The translations under genes were made by a program, and so were the position numbers. Shown here in pieces: positions 1-64,000 of a stretch of DNA of 64,000 nucleotides. The notes under the pieces were generated by a model. It was not told where the DNA came from. It did no database searches and saw only the letters and a program-made list of their open reading frames with translations. Each line of letters begins with the position of its first letter. The first letter of the stretch is position 1. Origin of the DNA: Ceratodon purpureus. Lineage: Eukaryota; Streptophyta; Bryopsida; Pseudoditrichales; Ditrichaceae. The stretch is from contig CM026426.1 in assembly GCA_014871385.1 (NCBI GenBank), positions 78,783,566 through 78,847,565 of the forward strand. Reading direction: 5' to 3'.

Positions 1-17
1 ATTTCATTAATTGCTAC

Positions 18-589
18 AGTTTAGCTCGAGTCGAGCTAAACTATAGCCAAATGCTAATTTGACCACTCACAGTTTAGCTCGAACCGAGCTAAACTGCAGA
101 GTACAAAGTAGCTTTTGCCTACAGTTTAGCTCGACTCGAGCTAAACTGCTGAGATACAGCAGGGAGATCTCTCAGTTTAGCTCGAGTCGAGCTAAACTGT
201 AAGTGTATCTCTCGAAACCTACTCGGGAGATCCACCTACAATTTAGCTCGAGTCGAGCTAAATTGAGAGTGCTCCTTTCTGAAGCCCAAGCAAATTAGCT
301 CGACTCGAGCTAAAATGCTTGGGGGCTTTACTGGTAGGTGTTCAGTTTAGCTCGACTCGAGCTAAACCAAAGAGCTACCAGTAAAGCCCCCAAGGAGTTT
401 AGCTCGAGTCGAGCTAAACTGCTTGGGCATTAAGCATAGGATCCTTGTAGTTTAGCTCAAGTTGAGCTAAACTGCTTGGGCTTTCAGCATGGGAGCCCAA
501 GCAGTTTAGCTCGACTCGAGCTAAACTGCTGGGATGTCATGTGTTATATTTTGTAATTGAACCAACATTTAGCTCAAATCGAGCTAAAT
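18..589. repeat. Dense array of 11 family-A palindromes
   Basis: Eleven near-perfect inverted repeats with arms TTTAGCTCGA and TCGAGCTAAA and a 1-3 base centre lie at about 18-42, 71-95, 122-148, 173-199, 240-264, 292-315, 345-367, 396-420, 449-473, 501-529 and 567-589. Spacing is about 45-75 bases. Several arms extend to 12-14 bases (CAGTTT...AAACTG), so each arm pair could fold as a hairpin. The copy at 449-473 differs in both arms in a matched way (CTCAAGTTGAG), so pairing is kept. The spacers are mutually unrelated apart from a shared GCTTGGG/GCCCAAGC phrase. No gene is visible here; the last palindrome ends about 40 bases before the first exon. Confidence 0.95.
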
Positions 590-630
590 GGCTTTGAATT
601 TCTCTAATGTTAAACGTCTCCTTCTTGTAG

Positions 631-2071
631 TGAGGAGAAAACAAGGGTACTTGGGGCACTACAACATTTCTTCAAGCCTGTTCCTAGCTCGGATTCGGAT
701 GACGATAACGGGGATGACTCAAACACATTTGAGCCGTGGACCTTCAAAGACCCCTCGAAGGTCAAAAATTGGACATTGCGATGGGTTGCACACACCCCAT
801 ATCTTACCTTCGCAACCATTTTCAAGGGTGAAGTCGATGATCCCCACGTCATCGACATGGAAACCAAGGTCACCGAGTTTGACCACAAGGGGAGAGATCA
901 AATAATGATCCTCTGCTCATCTATGGGGACTCATCCATACCTCTTCTCCATAGTAGTAGACGTAGCAGAGAACCTCTTCGACTCGATTTCCTTAATGGAA
1001 AGTCTGTCGAATTCACCCTACGACGAGATAGTGACCACAATGAGGCAAGAAGTACTCGACAGGAAGTGGGCGACCAAAGATGGACGAACTCTCCCGGCGA
1101 AATCCCTAGCGTGGAAACTGAGGAATGTTGTCAGCACCCTTACGCTCCGCCCAACGGAGGCAAAGGTTAAGCAGAACCTGCGAAAATCTCATATTGACGT
1201 TTCTGGAGTGACAGCAACCGGGAGCCAAATGGGAAGCCAACAGACAGGACGCAATAGGGAGAGAGCAATAGTTCCTTCCCAAAGCCGGGGCGCTTCTGCA
1301 ACTCCCACACCCCTCTCACCATTGAAGAAGAAAGGCCTCGAGAAGAAAACTGACAAGCCAAAGCCCAAGAAGGACTTGCTCTTATCTACGGAGGACTTGG
1401 CAACAAGTTTGAACTCTGTTCTCGGGGAACTTCCAAAGGTGAACAAGGTTGGAGAGGTCCTGGACTTCGATAATGCCAATCGAATTTACCAGAATTTCTT
1501 CGCTGATTGCCAGGACGAGTTCGTCTTCAAAACAAATGGGCAACCAAAGAAGGTCAGTGTGGACGTGACGCGGTGCAAGCCCGCACCGGTCCATTGGACT
1601 ATCCGTGCATATGAGAAGCGGGGCATGGAGGAGATGAAGAACTACTTGGTCAACATGCCGGATAGGACACATAAGCAAACCCTGTGTCTGATGCCAGACG
1701 CGAAGGCACGACCTCAACAAGAAGAGGATCTAAGGGGCTGTACATTCAACATCATCAACGGGCAACACAGCGTGGCGGCGTCCAAATCTCTCATCGAGGA
1801 TAACGCCAGTGAGGAGTTGGTGAGGGACTTCAGGAGGTGGGATGCGTACATCGTTTGGACGCTTGATGTAGATAAGCTGCGAAAGATCTCAGCATTCTAT
1901 AATCGGGTGAACCATCTCGCAACCTTTAAGCCAACTTGGGCGAGCAATATACTTGCCTCAAGAAAAGTGTGGGTGAAGTATGGTAAGCCCCAAAAGAAAC
2001 ATGCTGCCGCTGGTGCTGCCGACCGCAGGAGTACAGGTCCAAAAAGTAATCCAGCGTCGAAGACATACGAC
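631..2071 (+). CDS. Family-A gene exon: ParB-like GQH domain protein
   Basis: This long open exon follows an acceptor (TTCTTGTAG) and ends at a strong donor, GTAAGT, at 2072. No credible ATG starts it, so the true start is probably an upstream exon. The N-terminal part contains an acidic stretch (SSDSDDDNGDDS). A basic, low-complexity linker (KKKGLEKKTDKPKPKKD) comes at about residue 180 of the open stretch. The C-terminal third holds FNIINGQHSVAASKSL followed by a helical stretch ending YNRVNHLATF. GQH followed by a helix is the pattern of the ParB/Srx N-terminal superfamily (G-x-x/Q-H-R-x-x-A). The same layout recurs at 57.5-58.1 kb and, as DGNHRCQAW, at 47.1 kb. The ParB assignment is by eye and moderate; that the three are related to one another is firmer. 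Confidence 0.65.
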
Positions 2072-2240
2072 GTAAGTTCACTGATTCATTAGCATTAGCA
2101 GTTTAGCTCGAGTCGAGCTAAATATTGATAATCTTCTTTGTTTTCAATATTCTGGTGTATCTCGAGCAATTTAGCTCGAGTCGAGCTAAAGAGTAGTTCC
2201 GTGACAGCATCATCTAAGGTTTCTTCCTGTGCGTATGCAG
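2072..2240 (+). other. Phase-0 intron carrying two family-A palindromes
   Basis: The donor GTAAGT at 2072 and the acceptor TATGCAG ending at 2240 join two long open frames exactly in phase 0. Inside lie two copies of the palindrome with arms TTTAGCTCGA/TCGAGCTAAA, at 2102-2122 and 2170-2190. Splicing is inferred from frame continuity, not observed. Confidence 0.75.
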
Positions 2241-3620
2241 AACTTCGTGAATGCAATCAGGGAGCGCTTCGCTATGATCGATGTGGCGAAGCATCAAGCC
2301 ATGGTGGCGAAGAAGGGAGGGAAGAACACTATCTCGCTAACAAACGAGCTGTTTATCATTACATCCAGTGATGAAACATGGGACCTGTGGAAGGAGGTGA
2401 TCGCGTCTGCGGCATGTGGTAGATTCATTGATCCCGACACCGAAGCACCTCATAAGAAATTCTATGAGAAGAAGGGGTTCGTTCCGGACAAGGATGGGAC
2501 GCTTCCGAGGGAGTTCTTCAAATGGCTCGGGAACTTGACAGAGGCAGATCACCAGAAGCTGTGTAAGCACATCCTGCATAAGTCTGGGCCAAGTCGGAAG
2601 TACACATATCCGAAGGTTACCATTAAGCAGAATACGAGTGTATTGGAAGACTGCTACTTGGTCAAGGAGTGGGCAGAGCGGAGAAAACGTAAGGCTGTAG
2701 CTCAAGCCGAGTTCAACAACATTAATCCAACGCTCCATCTATTCAAAAGAGACGGCTTCGATGTACCCGCTTGGAAGAATTTCAAGAAGGCTTATTATGT
2801 CTCCAAGGAGTCGAAGCACGTTCTGCTTGATTGGGGTATTCTAGACTCGTACTGGACTAACTCCAGAGCTACACAGTTCCGCAACAAGTCGGCCAAGGAT
2901 CTCTCCCCATATGCGGTTGAGTTCTTTAAAACCTTCCTGAAAGTTCGACATGCATTTCAGAGTCCTTCAGCTGAGATGTGGTTCCTCCCATTCATTAGGG
3001 AGCCTCGACTCGCCTTCGGATCTTGGCCCTCCGATATATGGAGGTTGGCGGGCGGCGCACTCACATTCGGAATCATCGACTTCCGGTTCCTCCCAACCTA
3101 CAAGACGAGGCACAACTACACTTTGGAGAACCCCTTCTTCATGGAGTTCTTCAAAATGATCGATGAGTATGGGCAGCCCCAGTTTCACGATGTTCGCCAC
3201 TGGCTTCTCATTTGCGGAGACGATGAGGACTTCGCCCAGGTGCTCACTTGGGTGGAGCGAAACACCTTGAGTGGTCGTAGAAGAGTCCATTCTGAGTATG
3301 TACCCGCTCCCAACGAGCAACTTGGCGGACACCCCCCGAAGAGCAGAATCGCGATGGAACCCGTGAAACTCCTGTTTCTCATTGATGATAATGTACTTGA
3401 GAACGATGGGTCGACAACAGAACCTCTTAGCAAGTACACAACTCCGGACCACCCACTGTACACGGACAACAGGAAGTTTAACGAAAGGAGGTACGCAATG
3501 TATCCATCCGAGTTAAGGATGGAGTTCTACCTGCAGGTCCACGACACTTTCTGCAATACCGGGGGGGCGGTTTATCAGCTCTATGCTGGAACGAAGTGCC
3601 TCATGGCCGCCGCGATAAGT
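2241..3620 (+). CDS. Family-A gene exon: helical region and methyltransferase-like motif I
   Basis: This exon is open for 460 codons after the phase-0 intron. The start matches the family-C protein: LFIITSSDETWDLWKE here against LVFVSDKAYNEWQLVF at 58.3 kb. The middle is rich in W, F, K and D and I do not recognise it. The end reads MEFYLQVHDTFCNTGG then AVYQLYAGTKCLMAAAIS, which has the shape of motif I of an N6/N4-type DNA methyltransferase (helix, hydrophobic strand, D/N-x-F/C-x-x-x-G, helix with AA). The next exon supplies AFVVADDSDSS, the expected following strand with an acidic end. The exon end is set by frame agreement with exon 3; the donor there is not a consensus GTAAGT. Family and function are inferred from pattern and from the clearer homologue at 44.2-44.5 kb. 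Confidence 0.6.
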
Positions 3621-3752
3621 GTTTCCACACTTTAGCTCGAGTCGAGTTAAATCGTTCTACTGTTTTGATCTTATGCACCATGTATGCATACACTTCCACA
3701 CTTTAGCTCGAGTCGAGCTAAACCTTGTTTACCTTGCCTTTGTTTTTTTGAG
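3621..3752 (+). other. Probable intron with two family-A palindromes
   Basis: A 132-base non-coding piece lies between two open frames of matching phase. It ends in a T-rich tract and AG at 3751-3752. The 27-base block TTCCACAC plus palindrome occurs twice (3623-3651 and 3694-3722), a small direct duplication of palindrome and flank. The donor choice is uncertain (GTTTCC, or the ATAAGT just before it). Confidence 0.55.
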
Positions 3753-4688
3753 ATGCTCTCGATCTCGGCTTTCGTGGTCGCGGATGATAGTGACTCGTCT
3801 CATATGATCAAAGCTCAGTCACTTGGATTAACTCTGGACCCAACCGATTTTAGTGTCGACGCTTATTATGTCGATATGGAACGCTTTCCAGAATATGGCA
3901 AAGCCGTGCGGAAAGGGAAAGGCAGAGCTATGGAGGATGGTGACGATGTTGATCTGGAGGAAGATGCTCCTACCGAGGAACAGACCCCCTCCTCCAGTGC
4001 TGCGGACATTAGCAATGAGAGCGATGCTCCGCCTTCTGATTCGGTAAGTCAGACAGCATTTGAGGGTGGAGTGGGGAGAAGACTCGATTTCCTTGACGTC
4101 GACATTACACGTACGGACGATGAGAGACCGGGTTCTGCACCGGAGCTGGGATCCGCAAGTGGGAGAAAGACTGGCGGTGCGTGAAGTATTGGAATGACGG
4201 CACAGAAGAAAAAGAAGCTCAACCCTACAGCTCGGCAAGCCTCCCCGTTGGGGAGAGCCGCTCCCTCTCCGGATGTTCAAGCTCTTATGGCAGAATTACA
4301 GGCGTCCAAGGATAGGGAGAAACACTTACAAGATCAGATGGCACAACAGAAAATGGATATAGAGAAGACTGTGCAGGCGACAGTGTAGGCGGCTCTGCGA
4401 GGCATCAGTAATGTCCCTATTTTCCCGAATGCGGGTCCAGTTCTGCCCAACGTCCAGCCGATAGGTAGCGCCCCACCTACTCCGCGAGTACTTGAGATTT
4501 TGGGCTCCCCTACCAGTGGTGCAAAATTGCCAAAGTCGGATCCGAGTCCCGCATCAGTGCCTGAGCCAAGCCATCATTGCACCGACCAGGTCATGCGTGA
4601 CCCTAGTCCCAGCCCACCCCGTTCTCCCTCCCACAATCAGACTCAGGGAGATGCTCCCGAGACATCTTCAGGTCCCTCCCAAACTTAG
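3753..4688 (+). pseudogene. Family-A gene tail: acidic and proline/serine-rich exon
   Basis: The frame opens with MLSISAFVVADDSDSS, the presumed strand after methyltransferase motif I. It then gives an acidic linker (DLEEDAPTEEQTPSSS), a short coiled-coil-like stretch (LMAELQASKDREKHLQDQMA) and a proline/serine-rich tail. It holds for 312 codons but contains TGA at 4182 and TAG at 4386. A consensus donor GTAAGT at 4044 could end the exon before both stops, so the later part may be intron, read-through or decay. No catalytic motif is visible in the tail. Confidence 0.5.
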
Positions 4689-4791
4689 ATTTTTTGAACT
4701 CGGAATTTTGTAGATGAGGTGTTAATACCGGAGTAGTTCACTGAAATGTGCATTTTTGTACCAAAACGATTGTAATTAATACAAATGGGCT

Positions 4792-4814
4792 GTTTAGCTC
4801 GACCCGAGCTAAAC
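4792..4814. repeat. Single family-A palindrome
   Basis: Arms GTTTAGCTCG and CGAGCTAAAC flank a 3-base centre. It sits in the 200-base spacer between the methyltransferase-like tail and the FCP1-homology exons. Confidence 0.9.
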
Positions 4815-4896
4815 CGTTCAACTTTTTACCAATCCCTTCTATGTCAGCTTCATTGATCACTCTCTGTTGATTCTATAGTTCTCTTGCAATGCCCAG

Positions 4897-4973
4897 GTCA
4901 CGAAGTGCATGAGGAAGTGGACGATCTTCCGATCGTGGATGATGTTGTCATGGCCCAAACTGCGGATGAGCCT
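4897..4973 (+). CDS. Small acidic exon before the FCP1-homology domain
   Basis: An acceptor (TGCCCAG) precedes a short acidic frame reading HEVHEEVDDLPIVDDVV. A possible donor (GTACGC at 4974) joins it in phase 0 to the exon at 5142. The frame stays open to a TAA at 5061, so it may instead be the end of a transcript. Confidence is low because neither splice site is strong. Confidence 0.35.
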
Positions 4974-5141
4974 GTACGCACAAATATGGATTTAGATGTC
5001 AGGGCCCAGTGTGCTCTGACCTTGCCAACGTGCGTAGAGGTCATTCTTGACGATCAACCTTAAGATTCATTGTATCATTCGTATAACTCCGTCCTAGTAT
5101 AATATAGTAATGTCCATCTGTCATCGGTATTTCCTCTCCAG

Positions 5142-5930
5142 GTGCGCGAGGCATCTGGATGTGACGTAAGTTCTAGTGAAGAATTGAGTCCTGTCCCGAC
5201 GCGACCTCAGACTGGTTGGTTGAACGTTGTCCTCGACCTCAATGGAATACTCTGCTCCAGTACTCCTAATTGGCCTGGACAATCATTCGTTAGCCATGAC
5301 CTTAGCATCCACTCAGCGTCCAAGCCAGCAGTCGTGGGCCCCAAGCTTGTTTGTGTCAGGCCCAATTGCGCTGATTTCCTTCGTCGGTTGTCAACGTTCG
5401 CAACCATAAGTGTGTGGAGTTCGATGAAGACTTCGACGACAAAAATGATCTGCGATTATCTATTCGGTCCTATTCGTCCTGTCTATCCGCTCAGAATTCT
5501 AGGTCAAGAGGACTGTCAGAGAGTTCCTATGGGCGTAGATTTTTGAGGTCGTCCGGTATATATGAAGGAACCCGGGACTCAGAAGGACATCTTCCTTAAG
5601 CTGATGTTTGATGGTCTCTTTCGTAAATTTGGTGGCCTATATTCCGAAGCCAACACCATTTTTATCGACGACAGCCCGATCAAGCACTGTCAGAATAATT
5701 CTTACAATGTCCTTTTACTCTCCACTTGGAACAACCAGAATCCCAATGCCGCAGATGATCGTTTTTTGATGTCGAAACTTTTGCCATATCTTGTAGACCT
5801 ACTCCACTTTGTGGGGACAATCGCTAGATTCAAGGCCGAGCGTCCGATCGGGAAGAAAATGTATTATAATGACCGTTCTACCTGTGAACAATACGCTAAG
5901 ATTAACGAGGCAATTAGCCGTAGAGCATAA
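5142..5930 (+). pseudogene. FCP1-homology (HAD-like) pseudo-phosphatase, family A
   Basis: The exon follows a good acceptor (CCTCTCCAG). It encodes a HAD-superfamily FCP1/NIF-like domain. The first motif is NVVLDLNGILCSS, where active CTD phosphatases have DxDxT; here the second Asp is Asn and Thr is Ile. Then come the arm RPNCADFLRRL with ATISVWSSM, and the late acidic motif TIFIDDSPIKHC. DxNG with VWSS and DDSP resembles a plant FCP1-like family whose motif I is often D-V-N-G, so a host-gene origin is plausible. Catalysis is doubtful without the second Asp. One in-frame TGA lies at 5544, inside the domain; the frame is otherwise open to the TAA at 5928. The same domain occurs three times at 61-64 kb. 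Confidence 0.75.
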
Positions 5931-6160
5931 TTTGGCATGATTTCGGTTCTCTACTTTGTTAATAGACATTTCTGAACTGCCGCGGAGCTATTAATATGTT
6001 GTACATCTTAACCACTTGCGTAATCTTTGTATCCAGACTACTCCTTCTGTAATACGAAGTTTATATTTCTTTCTTGATCTATTCTGCCCCTTGCGACGAA
6101 TCCTAAACCATTGCTGAATTATTGGGGGATGTATGTTTCTATTCGCTTTATGTATTGCAG

Positions 6161-6475
6161 GATAATGCATGTCGAGCCTCAGTGGATTCTTTGAATAATG
6201 CTTATGGCTGCGGGCCCTCTCTACGTAGCAGAGGGCTTCTGTTGCAATCCGTTGCAACATCGCAGTCCACGATGGACTATTCAACTATGGCTGTCGACGA
6301 AGGGGTTGTAGACAGCCCGGTTAACCTGTCCGTTCCCAAGACCCTGAAATCCCCGTCTCCTATGTGGCCACGGACCGTACTGCAGGTTCTATCTCCGAAA
6401 CAACAGAGTTCTACCCCTACGAAGCGTGCTCTTTATAACAATGTGGAGGACATGCCGTCACCACCACCGGCAAAG
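6161..6475 (+). CDS. Low-complexity exon of the family-A gene
   Basis: An acceptor (TATTGCAG) opens a frame of 105 codons rich in serine, proline and threonine. It ends SPPPAK at a donor (GTTGGT). It joins in phase 0 to the exon at 6748. I recognise no domain. It could be the C-terminal tail of the gene upstream or a separate transcript. Confidence 0.45.
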
Positions 6476-6747
6476 GTTGGTTTTCATTCCTCAGTATTTG
6501 CTTTTCATTCCTTTCTGATGTTTCATTCCTGTAAGTTTCTTTCATGATGTTTCATTCTGATGTCCTTATTTTAGCTCGAGGCCACCTAAAATGATTGATC
6601 TTTTTATAATTTCATCTAGGTCTGGTTCTAGCTTATGTAGGCCTCCTCGTTCATGGTCCGTTCGACCTTTACACTTGCACTCAGCAGTTTAGGTCGATTC
6701 GACCTAAACCGAAATCTCTTCCCAATGCTAATTTATCCCCTTTGCAG
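6476..6747 (+). other. Phase-0 intron with two variant palindromes
   Basis: The intron runs from GTTGGT to TTTGCAG. It holds a decayed palindrome at 6569-6591 (TTTTAG...CTAAAA) and an intact one at 6687-6709 with arms GTTTAGGTCGA and TCGACCTAAAC. The second is a new version of the family-A arm, with C to G in one arm matched in the other. Confidence 0.6.
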
Positions 6748-7086
6748 ATGCTGAGGCTACGATCAACAACTACAGGATCCAGGGCAAGGAAGTCTGCCGA
6801 CTCCCACTCTAAACCATCCAGTACCCGTCGCCACTCTCTGCCAGAGTCAAGCATCGGTGACAGGCGTAGGCAGAAGTTGCAACGTCTTCTTGATAGTCCA
6901 ATTATGCAGGTTGAGGGAATGTCGTGGACACGTCAGCGCCAACGGGAATTTGTCAAGTCAAGAATTGAGGCTTACGGAGGGACTCCACAACCATATAGAG
7001 GATACTATGTACTGTATAGCAATGGCGCAGACAATGTAGACGATTATAAGAGTCCTCTGTGTTATTTCAATGTAATTATGTTTTGA
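6748..7086 (+). CDS. Basic C-terminal exon, unrecognised
   Basis: The exon starts MLRLRSTTTGSRARKSAD after TTTGCAG and ends at TGA 7084-7086. It is arginine- and serine-rich (STRRHSLPESS, DRRRQKLQRLL), then gives an aromatic tail (YRGYYVLYSNG). It could be the last exon of the family-A transcription unit, since the palindromic introns continue up to it. I recognise no family. Confidence 0.45.
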   Translation: MLRLRSTTTGSRARKSADSHSKPSSTRRHSLPESSIGDRRRQKLQRLLDSPIMQVEGMSWTRQRQREFVKSRIEAYGGTPQPYRGYYVLYSNGADNVDDYKSPLCYFNVIMF

Positions 7087-7292
7087 ATAAAACGATTGAT
7101 GTGTTTGTCAAATTTTCTCGTCTGCTATTTTTGCCTCATTGTCTTGCACACTTTTTGTGGTTTTCAAATTTCCGAATGTAATTTATGTGATTGGACATTG
7201 CCTTTTATTGAAACCTTGGTTTAGAAAGGTAACGAATAGTTACTACTAAAAATACAGAGGACGTGGTATATTCTTTTTCCTTGTTTATATTG

Positions 7293-7418
7293 CGTTTAGG
7301 TGTGATCGACCTAAATGACTTAATCATCATCTCTCTTTAAATTTGTTTATAATGAATCAATGAACATTACTAAGTTTTCTCCTGTATGTTGTTGCATTTA
7401 GGTCCACTCGACCTAAAT
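7293..7418. repeat. Two late-type palindromes (GGTCGA arms)
   Basis: Imperfect palindromes lie at 7293-7316 (GTTTAGGT...ACCTAAAT) and 7396-7418 (ATTTAGGTC...GACCTAAAT). They are the last members of the series. The rest of 7087-7542 is AT-rich with no gene seen. Confidence 0.8.
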
Positions 7419-7542
7419 GACATGGACCTCATTGTTCCTTTAAGGTGTTTTTTTAATGATTCAATATTGATTTCCGCAAGATTGAAGTAAATGGGAGGGC
7501 ACGAATGTGGCCATTTCTCTACACGCTGATTTCCCAAATTCA

Positions 7543-10500
7543 AGAATATCTCCCAAAATAATGAATATGGTGTTCAAGACTATCGACTATTGGGTCCACG
7601 ATGGCAGCAAGGGCTGCACGAAGCAATCACTACATTCCCCAAGTTTCATTGGACGCACGCTATGCCCCGATCATGAGAGGAGGTTCTACGCAAGTGGAGC
7701 TGTGCATGAGGAGCTCGTTTCCGACACGGAGGTTGCGTGAAGACGCAAAGATTGACTTGTGGATCAATGGAGACTTTACCCTGTTGATCCAGTGATAGGG
7801 AAGCCACCTCCAATCAAATTGCTAAAAGAGTTCATTGAATTCATATGTCATGGAGAGCAAGGTCTTCGCGGATATACATACAGGCCGCTGGATCATTGTG
7901 TACATGGTCCTACACAGGAAGAGACGTGGATCCAGTTGGCACAGTTGAGCGAAGAAGTGCTTCAGCTTAGAGGCGAAGCTCTGGCTAGCAACTCAAGGGC
8001 AGCCGAAGATGTCCAGTTGATGTTCATGCGTTGCATTGAGTTAGAGAAGACATGCACGGATTTTCAAGCTGAATTACAGGCTGTCTGTGATAGCCATGCC
8101 CAAAGGGTGGAGCAATTGGAGCGCCATGTGCGGGGTCTCGATAAAGACGTTGACCGTTGCCAGCGGAGGGCCAGCTTCGAGATGGAGACCCCTATGGGCA
8201 TGCGAAGTAGGATTTGGGCTATTAGAGGGATTCACGAGTTAAAACCTGGATCAGGTGGATCAAAAGCAAGAGTGAAGCTTGTGCGGACAGTGCTGCTACC
8301 AGATGTGGTGCAGTTTGTTGTCCACAGGAACCGAGAGGAGCGTCGTCAATCTCGACTTCGGGGGGATAAAGACTTAAAATAGGACTGCAGTAGCACTAGC
8401 TCGAATTCTGTCACGGCATGAAGGTGTAGCTCTCGCTTATCCGCCTGCAATGGCACATGTTCAGTCAGAGATTGCAAACAATGTGCTTAAATCGATTGGT
8501 AAGAGTATTGGACCGAACAAAATTCTTGCTGTTTGCGACCAGGCAGGGGTTTCCCATCGGGGATATGGTGCTCTCTACAAATCTGTGAAGGCTTCCATTG
8601 CTGGTCTGAACAAGGGAGTCTCCGGGAGTACTTTGCCGAGCCCCTATCATGTGAAACTGCTTCGGCAGGAGTTAAATGTAAAGCTGCCATAGTATATTGG
8701 TGAATACTACCATGCTGAAGATCGACTTACGCTGCCAGCAAGTTCTAAGAAGAACAAGAAGTCCGAGGACATGGTAAAGGAAGTCGTTTTGACTGAGAAG
8801 AATTCCCTATTCACAGACCTTGAGGTGGTCCAAAGAAGCATGGTAATCTCCTACGGCATCACGGAAGAAGGTAACATATTCACCCTAGATTGTTCTTTTC
8901 AGAGTTTGCTGTCACCAGGATTATTTATCAAATAACTGTGCCCTCACATCCACTCACCATGTTTCCACAGAGTTAAGAGGGGCACCGCTGGTATTTGTCA
9001 TGAAATTGGACAAGGTCAAGATTGTGAATGGCAAGAAATTTGAATGAGTTAGCATCACGTTGATGAATGGGGCGCTCGACCTAGATATTTAGAGGAACCA
9101 TGCCCTGTTTTTCTCAGTCCAGTCGGAGCATGAAATTTGGCCACAAGCAACTTCTCAAGTGAAAAAAGAGTCCTACGAAGTTCTCTCTTGGATATTTGGG
9201 AAATCCAAATTTCCCTCTGTGATTGCAGCACAGTCTAGTGGTGAGAAACTCACGGTCCCTGAAGTTGGAGAATTCCATGTGGAGTGGCATCTCGCTGCGG
9301 ACATGAAGACAATCAAGTGTATGTACGGGCTTGGGTCGAGGCCGTTGTGTGAAATGAACTGCTGATACTGCGAGCAGAAGAGGGCTAAGCCTACTGCAGG
9401 GACAGCAAGCCAGGCGAGTGCTGCCATCAGAAAACGTGGGAAACCGAACTGGGTGGGGGGACTGTTTGCCAACTCTGTGGAGCCAGAACCTTGTGACATG
9501 CGTGCACATACAAGGTGGAGGCCTATCTTGCCAATTTCATTGCATAGAGTGCATATTTGTACACTTCATGCCCTAGTTCGATTTGCGGAGAAGATTGTGC
9601 ATCAACACATCATTTATGTCTAGAACATACAAGATCAAGGACTGAGGGCTACAGCAATAGAGCAAATGGAGAAGTCCTTGTCAGCTATTGAGGCTCACGG
9701 TGGCAACGTGGAGATTAGAATGGATCCGAAACTGAGTGGCAGCACAGGGAATGTGCCACAGAAACCATCTTTTAGTGGGGTTGTTGCCAGCAGACTATTT
9801 AAACCAAGCGTTTGGTCTGGAAACAACAAGGCCTGGAAAGACATTTGTCAAGCAAAGAGCAATAATAGTGGCGGCGGTGCACATTGTAGGGCAAGGGCTG
9901 CTATGTGGCAAGCCTTTGAAGAGGTTCTACCATATTTCAGCGGCTTGGTGCTGACAGCAGAACAACGACTCCAGTTCAAAGGGAAGATAGAAACGTGGGG
10001 GAGAACATTTTTGGAGGCCTTTGGAGAGGAGCATGTGTCGCACTACATGGTGAGTTATATCCACGATGTTTTGGATGAATTAGGGGTTGATGGCTGACCT
10101 TACTTTCGTCAATTCTCAATCCAAGACTAACCCCGGCGTGGCTGGTGACTGCATATACTTGTCAGACATGGGAGTTGGTTTGTGGAAGAATATGGTAGTC
10201 TGGCCGTATGGAGTTGCCAGGGTATGAAGAAATCCCATCATCAAGCGAAGGCAGCGAATCAAGCGCATACAGCTTATGGTGGTGGCAAAGAGCGCATCAT
10301 TGTTATTTTGCAACAATTCCAGCATTGGTACCGAAATATACAGCATTGGTACCGAAATATAAAGCATCGGTATAAGAAGAAATTAAAGTGCACCAGGGTT
10401 TTCAATACGCCGGTTGATGAGCCAAGATTGGAGGCTACGCGTAGAAGGCGAGAATAGTGGCATCGATCAAATGCTGCCAAGGATTTGGAGAATTGGCGGT

Positions 10501-10713
10501 CAAGGCGACGGCGTGTTTGCAGAGCTTGGGTGTGTGATAACACCGTTGGAGGTGGTGGAGCAAACAATGCTCAAGCAAGTGGTTCTGCCAACGAAGATGA
10601 CCCCGGGGAGGATGGCAACAATGTGGATCCTGAGGAAGGTTGCAACTCCACTCATGGTGACGACGCTTGCAACAACGTGGACAGTGATGACGCTGACAAC
10701 GACCCCGTGTGAA
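7543..10713 (+). pseudogene. Decayed transposase-like gene, family not named
   Basis: A chain of plus-strand pieces reads as one eroded protein. In order: a coiled-coil stretch (WIQLAQLSEEVLQLRGEA), SIGKSIGPNKILAVCDQAGV, FHVEWHLAADMKTIKCMYGL with a following C-x2-C, HICTLHALVRFAEKIVHQHI, then SHYMVSYIHDVLDELG, VWSCQGMKKSHHQAK and HTAYGGGK, and an acidic Asn/Asp-rich tail. From memory this order (G/A-D-x-K...C-x-C, LHxxxR, Y-x-H, QGxxxxN/H) matches a widespread transposase-like family seen in algae and cnidarians, which I cannot name with certainty. It has several stops and at least one frame change. No terminal repeats were found by eye. The spacing of pieces suggests a few small introns (an acceptor TTCCACAG near 8970). 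Confidence 0.5.
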
Positions 10714-11210
10714 TTGAGTACAATGCGTTCTAAACTCATTGGATGGACATCTAGAATGTGGCAAGATTTTATTTTATTATTATTATTTTTTAAGCGCAGT
10801 AGACAATGGTTCTTCTTCGAACATGTTTTTTGGTTTCATTCTAGAATAGCCATTTACGGATCGATTTATCAAAAAATGGGGATCTTTTCGAGCAATTTCC
10901 TAAAATGGCTTATCCATTGCTATGTTAATCTCCATAATTATTAAAGAGGCACCTATAGAGAAGGTAGTAACTCCACCGTCAGTGTGGTCGCTGCCAACAA
11001 AGAGGACAGTGACGACGCGAGCAATGGCCGTGTGTGATTTGACCGCAATGTGTCTTGGTAATTGTGTTATAGCTATATAGAATGTGGCTGGCAACAATGT
11101 TTTTTTTGGATGAGTTAGACCATGGTTCTCCCTTAAACTTGTTTTGTGGATAACTCACTAAAGTGCCTAGTCCATGCAATTATTAACCTCCATAATTAAT
11201 GTGTCTTAGT
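10625..11210 (+). repeat. Diverged tandem duplication of the transposase-like gene's 3' end
   Basis: Two successive blocks about 325 bases apart share phrases in the same order: CCGTGTG(A/T)...ACAATGCG, TAGAATGTGGC, GACCATGGTTCT-like, and ATGTTAATCTCCATAATTA-like. The first block contains the Asn/Asp-rich tail and its downstream AT-rich sequence; the second is non-coding. Divergence is substantial. Confidence 0.55.
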
Positions 11211-11389
11211 AATCATATGTACATGTCACTCTAAAATTAAGATTTTAATTTCTAAGAAGATTTTCTAAGTACCCACATCAAATGGGGATGTGTGGTGTAG
11301 GGCCATGGCAATGATTTGCATGGAGTGGCAATTAAGGGAGAAATGATAGCTTTGCACCAACTCCTCAACCTCCCTTCATTAAACTTTGT

Positions 11390-12355
11390 TTGAGACTCTC
11401 AACCCCCCTTAAACCCCCCAAACCCCCCTAAAGGCGTCCCTACAACCCCTCTTGACTCTACAGTCGGCCTAGTTGGTTGACTCCAGCACGAGTTGCCCTC
11501 TCTTTTCTGGCCTTCTTCCCATATGCCGCACGTGGTTAACTCCAACACCTAGAGGTTCGTAGAGCAGCTGCAGCCGTCCTCTTGCTTTTGGCAAGCGCCC
11601 GGGCGATTGCAATAACTAAGTCGTGTTGTGGGCGCCGGGGAGAGATCGGATGTTCAGAAGGTGGCGTCGCGATCAAGCTTTCCCTTCGTGCCGTTGAGGA
11701 ACGGAGCAGGTAACGAAGAGCAGCAGCAGGAGCTTCGAAGAAGAAGAGGGGCCGTTGCGGTCTCGTGAGGTGAGGAGCGGGCCGTGGAAGAGGGGGCAGC
11801 GGAGATTCAACAGAGAGAGGAGCTGCAGGGTGCAGAGCGGGGGAGAGCAGCTGAGGAGTAGAGGGAAGTAGCAGAGTCGGGAGCAACGTAGAGGAGCAGC
11901 AGGGACGGGAGCTGGGATGGCCAGCAAACGGCGTCGCTAGCGGGAGGGAGCCAGCAAGGGGGAGCGGGGTGCACTGTGTGGAGCAGAGGGCGAGGCAGCA
12001 GCGACGAGGAGCGGGGTAGGTTGTAGGGAGCAAGCGGAAGGAGCAGTTGCGACGAGGAGCAGAGGACATGGCAATAGCGAAGGCGAGCGGGGTGCGCTGC
12101 GAGGAGCAGCAGCAGAGGGGAGCAAGATGGAGCTGCGGCAGAAGGGAGTTAGGGAGAAGGAGCTGCGGCGCGGAGGAGTTGGGGCGCAAGGAGTGCGGGC
12201 GGAAGGAGCTCCGGCGCATTCGGAGCCGGGGAGCGCACGGGGCAAGCTGTAGAGGCGCAGCAGGCGAGCTGCGGAGAAGCGAGGGTTGAGCTGCGGAGGC
12301 GCAACAGGGGAGCTGCGGCGAGCTCTGGAATCAGACAGCTTAGGACTCCAGCAAG
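11390..12355 (+). other. GA-rich leader region, no gene
   Basis: Poly-C/CCCTAA-like pieces at 11400-11440 are followed by about 800 bases dominated by GAGCAGCGG, GGAGCTGCGG and AGGAGCAG units. Frames on the opposite strand here are Ser/Pro/Leu-rich artefacts of this bias. The stretch ends in CAGCAAG at a strong donor (GTAAGT, 12356), so it may be a transcribed 5' leader of the gene below. Confidence 0.45.
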
Positions 12356-12555
12356 GTAAGTTGCCGATCACTTCTCTCACCGACTCTCATTGTCTTTTTC
12401 GAGTTGAGTTGGAGTGAATCGGCCATGCCAAAGTCGTGAGGGCCCAGTTCAGCCATGGCCGCCACAGTCCTCTGTTCTATAAGTTTTTTGGATAAACAAT
12501 TTAACTAGTCTAATCCGCAAGAATAATCCATTGCTTGTGGTCTTTTGCTTTCCAG
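12356..12555 (+). other. Candidate leader intron
   Basis: It runs from GTAAGT at 12356 to TGCTTTCCAG ending at 12555. The next ATG is 6 bases into the following exon. Confidence 0.5.
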
Positions 12556-12560
12556 CTGCC

Positions 12561-14740
12561 ATGCGCAATCCCTCTATTATAAAATCTGTTGTGTTTGCAC
12601 TACTAGCGCTAGGGATGTCGAGCCGTAGGAAGGGAAAGGCCGTGGCTCCTCGGGTGGAGGATCGCACCAACAAGGCTGTGGAGAAGAAGGAGGTCGTTGA
12701 GGTTGCTGTCTGCAAGGAGGATGGCAACGATGTTGAGACGCCATGGGATGATGCTTTTGATTTGGAGGGCTTACCCCCTGCACTTCATAGACAACTCCAC
12801 CACCTCGCCCCATTTCTGCTCGGTAGGCAGGCTACGGATTACAATGAGGACTTCTTCCACCGCACCTTGCAGCTCTCTAATAAGGGGTTCAAGTTTAGTG
12901 ACCTCAGCAGCGACAAGCATTGCAAGAAGGCCGATTTCATCAATAAATGGCCAGAGAGTTCTTCTGGGCGGCACTATGTTGCTGACTGTGAGGATCTGGA
13001 GGCACAGAGGAATTACTTGGAGATATAACGGAAGACCTATGGAGGTGACCCTGACAATTGGGCATTCGCGACCTCCTTCCTTCGGGCTTGCCACCTCTTC
13101 TTTGGGGAGGGCGAGGATGTCAATTTCGCCCAAAAGGCGGAGGCCCTTCAGAAGGGGCGTGAGAAGCTGCCAACGCGTACTCCGCAGAAGTTGACACCCC
13201 CGGCCTTGAGGGAGCAGATTGAAGCCATCATCGACTTCCTTGCTGGCCACATCCCCACTGCAGGCAGCAAGGGCAAGGGCGGAGGGGCGGAGGCGAGCTG
13301 CGGAGCCAAAGGCAGTTGGAGCCACCTCCAAGGCCTTCACGGCCGCGGAGGCAAAGAAGGTTAGGGGTCCTAGATCCCTGCCCGCTCCTGCCAAGACCGT
13401 GGCAAAGAAGAAGGCCGTGAAGACCCTAGCTGCCATTGTCATCAAGGTGCAGCCCTTGGTCGCAACGGATCCGAAGCAGGTCCTGGAGGAGCAGCGCCTC
13501 AAGAAGAAGTCCTTGGAGGCGGCACTTGTGAAGGTGGAGGCCAGCCGGGACCTCGTTAAGGTCGACCTTGCAACCCAACGGGACTACATCAATGCCAAGG
13601 TGGCCGAGGAGTCCAAGCTCTATGACGACATCTTCTCCGCTTGCGAGGCCGCCAAGAAAGCCGCGGCTGATGGTAACGATTAAGAGAAGAGGCGCTATGA
13701 TCAAGCGGCCCGCTTAGGCCAAGATAAGCTGGGGCTTGCAAGCAAGGCACTCCTTGAGGCCCAGGCCCGCTTTGATAGGGTCTACAAGAAGTTGGAGGAG
13801 ATGGAAGCCGATGAGCACAGACGGCATGCTAACGTCTCCGCGCTGACAGCGGAGATCTCGGCCTTGGAGTTGGCATCAACTTTTTAGCGGCCAAAAAAGG
13901 TGTTGGATCGTTACCCTCGGGGGCTCCAGGTGTTGCCAATAGCCCTGAACGACCCATGCCCCTTCCGCGAGAGTTACTTTGTTGACACTTGCTGCATACC
14001 TTTGTTCTGCGGCTGCTTGGCACATCCCCATTGTATGTTTGAGGCAGTCTTCTCCCAGGGACGCCCGATGTCGTCGATGCGAGCGGAGGTTGAATGGAGG
14101 ATGGCTTGGGCAGTGGGGCTTCGACCTTGACTCCAAGGTCGCGAAGGAGTTACGTCTCACGGAGGAAATCTTTCTGGCCAAGCCCGTTTCACCACGTGCT
14201 GGCAGCAAGCGCCCCGCTGCCCCCTATGTGGCAGCGCTTCCGTGGAAGAAGGCCAAGGGCGACCAAGGTTTGTTGCCCCTAAACCTACCTACCCATTGCT
14301 TGTTGCCTGCCTTGTTGGTACATTCGAATGTTACTTCTTTTCTAATTCTTGTTTGTTGGCAGCAATTGCAGAGGATGCTCTCCCCAACTCAGACTCCCTA
14401 GCCTTCGATCTTACGCAATGCTCTCCTCATGAGACCTAGGCAGCCCTATCCGGAGATGGGAACAAGGACTCCTCCGCCACCACGCAAGGACCAGGTGAAG
14501 GTGAGAAGAACAAGGACGACACCAACATGGAGGGACTGTCAAGCCTTGTTGAGGCAATTGCCACAAATGCAGCCGTGGAGTAGATTTCCACCTTGGATAG
14601 TTTTCTAGGCCGGGTTAAGGATTTGCTGGTAGCGACTGTAGGTCTGGACTTTTATGGGCCACCTTTCTCAAACTTTTCCAAAGTTGAAAACAATTTGCCT
14701 CTGGAGTGCAATGTCTTTTTGAAAGAAATGACATTCTTGT
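12561..14740 (+). pseudogene. Unrecognised decayed gene with coiled coil
   Basis: The first ATG after the leader intron gives a basic/acidic N-terminus (MSSRRKGKAVAPRVEDRTNK). A folded-looking part follows (PPALHRQLHHLAPFLLGRQ, SNKGFKFSDLSSDKHCKKAD, then DNWAFATSFLRACHLFFGEG). An Ala/Lys-rich coiled coil follows (VAKKKAVKTLAAIVIKV, LEAQARFDRVYKKLEEME), and an acidic tail. An intron at about 14268-14361 (GTTTGT...TTGGCAG) keeps the frame. There are several stops and frame changes, so it is decayed. I do not recognise the family. It may be a gene of yet another mobile element. Confidence 0.4.
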
Positions 14741-15894
14741 AACCCTTCTTTTTTATTTGCAACTGTATTTCTTCTTTATTGTGGACTGCCGACAGCAAGG
14801 GCTGCATTTTAGCCGCCATTTTATCTTTCGACCTATTATTCTCTTCAAGCTCGCGCTATCTGAGAGCCAAGGCCGTCTTTGAAGTTCTTCCCTTTGTATT
14901 TCCCTTCTTATATGCAACGAGGTTGCATTTCTTATTTGCAAGCTTTTTTGTTCTTTTTTTTTCTTATTTCATTAATCGCAACTATAATTCCTTTTAATAT
15001 TTACAAATGCTATTATTTTCCATATGCGACCTACTTCATCACTTATGTACAACTGTTTTTTTATTTTTATCTTATTCTATTAGAATCAACCGTGGTCCTT
15101 TTTTTATTTGCAACCTTCCTTTTTTTTCTTGTTGTTGGCAGCAAGGGCTGTATTATACCCACCACTACCTGTTCAGAGCACCAGGTTCACGAAGGAGCCA
15201 ACCTCTACGACCGAAATGACAAACTCTACATTCCTTCCTAATTACTTTATACTTTTTAAGTGCCAAACTCCATTTTGTGTTTGCAACTCATGTGGTCTCT
15301 TGTTTTCAATTGTTTTTATTTCTTATTTTGCGCTGGCAGCAGGCTCCACCGTCAATGGCACCACCAGAAGTTCTAAGCAATTTTCCGATTCAGACCCTAG
15401 CTCTTTGAAACACCGGCCATTGTTTAGACTTTCTATATTTTATTTTATTTTTTATTTGCACCCTAGGATTCATTTCTTAATTGCAACTGTCTTTGTTTTT
15501 AATTTCCGGTGGCAGCACGTAGTTCAAGGGTCCTTCAAATTTGCCGCATACATTAATAGAGGAAGTCCCACAGAAAGTCCTGAATGGTAAGCGAAACCAC
15601 TACCTGAACTCACTAACGACTTGGCGAAGAACCTAATGACATCCTACATACTGTAACTATCCATCCCCGAAATAACTTTTCCTACACCTTTACAATCTTG
15701 ATCCTTTTGGGAACAATGACATCTGCAGCTGTAAGGTGTCTCTCATGGCGCTGGTTGATCTGCATCCAACAAATCTTGTCATTTTCGTTTGCTGGCAGCA
15801 AGGAGCTCCAAATAGCCAATTCCCAACACATCTAAACAACACGATGAATTTGCCTAGACTCGTACCTTTTTCTCACAAACACCATTGGCCTCTC
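14741..15894 (+). other. T-rich non-coding stretch
   Basis: Runs of TTTATTTGCAAC and similar T-rich segments alternate with short blocks that begin after (T/C)TGGCAG. Examples: 14785 (GACAGCAAGGGCTG), 15133 (GGCAGCAAGGGCTG), 15331 and 15789. They look like repeated T-rich introns ending in TGGCAG, separated by exon scraps. No credible coding frame was found. Confidence 0.4.
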
Positions 15895-16585
15895 TCACAA
15901 CCCGGTGTACTGCCCAGGTACGTCATCTCCAAGTGCCATTGCAATTTCGTGCCGCAGGTGGAATACTAGCCAATCCTTGCCAACTTTGAATGTTGGCAGC
16001 AGGTTCCCCCTAAACATATAAGACACTTCCATTATCACCTCCTCTGGTAGGTGATCCATCGCTTTCCACTGACTGTTGGCAGCCCCCCTATACCTTGTAT
16101 ACATGAACTTGGTGTATAATGTTTGTCTTCCCATGTGATAGCGGAAGACAATGCTGGTCTTGTTGGCAACGCACTTGATGACATCTTGGCCAATGTGGAA
16201 CTTCTCGTTCCACCCTAGGTTCATCAGATTGTTCAGCAGAGCCTCGGATGGACTACTCAAAACAAATAGTGTAGGTGTCCGCCTAATGCTGTTAGCAGCT
16301 ACCGCAAACAAATCAACCATAACATGGATTGGCATAAACCATTGGTGGTGGACAAAGTTGCTACCAGTTGTTGCTTTCATAGCATTTGCAAAATCGAGAG
16401 TGAGATTTGTTCTAAACGCCTAAGATGTGTGCATGTCTGGCAAAGGCTTCTCCACATCGTTGAACCCTGGAAGCGGCAGTGCTTCAACCTTTCCGTACAG
16501 CGTGTCACCTGTTGGAGGCAAATACAGACCACCAAGGAAGAATGTACCTATGTCCAGCAAATCCGCAAGGCTCTGTCGATTCCGT
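15895..16585 (-). pseudogene. Downstream half of an interrupted minus-strand gene
   Basis: An open minus-strand frame reads TGSNFVHHQWFMPIHVMVDL, LNNLMNLGWNEKFHIGQDV and EVIMEVSYMFRGNLLPTFKV. I do not recognise the family. The frame to its left is set aside by a retrotransposon insertion. Its phase equals that of the frame at 21841-22274 once the element and one copy of its target duplication are left out. It carries at least one internal stop, so it was probably already a pseudogene. Confidence 0.5.
16581..16585. repeat. Target site duplication TCCGT (left copy)
   Basis: TCCGT lies directly before the 5' LTR and again at 21836-21840 directly after the 3' LTR. This is the 5-base duplication typical of LTR retrotransposon insertion. 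Confidence 0.9.
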
Positions 16586-17066
16586 TGTTAACCGGAGATT
16601 TCTTAATCTCTCCTTCCTTAGTCTCCACTAGTTGTTTTACAGTTTTTCATCCCTGTCCACGACAGTAATCCAGTTGGCTGGATGAACTCTGTCAGAGCCG
16701 ACTGGATGAACTCTGTCAGAGCCGACTGGATGAACTCTGTCGAAGCCAACTGGATGAATTCTGTCGCAGCCGACTGGATGATTCTGTTAGTTTTCAGAGG
16801 GTTTATGAGGCAGGTTTAGGGTTTTGGGAGATCATTCTACACCAGAGCAGGTAGAGTCAGAGAGGTCTGAGAGCTGTTACGAACTGTTGAACCATATGTT
16901 TGGGGCTGTTTTGACCCATTTTATGCAATTTTGACCTCTTTTTGCACTTCTATTCTACATTTCCAACAACTTATGAGTGTTTGGAGCACTTAGCTTAGTT
17001 GGGTTTCGTTGGGTTTTGATGGAATTGTGAAGGCTAGGGTTTAGTTGGTAAATCCTTCCTTTACCA
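16586..17066 (+). repeat. 5' LTR
   Basis: It starts TGTTAACCGGAG and ends CCTTTACCA. It holds about five copies of a 24-base tandem unit (GATGAACTCTGTCAGAGCCG plus ACTG). The 3' LTR has fewer copies, which explains the length difference. Confidence 0.92.
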
Positions 17067-18256
17067 TCGGCGACCATGCTTTAGTTCGTACCATGTGATC
17101 TCTTGCTGGTTGTAAGCTGTTCCACACACTAGAAAGGTCCTAAAGTACACACATTAGGTCTGCAGAGGTGCAGCAGTGACTGTCAGGAGCGTTTAGGGGT
17201 GCTGAACTGCTGTCACTGTAATTCCTAGGTGCTGAACAGTTTTTGGCAGGGTGTGGGGAGTCACCGCAGTGTTAGAATTGGTCGGCGGAGTGTTGTCCAA
17301 CCACTGGCAGGGTCTCAAGACAATTGAAGTCCAGCAAGACTATTGCAGTAGAGAGGGCAGTGGCGGCCAAAGAGTTTCAGATGTTTTCAGAGGTGGAGAC
17401 ATTCGTGCAGCAACGGTGGCAGTCCAGCACGTGTCCAGGGAGCAGTATCAGCAGGGGCGGCTCTGTTGCAGGCTCGTGGGCGTAGGTGATGAGAGGAGTT
17501 GAAGGGACAAATTTGCTTTAGCGTTGACCCCTGTGAACTAAGGGCAGTTCATGAGCGAAAAAGGGGATAAGGCTGCTTCAAGCCAGATTTGAACTCCAAC
17601 TGTGAAAAGGGGCGAAAGGTAAGTAACCCAAGATTTTAGGATTTCAAATTTCAACTTTCAGATCCGAGAATAAAAGTTTGAATTTTGAATTTGAGGAGCT
17701 CAATTTGAGACCTCGGTCGGCTTTGCAGACCTCGATTTGGAGATCTAGGTTGGTGGTGGAACGTCGTTTTTTGGGACGTCGGTTGAGATTTGGGACCTGG
17801 ACCTAAGGTTGGCACATGCAAGAACAGACTGATAATTTGGGTTGCTGAGTGCATTTGGCCAGATTCAGGGTGATTTCTGTTTCAAGTATGGTCAGCACTG
17901 TAACCACCGGACTAATTTTCTAAGGGTCAGTATAGTGTGAAAAAGGAGATAGGAACAAGTTAGGGGCAATTTTGCAGAACTGCCTTGGTTTGTTCTTATT
18001 TGCTAGAAAAAGTGTTTGTAAGCACTAATTAGGCCACAGAGCCGTCTGTAGGGTCCATGAGTGCTAAAGTGGCAGGGACTACAAATATGAAAGGGAAGGA
18101 GCCAAGTGCTGGTAGCTGACTGATCGGAGGAGGCCAAGCAGAGCCGACCGCAGCAGACAGGTTGTAATAGCCGCCAAGACTAGGCAGAACACACAGTTGA
18201 CTGAACGCAGCCGACAAACAATATCAGACGTCTGATAGTATCAGCCGTTCACACCG

Positions 18257-20981
18257 ATGGAGGAAGGTGACTTGAATGATCTGCAAGCTGAGAGACAAGC
18301 CATGGAGAGGTACAAACGCTGGCTGCAACATGAAGAGCAGACAGTAGAACCGACGTCACCTGAGGTACGCAGCCGACTTAGCTCGCAGGGCAGTGCAGCT
18401 ATGCATGAGGGTGAACTCGTTGACATGGAGGTCGAAGATGACATTTCAACATCAGATGGGAATATACAAGAGAGCCGATTTTAAGAGGGAAGGCAGTTTG
18501 AAAAAGGAGATAAACTAAACAGTCATCTTGATCAAGCCAACATTCCCTGGAGATATCAGGAGAGGAGAAGGACTGCGTCGATCAGGGGGGACTTCTCCCC
18601 TGTAGTAGACGACTACAACACAATGTGTGAGGAGAGACGTCAGACACAGGAGGTTATCGCGGAGCCGACACACTGGCCAAGCACAGTCACTGGCACAACC
18701 GACATAGAAGCTGACCAGACCCGGCTACGCAGCCGACCTGTATCTCCAGGGCATCTGCCAAAAACTCCCAAGACGCTGCCAGCGCATTCTTGGACTTAAG
18801 GCAGAACTTGGAAGAAACAAGAAGTCGATTAGTTCAAGAGCACAGGGCGGTGAACCACTCCGAAGGCATCCCTGGTAAGCATGTTCACTTCCTGAATGAG
18901 TTCCAACTTCCGGCTGAGTGGGAGCTAGATGAGGAGGACCGATGGGCAGTGGAGGCGTTCAGGGCCGACTTGTTGGCTAAGCGGGAGCGGGCTAGACAGC
19001 AGCATACAACTCAAGCCCAAGGTAGGCCAGACCAAGGTAAATATCTCGTGCAGCTCGAAGCCTTGCAGCAGACTGCACCATTGGGAGTAGCATTGTCAAA
19101 CCAACAACACACAGAGCCGCAGTGGCCGGTGGAGCAGCACCCAACAGTAGAGGAAGCCGAGTTCAATCGGCGTGTTCGGAAGGCAGCCCAGCAATTGGCA
19201 GCGCAGCAGTTGGCAGCTCAACAGTTGGTTGCGCAGCAGCAAGAACAGGAGCAGCAGAAACAAGACCAACAGGAGCAGACGCAAGTCAAGGATTGGTGGA
19301 AGGAGCCTCGAAGGAGGCAAGAGCATGAGCGCACTGGAGGGATACTAGCAAGGCCGCCTAATCTATCTACCATGGGCAGGAGCGTTTCAAGACCATTGCT
19401 TGCACAGCCGGCCTTGACGACACACAGGTTTTCCGGATATTTGGGCAACCTGACAGGTGATGGGTACGACGCTCGGCAGTCGACTCAGTCAGTATGGTAT
19501 CCTCGGCAATCTGCACAACCAACTTTTAGAGACTCAATACCTGGTCCAACTTAGGTGGCCCGGCTAGTGGATGCTCGATCTACTCCAGCACCTCTGAACT
19601 ATAGTGTTGCTGAGTTTTTGCGAGCCGATCGAACAGTGCCGACTGCCACTAAGATACAGACGACTTATCCGGCCACTTTGGCAGGATATCCCCCTGAAGT
19701 ACCAATGCTGCGCACAGCCAACTTTAAGTTTGGTCCTCCACAGCCACCAGTCAGTGCACAGCGGAAGCAATTACCGTACCGGATATACAAGGAGGGAACT
19801 GACCCTGATGCTCACCTGAGGCATTTTGACAAGTGCGCTTGGTTTAATGGAGAAACCAATGAGATTGTACCCATCCTTTTGTTTGGAACAACCCTTGTTG
19901 ATAAGGCCCAGACTTGGTTTGATGATTGGCTGGATCATCACCCCAATTGTACTTGGGAGGAGGCTAAGGAGGCGTTCAAGTTGCCGTACAGAGAACAGGT
20001 CTCCGATGAGCAGGTGTACATGACCCTGCGGACTTTCAAACAGGGTGAAGGAGAGAAAGTCCAAGACTATTACGAGCGCTTCATGAACCTGGTCAAGTGT
20101 CTCCAAACTGAGGTGGGTGAAGGCTTTCAGTTGACGTATTTCAGGGTAGGACTGTTGGATTATTTGAAGGTGACAACTAGCAGTTCTACAGCCAACACCT
20201 TGACGGAACTGAAGGAGTTAGCACGACGCTGTGAGACTCACTGTACAGATGCTTCACGGAAGAACCTGTACTTTCAGCCTAAGAAGACAGAGCCGACCAA
20301 CAGCCGGTCTACTACCGCACCAATGCAGACAGTCAAAGCCAACACTGCCAACAAGAGATTTTGCACAGTGTGCAATAAATATTTGAACATGAGGATTCAT
20401 ACTGCTTCTTCAATCCAGACAACCCCAACAACAGACTTCCCCAACAAGAAGATCAACCAATGGTGGGAGTCAATGCTGTTTTTGCTCATGAACAAGCTAG
20501 CAGCTCTGGGAGGCCTGTCAACAGCCGACCTGGAGGATATCAGAATGGCGGTTCTAGCAGAAACGATGCCTGCTACCTCTGCTTGGGCATTGATCATCAA
20601 ATGCGTAACTATCCATTACGATTGCAGTTTCAGCAATTACTAGCTTCTGAAAAACAATGTACTCATATTGTGGGTGTCAATAGTGTGGAGTTGCAGGAGC
20701 AAGACGATCCGGAGGTGGCAGTCACGCTAACCAGAGCTGCTAGGGTGAAGGCTGGTCTATCCTTGGAAAATAGAGAAGTTAACGGGTCGGAACCAAGACA
20801 TCAGGTTGATTGGGAGAAGAAGGAGCGTCTTCGAAAGGAGTTCATTGCATTCACAGGATGCCATCGGATTCAAGCAGCGGCTGCTATTTGTCAACACTCC
20901 ATTGAAGAAGACGATCTTGGCAACGGAGCAGACAGGAGCACGGCAGGAGCATTTTTACTGCCCAACCGCTCTAGACAGTGA
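18257..20981 (+). pseudogene. gag-like region of the LTR fossil
   Basis: The central part is a Retrotrans_gag (capsid) domain: LPYRIYKEGTDPDAHLRHFD, then DKAQTWFDDWLDHHPNCTWE and VQDYYERFMNLVKCLQTE, the signature layout of Ty3-type gag. Before it lies a long Gln/Glu-rich stretch (AAQQLAAQQLAAQQLVAQQQ). After it are zinc-knuckle-like cysteine clusters. The region is broken in about three places. Confidence 0.85.
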
Positions 20982-21388
20982 AGTCCCAATTCCAGGAGGC
21001 AGCTCCCTAGGTGGCTCTTGCGAGCCGACTCCTTTATACAGCCGACCGCCAGAGTCTTCTTCAGAGGGCTCTCAGGATGATTATCAGGGCGCCAATCAAG
21101 CTTCTAGGAAGCCAATTTGTGCACAACCGACTTCTATGAGGCTAACTGTTTCAAACTTAAGCTCCACCGATGGGCTCAAGCAAGAGCGACACCACCAACG
21201 GACGACTTCATGGCAAGTGTCAGCATCATTGGAAGCTAGGCAGAGATTCCATGTTTTTAATACCAAGGATTAGTTTTCTTCACCACCGTTTAGTAGTTTA
21301 GTCAGTATTTCTTACTTCACCGCTTTGCCTTCTTTCCACTCACCACCCTTTCTCTTAGTCTCCATGCGTTCTGAGGGCAGAACTACCG

Positions 21389-21402
21389 GAAAAAGGGGAT
21401 AA
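21389..21402 (+). other. Polypurine tract
   Basis: GAAAAAGGGGATAA lies directly before the 3' LTR, where LTR elements prime plus-strand synthesis. A similar phrase (GAAAAAGGGGATAA) also occurs near 17560, as part of the internal region. Confidence 0.75.
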
Positions 21403-21835
21403 TGTTAACCGGAGATTTCTTAATCTCCCCTTCCTTAGTCTCCACTAGTTGTTTTACAGTTTTTCATCCCTGTCCTCGACAGTCATCCAGTCAGCTGGAT
21501 GAACTCTGTCAGAGCCGACTGGATGAACTCTATCGGAGCCGACTAGATGATTCAATTAGTTTTCAGAGGGTTTATGAGGCAGGTTTAGAGTTTTGGGAGA
21601 TCATTCTACACTAGAGCAGGTAGAGTCAGAGAGGTCTGAGAGCTGTTAGGAACTATTGTACCATGTGTTTGGGGCTGTTTTGACCCATTTTATGCAGTTT
21701 TGACCTCTTTTTGCACTTGTATTGTACATTTCTAGCAACTTATGAGTGTTTGGAGCACTTAGCTTAGTTGGGTTTTGTTGGGTTTTGATGGAATTGTGAA
21801 GGCTAAGGTTTAGTTGGTAAATCCTCCCTTTACCA
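21403..21835 (+). repeat. 3' LTR
   Basis: It starts TGTTAACCGGAG and ends CCTTTACCA, matching the 5' LTR along its length with about 5% differences and fewer internal 24-base units. It is followed by the target duplication TCCGT at 21836-21840. Confidence 0.92.
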
Positions 21836-21840
21836 TCCGT

Positions 21841-23215
21841 GTAACCTCTCCAATCTCAACATGGAGCAGAAGAATAGGACCAAGGATAGATGCCGGATGT
21901 ACCCAATCTTCCAAAAGCGACGCGTACAGGTAGTTTGCCATACCCAAATTGGTTGCTGCCTCCTCGGGATCCAAGCGGAGATGCCTTGGCTGATATGCAT
22001 GCTGCACAAGCACCTTATCGAGGTCGCATGCTCCATGCTACGTGGACATCCAGAAGAAATCTCTGATCTGCGCTTTGAAGGCCCCCAAAAAAATTTCTCT
22101 ACCATGTCGCCTTGCCTCTCTACCCCAAGGCCCTTCCGACGCTGGTTGCAGCATATCCCATGAATCACGATCCACCCTCATGGGGATCCAGTTTCTTTCC
22201 AAGTCTTGAGTGTTATGCAGGATGACACTCTGTACTAGGGAGTTTGGACGTCTAGCCATACCACTAGAATGCATGAAACTTTTGACTGTGAACTCAAAAA
22301 CTTACAAATGTTGTCGTCGTTGTCATCCACCGCGAGAACTACATGCTGTCAACTTACCCTCCGCCATCACGAACGGCTAAATCCGACGTCCACGGCGTCG
22401 CAAGCAAGGTACTCATCCCGAAACCCCAAATTCCAAACACAGGTACTCTCTCCAACCTCATCCCGAATTCCCAATTCCCAACTCAGGTACTCTCTCCAAC
22501 CTATGTGGATGCCAGACCGCTGGCAGCGTTTGGGAGACCACTACAGCTAAAACATAAATCTCTATAGCACAATGCGTGACCACCCACAACCCAAATCGAA
22601 AAACCTGACGAAGCCTTAGGAGGCCTCCACCGCTCCATCCTGGTTGACAACGTAACCGCGACAACCTCTCACAGGATCGCATGAGGTTCGGAATGAGCGT
22701 TGGCAGTATTTCGACATCAAGACCTTCTGCTCGTTGCATCTCAAAGGGGGAGCGGCAACTCGATTCCAGTAGCTGGCCAAACTGAGTCAAGTATTGCAAG
22801 AGGTCATAAAGCCCACCACCGCTGACACCCTTCTGCAATGCTTGGATTCCGTGCGCGAAGAGGCTCCGTTCTCGACCTGCTGGAATACTCGCGCGAGGGG
22901 AGAGAAGCCTTCCAGCGCGACTACTGGCTGGACCCCCCGAACGCCAATTTGGCGACCTTTTAGCGACCTGCTGGCACCATTGGTGCCAGCAAGTAAAGTG
23001 CACGGGCATGGCCAAATTTTCAGGCACAGATTCCGACCAAAGGCCCGTTGGAGACCCCAATCTTCCCCCAATGCCTTACGAAATGGCGTTGGTACCTTTA
23101 GATGATGAAAGCGCGCAACACAGCCGCCAACAAGAGTCCTATGATCCGTAGACTTAGTGGGCCAATCAAATGCTAACTTGGTGAGTAGTACTAGAAGTAG
23201 CGTGTTGACTTTCAT
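21841..23215 (-). pseudogene. Upstream half of the interrupted minus-strand gene
   Basis: The minus-strand frame from 22274 leftward reads HNTQDLERNWIPMRVDRDSW, REIFLGAFKAQIRDFFW and NLGMANYLYASLLEDWVHPA. It runs into the LTR insertion point in the phase used at 15895-16585. Further upstream a frame begins MKVNTLLLVLLTKLAFDW at 23215, followed by another (22458-23060) with many Ser/Gly/Leu. Frame changes and stops show decay. No family recognised. A perfect 11-base-arm inverted repeat (TGCTGGCACCA/TGGTGCCAGCA) lies at about 22968-22990. Confidence 0.4.
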
Positions 23216-23735
23216 CCTCTCTTATGGCTTGTAAAGAAGAGTAGTATACTTTGGTGATACTTGGATAATAACTAGGCACTACCTTAATGATACTTAGGTA
23301 TTACGTAGGAAGAAATTTGAAATATAATTTAAAAAATTAAAAAAATAATAAGAATGATAGTAATAGTAACAATAATAATATTAATAATAAATCTGAAGGA
23401 AAGACGGAAGAAGGTAAAAAAACAAAAATGAGAACGACAGAAACTACGATCAATAAGAGAATAGGTAGTCGAGGATGTGAAGGAACATACTTAGGGAAAG
23501 AAGGGGAAAGAAGAAGAACTAAACCAACCAAAACTGGGACTCGGAAGAGAATGAAGATGTGAAGGCACTGGAGTAGAAAGAAGGGGAAAAAAACAAAAAA
23601 TAAAAAATCAACGATGGAAATAAAGATAGAGAAGAAAGTCGATGGGAATAACGATGTAGGAAATAAAGAGAGAAGAGGGAATTGAATGGTAGGAGAATGA
23701 AGAAAGGAATAAAAGATAAATAAATAAATATGTCC

Positions 23736-23830
<95 letters not shown>

Positions 23831-26800
23831 CTTTTTTAATTTTTAAAGACCAACAAATTCTACGTCACAAGAGAGAAGGTGTATATTTATAAAAACATGC
23901 ACTAATGCAAAAATTGATAAAAAATCAAAAAATAAAGAAAATCTTTGACGATTGGTCTTATGAAAAGGGCAATGATTAGAGAAAAAAATTTGAGAAGAAT
24001 AGAAAATGATAGTAGTTGATATTATAAAAAAGATGAACTAAAGAAATGGGAATAAGGAAAGATGAGGGATTTAAGCAAAAATAGAAAAGCATGAATAAAG
24101 AGAGAGGTCATAAAAATAAAAAAAATAAAAAAAATTGGAATTTGAATCAAAGAAATGAGAATTATTGCAAGAGTTAAAATGAGATAGAAGAAGTAGGAAT
24201 TACGAAGTCATGGACAAAATCATGTGATGCAATCATGCAAACAATGATAAAAAAATCAAAAAATGAAGAACATTAGACATATAGTCTAAAGAAAAGGACA
24301 AAAATTAGATAGGCAAATTAGAGAAGAATAGGAAATGACAGTACTTGATAGTATAAAAAAAATCAGAAGGGCCAAACTAAAAAATGAGGACAACTTTAAA
24401 AGGAAAAGATGGTGTAGAGAGAAAATAGTTATTAAGAGCATCACAATGATGAAGCCAAGTTAAGCAAAGGGAGAATAAAGTGGCAATGGAATAGAAGTTA
24501 GTGGAAAAGGACTTTCAAATGCGATGATAGTGCAAATGAATTTGCCCTATAATAGTAAGGTTTCAAAATTAAATTAAAATAATATTTTAAAATATTAAAA
24601 TTTGAAAGTAAAATATAAATTAAAGAAATTGAGAACTACATATCTACTGAGTATGAGTAGAGGCACTATAAACACAACATGGCTTAAGAACCTGTGTGAG
24701 TGTCCTCTTGCTTGCAGCCCTGTAAAATAAATAAGAAAATGCAAATCAATCTATAAACATTGAAAGTGAGAGTCCTAACAAGATAACGAGATGATTTAGT
24801 CAAGCATTCTTACATCTACGTGCCCATTCCACAGCAAAGATTGTCGGCTCCACCAAATTTCTTGCTCCTTTTGATTGATAGGTTGTGGATGTACCCTTGA
24901 GAAAGCCGACATGTAGAGAAGCACATTGCATCCACAACCTCCGGTTTAATGTCAAAAAGAAGTGCTTGAATCCTATTGTCGCCACATAAAGACGCGGTTG
25001 CAACATTCTAGAGGAAAAAGAAGGAAGAGCCTTTCACATCCCTTGTATGGGTTTCTAAATAATCTTCAAGAAATTGGCTCTTTTTCTCCCTTCTTAACTA
25101 AGTTCTCTACGTTGATCAATGACAATACTACGTCCATATAAATCTTGCATTTGTAACAAAAACCAATTAAATATATTTAAAAAACTAATTTATAAGATAT
25201 TAGAATAAAATAAAATTAAGACCAATAAGGGAATGCAAATGTAAAAAGAAAAGAAGAAAAGAAAGGGCAAAAAAAGGAAAAAAAAAACTTCCCTACCTCT
25301 AAGGGTGGGTCGGCGGGACATCCCTTTATAGGGTAACTTTCATCACCTTCCTCACCAAATTTCATTCTCAATTAGCCCATTCTCAATTCAAACCTAATCA
25401 AATTTGTACACTCTCTTGTAATTCCAAATCACCAGTATAGACACATAGTGCTTTTCACCAGAGAATTCTCAATCAATACACTACTTACAATATAGTAGTG
25501 TATGACAAAACAATCCAAATAATAGAGAAAAGTTTGTCTTAAAACTGACAATACAAGATCAAACACAAAAATTTAGTTTGAGACTCCAGAAATCTTCTCA
25601 TCCCTTGAATGACGTTGGTGTAGTAAAGTAAGTAAAAGCCAGAGATAAAGGACCTCACATGTCTTCATAAACACAACCAAAAGCACAATTAGGATTATGT
25701 TTGTAGACAAGGTGTCAACAGCCCTTTACAGCTTGTTATTGCAGTCACAAGAAAAATCAAACCCTACACCAAACATACAAATCAAAGGGAGAGATGAAAG
25801 AGTCTAATTGCAATCATAAATTAGAGGATCTGACTAGTAGTTTTACCAGACTCAGCCATGTTGCACTTTGCTTCAGCTCCACACCTCCATATACCAAACC
25901 TTCACAAGCTCTAAAAATCTCTCACACACATGTAGCAAACTAGAATTCCTTTCAAAGCAGACAATTAAATAGATGCATATGGCCAAGAAACTCCCATGGT
26001 TTTATATCCTCAAAGAAGTTTCTAGAGATTCACTTGTTTGTTATATGGACATGAATAGCCTCGCTAGTCCAATCATCTATGACCCTTAGATGAAGGTAAA
26101 GTAAGCTTCAAGTTTGGAGTAACTACCAGTAAGCCATGTGTAAAGGAGGTGGGTGGGTTTCACTAATTTACACCTTATTCAGCATATCATGCCATAATAA
26201 AGTGACTATGTAATTGCTTGCAAAGTTTTACAAGTAATGTGCAAATTTATTTTGCAAGCCTACATAACTGAAGAGTGCAGCTTCTGTCTGAATCATTGTC
26301 ATAAAACCTTATTTAGAAAATAAATTCTAAATTAAATACGGGTATAAGATCTTCCCAATATCAAAAATAAATAAAATAAAATAAAGTAAAAAAAAACCTA
26401 TAAGAAAATGCAAATGTAAAGGAAAGAGGAAAAGAATCCCGATTGTATATATAAAAAAAAAAAAAAAAAAACATCTTGCCAAAACAACATATCCATTGAC
26501 GAATTCTAAAAATCATAATCAATTCTCAACCCCTAAAGTTCCTTGATTATGTTTCACCAAAAAATGCTTCAAAATTGCCATTTCTAAAGTAAGGAAGTAT
26601 GAATGACTAAAACATCATTATTTTCTAATTCTAACCATAAGATCTTCAAACTGATTATTGTAGTAGATAGCTCATTAAATTTCACCAGAATCGACTCAAG
26701 AGATTAGAAGATTATAGTGATTGAAATTTAAAAACAATCTTTTTTTACACAAATTTTGACTTGGTCAACATGCTCTAATTATATTTTTCTTAGGTTTTTT

Positions 26801-27570
26801 GCATTATAGATTTTGGGGGATTTGGTGCATGACAAAGACGAATATGTCAGCTAATTGTATAAAACAAAATTACACACAAAAGACAAGTGTAGCATGTTGA
26901 AAACGATATTTTTATTAAATTGAATACAAAAGAATGCTATTTGATAATTCTTTTCTAGAAATTCTATTATGTTATGAAGTCCCAACCTAGACGGTCAAAG
27001 TAAAGATTGATGTCCATAGATTGAAGTGGAAAAAGGAAAAAACCTAAGAAAACAAATTTTATAACTTTTAAAAATAAAAATAAAAATTACTTTAGCATTA
27101 TCACAATCCCCATTGTAAACCAATTTTAGGATTACAATGGGCATTTTACCATGTTCAATGCCTATACTTGAGTAACATTTTCATTTTGATGAGTAGTATT
27201 AATTTTAATGGCTCCATTGAAAGAAACAAATCATTATTGACACAAATCAAAAAGACCCAAGACAACTGGCCATCCATAGCCGTCAGTGTCTAAGTGACTT
27301 AAGCGAGACAATTTGATGAGTTCAGCTCAGAACAATGAGACCATGGTTGTTCATAGGACCTCCCCGTTCGAAAGACCGTCCCGTCCGCTCGTCTGTCCGT
27401 TAGGGGTCACGGAAGGTCTGTTTGACCGAGACTTAGGATTGACCGTCCAAATGGTAAAATGGAAGTTACCTTGGCCACCTAAGATGCCACGCGTCGGACA
27501 TGTCACAAAATATTCCAGATATAGAGTTGACACGAAGGATGACGGGGCTGGGAGGTGGTGCGCCAATGGT
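23216..27570. other. AT-rich intergenic region, no gene seen
   Basis: Long A- and T-rich sequence with poly-A runs (for example 26450-26472) and oligo-purine stretches. One minus-strand frame at 24800-25006 reads LTLNRRLWMQCASLHVGF and could be a small exon remnant. Otherwise stops are dense in all frames. Confidence 0.6.
23741..23831. repeat. (AT)n microsatellite
   Basis: About 90 bases of alternating T and A with one or two C/G interruptions. Confidence 0.97.
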
Positions 27571-27571
27571 T

Positions 27572-27730
27572 GAGGGGAGGAGGGCAGTAGTGGCTGAGAG
27601 TGGGGGGCGAGCGTCTAGGGAGGGGGGCGCCAGAGTCTGGTAGGGGGGCGCCTAGTAGAGGGCGCCACGGCCTGAGAGGGGGGGCACGAGCGCATGGGAT
27701 GGAGGGGCGCAAGCGTTCGGGACGGGGACC
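27572..27730 (+). repeat. G-rich degenerate tandem repeat, left of hAT
   Basis: Units such as GGGGGGCG(A/C)...GAGCGT, GGGGGGCGCC and GGGGCACGAGCGC repeat irregularly. Similar G-rich units on the same strand lie on the other side of the hAT gene at 31436-31645. Confidence 0.7.
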
Positions 27731-27973
27731 AAAAATCAGGGATTGAAGAAAATTAACACCTGAGTGAAGTTTTCATAGTGGCATAAATGAGAGAAATTTC
27801 AATTCATGTCGAACAAAAATACATTCAATAGCCTTAGTTAATGTTTTATGGACATTGACTAAGGTAAGCATATAAGTATATACGTATAAATATATATATA
27901 TTATACTTTGTCTATATAACTTCTATATGTAATATGCTGAAAGGTTTTTTTTTTTTTTTTTTTTTTAAAATTT

Positions 27974-30900
27974 TCAGGCGGTGCGCTGCACCGGATTCTT
28001 TCGAGTACCGGGCCACGTCAATGATACTCTTAGAACAATGTCTTCATCATCAGGTGCCTCTGCACGACTATCTTCCGATCCATCTGAGCCCTCATCATCT
28101 CCACATACTACGTCCTCGTCTCCATAATTAATAGGCGCATACTCCTCCACTGTGGAATGAATGTTGCGCAGTTTGTGGTCAATTGTACCATCCACCACCG
28201 TAGTCACAATTCTTTTGACCTTCCGTCTTTTGGTCTTATTGGTGATCCCATCCTCATTGATTATGGGTAATCTACGTTTATCCACGGCAACAGGTAAAGA
28301 CGAGGAAGTCCCAACGGTATATCCCGAAAAAAATGGACGAAGGTTTGTTGGACCTTTATTGGACCGCTTCACTCCACAACGCATCGTAGAAGGTCCGGCT
28401 TGCGGACCTGTTCCAGAAGAAGTGACTGGAACACTTATATTCACTGTTGGAGTAATTGAACCATGCCCAGTAGATCCGCTTGAACGAGGTGGCGGAGGTC
28501 TCCCTAATCCAGCAAGTACTGCACCGCTTGAAGGTGTATTTTGGGCCAAAGGTGTTCGAAACAATTGGCCAATTGGAATTTCATCCTCCTATCCAATCTC
28601 AACTCTCTCTGAACGTTCATTTCTTGGAGGGCTTTCATTTAAACCTCCGAACTCGGTTGTTTCTGCAACATTTTTTGGCAAATCTTCTTAGGGTTCATCA
28701 ACTTCTTCTCCTCCCTCAACGTTTTGTGGAATTAGAATTTGCACTCCACCGTTGTTACCCCTTTCTCCATTGTCATTGTTGGAATCGCTATGAACGGAGT
28801 GAATGTCATCATTATCGCCATCATCATCGTTTTGATGCTCATTCATTTCGACTTCATCGTCAATATTATCGTCTGCCCGATCGTATGCAACCACACCTTC
28901 AGTTTGTATTTCATTGACAATGTGGTTAGGCGGAGCAGCTGCATCTTCATCAATCCCTGCCGAGTCGAAAACTCCATTCGGCTGGTAAACGGGTTCATCA
29001 CGTGGCATGTCACTACCATCATTGTCCATGGGTAACTCTAGATCCTCATCATCCATACCACCATCATCAACATAAACAACACCGTCGTGACCATCGCCTC
29101 CATGACCTTCAACTCCATCGTCGAATCCTTCATCTCCATCATCATCACTGTCTTGTACATTGTGCATGGCTGCAACATCTACATCCGAGTCTTTGGAGAA
29201 CGGTTGGTTGTCGTACCAAATAACGGGATCCGCTCCAAGTCGTTCTCGAAAGAGCTTACTGTTGGTGTAAATGTACACCAAGTCCTCTGCCTTCTTGACG
29301 CCCATTCTGTTGCGAATCTTGTTGTGAACAAAAGAATACATGCTCCAATTTCGCTCACATGATGATGTCGAGCATGTTAACAAAAAGGTGCGCTTTGATA
29401 GCAAGGGCAATGCATCGCCCCCAACTCTCTGCCACCATTGATGAGGTAGCATCCTCGTCTCTCGAATGTCTGGGGCCTCCAAAGGGCCGTATGGACCAGT
29501 GTGTTCCTCAAATTCTGCTAGCTCAAACATCATAGCATTATGGTCCACTCTAAGGCACAAACTTAAATGCCTTAGCACTCTATTGCGTGCACGCTTCGCT
29601 ATCCCGCTAGTCATGAGCTCGCGGCACTCGTCTGTAATATAGGGATTCAACAGGGCACCAGCGTAGTGAAGATCTTTCAACATCACCTTCGATATCCGCG
29701 TAAACTGTGTCTCAAAGCGCCCTGCTATAGTGGGGTCAAGGAAATAATGGTGACCTTTGTAGACTAAAGAAGCGCCTATGCTTCTTCAGATTATTCATGG
29801 CCAACCACGCCCTCCCCATTGCCAGGGTTTGTCTATCAAAGCTCTTCAAAGTCACAACCGCTGGCTTCATAAGATGCACAAGATTCTCACAACGTAACCA
29901 AAACGTCTCATCGAGAATGGTACTCCGTACCTGAGCTGCTAAAACATGAGCACAATGCCCGTTTTGGCAATTGAATAAAGTACTCATGTATTCGTCCCAT
30001 TTCTGATGGACTACCACTTGTACTAATGCTGGGCTCACCTTAAGCAATTGAACAATCATCAAGTACAGGCATCCAAATCTTGTCTCCGCTGGTATCAACA
30101 AAGACAATTTGGGGCTAAATTGGCAAAACAAAGCTATGGTCACATGTCAACGACGTATAAAATTTGGTAAGCGTTTTGCCAAGATAATTAGCTCCTTGAA
30201 GGTTGCTTCTTTCCCCCAATCTTCCTGTAAGAGGTCCATGATGTGAGCTGCACATCCTTGCTTGTAAATGTGTGGGTAATCCGTTACCACCTGGTCCATG
30301 GCTCCCAACATCGCACTAGCATTGTCAGAGCAAATTTGTACCACGTTATGCGGTCCAGCTTCTACAATGTACTCTTTCTATTTCCCACTATCTATGCTTT
30401 TGATTTCTTGTTCCCCGTTGTATCAATGGAACCAAGGAATATATCTCCAACTCGACACACAAGCATGACATTCATCAACAGCCAACGAACAACGTTGTCC
30501 CATCCATCCGAGCAAATAGTTGCCTTGTACAAGCTAATACACTGCTTGGTTTTCTCCTCTATTTTCATCTTGACAAGCTGCTTTGTTGGCTCGATGTGCT
30601 TGGTTAGCATTGCGTTGTATGCTAGTGGACGGTAGACGAAACCTGCTTTCGAGGTTGCCTCCATTGCTGCAATGAAAGTTGGATGTCTAACCACATTGAA
30701 AGGCACATTCGCTTCGTAAAAGAAGGCCGCCCATTTTTCATCCAATTCATTGCGCTTTCCAATCTGATAGCCCTGTGTAAAACTTCGTTGCCGCATAGTT
30801 CTTGGTGTACAGGAATCACCTCTGCTGGGAAGCGTAGTTGACTCAGTGACTTCAACTTGAGAATTCCTCGCCTCCAGGACCTCTTCCGTACCCTCACACA

Positions 30901-31228
30901 CTTCTATAGATTGCTCAGCAAGAATAGACTGGCTAGAACATGGTGTGAAGCTTGCATCACCATCACCACCATTAGAACCATAGATCTCCGCATGTGTCAT
31001 CCTTTTCGATATTACACTAGCACAGTTGGCAAAGCGTCTAAATACAGCGTTGGGGGCCTTGAGACAATGACTCTTGTTTGAACCTAGACCCCATCTATAG
31101 TGCTTGAAAGCTCTTTGTCGTTTATAACAAAAAGTCTAATTGCACCACACACATTTAACATGGTCCTTATTAATGAACGTTCACCACGGAGCCCACTCAG
31201 ACGTCGGTTGACGCTGTTGACCTGCCAT
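27974..31228 (-). pseudogene. hAT transposase (DUF659 type), decayed
   Basis: Read right to left: a BED-like zinc finger near 31170 (HVKCVWCN, then FKHYRWGLGSNKSHC). Then a DUF659 domain (NVPFNVVRHPTFIAAMEA, TICSDGWDNVVRWLLMNV, and VQICSDNASAMLGAMDQV near 30340). The C-terminal hAT dimerisation domain is near 29350 (LLTCSTSSCERNWSMYSFVH). After it comes an unusually long acidic extension (DDDGDEGFDDGVEG and similar) of about 220 residues, then a basic/proline stretch. The ATG at 31228 is the start of the in-frame BED piece. In-frame TGA and TAG in the finger, stops around 30145 and 30390, and a TAA and a TAG in the tail show it is not functional as it stands. It would have cut and pasted the host element. 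Terminal repeats were not located by eye. Confidence 0.85.
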
Positions 31229-31435
31229 TCTCCGTGTCTCTGAAAAAGTACAATGATCTCTTGTCTGCAACTGTTAGTATGTTACATGTGAGAAAAAAAA
31301 ATGGTATGTGTAGACATCAAGCATAGGCCAATGTGATGCACATAGTCTCATGCAAGGAGCCTACAAGGAGTTCCGGGACAAGAGGCCATGACTTGAAATG
31401 AAATTAGGCTTGGCCTAACTTGGTGACATTTATAC

Positions 31436-31645
31436 TCATGAGGGGGAGGGGCACGAGCTCGTGAGGGGGCGAGAGCTTCTGAGATGGAGGGCGCCTGCAT
31501 TTACTAGGGGAGGCGAGAGCTTCTAAGTGGGGGCGAGAGATTTTGCGAGGGGGGGGGGGGGGGGGGGGGGCGATCTTCTAGAAGGGGGTGCAAGAACTTC
31601 TGGGGAAGGGGGGGCGAGAACTTCTAGGGAAGGGAGTCCACATAG
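31436..31645 (+). repeat. G-rich degenerate tandem repeat, right of hAT, with poly-G run
   Basis: Units of GGGGGCGAGAGCTTCT type repeat about eight times with changes. A run of about 23 G lies at 31548-31570. G-rich units on the same strand as those at 27572-27730 suggest a shared origin or subterminal sequences of the hAT element. Confidence 0.75.
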
Positions 31646-31681
31646 GCAATCGAAATGTTACATATGTAATTCACTATGGAA

Positions 31682-32187
31682 CTACAATGTGTATCTAAAA
31701 CAACTAGTGGGAGCTTTGAAGTTGTAAGAAGGACTCATCAAATCCTCCACAACTCTTGCACGTGATAGCCTCATCGTGGGGTCTTCGTTAAGCAAGCCAT
31801 TCAATTTTGTTGAGAATGCAATCATTGACATTGTATCCTTGAAGAGTTCTGGGCATTCTTCGTCCTTCCATATCTTCTTTGCCAAATAGCCCACCGAAAA
31901 TGCATTAGATTGCGTCATACATGTATGCATTCTCTTCATGCGCCCCAAATTGCGTTCCTCGTCATCGAAATTGCCATATAAAAAAAGCAACTCCGGCGCA
32001 AGTCCTGGCTTCTGGGGCTTGTATTGTTGAAGATCATCAGGTTTCATAAAACCATAAAACAAGGCCTTAATCTCAATGATTCGGCTTGCCATACCCCAAT
32101 CGCACACTCCAATATATGCTTTATCCTTGTCATGAGCTGGAAAGTGGAGTAGAATGTTGGATGGCGTTAAATAGTTGTTTTTAGGAT
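31682..32187 (-). pseudogene. Protein kinase C-lobe fragment
   Basis: Reading leftward, LTPSNILLHFPAHDK resembles the end of a kinase catalytic loop (K-P-x-N-I-L-L). IGVCDWGMASRI replaces the DFG motif with DWG. KPGLAPELLF looks like the APE motif, FSVGYLAKKIW fits subdomain IX, and LLNEDPTMRLSRARVVEDLM matches the DPxxR helix of subdomain XI. The N-lobe is not seen upstream. The HRD residues are not recognisable, so the fragment is unlikely to be an active kinase. It abuts the hAT remnant and could be a captured host gene piece. Confidence 0.6.
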
Positions 32188-32461
32188 TTTAGCCTTATGG
32201 ACTAGGTCCATAACGTAGATGAGAAGGGGTATTTAAGTAATTATGGACAAAACGCTCAATTATAGACTACTTTGCATCATCAGTAGACGTCCAATTAATG
32301 CGTTATCCCTCAAATTTGAAGACAAAGATGTCAAATATTTATGAAAAAATGCATTCCCCTTACAAGGGATAAAATCATTTGAGTGAATTTTAATATAATG
32401 CTGAAAAGAGGACATCCAAGTCCCACTGTCATGGCCGAATCCCTCGGCGAGTGGCTGATTA

Positions 32462-32502
32462 AAAACCCTAAACCCTAGAAACCCTAAACCCTAGAAACCC
32501 TA
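32462..32502. repeat. Interstitial telomere-like repeat
   Basis: CCCTAAA and CCCTAGAAA units alternate for about 40 bases, close to the plant telomere unit CCCTAAA. A shorter run occurs at 53644-53668. Confidence 0.8.
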
Positions 32503-33271
32503 TCCTTAGAAATCTATCTTTTCTAATAAAAAGAAATACATGCTCTGCAAAATGTGGATCTGTGAAGCGAAGCGGGTGAAGGGAAGATCGTCGGCGAACC
32601 GCTGAGTGGACACGACTGCCTGGCATCTCACATTGAGGTGTCCGTCTACGAGGACTCCGGAGTCGTCGTTCAGAATGAACAGTATTCACGGTCACAACGT
32701 TCGAAGTCCTTTCTAGTCGGCTGGCCGCCGACTAGGAGAGCCAACCTCTTCCTTACTGAACCGACCTCTGGAATTTGAAATACATATAAAAATGATGAGA
32801 AATCTTCACAAAATGGGGCATTAAAAATACATCAGGAAGAAAAGTAACTACCCATATGGTTTAGGGTTTAGGGTGTTCGCCTAAAAGAGCGTTCAAAGGA
32901 GACAATGCCTAGCCCTGATATTAGAAATTGGGATAAGTTGTCATATGATAAATTGTACTCTTCAAAAGTAGACCATACCAGGAGAAGTACACAATATTGG
33001 TTAATTACGCTTAGATAAATATCTGCAAAAGTTGATAACTTATTTCTACTTTGGTTAGTCCGAGTTAAAGTAGTCCTAGTTGGCTACCTGCCGACTAGGA
33101 GAGTAGCCGCTACTAGACTAGGTCCACGTTGGCAACTAGTCATCTTGAAAATCCCAGAGAAGTGCATTACTAGAACGTTTAATAGTTTACTAGACAAACT
33201 CTAGCCGGATACTGTAGAAGAAGGTTGCATATTGTAGAAGTTAGTCGCATATTGTCCAATATTTTGTCGTT

Positions 33272-33787
33272 ATGGGGAGGCGGGGTAGCAATGTCTGGTT
33301 TATACAGGAGACACCGGCTGACGTCGAGGAGCTCCGGCTATGGTTTAGGGCGGTGGTCACCCGTTCTCGCAACACAGCTATTCCTGCTTTCAAATACATC
33401 ATACGCGTTCTGCAGCCAGGTGCGGAGTGGGATTGGAGTATTGCTCACACAATAGAATTGCTGGAGATCTCTAAGGCTTCCGGCATCGCCTTCCCACTGA
33501 CGTTCGAGGAAACCGAGGAGTCTGAGGAGTCCGAGAGTGTTGGCAGCGTTCACTTCAGCCACACAGGGGAAGTGTCAACGCAAACCATGTCAACTGCAGG
33601 CTGGCTCCGCCTTGTTGACGAAGCATACGACATCTCGGAGGGTGCTGGAAGTCGGTGCTCTGGCCAAGATCAGTGGTGCGGAGGGAACGCAAGCCCGCAG
33701 TCCACGTATTCGTCGTTTGGATCCGTGCATCCATCCGTTGATACTGGGTGTAGTGCTGTCCGAGCGAAGTCTACTGCGAAGGACTGA
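33272..33787 (+). CDS. Hypothetical plus-strand gene in the left C arm
   Basis: A true ATG starts a 171-codon frame. It begins basic and aromatic (MGRRGSNVWFIQETPADVEE, LRLWFRAVVTRSRN), then gives a long Glu/Ser-rich stretch (EETEESEESESVGSVHF). It converges on the minus-strand gene to its right. Palindromes lie on both sides but not within. I recognise no family; it may be one exon of a longer gene. Confidence 0.5.
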   Translation: MGRRGSNVWFIQETPADVEELRLWFRAVVTRSRNTAIPAFKYIIRVLQPGAEWDWSIAHTIELLEISKASGIAFPLTFEETEESEESESVGSVHFSHTGEVSTQTMSTAGWLRLVDEAYDISEGAGSRCSGQDQWCGGNASPQSTYSSFGSVHPSVDTGCSAVRAKSTAKD

Positions 33788-34371
33788 TCGCTGCATGGCG
33801 TTGGCGACCATATGCGGCTTTTCTCTTTGTACAAAGGCTTTAGGGTGAATTAGTGTGTGTTAGAATTGTCGAGGCTTTAGGAGTAGTGGCATCTCTGATG
33901 TATACACAATACAAAGTAAAATGTAAAGGGCGGAACACTACCATTGTACTCCAATAAGAATATAATGAAATGGATAAATATTTTTTCCCAGTTTCTCAAA
34001 GCGCGTAGTGGTTCTACCAATGTTGTGGAAAGCGTCGGCGGGCAGCCGACTGGTGTAACAGTGTCCACCGTAAAAATCACAGGCCATACAATATAGACCA
34101 GCCTCATGAAGTCACCGATCATGATGCTTATATAATATGGCTAGAAGCATCGGCGGACAGCCGACGACCACCGAAGAAGGAAAAGGAAGGCATCAGACCA
34201 ACAAATAGAAGACAAAGCGTAATACATTACTAGTATTGGGTCTATGGTAAAATACAATTCTTGTTCGAAGGAATCACAGTGTTTACAATATTCAACTATA
34301 ACGTTGATAGAGGAAACCATCACAACCTACGTCTTCTATAGCTAAGATCACAATCGCCGGCAGGCCGCCAA
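33788..34371. other. Convergent spacer with palindromes
   Basis: Non-coding spacer between convergent genes. It contains two palindromes (34034, 34150) and no credible frame. Confidence 0.6.
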
Positions 34372-36386
34372 CTAGTCTTCATCCTCGTCATTCCAGTTCA
34401 TCGAGATTCCATGCGATTCGAAGTTTGCCATGGCAGCAATCACAACCTCTTCGGGTATTAGATGGGACTTTGGGGGGCCCTCATGCGTAGTTTTCTTGGT
34501 CCAATGAGTGTATACAACAGGTTTACACTCCACCCACTCCGCAAGAGTCAACTCCCTTTCCCACCGTCTTGTCCAGCACTCTCTCGCAAATTTCTTCTTA
34601 CCTTCCTTCTTGCCCTTCATCAGAGTCCACCATTCAACCTTGAACTTACCGTAATTAGGACCAGGCTTTGTTATAACAGGCTCTATCGCCCTACCCATCC
34701 AAATGGGTACGTGGTCTTCCTTATTCGGACGACATAACACCCAATCGCCACGTAACATGTCACGATATGGGTTAAACACAGACTTCAGCCTAGAGTTTTT
34801 CGGACCGTAGAAAGGATAAGGCTCCACCTCATCCTCGTCACCGGGACGAATATCCGGATCTGGTATATATTTGTCCTCTGCATCGAATGTGGTGACGTGG
34901 TCCCGCTTCCAGTCTAAGATAGGCCAAAATCCTTCCAGTAAGGCGGCGGAATTGGGGGGTAGTGGCTCATTGACCTCCTTTAAAATTCGCTCCCAATACT
35001 GTAAATATGGTAACATGTCTTGTGCGTATTTCTTATCCCGAACCATGCCAGTTCTCCAGTACTCAATGTACTTAGATAATCCACTTTTAATGAAATTTCT
35101 CTTCTCTGAACACTCCGCTGCTCGTGCCACCTCTTTATCCGCGTTCTTCTTGCCCTCATCGACTTCAATACTACCCCATAAGTGCTTATGAGGAACCGGT
35201 TTGGGATCACCGACAAGCAAACGTAGTTTACCCTCTTTGTCTGCCCTTCACATTTTCACGGGTTTGCCAGGTGGAAGCCATGACGGATCAGTTGCACGCT
35301 TCTTGTACCTCATCACGGGCCACCCCGCATCCTCCCCATCCTCCACTACATAAAACTTAAAAAAGATGCATTTCACTGTGACCTTCTATCGCATTACCTC
35401 CGTCGTGATGAAAATCAGCAACATAACTTTTGAAGTCCGCCACTTCCTGAACAACCTCTGGAATAAAGGCAACTGTCTTCTGAGAATCCATGAATGCCTT
35501 CATAAGGTCGGCAAGGCAGTATGTGTTCTTTTGCTTAATGAGTTTCGACAGGTGATTGAAGTGGGCGTCGATGTCCTCATGTGTGTGTCCTACAATTAAA
35601 AAAACCAACTGTAACTTCCTTGAATATTCGCCTTGCCGTCAGCAACAAGCAGAATGCTAGATGAAACCGGTTCTTGTTGTCCTTCGCTGAATTGTCAAGC
35701 TGGAGATACAACTTCTTCGGCAAAGGAACAGCAGGCCTACCAGGCAGAGGTGGAGTGAGTGGCTCATCTCTAGAGGGTGGAATTGAGGGGATGCAACGTG
35801 ACGATCCATGCATTAGCGCTTCAAAGAATTCAGTCTGTGGCGGAGCCTCGAAGAGTGCTTTTGACTCCCGGACAGGGAGTCTCTCCAAGGCACGGAATAC
35901 CCTACACAACAAGGAGATTGTGAAATTTGGGTCTACTGGCCATAGGGCAGTTGCATAGTGTGCGTAGGCGCCATCTCCGTGTCCGTGAGTCAGCATTCCA
36001 GTACAGGATATCGGAATTTGACCAAGCCCTGCCGTAGCCTTCGTGATACGTTGCATCCGGGGGATCGCTGTTTTTGATGTGTCCATCTTATCATGTATGA
36101 TGCATAGGAACTCAGTAGGACTCTGTATAGATTGGGTTGTCCATCCGTAATAAATGTTGCGACAAGCTCGTTGATAGTTCAAATGCCTGGTCCTATCCTC
36201 TGTCAAGCTCTGCCACTCGTCCGACCCTCTAGGATACTTTGCAATGAGTTCAACGAGGAAGTCACACTTAGTGCACTTGGAGAAATTACTTCCTACCCCC
36301 TGGACCTCAACGTTGCGGAGGTACTCCTTCCTCATGCGACTAACAAAGGACTGCGAAATCGGCTTCGCGTTGCACTGCTCATTAGT
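34372..36386 (-). CDS. DUF7869-type transposase-like protein, main exon
   Basis: From 36386 leftward the frame gives KCTKCDFLVELIAKYP, then KLYLQLDNSAKDNKNRFHLA and, after a frame change, VGHTHEDIDAHFNHLSKLIK. It continues to a long C-terminal part (HLWGSIEVDEGKKNADKEV and EPYPFYGPKNSRLKSVF) ending with an acidic tail. QLDN...NKN and GHTHEDID are the hallmark motifs of the DUF7869 family, which I read as RNase-H-fold and transposase-like. Two single-base gains in T-runs (about 35589 and 35364) and a stop near 35248 separate otherwise good frames. They may be assembly errors or early decay. It probably continues the exon at 36512-36877. Confidence 0.7.
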
Positions 36387-36511
36387 CTGAACATTACAGA
36401 GTGAGGCCGATTAGTTGGCCATTTTGTGATCCGGTCGGCGGACCGCCGACGTTAGTAATCACTAGAATTCAATAAACTATCCAAAGTGAAAGAAGATGTT
36501 GAGGAACTTAC
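36387..36511 (-). other. Phase-0 intron with a perfect family-C palindrome
   Basis: On the minus strand it runs from GTAAGT to GTTCAG and joins two frames in phase 0. It contains arms GTCGGCGG and CCGCCGAC with a one-base centre at 36434-36450. Confidence 0.8.
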
Positions 36512-37060
36512 GGCGTTGGCCATTTCGCGCATGTGATTCCAGTTCATCGCAGACGGGAGTACTTTGAGCGCGGCCACTCTCTTCTTGCCAATCATCCGAA
36601 ACTCATTGGGCATTTGGTCAGCATTCTCATAAACGATAGTGGTCAACGTCGCGCGTGCCTGGATTGTGTGAATCTGGGGACGAAGTACTCCGGAATTTCC
36701 GTGACTCCCATTGACACGGCCACTTCTCGCCGAAGCCTTGTAGTTGTAGTACACGGATTTCGATACTCCGTGAATAATATACCACGCTACTTCACATACG
36801 TCAACGTTTGCAAGAGTAACATAGAGCTTCCGCTTGCCGGGTACAATATGTAAGTGCCGTTGCACAGCGAAGGACATCTCTTGCCTCGCCTCGAAGGTTT
36901 TGCGTAAAATCTACGACGAATACGCACACTATCTTCCCATCTAAAAGTCTGGCAACATCAGTTCTTGTAACACCGCTTTGAGCTTACTAAGCGGCATTCA
37001 GCAGGGACAACCATTCGACGAAGCTTAGTAGAGGAGACGTCATCTTTTTTGCAAACTTTC
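36512..37060 (-). CDS. DUF7869-type gene, upstream exon
   Basis: The minus-strand frame from ATG 36877 reads RKLYVTLANVDVCEVAWYII, GVSKSVYYNYKASAR and NEFRMIGKKRVAALKVLP, ending at the donor GTAAGT. The K-x(n)-VC-x(n)-GVSKSVYY layout is what precedes the catalytic domain in DUF7869 proteins. Upstream of the ATG a frame with AECRLVSSKRCYKN, and one stop, supplies the Cys-rich start typical of the family. The true start is therefore probably further right. Confidence 0.6.
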
Positions 37061-37176
37061 CTCCTCACCGATCGATAGGCATTCTTCGGGACACCATCCA
37101 GACCATCGTCCGCGTCGGCGTCTGCTAAATTCTCGGAGCAGTAAGTAATTATATCAGAGAGAAGGTGTCCCCCTTC

Positions 37177-38516
37177 TCACCGAGTGTGAGTCAGACGCCA
37201 TCTGAGAGTTGTCTTCTGGAGATGATTGTCTTCAGAGTCGAAGAGAACCCCAACCTCTGTATCCCCTAGGACTTCATCATCACATGCCTCGTGCGGTAAA
37301 CATACTTGAATCATTGCTCTACCACGGATTGATAGGTCATCATTAAGAAGTTCGACATACCGATTTCTCCAGAGGTGGCGGTCAGGATATGAAGCATCTG
37401 GAGTGGAAGGAGTACCCGAGGTCCCGGAATCCGGACCCCAACTATGATCATTCGTGTCTACGGCGGATTCCCCCTGTTTAGACACATCGTCATCACTGCT
37501 AATATTTGTTGGAGACCTAGTCCCCAGATCCTGCTCAGACGGAGCGGAGTTGCTTTCATCAATTTCTTCATTGTCGTTCCCCAAGTGAGGTTCCGTCGGC
37601 GGGCAGCCGACGGGACATGTGCCAGCCAACGCGCCGTTCACAAGTGGACATACCTTGTATCCACTCCAAAGTACCAATCGCCCCACAGCACACCCGATCG
37701 TTAACACATCCGGTAACTCGCAGAAAGCATGTGTTTCAAAGAATTCTGGATTGACGGACGGCACTCTCACTATTAGAAAGAAGCTGTGAGGAATCAAGAA
37801 CCCCTCCCATGTTCCTTTAGGAGAGCACTTCAAAATGACTCTAGCGGCTACACAACGCTTTGAGCCTCCGGATTCTTCGAGGAGCGCAACTTCCATCTGC
37901 TCTGCGAGGTCCAGGAATTCTTGAATGGGCTTGACATCTTCTACAACATCCGTTGGCGGGCAGCCGACGGCGTTGATGTCATCGTCTTCTACCTCTCCCA
38001 AAGGCTTGAGGTCTGCCGCCTAACAAAATATCATGCGTCCTAAGCAGTCGCTCAAGGACTTCACACCCTCATCCAGAAATGGTATATTCATTTCCATGCT
38101 GTCTGAAACCTCAATCACTTTTACCATCACCACTATAGGATCAATATCTACAACACGTTGGATCACTGCCCTACCTCCATAATAGAGCCCAGAATGAGTA
38201 AGGGCCACGACAACGTCCTTATAAACCTTCCACCGCCCTGATCGGCCATTCCTTAGAAACGTCTGGATCGGCTCTACTTCCATTGGATAGAAGTAGAAGA
38301 CCTCGTCGGCGGACCGCCGATAGGGTCGATGGGAAGTGTCCCTGCCGACGGAGAGAATTGTATCCGCCGACAATGAAGACGACTCGGCGGGCAGCCGACG
38401 CGGATCGTACAACTCGGGGTGTGCACAGAAATAGTATCCGCCGACGAAGACAGACAGGTCCGCCGACCGAAATTGCAGGGGACCTTTTGTGAAAAGCAGT
38501 ACGGTGTCCTCTAACC
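37177..38516 (-). CDS. Hypothetical protein with in-frame palindromes, left C arm
   Basis: One minus-strand frame runs from an acceptor-like TTGGACAG to a TGA at 37177, with a single TAG at 38020. It reads FVGGYYFCAHPELYDPRR, KVYKDVVVALTHSGLYYGGR, AARVILKCSPKGTWEGFLIP and an acidic C-terminus. Four family-C palindromes lie inside the coding sequence. Two give the peptide VGCPPT (37950-37970 and 37593-37613); two give RRLPAE and RRSADE (38384-38398 and 38306-38320). I recognise no domain. It may be the N-terminal part of the DUF7869-type gene. Confidence 0.5.
37593..38398. repeat. Family-C palindromes inside a coding frame
   Basis: Copies lie at 37593-37613, 37950-37970, 38306-38320 and 38384-38398, with half-copies (CCGCCGAC) near 38343, 38374, 38437 and 38460. 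Arms are CCGTCGGC and GCCGACGG around GGGCA, or GTCGGCGG/CCGCCGAC. Confidence 0.9.
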
Positions 38517-38853
38517 TGTCCAATCAGAGACTCCTCTCAACCGTCCAATCAGAAACAATAGACGAAGATAACAGAAACGGCAACAGAAGGTGTTGGACAG
38601 TTAAGCACGTACAAGAATAATATCGGTCCTCTCAGGAAACGTGTGCGTGAGGAGCACTCTCAAAGGGAATCGAAAGTGCAATGACAGAAACAGAATGAAG
38701 CATGCGCATCTGACAAGGGGTTAGTTATGAATTCTTAGGAGTACAAATTGGCGCCAAAATCGAATTCAATTTTGCGCGCCTTGAACAGATCAAGATCCCA
38801 TCATGGCGGCGAGATACCCCCGCCGTCACGGGAAATGCTATTCCGCGAGTGTT
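38517..38853. other. Spacer between the C-arm gene and the heptamer array
   Basis: No coding frame. It contains TTTTGGCGCC-like sequence near 38755 and GCCGTCAC at 38822-38829, which recurs at 55966-55973. Confidence 0.4.
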
Positions 38854-38899
38854 GAGCGGTGAGCGGAGAGCGGTGAGCGGAGAGCGTTGAGCGGTAACT
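38854..38899. repeat. Heptamer array, left end
   Basis: Six units of GAGCGGT/GAGCGGA/GAGCGTT, ending AGCGGTAACT. Inverted relative to the array at 55908-55946. Confidence 0.9.
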
Positions 38900-40115
38900 T
38901 TGCGGATATTTTGATGTTTTTGGTGAAGTTTCTCACACTCTATAACTGCAGCATGTTGGTTTTATTTTTATTTTTATTTTCAAAAAGTATGACCTTAAAA
39001 ACACCTATCACCGTGCGTGCCTATTCCCGTGCATGCATGGATACAGATTTAGGTAATGAAGACTATCAGATTATTCAGGAATTTTTTATGAATACAGTCT
39101 TATCCTTTGCTTAGTATCTAAGTCTATTATCAATATAAAGTATAGTCAAGTAAGAGAGACAAAGGATAAATTGTTGATCACTATTAGACTACTTGGAATT
39201 GTTTCCATTAATAGAATGGATTTTAATTTAGTCGCTGAGTCTATTATTATTATAAGGTCTACGTAGAAAGAGAGATAAAAAGACTGCTCAGCAACTGCAA
39301 ATTTTCTTGTTTCAGATTTTTTGTTTTATCCGATTTGAATTTGTTTATGTCAGTTTGGGAATGGCCCCGGTGATTATCCTTTGCGAGGTAAGACGTCCAT
39401 TGCTTTCTCTCGAGAAGTATAACACACCGAAGCCAGTGCCCAAGTGACGAAATTATAATGTTGCAACTTTGGTTATATCGAAGTAAAATCTGGTTAGGCC
39501 AATGCTTATGGGATAATGTGGTTTGGGTTGCGAGTTAATAATGTGGTTTGCGAGTTAATAATGCGGTTTGCGAGTTAATAATGTCGTTAATAATTTGGTC
39601 TCCAGAGTTTGAAGTGCTGCGGTCTCGACAGCAGGGTAAGTGCTGACTACTTGAAGCCAAAATTAGTGTGACTGCATTAATTAGTGTGACTGCATGGGTT
39701 AAAAATAAAAATAATTACTGTGATTGCAAATAAGATTACTTGATGTCAAGACTGCATGGATATAATTAAGCAACTTCATCTTAAAGAACAAACTTAAATT
39801 ATAGAGCAGGCCTGTGAGAATGGAGATTTTGTGATTCAAACTTAGGATATGGCTTAGTGGGTTTTGTCTCACAAAAAAAAAAAAACACATAAGTCGTATA
39901 CCATTTAAAATAAAAAGGAAAGGGAAGTAAAATAAAAATCAAATAAGCATGAAGAGAAAAACAATTTAAGAAAGAAATGGAATAAGTTTAATAACATTTA
40001 CGAAAAAGGGGAAAAAGAATAAGCATGAAAGAAAGAAAAGAATATAATAAATTAAATGATTATGTGACTTCAGTTAGAATGTAACATAGCAGAAGATGGG
40101 TAATATGGTTTAGGG

Positions 40116-41270
40116 TACTCTTAATATAATAAAGGAAATGATTATGTACCTTAAGTTAAAATGTAACATAGTAGAAGATAGGTAATATGGACCACTGGAT
40201 ACATAGATTCAAGAATTAAAACAACATTTGTAGGGTCTAGGCAAGAGAGAGAGAAAAAGACTGCGAAGCAACTGAAGGTTTTTTTTGGTATTAGCATAAT
40301 GCCTCGGTGCCAAGGACCCCTACTGGGGGGTATCAAACTGCTCAGTGTATGTTGTTATTGGAATTCGAACCAGAGCCCTTCGAAGCAACCTCGCAGCCCT
40401 TGACATAATGCCTCGGTGCCGAGGACCAATGCTGGGGGCTCCAACTCTGCTCAGTGCATGTCGTTATTCTTCTCAGTTCTAGAGCCGTGTGAAGCAATTT
40501 CGCATAATGCACTTGGCATAAGCCCTTGGCATAATGCCTCCGCGCCGAGGACTACTGCTGGGGGCTCCAACTCTGATGAATGCATGATGTTCAACTTGTA
40601 TGTGATGTGTACGTGATGGATGTGTGATGTGTATGTGATGTATATGTGATGTGTATGTGATGTGTATGTGATGTGTATGGGATGTGTATGTGATGTGCAT
40701 ATGATGTGGCAAATGTGAAGTGTATGTGATGGGTATGTGAAGTGCATTTTACGGCCAAATAAGAGGAATACAGGATAAATTAGATTTTAATTAGATACTT
40801 TTGACATTTACAAATTGATAAGTAATAAGTCTCTACAAAGGGGCTTTTGTAATTTACAAATTGATAAGTGATAAGTCTCTAGAAAGGGGCTCCTGTAAGA
40901 ACCACAGTTTCTATGAACAATCTCGCTCTAATCTTCCATTTTAGCAACAAAATGGTTGCTTAAAGGTATTCTTAATATAATAAAGTAAATCAGTATGTGA
41001 CTTGAGTTAAAATGTAACATAGTAGAAAATAGGTAATATGGACCACAAGATACATAGATTCAGGACGTAAAACAACATTTCTAGGGTCTAGGCGAAAAGA
41101 GAGAGAAAAAGACTGCGAAGCAACTGTAGGTTTTTTTTGGTATTGGAATGGTGCCTCGGTGCCGAGGACCCCTGCTGGGGGGTATCAAACTGCTCAGTGT
41201 ATGTGGTTAATGGGATTCGAACCAGAGCCCTTTGAAGCAACCTCGCAGCCCTTGGCATAATGCCTCGGTG
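40116..41270 (+). repeat. Direct duplication of a ~290-base block
   Basis: The block at about 40116-40405 (CTTAATATAATAAAG ... AACCTCGCAGCCCTTG) recurs at about 40975-41260, roughly 857 bases downstream, with about 10% differences. It includes one B-family unit, so a larger piece was copied after B units had arrived. Confidence 0.8.
40598..40745 (+). repeat. GATGTGTATGT minisatellite
   Basis: About a dozen copies of a unit close to GTGATGTGTAT, period about 11-12. A shorter run follows at 41271-41330. Confidence 0.9.
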
Positions 41271-41682
41271 CATCATGTGATGTGTATGTGATGTGTATGT
41301 GATGTGCCTATGTGATAGGCATCCTGTGGGTGTATGTGCTGTCTAGCATGTAAGTGTGTGTGATGTGCATCATGTCAGTGTATGCCGTGAACATCATGTC
41401 ATTGTATGTATCCAGTGAAATGTCTATTAATAAAATAAAGTTTAACCCCATAAAAAAGGGAGAGGATTAATTCAAGATCACTATTAGATCATAGATACTT
41501 GTATCATTATTAAAAGGGATTTGAATTAGAAGAGTATCTAAATACAGTTCATTGGCAATTGTATTCATGATTTTCTGAGTCTCTCTGAATTCCATTTTTT
41601 TAATGTTAACGAATCAGCGTAGACTGTGGTATTTGAGCTCATAGGTCTTTTATTAACTATTCACTTACAATTCTAACTATAG

Positions 41683-41919
41683 ATGGGCAAAATCAAAAGA
41701 AAGATTGGATCAAAATTCCGGACTTGCCCCTGTCAAAGGCCATCTGAACTGTACTGTTTCCTGCTGGAGTATCAAGAACTGACATTTTCGTGTGAAACTA
41801 AATTGTTCCGTGCTGGCGCCGGCGCCATATCATGTGTTCTTAACACTATATCGAATAATGCACCGGATCAGCCACAATCTGCCCGCCGGAGACTAGACTT
41901 AGAGGCTGTGTATCATTAA
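41683..41919 (+). CDS. Small hypothetical exon in the B element
   Basis: ATG directly after TATAG opens 78 codons: MGKIKRKIGSKFRTCPCQRP, ELYCFLLEYQELTFSCETKL, then an Arg-rich end. Not recognised. It may be the first exon of the gene continuing at 42126. Confidence 0.35.
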   Translation: MGKIKRKIGSKFRTCPCQRPSELYCFLLEYQELTFSCETKLFRAGAGAISCVLNTISNNAPDQPQSARRRLDLEAVYH

Positions 41920-42125
41920 GGAATGAGGAACTACGGTCAGAAACCTGGATAGAGAAACGTGAATATCAAGGAGATGCCGGCGATGCCGAGGCGTGACATT
42001 GACGGCACAGTGCTTCCTATATCAGGTGGGAGAAGAACATGCTTGTCTCAAAGGATATGAATGCTCATTTCATTCTAAGGCGGATAGTATATCATCATTT
42101 GTGCCTCCTAACTATGTCTCCTCTC

Positions 42126-42767
42126 ATGTTTAGCCTCCACTCTGGATCACAGTTCTTGCTCAACCTTGGGACAATGCTGGAACCGCAAGTTGGAGATATA
42201 GTTATACGTAGAAGGTAGGCGGATTCCAACATCCGGTACTATCCATACAAGTCTCCGGAACGGTGGAATCAGTATCATAAGGCATGGCTGCTGAAGATCT
42301 TCCCGTCGTTGGTTCTTTATGCTTTAGATAGTGATTGAAGTAGTGATCTCCCTCTGAACATGAAGTGCATGATGCTTATGGTTTGGGAGTACGGGCTTGG
42401 ATTCAAGGAGGCAATGACAGGAGGAATACTTATTCCGGAGGCACAAGACCCCGGACCGGCGCAAGTGCTCGGTTTAGGACGCGGAGGAACCGTCCCCGAC
42501 CAGAATACTATTGTCCTGGCATTTACGCAGCCGAGTATGCCTCATGATCCAACATTTTTGCGTGCAGATTTCTGGAAAGAAAAGTACCTCCACGATGACT
42601 ACGCAAACCTTATGGTTTTCTCAGTTGTAGACTCCCTCATTGGACCTAACAACTCCACTAGAACAGTGACGAATTGGAGCAGAGCGGGTTTGTCTTGGGA
42701 ATCCACTAACTCAATCACAGGGGCTTTATCACAATACTCAGGGTTGACCCTCGTAAATCTAGGCTAG
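42126..42767 (+). pseudogene. Hypothetical B-element gene with two stops
   Basis: One frame reads FSLHSGSQFLLNLGTMLEPQ, ADSNIRYYPYKSPERWNQYH, KCMMLMVWEYGLGFKEAMTG and FLRADFWKEKYLHDDYANLM. It is broken by TAG at 42216 and TGA at 42339. A TTTAG acceptor near 42132 may start the exon. It is dense in aromatic residues and looks like a real fold, but I recognise no family. Confidence 0.4.
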
Positions 42768-43920
42768 TTAGGCTCACTTGAGCTAGGAATATTGAGTGGT
42801 TGCACTGTTTGGAGTCAATCCTGAAGGATATGTGTACGTTTCTGAAGTATTACCAAGGAAGTCAATAAAATGTGATAATTTATCGGTCATATTCGCATCG
42901 CGTCCCAGTCGACATCCATATGTAACCTGAACTTAACATCCATATGTAACCCCTTATGCCATCTCCTCCACTGAAATCAGAAACCCTTATGCCATCTCAT
43001 TATGGTCATTGTTTTTAATTTTATCCCTTTGCTAGGGCCCTCTGGATCAACCTCGCAGCCCTTGGCATAATGCCTCGGCCCCGAGCAGTCTTCATGGGGT
43101 CCCTGACTGTGGTCAATTCATGATTTGTTACAGTTGTTACTGGAGCCCAATGAAGCAACCGTGGTTCACTTGGCAATGCCTCGGTGCGGAACTCTCCTTT
43201 TAGGGGCTCACAGTCTGGTCAACGGATGTATGTTTCTCGTTCGTAATGGAGCGAATTAAAGCAACCGTGAAGCACTCCGTCATGGTAATTTTAGAAAGTG
43301 CTAATTTTATCATGTGGTGATTTTATCATCTGCTTTGCCCTGTGCTAGGGCCCTTTGCAGCATAGTTGCATATGAGCCGTCCCGTATTGTATAAATATAT
43401 ATTTGTGAATTTTGATTACTCGGAAAGCAAATACAAATACCGTATAGACTAACTCAAGACAAGGCAAATCACGCGACTGGGGGTCCTAGATTAGATGATT
43501 GGAGTCGCTAGGATCTGTACTGAACAAAGTGATGCTAGAGTCTGTATGCTCGGATGAGGAGGAGGTGATACTAGATGGACTACTGAAGGAAGCTCCACCA
43601 TCAGAAACAGCCTCACCATCGGACTCAACGACTTCGCTATCGATAAATTCCAGAGTCCTACTAGGGGGGTTTCAGGACTGAAAGGTACGGTGGTTGCCAC
43701 GAGCTAGTTGAATAGCTGCATCGTTCGCATAACTGGGAAGATGCCATGACTTTGGGGGGCTTGGGTAAAAATGTGGATGACAAAAAAAAAGGAAAATTCA
43801 TTGAAGTGCTCAGAATGCCGCATCTGCAAATATAAATGGCAAAATGTTCATAAATCCAGTCCAGAGCAAATCATATTATAAAGAGTATGTAACATTAGAA
43901 AACAAGTTTCTAAACTCACG
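42768..43920. other. Non-coding region with three B units
   Basis: Plus-sense B units lie near 43045-43090, 43150-43205 and 43255-43290, the last two eroded. A short acidic plus frame at 43499-43681 (SVCSDEEEVILDGLLKEAPP) could be an exon. Nothing else is seen. Confidence 0.5.
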
Positions 43921-44121
43921 TAATGAACCGGGACCTCTTCGCAACCTTTGTCACAGTGACTTCTCCATCGGGATCCTCACTAGTGACCAGTCTTGCGGTA
44001 GTAACATTCAGGGCAGCAGTAGTTCGAATGAGAGGTTTCAATACAGCTGCGAAAATCTCCTGGTCGGCCTCCAAACCAACAATATGCTGATCAGCATGTC
44101 GGCATGCATGAATTGAGGAAC
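43921..44121 (-). CDS. N6/N4-type DNA methyltransferase-like exon, after motif I (family B)
   Basis: On the minus strand, acceptor CCTCTCAG opens SSIHACRHADQHIVGLEADQ EIFAAVLKPL and ends at donor GTGAGT. It joins in phase 1 to the motif I exon. The layout strand-D-C...S, helix, then H-I-V-G-L-E-A-D matches motif I followed by the adenine/cytosine methyltransferase IGIE signature, the acidic end that binds the ribose of S-adenosylmethionine. The following sequence is not clearly coding, so the end of the protein is uncertain. Confidence 0.65.
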
Positions 44122-44200
44122 CTGAGAGGGAGAGCAAGGTCGTTACTGAGGATACCAAGAAAATGGAAACTGAAAACTACAACGAAGAGGACTATAGCTT

Positions 44201-44479
44201 ACTAGTCGAGGTCGTGCAGTCAAGAACCACATTGCCAGGGTCGGTCGTGGCCTCGATCAGCATCTGCAGAAGAGGAACGGACTTCTCGCGAGGGCCGCGC
44301 CAGGGCCTTGAGGCATTCATGAGCAGGTTGCCACGGGAAACGTGGTTCTGCAGGACATCATCCCGACCAACATCGTATCCAAGGCGCTCCAGTGCAGGCA
44401 CCTCGCGAAATGAGAACCGGGATTTGCGGCCGACAGACTTGAAGCTCCTCACAGCAAGTAGAATCCCGAACTTCATTGT
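44201..44479 (-). CDS. N6/N4-type DNA methyltransferase-like exon, motif I (family B)
   Basis: Minus strand, from acceptor TTTTACAG to donor GTAAGC. It reads KFGILLAVRSFKSVGRKSRF, LLMNASRPWRGPREKSVPLL QMLIEATTDPGNVVLDCTTS. PREKSVPLLQMLI followed by PGNVVLDC is the familiar lead-in to motif I of N6/N4 methyltransferases (K-P-x-x-L-x-x-x-L-I ... G-D-x-V-L-D-P). D-C-T replaces D-P-F. No D/N/S-P-P-Y/F catalytic motif was found in the pieces I could read, so activity is unproven. This is the clearest methyltransferase match in the window and anchors the weaker calls at 3.5 and 59.5 kb. Confidence 0.7.
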
Positions 44480-44599
44480 CTGTAAAACATGTCCACCTCA
44501 GAACAGAACCATTGTGAACCACAAATGAAGCGAGGATGCTTCAAAGGGCTCGAGAACTTACAGAAAAAACGACATGTACAGACCAGAGTTGGAGCCCCC

Positions 44600-45420
44600 A
44601 GCAAGTGACCCCCGCACTAAGGCATTATGCCATAGGGTGCGAGGTTGATTCAATGGGCTCCAGAGTAACAAGAAAAACATCATGCAATCATCACAGTTGG
44701 AGCCCCCAGCAGGGGTCCTCGGCACCAAGGCATTACGCCAAGGGCTGCGAGGTTGATTCAATGGGCTCCAGAATAACAAGAAAAACATCATGCAATCATC
44801 ACAGTTGGAGCCCCAAGCACGAGTCCTCGGCACCGAGGCATTATGCCAAAGGCTGCGAGGTTGCTTCAAAGGGCTCGAGAACTTACAGAAAAAAAGGACA
44901 TGTACAGACCAGAGTTGGAGCCCCCAGCATGTGTCCCCAGCACTAAGGCATTATGCCATAGGCTGCGAGGTTGCTTCAAAGGGCTCTAGAACAAACAAGA
45001 AGAACTACATGCACTGACACGAGCTGGAGCCCTCATCAAGGGTCCTCGGCACCGAGGCATTATGCCAAGGGCTGCGAGGTTGCTTCAATGGGCTCCAGAG
45101 TAACAAGAAAAATATCATGCAATCATCACAGTTGGAGCCCCCAGCAGGAGTCCTCGGCACCGAGGCATTACGCCAAGGGCTGCGAGGTTGCTTGAAAGGG
45201 CTCGAGAACTTACAGAAAAAACAACATGTACAGACCAGAGTTTGAGCCCCCAGCACTAAGGCATTATGCCATAGGCTGCAAGGCTGCTTCAAAAGGCTCT
45301 AGAACTAACAAGAAGAACTACATGCACTAACCAGAGCAGGAGCCCCCATCAAGTGCCCGCGGCACCGAGGCATTGTGCCAAGGGCTGCGAGGTTGCTTCA
45401 AGAGGTCGCTCACAGTAAAG
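44600..45420 (-). repeat. Family-B tandem array, eight ~108-base units
   Basis: The phrase GGCATTATGCC (or GGCATTACGCC) starts at 44621, 44729, 44837, 44947, 45056, 45164, 45260 and 45369, giving steps of 108, 108, 110, 109, 108, 96 and 109. Each unit carries CCTCGGCACCGAGG or a decayed copy, GGCATTATGCC, GGGCTGCGAGG, TTGCTTCAA and AGTTGGAGCCCCCAGCA. It fills the intron between exons at 45440 and 44479. Confidence 0.95.
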
Positions 45421-45439
45421 TAAGTGAAGGTAAGAGAAT

Positions 45440-45640
45440 TACCTGTAAAGGACTCTTTGAACGACTAAGTCCGACCCCTTGAAATCCTTGAAGTCGTTGG
45501 ACTTGGTGAAGGCGTCAGTACCTTTGAAGTACGACAAGAGGGCATGGTCAAATAGCTTCATTCTGCAATCCTCTACGTAGGTCTCCAAACCCATAGGCTT
45601 TGTTGGGACATTCATGTTGAATGGAGTCGGTCCGAGCGGA
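45440..45640 (-). CDS. Family-B methyltransferase gene, middle exon
   Basis: Minus strand: PLGPTPFNMNVPTKPMGLET, YVEDCRMKLFDHALLSYFKG and DFKDFKGSDLVVQRVLYR, ending at donor GTAATT. It is aromatic and basic and likely part of the region before motif I. The upstream splice site was not fixed. Confidence 0.5.
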
Positions 45641-45764
45641 GATTGTCGTCCAGAGAGGTGGATGCTTCCTCACTCAACTGAAGGATCAACCAGGCATACG
45701 TAATTTAATGAAGTAGGCAGTAGTGAACAATAGGATCGAAACAGAAATACAGCATAGCATTACA

Positions 45765-46321
45765 TTAGACTGGAGAGGTATGACTCACCGCTGCCCAGAA
45801 GCATGCCCTTCCCAGCCAGTGGGTGAGCCTCTGCTCGTTGCATGGTTTAGGTGGTAGGCACCGGGCCTCTCTTGTGGCTATAGAGGAGTTGAATAACTCG
45901 AGCCATCTGATCTTGGCGGCTGAAGAAGCCTTCGCCGTTGCTATCAGTTGCAGCTTTTCAAGATTCAACTCGGCGCCCGTGGAGCCGTTCAACGAGTAGT
46001 GCCGCTCAATCTGAATTGGCAGACCCCGTAGCAAGATCAGTATGGCATAATCAGTGGTGTTCTTATTCGGAAGATCGGTAGAGCGTAATCTATGGTAGTC
46101 CGGAGCAATGGAAACGATACCTCTTTCAAAAAACCTGGTGTCAGCTCCGGGTTAGCGACCGCTGTTAACTTGTTCATTTTCTTTATCAAGTTCTCGGTCT
46201 TCTTTGCAGCCGCCAACTTCATTGCAGCTGCTTTATCTTTCTCGGCGACGTCACCCTCAACATTCTGGAGGTAAGCACGTAGCCCCTCATCTGCTGCTCT
46301 GCTGATGTCATGCTGCACCAA
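45765..46321 (-). CDS. Family-B methyltransferase gene, helical exons
   Basis: Two minus-strand pieces: QNVEGDVAEKDKAAAMKLAA with KKTENLIKKMNKLTAVAN (46321-46037), an Ala/Lys-rich helix, and ERHYSLNGSTGAELNLEKLQ with IATREARCLPPKPCNEQRL (46034-45765). They correspond in position to the helical stretch between the ParB-like and methyltransferase-like parts. Exon borders are uncertain. Confidence 0.45.
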
Positions 46322-46399
46322 GCTAGAAACTTGTCAAATTATGATAGAACGAATCATTGCGAGAAGTGGGGATGCGACAATACTCACAAAAAAAACGAA

Positions 46400-46705
46400 A
46401 TGCACTAATCAGAGTTGGTGCCCCAAGCATTAGTCCTCGGCACCGAGGCGTTATGCCAAGGGCTGCGAGGTTGCTTCACAGGGCTCTAGAACTGAGAAGA
46501 ATAACGACATGCAGTGATCACAGTTGGAGCCTCCAGCATTGGTCCTCGGCACCGAGGCATTATGCCAAGGGCTGCGAGGTTGCTTCAAAGGGCTCTAGAA
46601 CTGAGAAGAAAAACGACACGCACTGACCAGAGCAGTAGCCCCCGGCATTGGTCCTCGGCACCGAGGCATAACGCCAAGGGCTGCAAGGTTGCATCAAAGA
46701 GCACA
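46400..46705 (-). repeat. Family-B tandem array, three units
   Basis: GGCATTATGCC-type phrases at 46447, 46556 and 46665 are spaced 109 bases. Same unit and same orientation as the neighbouring arrays. Confidence 0.93.
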
Positions 46706-46729
46706 TACGGAGGGATATTTAAAAAGGAA

Positions 46730-46945
46730 TTAGAGATGTTGAAACTCATGGTGTACCTGGTAAATGAAACTAGTGAATACATTCACAGGTAATGTGTACC
46801 ACGTTCCGTGCTTAGTTTTCCTGCATCTCTTTACATCTGAGGGGGACAACAGTTCCTTGAACTGCTCGAAGGGCATAAGGCCGTACTTTTGAACTCGGAA
46901 AAGGGTGTGAACATCGTTCGTCTTCACATGACTATCCTCGCTATG
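46730..46945 (-). CDS. Family-B methyltransferase gene, small exon
   Basis: Minus strand: SHVKTNDVHTLFRVQKYGLM, PFEQFKELLSPSDVKRCRKT and KHGTWYTLPVNVFTSFIYQ. Helical, positioned directly after the ParB-like exon. Not recognised on its own. Confidence 0.45.
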   Translation of the reverse strand, partial: HSEDSHVKTNDVHTLFRVQKYGLMPFEQFKELLSPSDVKRCRKTKHGTWYTLPVNVFTSFIYQVHHEFQHL

Positions 46946-47049
46946 CCTGGCACAAGTATAACGGAACGAGATTTAATGTACTAAAATGAAATACAGAAGG
47001 AATTGTAATAATGAAAAGATAACCACATTTAAGACTTTACGGAACTTAC

Positions 47050-47666
47050 TTGTTGATGTTGTGCATGACCTGCATGACTAACCCGATTCTACCCTTTGTG
47101 TCCAGAAGGATAGAGTCCACAAGGTAATGCCACGATTCATCGGTCTTGTGAAGGCGCTCAATATGGTTTAACCATGCTTGACAACGATGATTACCGTCAC
47201 AAACAAAGAACATTAGATCTGCCAATCCTTCAAGCTCCGGGATCGAAAGCAAGAAATCATTAAATTGATCGTTCTTCTTGTTCCAGATAGGGCCCTATCT
47301 AGCCTTATCAGCAGCCGAAACTTCCCTTGTCCTACCTCCTTCATCTGTAATTGACACGTAAAACACCGATGCCCCCTCCCGGTACCCGTGCGAAAACTCC
47401 TCTTCCAGTTTCGAGAGGTCGCACTGCATCATCGGGCGCACAATAGGCATTGGCTGCATTCTACACAAAGGAATGTCTATTCGGGAATAAGCAAAAGGCT
47501 TCACTCTCAGACTCGAAATAGTAGTGACAGAGTTAAGCTTCTGGCGAGATCGAATCTCGTCTAGATCTCCAGTGAAAGCGTCGTCATCATCAACCGAGTC
47601 ATCGTCCTTTTCGGTATTTCTAGGCGTGTCCTCTTCAAACTGGGGAGCATCCACCCCGCCATCAAC
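47050..47666 (-). CDS. ParB-like domain exon (family B)
   Basis: Minus strand, after acceptor TTTTGCAG: VDGGVDAPQFEEDTPRN, an acidic run (KDDDSVDDDDAFTGDLDE), then EEEFSHGYREGASVFYVSI, LMFFVCDGNHRCQAWLNHIE and LLDTKGRIGLVMQVMHNINK at donor GTAAGT. DGNHRxxAW is the G-x-H-R-x-x-A motif of ParB N-terminal domains, the best preserved of the three copies in the window. In bacteria and phages such domains are fused or linked to DNA methylases. One in-frame TAG lies at 47295-47297, in a linker between the acidic part and the motif. Confidence 0.7.
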
Positions 47667-47714
47667 CTGCAAAATGGAGACGACGTACACAGTGAGTGGA
47701 AAAACATCATCAAG

Positions 47715-48520
47715 TTGGACAGCAAAGGCTGCGCGGTTGCTTCAAAGGGCTCATTCCCCAACAGAAAAACTACATATAATGAACAGAGTTGCAGCCCCAG
47801 CAAGAGTCCTCGGCACCGAGGCATTATGCCAAGGGCTGCGAGGCTGCTAGAGGGGCACACAATGCAACTTAAGAAACAACATAAAAAGACGAGAGCTGGA
47901 GCCCCCAGCGGGAGTCCTCGGCACCAAGGCATTATGCCAAGGGCTGCGAGGCTGCTAGAGGGGCACACAATGCAACTTAAAAAATAACATAAAAAGACCA
48001 CAGTTGGAGCTCCCAGCGGGAGTCCTCGGCACCGAGGCATTATGCCAAGGGCTGCGAGGCTGGTAGAGGCGCACACAATGCAACTTAAAAAACAACATAA
48101 CAAGACCAGAGTTGGAGCTCCCAGCGGGAGTCCTCGGCACCGAGGCGTTATGCCAAGGGCTGCGAGGCTGCTAGAGGGGCACACAATGCAACTTAAAAAA
48201 CAACATAAAAAGACCAGAGTTGGAGCTCCCTGCGGGAGTCCTCGGCACTGAGGCATTATGCCAAGGGCTGCGAGGCTGCTAGAGGGGCACATAGTGCAAC
48301 TTATAAAACAACATAAAAAGACCAGAGTTGGAGCCCCCAGCACAAGTCCTCGGCACCGAGGCAGTATGCCGAGGGCTGCGAGGTTGCTAGAGGGGCACAC
48401 AATGCAACTTACAAATCAACATAAAAAGACCAGAGTTGGAGCCCCCTACGGGAGTCCTCGGCACCGAGGCATTATGCCAAGGGCTGCGAGGCTGCTTCAA
48501 AGGGCTGTAGAATGGAGAGA
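47715..48520 (-). repeat. Family-B tandem array, exact 108-base period
   Basis: CCTCGGCACCGAGG (or one-base variants) starts at 47808, 47916, 48024, 48132, 48240, 48348 and 48456: six consecutive steps of exactly 108. Units share GGGCACACAATGCAACTTA and AACATAAAAAGACCAGAG. The array lies in one intron between the exons at 48570 and 47666. Because 108 is divisible by 3, both strands show long false frames through it. Confidence 0.97.
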
Positions 48521-48569
48521 AACTACGACATGCGCTGATCAGAGTTGGAGCCCCAGCATTAGTTCATAC

Positions 48570-48934
48570 TTGATTGTTCGTGGGTGTTGCGATCATGACA
48601 TCGCCTCCTCTGGTCGCGATGAAAGGACCACCGCTATCGCTGGTACTGCTTCCCGCACCGGTTTGAGGCTGCGACATGGACATTGCTCTTCTCTCAGAAA
48701 ACCCTGGTAATTAGGTATCCTCGCGAGACCTAATGCTGTACTTACCATAAGCTCGAAACTCTCAAATAGGTTGGCATCAAACTCTGAAACGAAGACGGAT
48801 CTAATGCAGAACATAATAACACATGAAGTCGTCACCTGAATATGGTTGCTGGGCTTCAGCTTTACTGGTGCTCGCATACTCCGGTCGACTGATTCTTCCT
48901 CCATGTCGTCCTCGACTTCGATCTGCTCCAGGAG
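48570..48934 (-). CDS. Family-B gene, N-terminal small exons
   Basis: The exon 48934-48836 (acceptor TACTGCAG, donor GTGACG, phase 0) reads LLEQIEVEDDMEEESVDRS then MRAPVKLKPSNHIQ. A second piece gives EFDANLFESFELM at donor GTAAGT. A third (48700-48570) gives MSMSQPQTGAGSSTSDSGG and ends at GTATGA before the 108-base array. Acidic and serine-rich; no domain. Confidence 0.45.
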
Positions 48935-49487
48935 CTGCAGTAATAACTAAATGCTCAATGAGGTCTGCAGTGTAGGGGAATGGAAGACCAACAGAAGGGA
49001 CACCAAAATCACAAGGAACGCAGAATACTACGTAGGATGTCGTTGCGAGGCTGCATGCGCCCCCTCTCTCTTAACCTAGACCCGTCCCTCGTATATGCTG
49101 CGGTCTGAATCGGCCCCCTAGGCTATGGCAACGAGAACTTGCCTCAGTCGGTGCCGAGCCCGATATTACCACCTAGGAACTATTATTAAGGATTCGCTCT
49201 TTGCAATTTCTCAGTACGTAAATAATATGACAAGAACGCAAAAAATGAAATCATACGGCTCAAACATCGTTCAATATGTGACCATTTTAAACACATGATA
49301 AATAGGCCTTATCGTCTACGGGAAACTTCCCTCACTAAACCCTCAATTCCTAAACTACAGCCTACTCGATGACTATGTACTGGGCAATTATGAAGTAACC
49401 CATACTCATGAGGACAGTGATTTTTACTGTCTACCAGAGGACGAAGTTGACAAGCGTGTGCATGGTTCCCATTGCATTGGAGCATAC

Positions 49488-49766
49488 CTTACTGCGAGGA
49501 TTCTGGATGGGCGTTCCGTCCTCGTCCACATAGTTCAGAGTCCGCGGTGAAACATCGTCTCGTAGAATCGAAGCGCCAAGCCGTCTAGTTTGTCCTCCGA
49601 CGGCCTGACTAGAATTCCCTCCCTTCTTCCCCATCGCTGAACGCAAATTGTACGGGGATTCACAGACCTCCGGAACTGCTAACCTCTTCTTCCTCCGAAG
49701 ACGCCTCCGTTTTTGTACAGATCTGGATAACTCTGCCTCGGCCTTCGAAGCAAACCGTGTGATCAT
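49488..49766 (-). CDS. Family-B gene, first coding exon
   Basis: A true ATG at 49766 starts MITRFASKAEAELSRSVQKR then RRLRRKKRLAVPEV, a strongly basic run that could be a nuclear localisation signal. The exon ends NPRSK at donor GTATGC. It is the most upstream exon of the minus-strand ParB-methyltransferase gene that I can place. Confidence 0.5.
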
Positions 49767-50209
49767 CTCTAAGTCTAATGGGCCATTTGAAGCATTACGT
49801 AATGGCCTGAAAAAATAGGTGACAAGTGATCTATGAACCCCTTAATATGTCCATTCTTTAAAATGTCTTAAAGCGTGTCATTATGAGCTAGACCGCGATT
49901 TATATGTCTCACTGACATTTGGGCCCTCAATAAGATATTTGGACGTTAATAGTTGTCTTAATGAATGAGCCGCCGTTGGCTGTACGTGGAATGCATGAAA
50001 TTAGTTACCTGATAAGATTCCAATATCTACTCACCATGACGTAGCATTTGTTCTACAGCACAAGTTAGTTCACCTTTCATACTGTCACATATTAACTGCA
50101 TGTGAACAACCATGCGAAGACTGCGCCGTCCTTGATTCATTCTTTGCATTAATATAGCCCTCCTAAACACGTGTTTTAACATGAGCCGAGGCTAGGTTCA
50201 TTCTACTCC
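49767..50209. other. Divergent spacer between B genes
   Basis: Non-coding, likely holding the promoters of the minus-strand methyltransferase gene and the plus-strand gene to the right. Confidence 0.45.
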
Positions 50210-50217
50210 TATATAAG
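50210..50217 (+). promoter_or_regulatory. TATA box
   Basis: TATATAAG lies 73 bases before the ATG at 50290, at a normal distance for a plant promoter with a short 5' leader. Confidence 0.55.
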
Positions 50218-50289
50218 AAATGTCACTGGCTCCTGCATTTCCAGACGCATTTCCAGACTTAGATAATCTTAGTAGAGGCTTCACTGGAG

Positions 50290-50745
50290 ATGGAGGCAGA
50301 ACCGCTCATGTCCCCTTCTCGTATACTTCTAGATTCACAGGTAGAGGGAGAACATGGCGTGTCCTTAGACGATTTTCAAGATCCCTTTGATCCAGTTACA
50401 GATTGCAGCTTGCCAGACTCCAAGGAGCCACCCACAGAAGTTGCTTCCGTTGATGTCATGATTGTGGACGCCCAGGGCTGTGTCCAGTCGGCCACCCCAA
50501 CCACGGTAGAAGGAGAACGGGCTGTGTGCGATGTTATTAGTGCAACCCATGCGTACGCCAAAGTTGGAAACATCAAACCGGGGACCTACTCCAGATGTCT
50601 TTTAAGAAGTACCCCTCAACCGAAAGGACGTAGGCTACAAAGTAGAGGGTGCTGGACTGCAATTAGCACTCATGGGCTTGTTGAAGACAGTATCAAAGAC
50701 TACGATGCGAGGGAGCCATCCAGAAAACACATTCGTCGAGTTTGA
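50290..50745 (+). CDS. First exon or gene upstream of the MULE-like transposase
   Basis: ATG follows a TATA box. The frame reads MEAEPLMSPSRILLDSQVEG, an acidic middle, then HAYAKVGNIKPGTYSRCLLR. GNIKPGTYSRCLL resembles FWLLKPGKYRVYGI at 51.35 kb in the transposase exon. It may therefore be a truncated copy of that region or an earlier exon of the same gene. No other motif seen. Confidence 0.45.
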   Translation: MEAEPLMSPSRILLDSQVEGEHGVSLDDFQDPFDPVTDCSLPDSKEPPTEVASVDVMIVDAQGCVQSATPTTVEGERAVCDVISATHAYAKVGNIKPGTYSRCLLRSTPQPKGRRLQSRGCWTAISTHGLVEDSIKDYDAREPSRKHIRRV

Positions 50746-51238
50746 CAGAGTAGTGGGATTAAAGACCTTGGGTACGTGTACTTGAATGTGAACGGAATGG
50801 TTCTACTGTAATGAAAGTTCTATTAGTACTAAAAGTTGCCGTCATCTACCACTCATGTCTGTAATATCCCAGCCTATATGACAATGAAAATTAGGGCGGG
50901 CATATTCTCTGGACTTGTACTAATCCATGATTAATTAGTTCATGTAAGGTTATTCGCTCCAAAAAAATTTCCTAACTATACGTCTTAATGTTAATTGTCT
51001 CCTGAATCATGTACTCTTCCAATATCTTCTCTGAGTTTAGAAGAATGTCGCAGCGAGAAGGGTAGGTAATATTCTGTGATCATTTCCTCCGCCGTGTCTG
51101 CTTTTTTCACATCTCGCTCTTCGTGTTCACAGTATGGCTTACCTTCCTGCAGATTTGCATTCTGTTCCGATTACGTTTCCTTTGGGTGTAGATGGGTGTG
51201 CTATGATCAGTTCTACCACTCTGAGTCTTCGCTTCTAG
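50746..51238 (+). other. Spacer or intron before the transposase exon
   Basis: AT-rich, no coding frame. It ends in CGCTTCTAG, used as the acceptor for the next exon. Confidence 0.45.
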
Positions 51239-53247
51239 TACAGGGAGGAATCACTTCATGTAGAGGAGGAGATTTTTGACGACATCAGTGGCAAACTCTT
51301 GCATGCAGTGGGTCAGTTATCTACCCAGAAGGAGTTTGGGACGTTTTGGTTGCTTAAACCAGGGAAGTACAGAGTCTACGGAATTACGGAGTCTGTCTTA
51401 GGTGCTTCTACTGAATTGCTTACCCCCCGATCGTCCACAATAGTGTGCATCAATTCTAATCCGCCGTTGAGGAAAGTGAAGACTGAGCCAGGACTTCAAA
51501 CCATCTTTGAGTTGAGTGATTCTGATAGTAGAAACGTACTTGAGACAACAATACTCCCTGAGGTGAAGGACACGACATTGCCAAGTGCAGTTGAGATTCC
51601 TGCGGAAGTAGTTGCCTCCCTGAAGTCATCCGTTCCATCTACCCCGGCAGTCTCCCCTCCGTCTACCCCGGCAGTCTCCCCTTCAGACAGTGTTGTCCAG
51701 TGCCTCATGAAGCTTAGCCCTCGTAAAAGGTCAAAGAGTGTTCTGTCTTGCATCAATTTTGATGCAATTAGAATGCAGGAAGTTGAGTACCTTCCTCCTC
51801 AGTACAATGGCGATGTCATTTTTGAGTTCCCACCTCTAGGTGCTCACGGCCATCACTCCGCCGCAAAGGAGTTACGGGGAATGGATAGGAAATACGACAG
51901 ACACCCTTGGACTCGAACAGTGACTTCGAATATTCAGAATGACCTCAAGCTGACATTCCGTTCTTCGTCGTGCCTTGGCCATCTCCGTTGTGACAATGTC
52001 AAATGTGAGTATCTTACACGTGATAATAGGACTTCGGTAGTGAACGAGACTGAATGGGATGGGAAATCTGAGAGACTGTATGAAGTTGGGTCGAACCCGC
52101 CGCAGAGTTCCACTGTGATCTGTAAATCTTGCAGTACGCCGCCGACCTGCGTTGCACTTTGCCCTGCAAAGATTTACTATGTCACTGTAGGACCTCACAT
52201 GACGAGAGCGTGCGTCCACTTGGGAACTCACAACCACCCAGTGAAGTCCGGCGAGAACCGTGACTTCATCGAACACACGGAGAATTTGATCAGGGAGCAG
52301 GTGGAGCGTACTCCCTCCGCCACTCCCTCCGCCATCGTCCTCGAAACTGCGAAGGAGCTGCTGGGCCCGTTACTTCTCGCCAAGGAAGGTGAACCGCAGA
52401 AGATTCTGGAATTGGAGGAGCTCGAACCAATATTCGACCGCTGTAAGCACCTCTCTTCCCCAAACATCCAAAATTGCATTACATCGTTCAAGAATGTTAG
52501 GCGCTTTGGGACCATGGATGGCATCAGGATGCTGCGAGGCTTCAGCAACTGGAAGTTTATTCAAAATAACATGTTCCCGGGGCAAGGCAATGATGCGGCG
52601 AAGGTGTTTGTCTTCAAGATGTCTGAGGTAGGGCCGGGTTCTGGAGTCGATCTAGTTAAGCGTATGCAGACAGGCGGTGACTTGGAGGATGCGTGGATCA
52701 TGTTTGACCACGTGAGGCGAGTTAGGGACTGCGTAACGATGGCGTGCCACGTCTACGACTCCACTTACTGTCGGATAATGACAATCGCTGCGTGCGACAT
52801 GCAGTCGGTGGACACGGCAGCCCAGTCCGTGCTCTGGAAGAATTTGAATGCCAGTATGGAGACTCACGGGGTCGCGAGAGTAAACTTTAAGGGCTTCATG
52901 GCAGACGGTGCCCAAGCGAATTGGAACGCAGTTCGAATTATCTATGGGAGCGGTAACGCCTCTGAGAGGATGGTTGATAGGCAGAGGACATGCCTATTTC
53001 ATTGGAGGCAGTCTTTGGAGCAACATACAAACGCTAACATTCGACAGGACCTCCGAGCTCAACACATCAAACTTTGCCAGCAGTACAAGAACGCGACGAC
53101 ACTAGCCGAAGCTGAAACAAAATTCTTGGCAATCCGAGCATGGTGGATGTCATCCGACGCTGCAACTAGAAAAGGCTCTCCAACATGGAGACGTGGCTCT
53201 CGTTCTGGCACCATCGCTATCGCCAGTGGGGAGGCTTCATGGAACTG
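51239..53247 (+). CDS. MULE-like transposase, first large exon
   Basis: From acceptor TTCTAG the exon reads YREESLHVEEEIFDDISGK and a Pro/Ser-rich part containing a duplicated PSTPAVS. A zinc-binding region follows (C-x4-C near CLGHLRCDNVKC, CKSCSTPPTCVALC, then RACVHLGTHNHPV), of the WRKY/GCM/FLYWCH-like C-x-H-x-G-x-H-x-H kind often found before MULE transposases. The DDE-type core follows: YDSTYCRIMTIAACD, then FKGFMADGAQANWNAVRIIY and RTCLFHWRQSLEQH, matching the MULE D-G-x(n)-A-x(n)-C-x-x-H pattern. Near 53168 one base is missing in an A-run; the next frame gives METWLSFWHHRYRQWGGFME and ends at GTAAGC. Otherwise it looks whole. Confidence 0.8.
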
Positions 53248-53677
53248 GTAAGCTATCTCTCGGCCTTTCAGGTCTCTATCGCATCTTAAGTAACTTGCTG
53301 GAGGTAAAGAATCTGCTCTCTCGTGATGCTCCGTGGGATGCCCTAGCGTCCAGTGCAGCACCCTTTCAGCCCTCGGTAACGAGTACTCGAGGTGGGAGTA
53401 CAGAATCTGCTCATTTCTGATCCTCTGAGCCATGACCTACCGCCGAATCCAGCAGCCTTGCAGCCCTTGGCAAGTTGCCTCGGGGCCGAGCACTCTTGCT
53501 CGGGGTACTCAGTCTGGTCTTTCCTGATGCTCCATGCCTTCAGTAAGCGCCCAATGCAGCAGCCTTGCAGCCCTTGGCAATTGACCTCGGTGTCGAGGAC
53601 TCTTGCTAGTGGCACTGTGTTTGCTTCGCAGTCAGTAATTGGACCCTAAACCCTAACCTAACCCCTAATGTGTGCAG
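53248..53677 (+). other. Phase-0 intron with two or three B units and telomere-like repeat
   Basis: GTAAGC to TGTGCAG. It contains plus-sense B units at about 53455-53500 (GCAGCCCTTGGCAAGTTGCC, GGGGCCGAG) and 53560-53605, a weaker one near 53365, and CCCTAAACCCTAACCTAACC at 53644. Confidence 0.8.
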
Positions 53678-55129
53678 AATCACACTGAGGAAGAGCTGGC
53701 GGAAATGCCGTCGTGCAATCTTGCTGAATCAATTCACAACAGGTGGAAGCAGCAGCCTGGAGATCGGGGCAGCGACTTGTACGTTGCAGCTGTCGACGAC
53801 TTTGTAAGGGCGTTCATGCAATGCGTTGCGTACTTCCAGTTCTTGAAGGGGGAGCGTCCCGGGAAAGGTCCATCAAAAGAAGAGCTCAGCCTCCGACGTG
53901 CACAGAGATCTGCAGCGAGGACAGGGAACCCGAAGGTCCTACATGAAGCGATTATGAACATGCCAGGAGCGGGCGACTGGTGCACAAGGGACCCGCATCT
54001 TGAAGGGGAGGAGGTCTGTGTCTCACTAAAACAAAAACCCGATGTTGCCTTCGGAGATGAACGAGAGTCTCATAGGCCAGAGAAGATCACCGTGTCAAGA
54101 CCTCGTGTCCAGACTAGAGCTGCACATCGGGAGAGCGACTACCCTCCGACGGTGGTAATAGCAGACTCTCCTACAAGCACTGAAGCGGACGAACCCGACC
54201 TTCACACTGAGCAGTGTCCACCTCCAGTCGAGTACCATCACGTCACTTCAGTTGAAGAGACCGCCTGCAACCCTTCCGAGTGGCACATTGCACGACTTCC
54301 TAAGACGTCCGCTAAGGCTTGCTTTGCCCAACACGCTGTGACTAAGAAGAAATGCGTGGCACGGATTGTGCAGCACGGAAAGAGCGTGGCTGCGCCGACA
54401 TACACAGGCCCCATGAAGAACTACCAGAAGGACAGAATAGAGACTCATCAGTTCTTTTTCTGCAATGACGACATTGACAGGTGCGTCAAGGGTAGCAAGC
54501 GGAAGTGGGTCCTATCGGTGCCAAAGGTACCTGAGGTGTGGCCTGTGAAGATTGGGACGAAGTTGACGAAGAAAGAGATCCTCTCTCTAGAGAATGCCGG
54601 CTTCAGACTTCCTCAACAGAAGGAGATGTTACCAAGAAGACTCTTCCAAGACCGGGCCGCGGCAGTGGACTTCTCGGCCTACCCTACGCCGGCATACCCG
54701 GATGAGTTCCCTACCCGGCGATCAGGAAAGCTCATCCGACGGAACAAGAAGGCCCCGTCGACCAAGCATAGCAATAATTGTGCCTCTGCCTTATCGTTGA
54801 ACGCGAAGGTCAGCAAGCTGTGCATGCTGCCTGCCCCAGCCCTGGGATGCATTGTCACATTGGATTCTGGGAAGCTTCCAAAGGTACAACAATACTACCT
54901 GACCATTTCGCAGCACCTTGCCTGCACTTGCCCAAATTTCAAGGAGATGGCAATGACGGCACTTGGGAAGCGGGGTCAATGGGCTAATTGTAAGCATTTG
55001 TACTATCTTCTCAGTGTAGTTTGCGGTCTTGATTCGGAGTCGGATACATTCATTCATGCAGCTAGTTTTAGCTTCAACGAAGTGAAGCAAGTCCTAGAGA
55101 GTGGCCTTCTGAAGCACCTGGACAAGTAG
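53678..55129 (+). CDS. MULE-like transposase, C-terminal exon with SWIM finger
   Basis: It opens NHTEEELAEMPSCNLAESIH NRW, the typical MULE stretch after the catalytic core. A long variable middle follows. The C-terminal SWIM zinc finger is C-T-C-P-N-F-K then WANCKHLYYLL (C-x-C-x(n)-C-x-H) near 54930-55010. It ends at TAG 55127. Together with the first exon this gives a protein of about 1,150 residues, at the long end for MULE transposases. It would mobilise the B element. No break was seen in this exon. Confidence 0.85.
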   Translation, partial: NHTEEELAEMPSCNLAESIHNRWKQQPGDRGSDLYVAAVDDFVRAFMQCVAYFQFLKGERPGKGPSKEELSLRRAQRSAARTGNPKVLHEAIMNMPGAGDWCTRDPHLEGEEVCVSLKQKPDVAFGDERESHRPEKITVSRPRVQTRAAHRESDYPPTVVIADSPTSTEADEPDLHTEQCPPPVEYHHVTSVEETACNPSEWHIARLPKTSAKACFAQHAVTKKKCVARIVQHGKSVAAPTYTGPMKNYQKDRIETHQFFFCNDDIDRCVKGSKRKWVLSVPKVPEVWPVKIGTKLTKKEILSLENAGFRLPQQKEMLPRRLFQDRAAAVDFSAYPTPAYPDEFPTRRSGKLIRRNKKAPSTKHSNNCASALSLNAKVSKLCMLPAPALGCIVTLDSGKLPKVQQYYLTISQHLACTCPNFKEMAMTALGKRGQWANCKHLYYLLSVVCGLDSESDTFIHAASFSFNEVKQVLESGLLKHLDK

Positions 55130-55907
55130 TGATATCTTATTCGTTATTCACACATGCATCGCCTGAATTCATCTGAATGATGAAGTAGTGAGACTAAAAG
55201 GGCCACTACCAAAAATTTGCACTTGCACTGTAAACCGTTGTTCCCATTCTTGTGAATCACGCCCTTATTATTTGTAAGCGCTGTTAAGAACCATTTTGCA
55301 AGTCATTTAAAGAACTGTGTAATTCCTGAAGAGGTGCATGTAAAAGGGTCTGGGAGGAAGTCACATATGTGTGCTTAGGCCCGAACAATCCTTTTCCAGA
55401 CTCCCTAAACCGAGAGAACTCTTAGTGAAGGGGAGGTGAACTACCGACCCACCTTTGTCATAGGTCCATGAATGGGATAAACTACCACTCGTTCTGTTGT
55501 ACTTTGCAGAACGTGCATACATTTGTATGTTATGTTGCACATGTATGGTCTAATCTTTTTGTTCGTGCGCAAAGTTAGAATTCATTGTCTTCCAGTTTTC
55601 GACGCTTGCTTGGGTTGGAATCATCGGCAGTGGCTGTTGGCTGACGTTCATCCCCTACCTAGGTTGCTCACGACGTACTGAACTCAAATTCAGCGCTACA
55701 GTATTACCTCACGGCCTATCCTTATAAAAAGACCCGGCTGAGCAGTCTCTATAACAACAATCCACGAGTGGAGGCCACTACTGCACCCGAAAACCGTAAT
55801 ACAATAATTTCCACGGCCATAGATCATGCCATGTATTCATTTTGCTGAGATTGTCCACGGTAATAGGTCCCATTACAAACTAAATTTAGAAATTTAAAAA
55901 CCAAACT
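55130..55907 (+). other. 3' flank of the transposase gene
   Basis: No coding frame. Sequence between the stop codon and the right heptamer array; a possible polyadenylation signal is not obvious. Confidence 0.5.
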
Positions 55908-55946
55908 AGTTACCGCTCTCCGCTCTCCGCTCACCGCTCACCGCTC
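55908..55946. repeat. Heptamer array, right end
   Basis: On the minus strand, five units of GAGCGGT/GAGCGGA ending AGCGGTAACT. Inverted copy of the left array. Confidence 0.9.
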
Positions 55947-56455
55947 GCACTATAGTGACGTCCTTGCCGTCACAGAACAATGATAATTCATTATTACGAA
56001 TTTGAATGTGGCAATTGGAGCAGCTGTCACATCACATGCCCACGCCATTATGACTTGGTGACGGATTGAAAAAAAATCAAAACACGTCCTATCAACATCC
56101 TACGTGGCGTAATGGGACGGATGTTAGGGATGACCATCCATGCATGGATGGTATGTACATAGCCATACGTCATGACCCATCGCTCGTGACGATTCAGTCT
56201 CGGGAGGTGGGGTCCTGCAGGGTATACACCCGCCACTCCCGACATTTCCTCCTCATTTCCAGCCTTCTCTTTTTCAGCTCTCTTTCGTCCTCTTCTCAGC
56301 GCTCCGCGGAGGTCGCGTCGGCTGCTAGGGTTCAGGGCGTCAGCTCCTTCACCAGCGCGCGTCGGCTCCTGTGCTCGGATCATCTGCCGACTATGAAAGG
56401 CCATCCGCCGACGACATGGCTGCCTCCGAGAGTGGGTAAGTTGTCGCTTTCGGCT

Positions 56456-56700
56456 GTCGGCCGACGCCACCCCTTCTTGAGTCCTTCATGTTTCTGTTTT
56501 TTCGCATGGGTTTGTCCCCCCCGTCGGCTGTCCGCCAACGCCACCCCTTCTTGAGTCATTCATGTTTCTGTTTTCTCATTTGGGTTTGTCCCCCCCGTTG
56601 GCGGTCCGCCGATGGGGTAGGAGTGTCCATCCCCCTCGTCGGCTGTCCGCCGATGGGGAGGGAGTGTCCATACCCTTCATCCGCTGTCCGCCGATGGAGT
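56456..56700 (+). repeat. Family-C palindromes in a short tandem array
   Basis: Five copies (about 56456, 56523, 56598, 56638 and 56680) of GTCGGCTGTCCGCCGA-type palindrome. They are separated by repeated CACCCCTTCTTGAGT, TTTGTCCCCCC and GGGAGGGAGTGTCCAT phrases. It lies in the leader or intron before the ATG at 56745; an AG follows at about 56741 (TTTTGCAG). Confidence 0.9.
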
Positions 56701-56744
56701 GAGACTCTGATGGTCTAATCTTGTGATTCTGATTTTGCAGGGCA

Positions 56745-57479
56745 ATGGTCGACCTCACCGCAAAACCAAACGGGTTACGCTGGTTTTGTGACAAGGTTGT
56801 TGATGCTAAAGGAGAAATAGTTGCACGGGGCTTGAAACCAAGGGTGACATTCCTCGCTGGTTCGAAGATAACGGAGTGGGGCATCACCTGGCGTGACACT
56901 CCTACGTCACTAGGCTTCGTGACCAAAATAGGTCAGAAGCAAATGGCGGGTGGACCAAGATTCGAGATTATTGGTGCCAAAGAATGCAAGGATAAGGACA
57001 ACATGTGCTTGGTGATTGCATCGGTTCTTGTGGTGGAGGGGAATCCAGTGGAATGCTTCGCGGTTGTAATTTCGGCTAAGAAGTGCATGGACAGCTTGTG
57101 CTCCAAGGAAATACAGGAAGCGGCTCCTTGTGGCAGGGGCGAGAACACTACCGTAGGCGCTGACGACATACTCGACGTGATTGATATGCTCGGAGACATA
57201 GTGATGGAAGATGAGACGAAGAGTTCGGTTAAGCCTTCACCAAAGAAAATAGGCGGCCGCAAGTCTGCTGTAGAAGCGGGCACTGGTACTGTCACCCCCG
57301 AGGCTAGAGAGACACAAGCGACAGGGGAGTCATCAAGAAAGAAGAAGGGAAAGGCAGCGGCTACTGAGGGCGAGGGTGGGAGACAGAAGAGAGGTGGGAA
57401 GAAGGAAGAGAAAAAGCAGACCGTCGCGGAAGCTCTCATGCTCGCAAACAATCTCACTTCCAAAACAAAGGACACCGAC
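56745..57479 (+). CDS. Family-C ParB-methyltransferase gene, N-terminal exon
   Basis: ATG at 56745 (after TTTTGCAGGGCA) reads MVDLTAKPNGLRWFCDKVVD, RVTFLAGSKITEWGITWRD and CLVIASVLVVEGNPVECFAV, then a very basic Lys/Gly linker (SSRKKKGKAAATEGEGG). The exon end is set by frame agreement: a weak donor GTCCTT at 57480 joins in phase 0 to an exon at 57548. The order, folded start, basic linker, then ParB-like domain, is the same as in family A. Confidence 0.6.
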
Positions 57480-57547
57480 GTCCTTGCACGTTGGAGGAGG
57501 GACTTGGGCACTGCTTCTTCAACAAGCAATGTGTCCTTCCTTCGCAG

Positions 57548-58129
57548 ATTCCATATGACAGAATACACATAGCTCCCGACAAATTTAAGTACAGAGCAAT
57601 ATTCAAAAAGAGGCAGGATCAGATAAGTCTTTTCTACAAAGGACTTGGAGCAATCCGGAAGAAGCCCGAGCTGTACTACCTTCCTTTGAGTGGTGACCCC
57701 AGAGTAAAGGATCCAGTGACGGGCGAGATTAAGCTTAAAGGCTTGGAAGGACTTCTTAGACCTTTGCCAGCCCTAAATATCAAGTATTCACTTAGACAGG
57801 ATGACGGCACAGATAAGCTGGTACCTTGATATGAAGATGAGCACATCCACTGGTACATAATTGGGGGCCAGCACACGTTTGAGGCTTGTCGAGAACTGGG
57901 AGAGAAGGAACCACTGGACTCTCCTATGCGGTAGTATTACCTTAACCACAATATCATTCCTGTATGGTCCGATGACGAGGATACCTTCATTAAGGTCTCT
58001 AACGCATTAAACATCGAGGTGAAGGATAAAATCGCCGAAGTAAGTTTTAGGTCCCAGCTGGAGAAGATGCGCGCCAAATGGATCCAGAGGGGGAGGATCG
58101 ACAAGAAAGATGACTACAGCGCATGGAAG
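57548..58129 (+). pseudogene. ParB-like exon, family C
   Basis: After TTCGCAG: IPYDRIHIAPDKFKYRAIFK, FYKGLGAIRKKPELYYLPL, then HWYIIGGQHTFEACRELGEK, the GQH motif, and NHNIIPVWSDDEDTFIKVSN ending at donor GTAATT. It aligns with family A (PVHWTIRAYEKRG, FNIINGQHSVAASKS). In-frame TGA at 57827 and TAG at 57932 flank the GQH motif closely, so this copy is probably not functional. Confidence 0.6.
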
Positions 58130-58263
58130 GTAATTCACATCTTCCTCTTTTCCTGTTGTTTCCATGTAGTTGAAAGTCGTCGGCGGCCCGCCGACGCTCA
58201 GGTGGTTTTCCGTATCGTAGAAGTCAGATTGATTTATCGATTTCATTTTCTTCTTCCTTGCAG
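58130..58263 (+). other. Phase-0 intron with a perfect family-C palindrome
   Basis: GTAATT to CTTGCAG, 134 bases. Arms CGTCGGCGG and CCGCCGACG around one C lie at 58178-58196. Confidence 0.85.
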
Positions 58264-59139
58264 GAGTTCTGCAAGGAGTACCTCAGTGCAATTCTCAAAA
58301 AGTCCCCTGTTGCTCAAACCGTGAAGCTGCCCTTAGTCTTTGTGTCTGACAAAGCATACAACGAGTGGCAACTGGTCTTCAACGCCTGGGAGGAGGGGAG
58401 GATCATTGGGGAGGACAGTTTAAAACCAGGATTTCCCCTAAAGCCAGCCCGCCGGGACATAACGCTCAACGACATGCAGTGTGTGATCGGTCTTCGGGAC
58501 CACGAATGCAAGAGGCTAGCCAAGGAAATTCTGGACCTTAAAGTATACGTCAAGGTCACTGGGAAAGAGGTAGTTCAACGAGATGGAACATCATTGGAGA
58601 ATTGGTGTAAGCATGTGAAATACGAGTATGTTGTCCGAAACGAGCTTATGTGCATTTACAGGGGCTTCGCACTTAAGAAACCAGGGACTGGGAAGCATAT
58701 TGAGTGGAGCTTAGATGACTGGAATTCCCTTCAAGTCGAGCAGGGTTTCAATGATACGATGATTAGTAATATTCGGGCTGACTTGGAAGATAGTCCTGAG
58801 GGGAAGGAGTCGCTTAAAGGACGAAATCATCCGCTCACGCCGTCGCACGGGGCAACACCCGAATTCTTCAAGGACATCGTGCAGAAGTACTGGAAGTCGA
58901 ATGTGGACCAGTCTTTGCAGTCGTCTGTACAATTCGATGCCCGGATTGCACGATACCTGGGTGAAGTGTGCACAACTCTTGCCGTTCGCGGAGCATTCTC
59001 CTTCGACAAGGCGCAGTATGAGATGTTCGTAGTCTTTGGCTACAATACAGCGGGAAAGGAGATGCGGAACTTGCGACAAAGAGTCATTCTAAGCGTCGCT
59101 GAGAGGATTCACCCTGAGGTGGAGGAGCAGGTCATTTAG
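58264..59139 (+). CDS. Family-C gene, helical middle exon
   Basis: It reads VKLPLVFVSDKAYNEWQLVF NAWEEGRIIGED, matching family A (ELFIITSSDETWDLWKEV...GRFIDPD). Then come LNDMQCVIGLRDHECKRLA, LMCIYRGFALKKPGTG and AHGATPEFF-like sequence, ending at TAG 59137. It corresponds to the central, unrecognised region between the ParB-like and methyltransferase-like parts. The exon may be spliced before the stop. Confidence 0.6.
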   Translation, partial: EFCKEYLSAILKKSPVAQTVKLPLVFVSDKAYNEWQLVFNAWEEGRIIGEDSLKPGFPLKPARRDITLNDMQCVIGLRDHECKRLAKEILDLKVYVKVTGKEVVQRDGTSLENWCKHVKYEYVVRNELMCIYRGFALKKPGTGKHIEWSLDDWNSLQVEQGFNDTMISNIRADLEDSPEGKESLKGRNHPLTPSHGATPEFFKDIVQKYWKSNVDQSLQSSVQFDARIARYLGEVCTTLAVRGAFSFDKAQYEMFVVFGYNTAGKEMRNLRQRVILSVAERIHPEVEEQVI

Positions 59140-59350
59140 GTGGGTGGGGAGGTGAATAAGGTGAATAACTAAGGTGAATAAGCTTGTCACCCCATCCTTG
59201 TGGCTACTCGATGCTGAGTCCAATTACAATCTGTAAGGCGTGTCAAGGCAGACGGGTAGTTTGTGGACGGTGCATACTATGCAATACTTCCCCGATAGTT
59301 CCGCCGGGTTTCAAAGGAGTTCTCTCATTGACTCTAGGCCCTAGGTTCAT

Positions 59351-59623
59351 GTGTCCGTTATGTATCTAAAAACAACGCCCGGGGATGCATGGAATACCTT
59401 CTCGGACTTCACTGATTTGAAACAGCCGCTTCTTCCCTATGTGGACGAAGGAGAAGACGGTCTTGGGGAGGATTGGTCTAATAGAGACTGCCACGCTAGT
59501 TACTCTTACCTCCAATCTCTTCTAGAGAAAGCGATGCAGTTAGACGACGTTCGGGTGATCAATTGCTGGGGAGGTGGGAACGTCACGGACCTCGCTCTAA
59601 TAAGTCACTGCTGTCTCTTCTAG
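59351..59623 (+). CDS. Methyltransferase-like motif I exon, family C
   Basis: The frame reads LLPYVDEGEDGLGEDWSN then CHASYSYLQSLLEKAMQLDD and VRVINCWGGGNVTDLALIS. A helix ending in a hydrophobic strand, then N-C-W-G-G-G, is the shape of methyltransferase motif I. It aligns with family A (ELRMEFYLQVHDTFCNTGG...CLMAAAIS) and family B (VPLLQMLIEATTDPGNVVLDCT). Both A and C show ATAAGT at the end of this helix. Frames upstream (59140-59350) are broken. Confidence 0.5.
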   Translation: MSVMYLKTTPGDAWNTFSDFTDLKQPLLPYVDEGEDGLGEDWSNRDCHASYSYLQSLLEKAMQLDDVRVINCWGGGNVTDLALISHCCLF

Positions 59624-59733
59624 TGCCTTCGCTGTTTGCTAACCGATCGTCGGCTGACAGCCAACGCTCATTGCATCCTTTGTGTTTCGTGGGTACAAGA
59701 TTTCCTTAACCGTTTCGTCTTGTTCTTCTGCAG

Positions 59734-59847
59734 AAAAACCATTTGACTGTAATTGAGATCGTGCGTACCGAGGAAGAGAGATTCCAAGCGCACTGTCGGG
59801 TTTGGAATATGACGTTCATTCCAGGCATTTATAAACGTGCCCCTTGA
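59734..59847 (+). CDS. Family-C small exon after motif I
   Basis: After CTTCTGCAG: KNHLTVIEIVRTEEERFQAH CRVW, ending at TGA. A strand ending in acidic I-E-I-V-R is what should follow motif I. A palindrome (CGTCGGCTGACAGCCAACG, 59648-59666) lies in the intron before it. Confidence 0.4.
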   Translation, partial: KNHLTVIEIVRTEEERFQAHCRVWNMTFIPGIYKRAP

Positions 59848-59982
59848 AGCTCCAGTTTAAAACACGCAGTCTGGGCCGAGCCGTCTGTCCCCGCCTTTGC
59901 TAGAGCCAGGACTGGCACTCTCACGCCTGCCGACTTACGTGTGAATGCGGAGTAGGCCCATTTGGTCGGGAAGGGTGGATGT

Positions 59983-60918
59983 ATGGGTTCAGGAAAGACT
60001 GCAGGGGTTCCTTCACAGAATATTCAGGACTCCGACGACGACGAGGAGGACCCACCAGATGTAGTCGACCCAGACGTTGAAGGTGAAGCTTACCTTCCAA
60101 CTTGAGATGCTGAAGAACAGACAAGATACGACGACGACCAAGCTGAAGCTCGCATTCCAACAGAAGATGCACAGGTAGAGGAGAGATACACAAAGGACTT
60201 AGACTATGAACCAGAACCCGACGTGGTACCACTGGAAGATTCGAATCCTTGTTACGTAAACCCACCGCTGTTGCAAGTTACAGGGGAGCAAGGAACTGAC
60301 TCCCTTGGCTTCGGTAACAATTCTCCTACAATACATGAGCAGGAATTCCTTCTGCTGAGCCAATACTTGACCTAGACCAGGCGGGGCCTCCAAAAAAGAT
60401 GCAGGTTCCTCTAGCATTGAGGCCAGACCAAGAACTGGTTGTCCGTGTCCAAAAACCAACCCAGGAGCCTGCAATGAGCATTGAAGGGCATCTTCCTCCT
60501 GCTGCCGTCGGCGGGCAGCCGACGGCAGACGAGCAAACCTCATCTAACCCCACAGCCAAGTCCAAGTTTATAGGGAAGTCAATCGCATTCGTCACTCAGG
60601 GTGTGAAGGGCGCAACTCGGATGATTGGCTTAGATGAGAACCCTCTGGGCAAGACACGAGCATTAAAGAGGAGTAAGACCGATGGTACTGCTCAGGATTC
60701 CTCTCTTGTGGGTAACTTATCCCGCGATTCCTCAAGGGTTCAGGAAGGGGAGGAGTCTTCTAGGAAGGGCAAATGGAAGGCTGCTTCTAAAAAGACTTCC
60801 TCCAAGAAGGGCACATCTAGGGAACAGCACATGAGTCCCAAGAATGTGGACGCTCCAAAGGACGTTCTGTCACCTCCGCGGGCATCCATACAGGAGCCTA
60901 GGTCGAAGAAGTACAAAG
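59983..60918 (+). CDS. Acidic then basic linker region of the family-C gene
   Basis: ATG at 59983 opens MGSGKTAGVPSQNIQDSDDD EEDPPD with further acidic stretches; one TGA lies near 60103. After a frame change near 60350 it continues AEPILDLDQAGPPKKMQVPL ALRPDQE and a Ser/Lys-rich tail (KTSSKKGTSREQ), ending at a phase-1 donor GTAGAG. A family-C palindrome at 60502-60528 is read through and gives AAVGGQPTAD. No catalytic domain; likely a flexible linker before the FCP1-homology domain. Confidence 0.5.
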
Positions 60919-61124
60919 GTAGAGGTCAGTAAATCAGGCGGTGGCCCAGTCCATCTTTTAAATGCCTGCATTGATAAATTAGTGTAGTGTTCCGGCGCTA
61001 GGATTGTGTTAGATGTTTGTACAACTCTTCCTTTCTCCAAATAATGTTTCTTGGAAGTCGGCTGTCCGCCGACCGTCGTCCTAACCGTCACGTTTGTCTT
61101 GTGCTTTGTTTGCTATCACTCCAG
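60919..61124 (+). other. Phase-1 intron with a family-C palindrome
   Basis: GTAGAG to CACTCCAG, 206 bases. The palindrome GTCGGCTGTCCGCCGAC lies at 61057-61073. Confidence 0.75.
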
Positions 61125-61894
61125 AGTCCGCGGACAAGGAAGTCCATAGAAAACTTTGCGAAGACAGACCCAGTGCAGTTCTCGAGCAGGGACCTCCACC
61201 TCTGAATGCAGTTCACATAGCCCCGGAACAGGCTGGTACTCAGGTACACAATCCAGTGCTGAAGTACTTTCTGGTTCTGGATATTAACAGCCTGCTATTA
61301 GTCCAGACGAAGATGGGCACTAGGTGGAATACTAAAACTAGACCGGGTTTAGAGAAGTTCCTAGAGTTCTGCCTGGACAATTTTGAGGTGGTCTTCTGGA
61401 GCTGCGTTCAAGAAAAGAGGTTCAAGATACAATGGAAAGTGTTGCAGCAGCGCTGTCCTCGTCTAGATGCTGAAGTGCGCTACAAGTTCGACCAGAGTTT
61501 CTGCGAGACTTGCGTACATAAGGCTGGTAGGGAGTTTTATTTGAAGAGACTCCAAACCCTCTTCGACCTCAATGACGGGCTGAAGGGGACGGGTGCGTTT
61601 TCAATTAACACTCTCTTCGTTGATGATTCCCCTTATAACAATGTCGCAAACACTCCTTGGAACGCTGTGCACCCTACACCATATACCTTAGATTCAAAGG
61701 AGTCGGAAAATAAGAGGAATTATTTAGTGGGAGAATTGATTCCTTGGCTTACAAGTTTGAAAGAAACCAAACTCCCCGTGCTCGAGTACTGCCAGAAACA
61801 CTCCGAATTTGGTCATCGTCGTCTGTTTCCGGGGGATGAAGCTTACAGTTTCTTCTCTCCACACATTGATTGCCCTAAACGAAAGAGAACATAG
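61125..61894 (+). CDS. FCP1-homology (HAD-like) pseudo-phosphatase 1, family C
   Basis: Intact exon. Motif I region is KYFLVLDINSLLLVQTKM, where DxDxT has become D-I-N-S-L. Then RPGLEKFLEFCLDNFEVVFW SCVQ and NTLFVDDSPYNNVANTPWNA, and a C-terminal HSEFGHRRLFPGDEAYSFF. FVDDSPY is the conserved late HAD motif. The order matches plant FCP1-like proteins with D-V-N-G motifs. Loss of the second Asp argues against phosphatase activity, so a binding role is more likely. Stop TAG at 61892. Confidence 0.8.
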
Positions 61895-62151
61895 GAGAAG
61901 TAGAAACTGTTTTTGAGAACATGCACATGATTCAGTCGGCTGCCTGCCGACGGGATCTTCATGTATTTAGAACTATACAGTAAATAAAGTTTTCCTCCTT
62001 TTAAGTATATGAGAACGGAACTCAGTGTCGAGACTGTGTATTCAGTCAAGGGTGTCTTATTGTATCTCCTATTTTACACCAGAGTATGTATGAATTGTGA
62101 GCACGTAATTGACCGCTGTTGTTTACTTGGAATTTGTCCTTCACTGTTCAG
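61895..62151 (+). other. Spacer with a family-C palindrome
   Basis: AT-rich. The palindrome at 61935-61951 (GTCGGCTGCCTGCCGAC) lies 40 bases after the stop. It ends at acceptor ACTGTTCAG. Confidence 0.7.
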
Positions 62152-63249
62152 GAGTCACTGGAGGATGACGCCGGAGTTGAAGTGCACCAGAGACCTTCCC
62201 TTTTTAGTACGCTCTTGGAGCAGTACCCAACATCTCCTGATGGTGATGCTCATAAAGAAGAGTCTCCGAGAGCGGAAGCCGAGAATGAAAGTGATGGGGA
62301 GGACGAGTACGTCTATCCAGTCGGCGGGCCGCCGACGCTGTCTGCTGCACATAGCTCCGACCGGTGTGCTATGGCTTTGACCTCGTTCGTCGAGACCAAC
62401 GTTGCGATCCCGCGCACCGGTTCCCCGCGCGATGATTCCGTCAGTGTCAGCACTGATATTATTGCGCGTAATATTGAGGTACCTCTCCAACGATACTACC
62501 TTGTCCTTGACATTAAGGGATTGCTCATCGTGGAGCACCACGGGTATATCGGTGATGACCTGAAGACAAAAATTCATATCCAAGCTAGACCTGGACTTCT
62601 TTCATTTCTAGAGTTCTGCACGGCGAAATTCGAGGTAGTCTTTTGGTCCACGGTTTCTGAAAATAATCTCGATCGTCACTACCAGAAGCTGTTAGCCATT
62701 CATCCTTTGCTCAAGAGCAATTAAAGACGCCTTCCAGGATACTAGTGTGATATCTCGACAAGAAATAATTCTAATGGAAAACGGGAGTACTTGTTGGAGC
62801 GTTTGGATAGACTTTTCTGCGACACTAGGCTACTGGCTCGATCAGGCGCCAGTGTCCAGAATACCCTACTGGTAGACGACCAACCTTATAGGAATGTACT
62901 TAATCGTCCATTTAGTGTTGTCCATCCTAATTCTTTCTTCTGGGCCTCCACAGAGTGCAAAGAACCTCAATCCACCCCCAATTCCTATTTAACTAGGGTA
63001 GTTACACCATTCCTTGCAGGACTTAAGCAGTCTGGATTGGATGTCCAGGAGTATTGTAGGAAGAATTCTAGCGTGGGGAAGCCACGTCTTTTTCCAGAAT
63101 CTCGCGAATACCAGAAGTATAGGGAGGTTATTCCTTCTCATGCATGCGGGTTTGACGTCCTGGGTAATCCTGGATCTTGGTTTGTGAATTTACCTTGTCC
63201 TCCTGAGGCCCTTGGTAGTTCCATCGTTGGCGGTTCCTCGACTGATTAG
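62152..63249 (+). pseudogene. FCP1-homology pseudo-phosphatase 2, family C
   Basis: Second tandem copy: an acidic start (ESLEDDAGVEVHQRPSLFS), a palindrome read through as VGGPPT (62320-62336), then QRYYLVLDIKGLLIVEHHG, RPGLLSFLEFCTAKFEVVFW ST, and TLLVDDQPYRNVLNRPFSVV. DxDxT is D-I-K-G-L. In-frame TAA (62722) and TAG (62740) lie between the two halves. Either a small intron or decay explains them. Confidence 0.75.
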
Positions 63250-63556
63250 AATCTATACAAGCGGCGATAGTTTTTTATAAGCACATAAGATACTCTACAC
63301 TCTTTAGTTAAATACGCTAAGACTGTTCCCTTTCTGAACTTTCCTGCACCACACATTTGTTTCTAGTGCTGCAGTTCGGTACTTCTTTTTGTAGATCCAT
63401 GCATGAGATTTCCCTTGCTGCACATTTACCTTTGAGGTTTCTTCAATGCATCGATTTGTCGGCGGGTCGCCGACGACTTTGAATATAGTCTATTTCTTTC
63501 ATATACTTCCTCCTGTTCCTTGATTTCCTTCATTGATTGCACTTCATATTCTTCAG
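63250..63556 (+). other. Intron or spacer with a family-C palindrome
   Basis: T-rich. The palindrome GTCGGCGGGTCGCCGAC lies at 63458-63474. It ends at acceptor TATTCTTCAG. Confidence 0.7.
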
Positions 63557-64000
63557 GGTTCCTCGTTTTATTTCAAATGCCTTCACGGTCCACCCCATCA
63601 TGTCAAGAAATGTATTGTCCTAGGCGTCAATGGCCTTCTCTGCTATGTGGATCCCAGGACAGAGGCTTTGCCATGGGATACGCATCGGAATGTAGTGCAG
63701 CGCCCAGGTTTGAAGAAGCTTTTTGACATGCTTTTCTTGCATTTCCATGTTGGTCTGTGGTTGAAGATGCCCTTGGGAGAACTGAAGCCTTTACTCACAC
63801 ATATTCTGCCGGCCGGTGTAATAGAGAGGCTGTCCTTCGTGTATAGCAGAAGTGACCTTATCGACCGGGAGAATTTCCCCTGGAGTTATAAGACGTTAGG
63901 TCAAGTTTGCTCCAAGGTACAGTCTCGTAACGTCTGCAAACTAGATCATGTGCTATTTGTGGATGTTGACCCGAGGTCATACAGGAAGACACCAAACTGT
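63557..64000 (+). CDS. FCP1-homology pseudo-phosphatase 3, partial at window edge
   Basis: Open from the acceptor to the last base. It reads HHVKKCIVLGVNGLLCYVD, QRPGLKKLFDMLFLHFHVGL W and DHVLFVDVDPRSYRKTPN. Same domain as the two upstream copies, with motif I now G-V-N-G-L, so even the first Asp is lost; the late motif is V-D-V-D-P. It continues beyond the window. Confidence 0.75.

Follow-up and report, generated by a model that had tools for sequence, protein, structure and literature searches.

In the moss Ceratodon purpureus, three large DNA transposons carry genes with a short ParB-like motif and palindromes specific to each family

The three gene copies analysed in this study are cargo of three large DNA transposon families of Ceratodon purpureus, here called A, B and C, and their family-own palindromes, which are mostly located in non-coding parts, suggest that the protein of each family recognises its own copies. 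All three elements are found in a window of 64 kb (the whole stretch of DNA analysed) on a chromosome of 110.5 Mb, which was read as V, with element B nested inside element C (Table 1). Ordinary host genes accompanied by repeats were ruled out by TIRs, TSDs and this nesting. The first-pass annotation, made from the sequence letters, had correctly described three gene families in a eukaryotic genome, and the motifs that it named for A, B and C were located where it placed them; it missed, however, that the genes are transposon cargo and that B lies within C. In the window, all three gene copies are broken, B by a stop, C by stops and a frameshift, and A by an early end.

Table 1. Positions of the three elements, their genes and their palindromes in the window.
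Feature	Positions	Strand	Basis or remark
Element A, right part	1..7574	+	Alignment with other copies, ends and TSD; DUF7869 DNA transposon
Array of 11 A palindromes, TTTAGCTCGA-N-TCGAGCTAAA	18..590	.	5' of gene A
Gene A exon, ParB-like motif INGQHSVAAS	614..2071	+	96 matches scored in the genome; contains FNIINGQHSVAAS
Gene A intron 1	2072..2240	.	Two A palindromes (2102, 2170)
Gene A exon, middle part	2241..3620	+	DTFCNTGG (proposed motif I) near exon end
Gene A intron 2	3621..3752	.	Two A palindromes (3631, 3702)
Gene A third exon	3753..4184	+	Shortened in window copy compared with another copy
Gene A NIF/FCP1-phosphatase-like part	5160..5930	+	PF03031, E 1e-13 in another copy
Subterminal variant palindromes of element A	6570..7417	.	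TTTAGGTCGATTCGACCTAAA at 6688; weaker at 6570, 7397
Element C, left part	32223..38829	.	Left end from 24-bp inverted-repeat match, 4 mismatches
DUF7869 gene region of element C	34372..36910	-	PF25273 in ORF 35577-36407, E 8.6e-21
8-bp TSD GCCGTCAC, left of element B	38822..38829	.	Repeat copies flanking B
Element B, 17.1 kb	38830..55965	-	Nested in element C; subterminal inverted GAGCGG-rich repeats
B palindromes CCTCGGTGCCGAGG	40302..41167	.	Mismatch-tolerant site search
Gene B methyltransferase-like C-terminus	43910..44480	-	Two exons, limits approximate
B palindrome array, intronic	44730..45383	.	Units mostly 108-110 bp
B palindromes, intronic	46448..46679	.	
Gene B exon, ParB-like motif CDGNHRCQAW	47049..47666	-	Contains FFVCDGNHRCQAW; one TAG stop in window copy
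B palindrome array, intronic	47821..48482	.	108-bp units
Two long ORFs of element B	51239..55129	+	Putative transposase with SWIM-like Cys/His stretch, in our reading
B palindromes between the two long ORFs	53478..53598	.	
8-bp TSD GCCGTCAC, right of element B	55966..55973	.	Repeat copies flanking B
Element C, right part	55966..64000	+	Right end at 64826, beyond the window
C palindrome array	56449..56654	.	5' of gene C
Gene C N-terminus and ParB-like motif IGGQHTFEAC	56745..58129	+	Two stops and a frameshift in window copy
C palindrome in gene C intron	58178..58196	.	
Gene C middle part and proposed motif I (VINCWGGG)	58264..59850	+	
NIF/FCP1-phosphatase-like ORFs of element C	61085..63249	+	PF03031, E 2.9e-12 and 4.9e-6 in two ORFs

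The window copy of element A, which carries a DUF7869 gene, extends leftwards beyond the window by about 6.1 kb and has a total size of 13.7 kb, compared with 18.9 kb for another copy. It revealed a TIR (AACACCATATTCG...) with the termini AACACC...GGTGTT, and both copies of which the two ends were read displayed the TIR and a 4-bp TSD (CAAG in the window, TTGT in the other). Element C (32223-64826) is split by element B and ends beyond the window. Its gene includes HWYIIGGQHTFEAC near 57860 and VRVINCWGGG near 59560, and a third NIF/FCP1-phosphatase-like ORF was assigned by similarity. For element B, an empty site was identified in another copy of C (L052), documenting a single insertion. In gene B (about 44480-43910, minus strand), VVLDCTTST is followed by the next exon with VGLEADQEIFAAVL. 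A protein database search with the joined B protein revealed no relatives, although 152 matches to it were scored in the genome. Mutator-like transposons make TSDs of 8-9 bp, and the 8-bp TSD of this one insertion has the expected length, although 8-bp TSDs are also made by other transposon superfamilies. Neither of the two long ORFs matched a MULE transposase or any other Pfam profile at E <= 10. Apparently two kinds of DNA transposon carry ParB-like genes.

One transposon superfamily linked to C. purpureus is Lanisha. It was proposed as a superfamily of cut-and-paste DNA transposons (Maumus, McDaniel and Carey 2020, Repbase Reports 20:2521; via PMC12730594), and the accessible text of the latter gives TSDs of 2-5 bp for the CMCT clade, and CA..TG termini in most cases. 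While the TSD of element A (both copies) falls within this range, the element starts with AACACC rather than CA. A further feature of Lanisha is a C2C and H3-4H pair between the second D and the last E of the transposase; in the DUF7869 protein, no such pair was seen by eye beyond the probable second Asp, and a C-x2-C, again read by eye, precedes the likely Asp residues. Of the papers listed for Lanisha, one dealt with transposons, and the literature searched contained no paper on DUF7869.

Searching the window with up to 4 mismatches for A- and C-type sites and up to 2 for B-type sites revealed that each palindrome type is confined to its own element, namely A at 20-4793 (variants up to 7397), B at 40302-53585, and C at 32590-38383 and 56449-63458, with a single stray C-type match (4 mismatches, at 3044) within element A. 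Across the genome, 2154 A palindromes (1082+1072) and 2531 C palindromes were counted, with none in the reversed control of either, and both types cluster with their genes. Among the matches listed, 99 of 100 A palindromes (the first 100 of 2154, contigs 1-2) and 49 of 50 C palindromes (the first 50 of 2531, contig 1) were located within about 8 kb of the respective gene, distances being compared by eye. The pairing of gene and palindrome families described by the first-pass annotation is thereby supported in the window and, for A and C, across the genome. What is demonstrated is a pairing of palindrome with element, which does not single out the ParB-like gene over the transposase. The palindromes had been tied to the ParB/methyltransferase genes; they are spread over whole transposons, including the DUF7869 part. 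The earlier description of one palindrome per family likewise holds for the position of each type inside its own element but is not strict, since element A harbors a second palindrome near both ends, symmetrically changed on both arms (TTTAGGTCG...CGACCTAAA). Chance palindromes were rejected, as a full copy of element A contained 30 dyads (arm >=9, loop <=5), including 27 that belong to the palindrome type, compared with none in each of three base shuffles, and as the reversed controls of the genome-wide counts were empty. None of these 30 sites touched coding sequence, though 43% of the copy is coding (exon limits set by hand). The assignment of the palindromes to introns and spacers is correct for most sites, but not for all, as two C sites (60507 and 62320) are located within open reading frames.

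As the preferred explanation, to which we give a little less than an even chance, the cargo proteins may be sequence-specific factors that bind the dyads of their own family and thereby counter silencing. The protein would combine a ParB-like module with a decayed N4/N6-methyltransferase in B, and with an FCP1-phosphatase-like part, also decayed-looking, in A and C. Its target dyads would be those on the promoter side, in introns and in subterminal regions of its own family's copies, and recognition would shield these copies against silencing, so that the transposase gene could be expressed. The palindrome would serve as a family password, drifting together with the protein, as for VANC proteins and their motifs in VANDALs, although here the protein is unrelated and the sites are dyad-symmetric; the binding step and its effect on silencing are inferred. 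The targets of VANC are described as short motifs specific to a family, repeated in tandem within introns, intergenic stretches and termini (accessible text of PMC5735166 and PMC10398659). In both the Arabidopsis and the moss case, a transposon encodes a non-transposase protein, and short family-specific motifs, often in tandem, differ between related families and cluster in the non-coding parts of their own transposon (for A and C, and for B in the window, apart from the two C sites in ORFs). VANC proteins differ in carrying DUF1985/DUF287, which were not found in the moss proteins (none of the A, B and C pieces scanned with Pfam matched DUF1985). Palindromes are not mentioned by that word in the accessible text of these two papers on VANC, whereas the moss sites are dyad-symmetric. 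Furthermore, the moss case involves apparently two transposon kinds and is known here from sequence alone. That a ParB-like module with dead enzyme domains was taken up by both kinds, each family reading a private dyad and unsilencing only itself, would represent a new class of self-recognition, which we regard as somewhat less likely than not.

Alternatively, the palindromes might be binding sites of the transposase (DUF7869 or the transposase of B), comparable to subterminal repeats elsewhere, with the ParB-like protein being accessory or unrelated. The palindromes occur throughout the element, in the full A copy one array lies directly 5' of the DUF7869 ORFs just as another lies 5' of the ParB-like gene, variants are close to both ends, and a DUF7869 gene is common to A and C. 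We nevertheless consider this unlikely, since most sites of the full A copy are promoter-side or intronic and far from the ends, and element B has arrays and a ParB-like gene, yet no DUF7869 match in the three ORFs scanned.

The arms of the A palindromes change more slowly than their surroundings: among 28 copies, arm diversity was 0.030, whereas the remaining intron columns reached 0.064 and fourfold sites 0.103, the centre bases being freer (0.35 and 0.20). Paired changes on both arms were not above chance (1 seen, 1.03 expected), and no constraint was detected in the C palindromes, for which 117 of 126 arm positions were identical compared with 0.913 elsewhere (two copies, one broken). The latter would fit functionless by-products of tandem duplication and conversion inside each transposon, as would the B units recurring about every 108 bp and the partly related spacers of three arrays (scores of 0.43-0.77 compared with 0.33-0.38 shuffled). 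We judge such an origin improbable, because the palindromes outlast the spacers (94-100% alike in these arrays), the A arms vary less than fourfold sites while their centres are freer, the variant is symmetric, and single sites exist outside arrays in separate introns.

Methyltransferase ancestry, as claimed for all three proteins, is supported for B, which appears to end in degenerate N4/N6-methyltransferase-like sequence. With a strict splice join, its C-terminus matched PF01555 at E 8.4e-6 and 26.3 bits (cut-off 26.7), and at 29.6 bits with one junction residue misread in the query; phage methyltransferases matched the latter type of query in tblastn down to 2e-5. Furthermore, 32 places in the genome exceed the PF01555 cut-off, two of which lie 4.5-5 kb downstream of distant B relatives. 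For A and C, the pieces scanned matched no methyltransferase model, the gene-model protein P0001 revealed PF03031 only, and the C-termini of A and B do not align at motif I. ParB-methylase fusions occur among bacterial and phage DNA methyltransferases, and B resembles these enzymes (PF01555) in its C-terminal part and in the order of a ParB-like followed by a methyltransferase-like region; it differs in the partial profile match, restricted to positions 163-218 of 221, and in key motifs that look lost. Hallmarks of N4/N6 methyltransferases are a glycine loop and a [DNS]PP[YFW] motif. The broken B copy shows DCTTSTSSS at the place expected for the loop, and inspection by eye revealed neither hallmark in any of the three proteins. 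An active enzyme marking its own palindromes, along the lines of the first-pass annotation, is for these reasons quite improbable: self-recognition remains a natural reading, but through binding rather than through methylation marks, which are less likely since both the loop and the catalytic motif look lost by eye.

The ParB resemblance of the three proteins appears to be that of a short motif. They share G-Q/N-H-x-x-x-A and palindromic sites with ParB/parS and DGQHR-type proteins but differ in lacking fold support, the sole match of this kind being DGQHR_dnd_1 (E 0.13, one B relative), at the level of unrelated weak matches. The ParB-like stretch is common to A and C in BLASTP (26/89, E 2e-6), and profile comparisons aligned GQH with DGNH, weakly, in B-C and A-B (E 0.067 and 0.10). 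A ParB assignment was not confirmed: ParB_N (PF02195) had no match at E <= 10 in the whole moss genome, with matches in 11 of 14 control genomes, and none of the A, B and C pieces scanned matched a ParB profile in Pfam, NCBIfam or PHROG. PDB sequence searches with the B and C profiles resulted in two chance-level matches (E 0.39 and 0.49) and none, respectively. The AlphaFold models obtained for P0018, a protein of the C family, and for A exon 2 were of low confidence and uninformative (mean pLDDT 41.9 and 35.2, respectively), and a Foldseek search with the former gave no match at E <= 0.001. That the protein clusters or partitions element copies, like ParB with parS, for instance in one-chromosome accumulation or transposition complexes, is very improbable, as the motif and the location of 63 of the 96 scored A copies (of 610 candidates) on C6, which makes up 30% of the assembly, are set against the missing profile match, the fact that integrated elements need no partition, and the general tendency of sex chromosomes to gather transposons. 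Any three of the terms ParB, moss, transposon and palindrome led, by title, to unrelated papers in the literature searched, and 'parb domain' was not found among the literature matches listed.

If the preferred explanation holds true, sequence-specific anti-silencing as known from Arabidopsis VANDALs would be more widespread in plants, having evolved a second time on the basis of a different protein and of sites with symmetry. The palindromes are short and abundant and lend themselves to testing, and C. purpureus can be transformed. Open frames are found in many copies, so that the system may still be active. Diverged families within one genome would also make the protein-DNA motif code readable. 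No motif was seen in about 430-505 bp of the two most distant B relatives, and motifs of B relatives are related but not always palindromic, so that the pairing is less strict than first described. In relatives at 84, 72 and 70% identity, the CTCGG/CCGAG motifs, compared by eye, become increasingly different. Each consensus half-site contains one CpG, in TCGA or TCGG (by eye).

Element A copies from elsewhere in the genome can be aligned for as much as about 19 kb, and they share the terminal inverted repeat AACACCATATTCGTTATTTTGGGAGAT; the window copy measures 13.7 kb. Both A copies with two ends read displayed 4-bp direct repeats outside AACACCATATTCGTTATTTTGGGAGAT, namely CAAG in the window and TTGT at C1:298018-316955. 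Element C revealed the same divergent gene plan, its left end being set where 24 bp match as an inverted repeat, apart from 4 mismatches; no clean target site duplication was found in its flanks, where GAGA stands on both sides only with the loss of two bases at the left. At C1:4083200, another C copy follows the window collinearly, except that 38830-55965 is missing and GCCGTCAC stands once instead of twice; the missing 17.1-kb stretch is the nested element B. It possesses 39-bp, GAGCGG-rich subterminal inverted repeats (92% alike), and comparison of its two ends showed no match between the outermost c. 20 bp. We read its two long plus-strand ORFs as a putative transposase with a SWIM-like end. 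As transposons, the elements may already be present in Repbase under Lanisha, a proposed cut-and-paste superfamily. Between A and C, a hAT-like C-terminal dimerisation region (28688-29782; PF05699, E 6e-4, just under the cut-off) is a remnant of another transposon.

Coding features of the three elements
Element	Feature	Position	Strand	Remarks
A	DUF7869 protein	left part	minus	PF25273, E 1.4e-41
A	gene A (ParB-like)	right part	plus	runs on into NIF/FCP1-phosphatase-like part in database gene models (PF03031, E 1e-13; gene model P0001)
B	ParB/methyltransferase-like gene		minus	
B	two long ORFs		plus	no Pfam match
C	DUF7869	34.4-36.9 kb	minus	E 8.6e-21
C	ParB-like gene	56.7-59.8 kb	plus	
C	NIF-like ORFs	61.1-63.2 kb		

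The first-pass annotation had assigned one palindrome type to each ParB-like gene, and in the window this pairing largely held: every type ends at the borders of its own element, the C type continuing beyond nested B, and the lone exception in the window is a C-type match at 3044 with 4 mismatches. It also extended to the genome for A and C. Exact A sites numbered 1082 + 1072 and C sites 2531, with reversed-pattern controls giving 0 in both cases, and distances compared by eye placed 99/100 A palindromes (first 100 places, contigs 1 and 2) and 49/50 C palindromes (first 50 sites, contig 1) no farther than about 8 kb from a listed gene of the same family. In a full A copy, nine palindromes are arrayed just 5' of the DUF7869 ORFs and another nine 5' of the ParB-like gene, with a few more in the introns and 3' part of this gene and a variant changed in both arms near both element ends. 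None of 30 sites touched its coding stretches, which by our marking make up 43% of the element; two C palindromes lie inside ORFs (60507 and 62320). All consensus half-sites have a single CpG, which stands in TCGA in A and in TCGG in B and C. In an A copy (L009, 3900-4330), spacers occur in both orientations inside a single array, a pattern that flipping of units at the palindromes would produce.

Intron 1 was compared in 28 A copies, after two of 30 fetched loci had been excluded for length. Diversity was 0.030 in the palindrome arms, 0.064 in the other intron columns and 0.103 at fourfold sites of the neighbouring exon (column-shuffle p 0.012 and 0.0007, rough values since the copies are related), and the centre bases were freer than the arms (0.35 and 0.20). 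Changes in both arms among 322 palindrome-like A sites were no commoner than chance, as rare as predicted, and two C copies revealed no difference (117/126 arm positions vs. 0.913). Six 1.2-kb regions, one per B subfamily, were read by eye: the relative at 84% identity retained GGCATAATGCCTCGG-T/A-GCCGAG, those at 72% and 70% carried GCTCGGCCCCGATCAGAC and CCGAGCAGACTCGCAGC as repeats, and that at 57% showed scattered CTCGG plus a GGGGCTAT repeat, with no motif seen in the single regions at 43 and 38%. Judged from these sequences, a drift of the motif is suggested.

Searches resulted in 610 genome candidates for gene A (96 scored, 70 of these without stops by our count), 492 for gene C (150 scored, all matching) and 1870 for gene B (150 scored, giving 152 matches). 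Since many B and C matches share the same score and frame length, amplification of both families looks recent. Few database relatives lacked a Ceratodon label, namely P0017 for A and P0018-P0021 for C; P0018 and P0019, 84-87% alike to C, may be Ceratodon proteins too. With regard to the proposed ParB-like part, a conserved stretch was recovered (E 2e-6 between A and C; DGNH invariant across six B relatives), but profile libraries, a PDB search and structure models did not confirm the fold. The methyltransferase part was supported for B, whose C-terminus matched PF01555 just below the cut-off (26.3 bits, E 8.4e-6), and not for A and C, where a short motif alone would speak for such an ancestry. 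A B query with one misread junction residue reached 29.6 bits and also matched NCBIfam and PHROG methyltransferases and phage methyltransferases down to E 2e-5. PF01555 exceeded the cut-off at 32 genome places (150 of 773 candidates scored); because two of them lie 4.5-5 kb downstream of B relatives at 43 and 38% identity, the order ParB-like then methyltransferase-like looks old. The glycine loop position in the B copy reads DCTTSTSSS. The NIF-like parts may also be inactive, since DLN, DIN or DIK stands in place of the phosphatase motif DxD.

The best PF01555 match in the genome, C8:9595672-9596436, covers nearly the whole profile (2-218) with one TGA inside and may represent contamination or else a methyltransferase gene of the host. 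Two mid-profile matches, C1:5958254-5958736 (29-190) and C5:15306119-15306592 (29-187), lie in open frames of considerable length (567 and 569 aa); by contrast, most of the other 30 are C-terminal.

Arabidopsis VANDAL transposons display the same anatomy, combining a transposase gene with an additional protein and with short motifs, specific to each family, in their non-coding parts, and VANC21 is described as binding its own motif and stripping methylation from no family but its own (PMC5735166; PMC10398659). By analogy, we infer the same job as a candidate role here: the ParB-like cargo protein would bind the palindromes of its own family and thereby remove silencing from that family. In the main rival explanation, it is the transposase that the dyads would serve. 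At listing level, the literature searched gave no print record of the ParB-like protein or of the family-specific palindromes.

The window lies at C6:78783566-78847565 on a contig of 110,524,308 bases, which we take to be the V sex chromosome, assuming that VG has this meaning in the C. purpureus names (KC19_VG...) of the gene A database proteins. This contig, 30% of the 362-Mb assembly, holds 63/96 scored A copies. An A-family exon at C6:78729731-78731041, 54.6 kb upstream of the window's copy, is 100% identical to it at the protein level, which suggests a recent segmental duplication or transposition.
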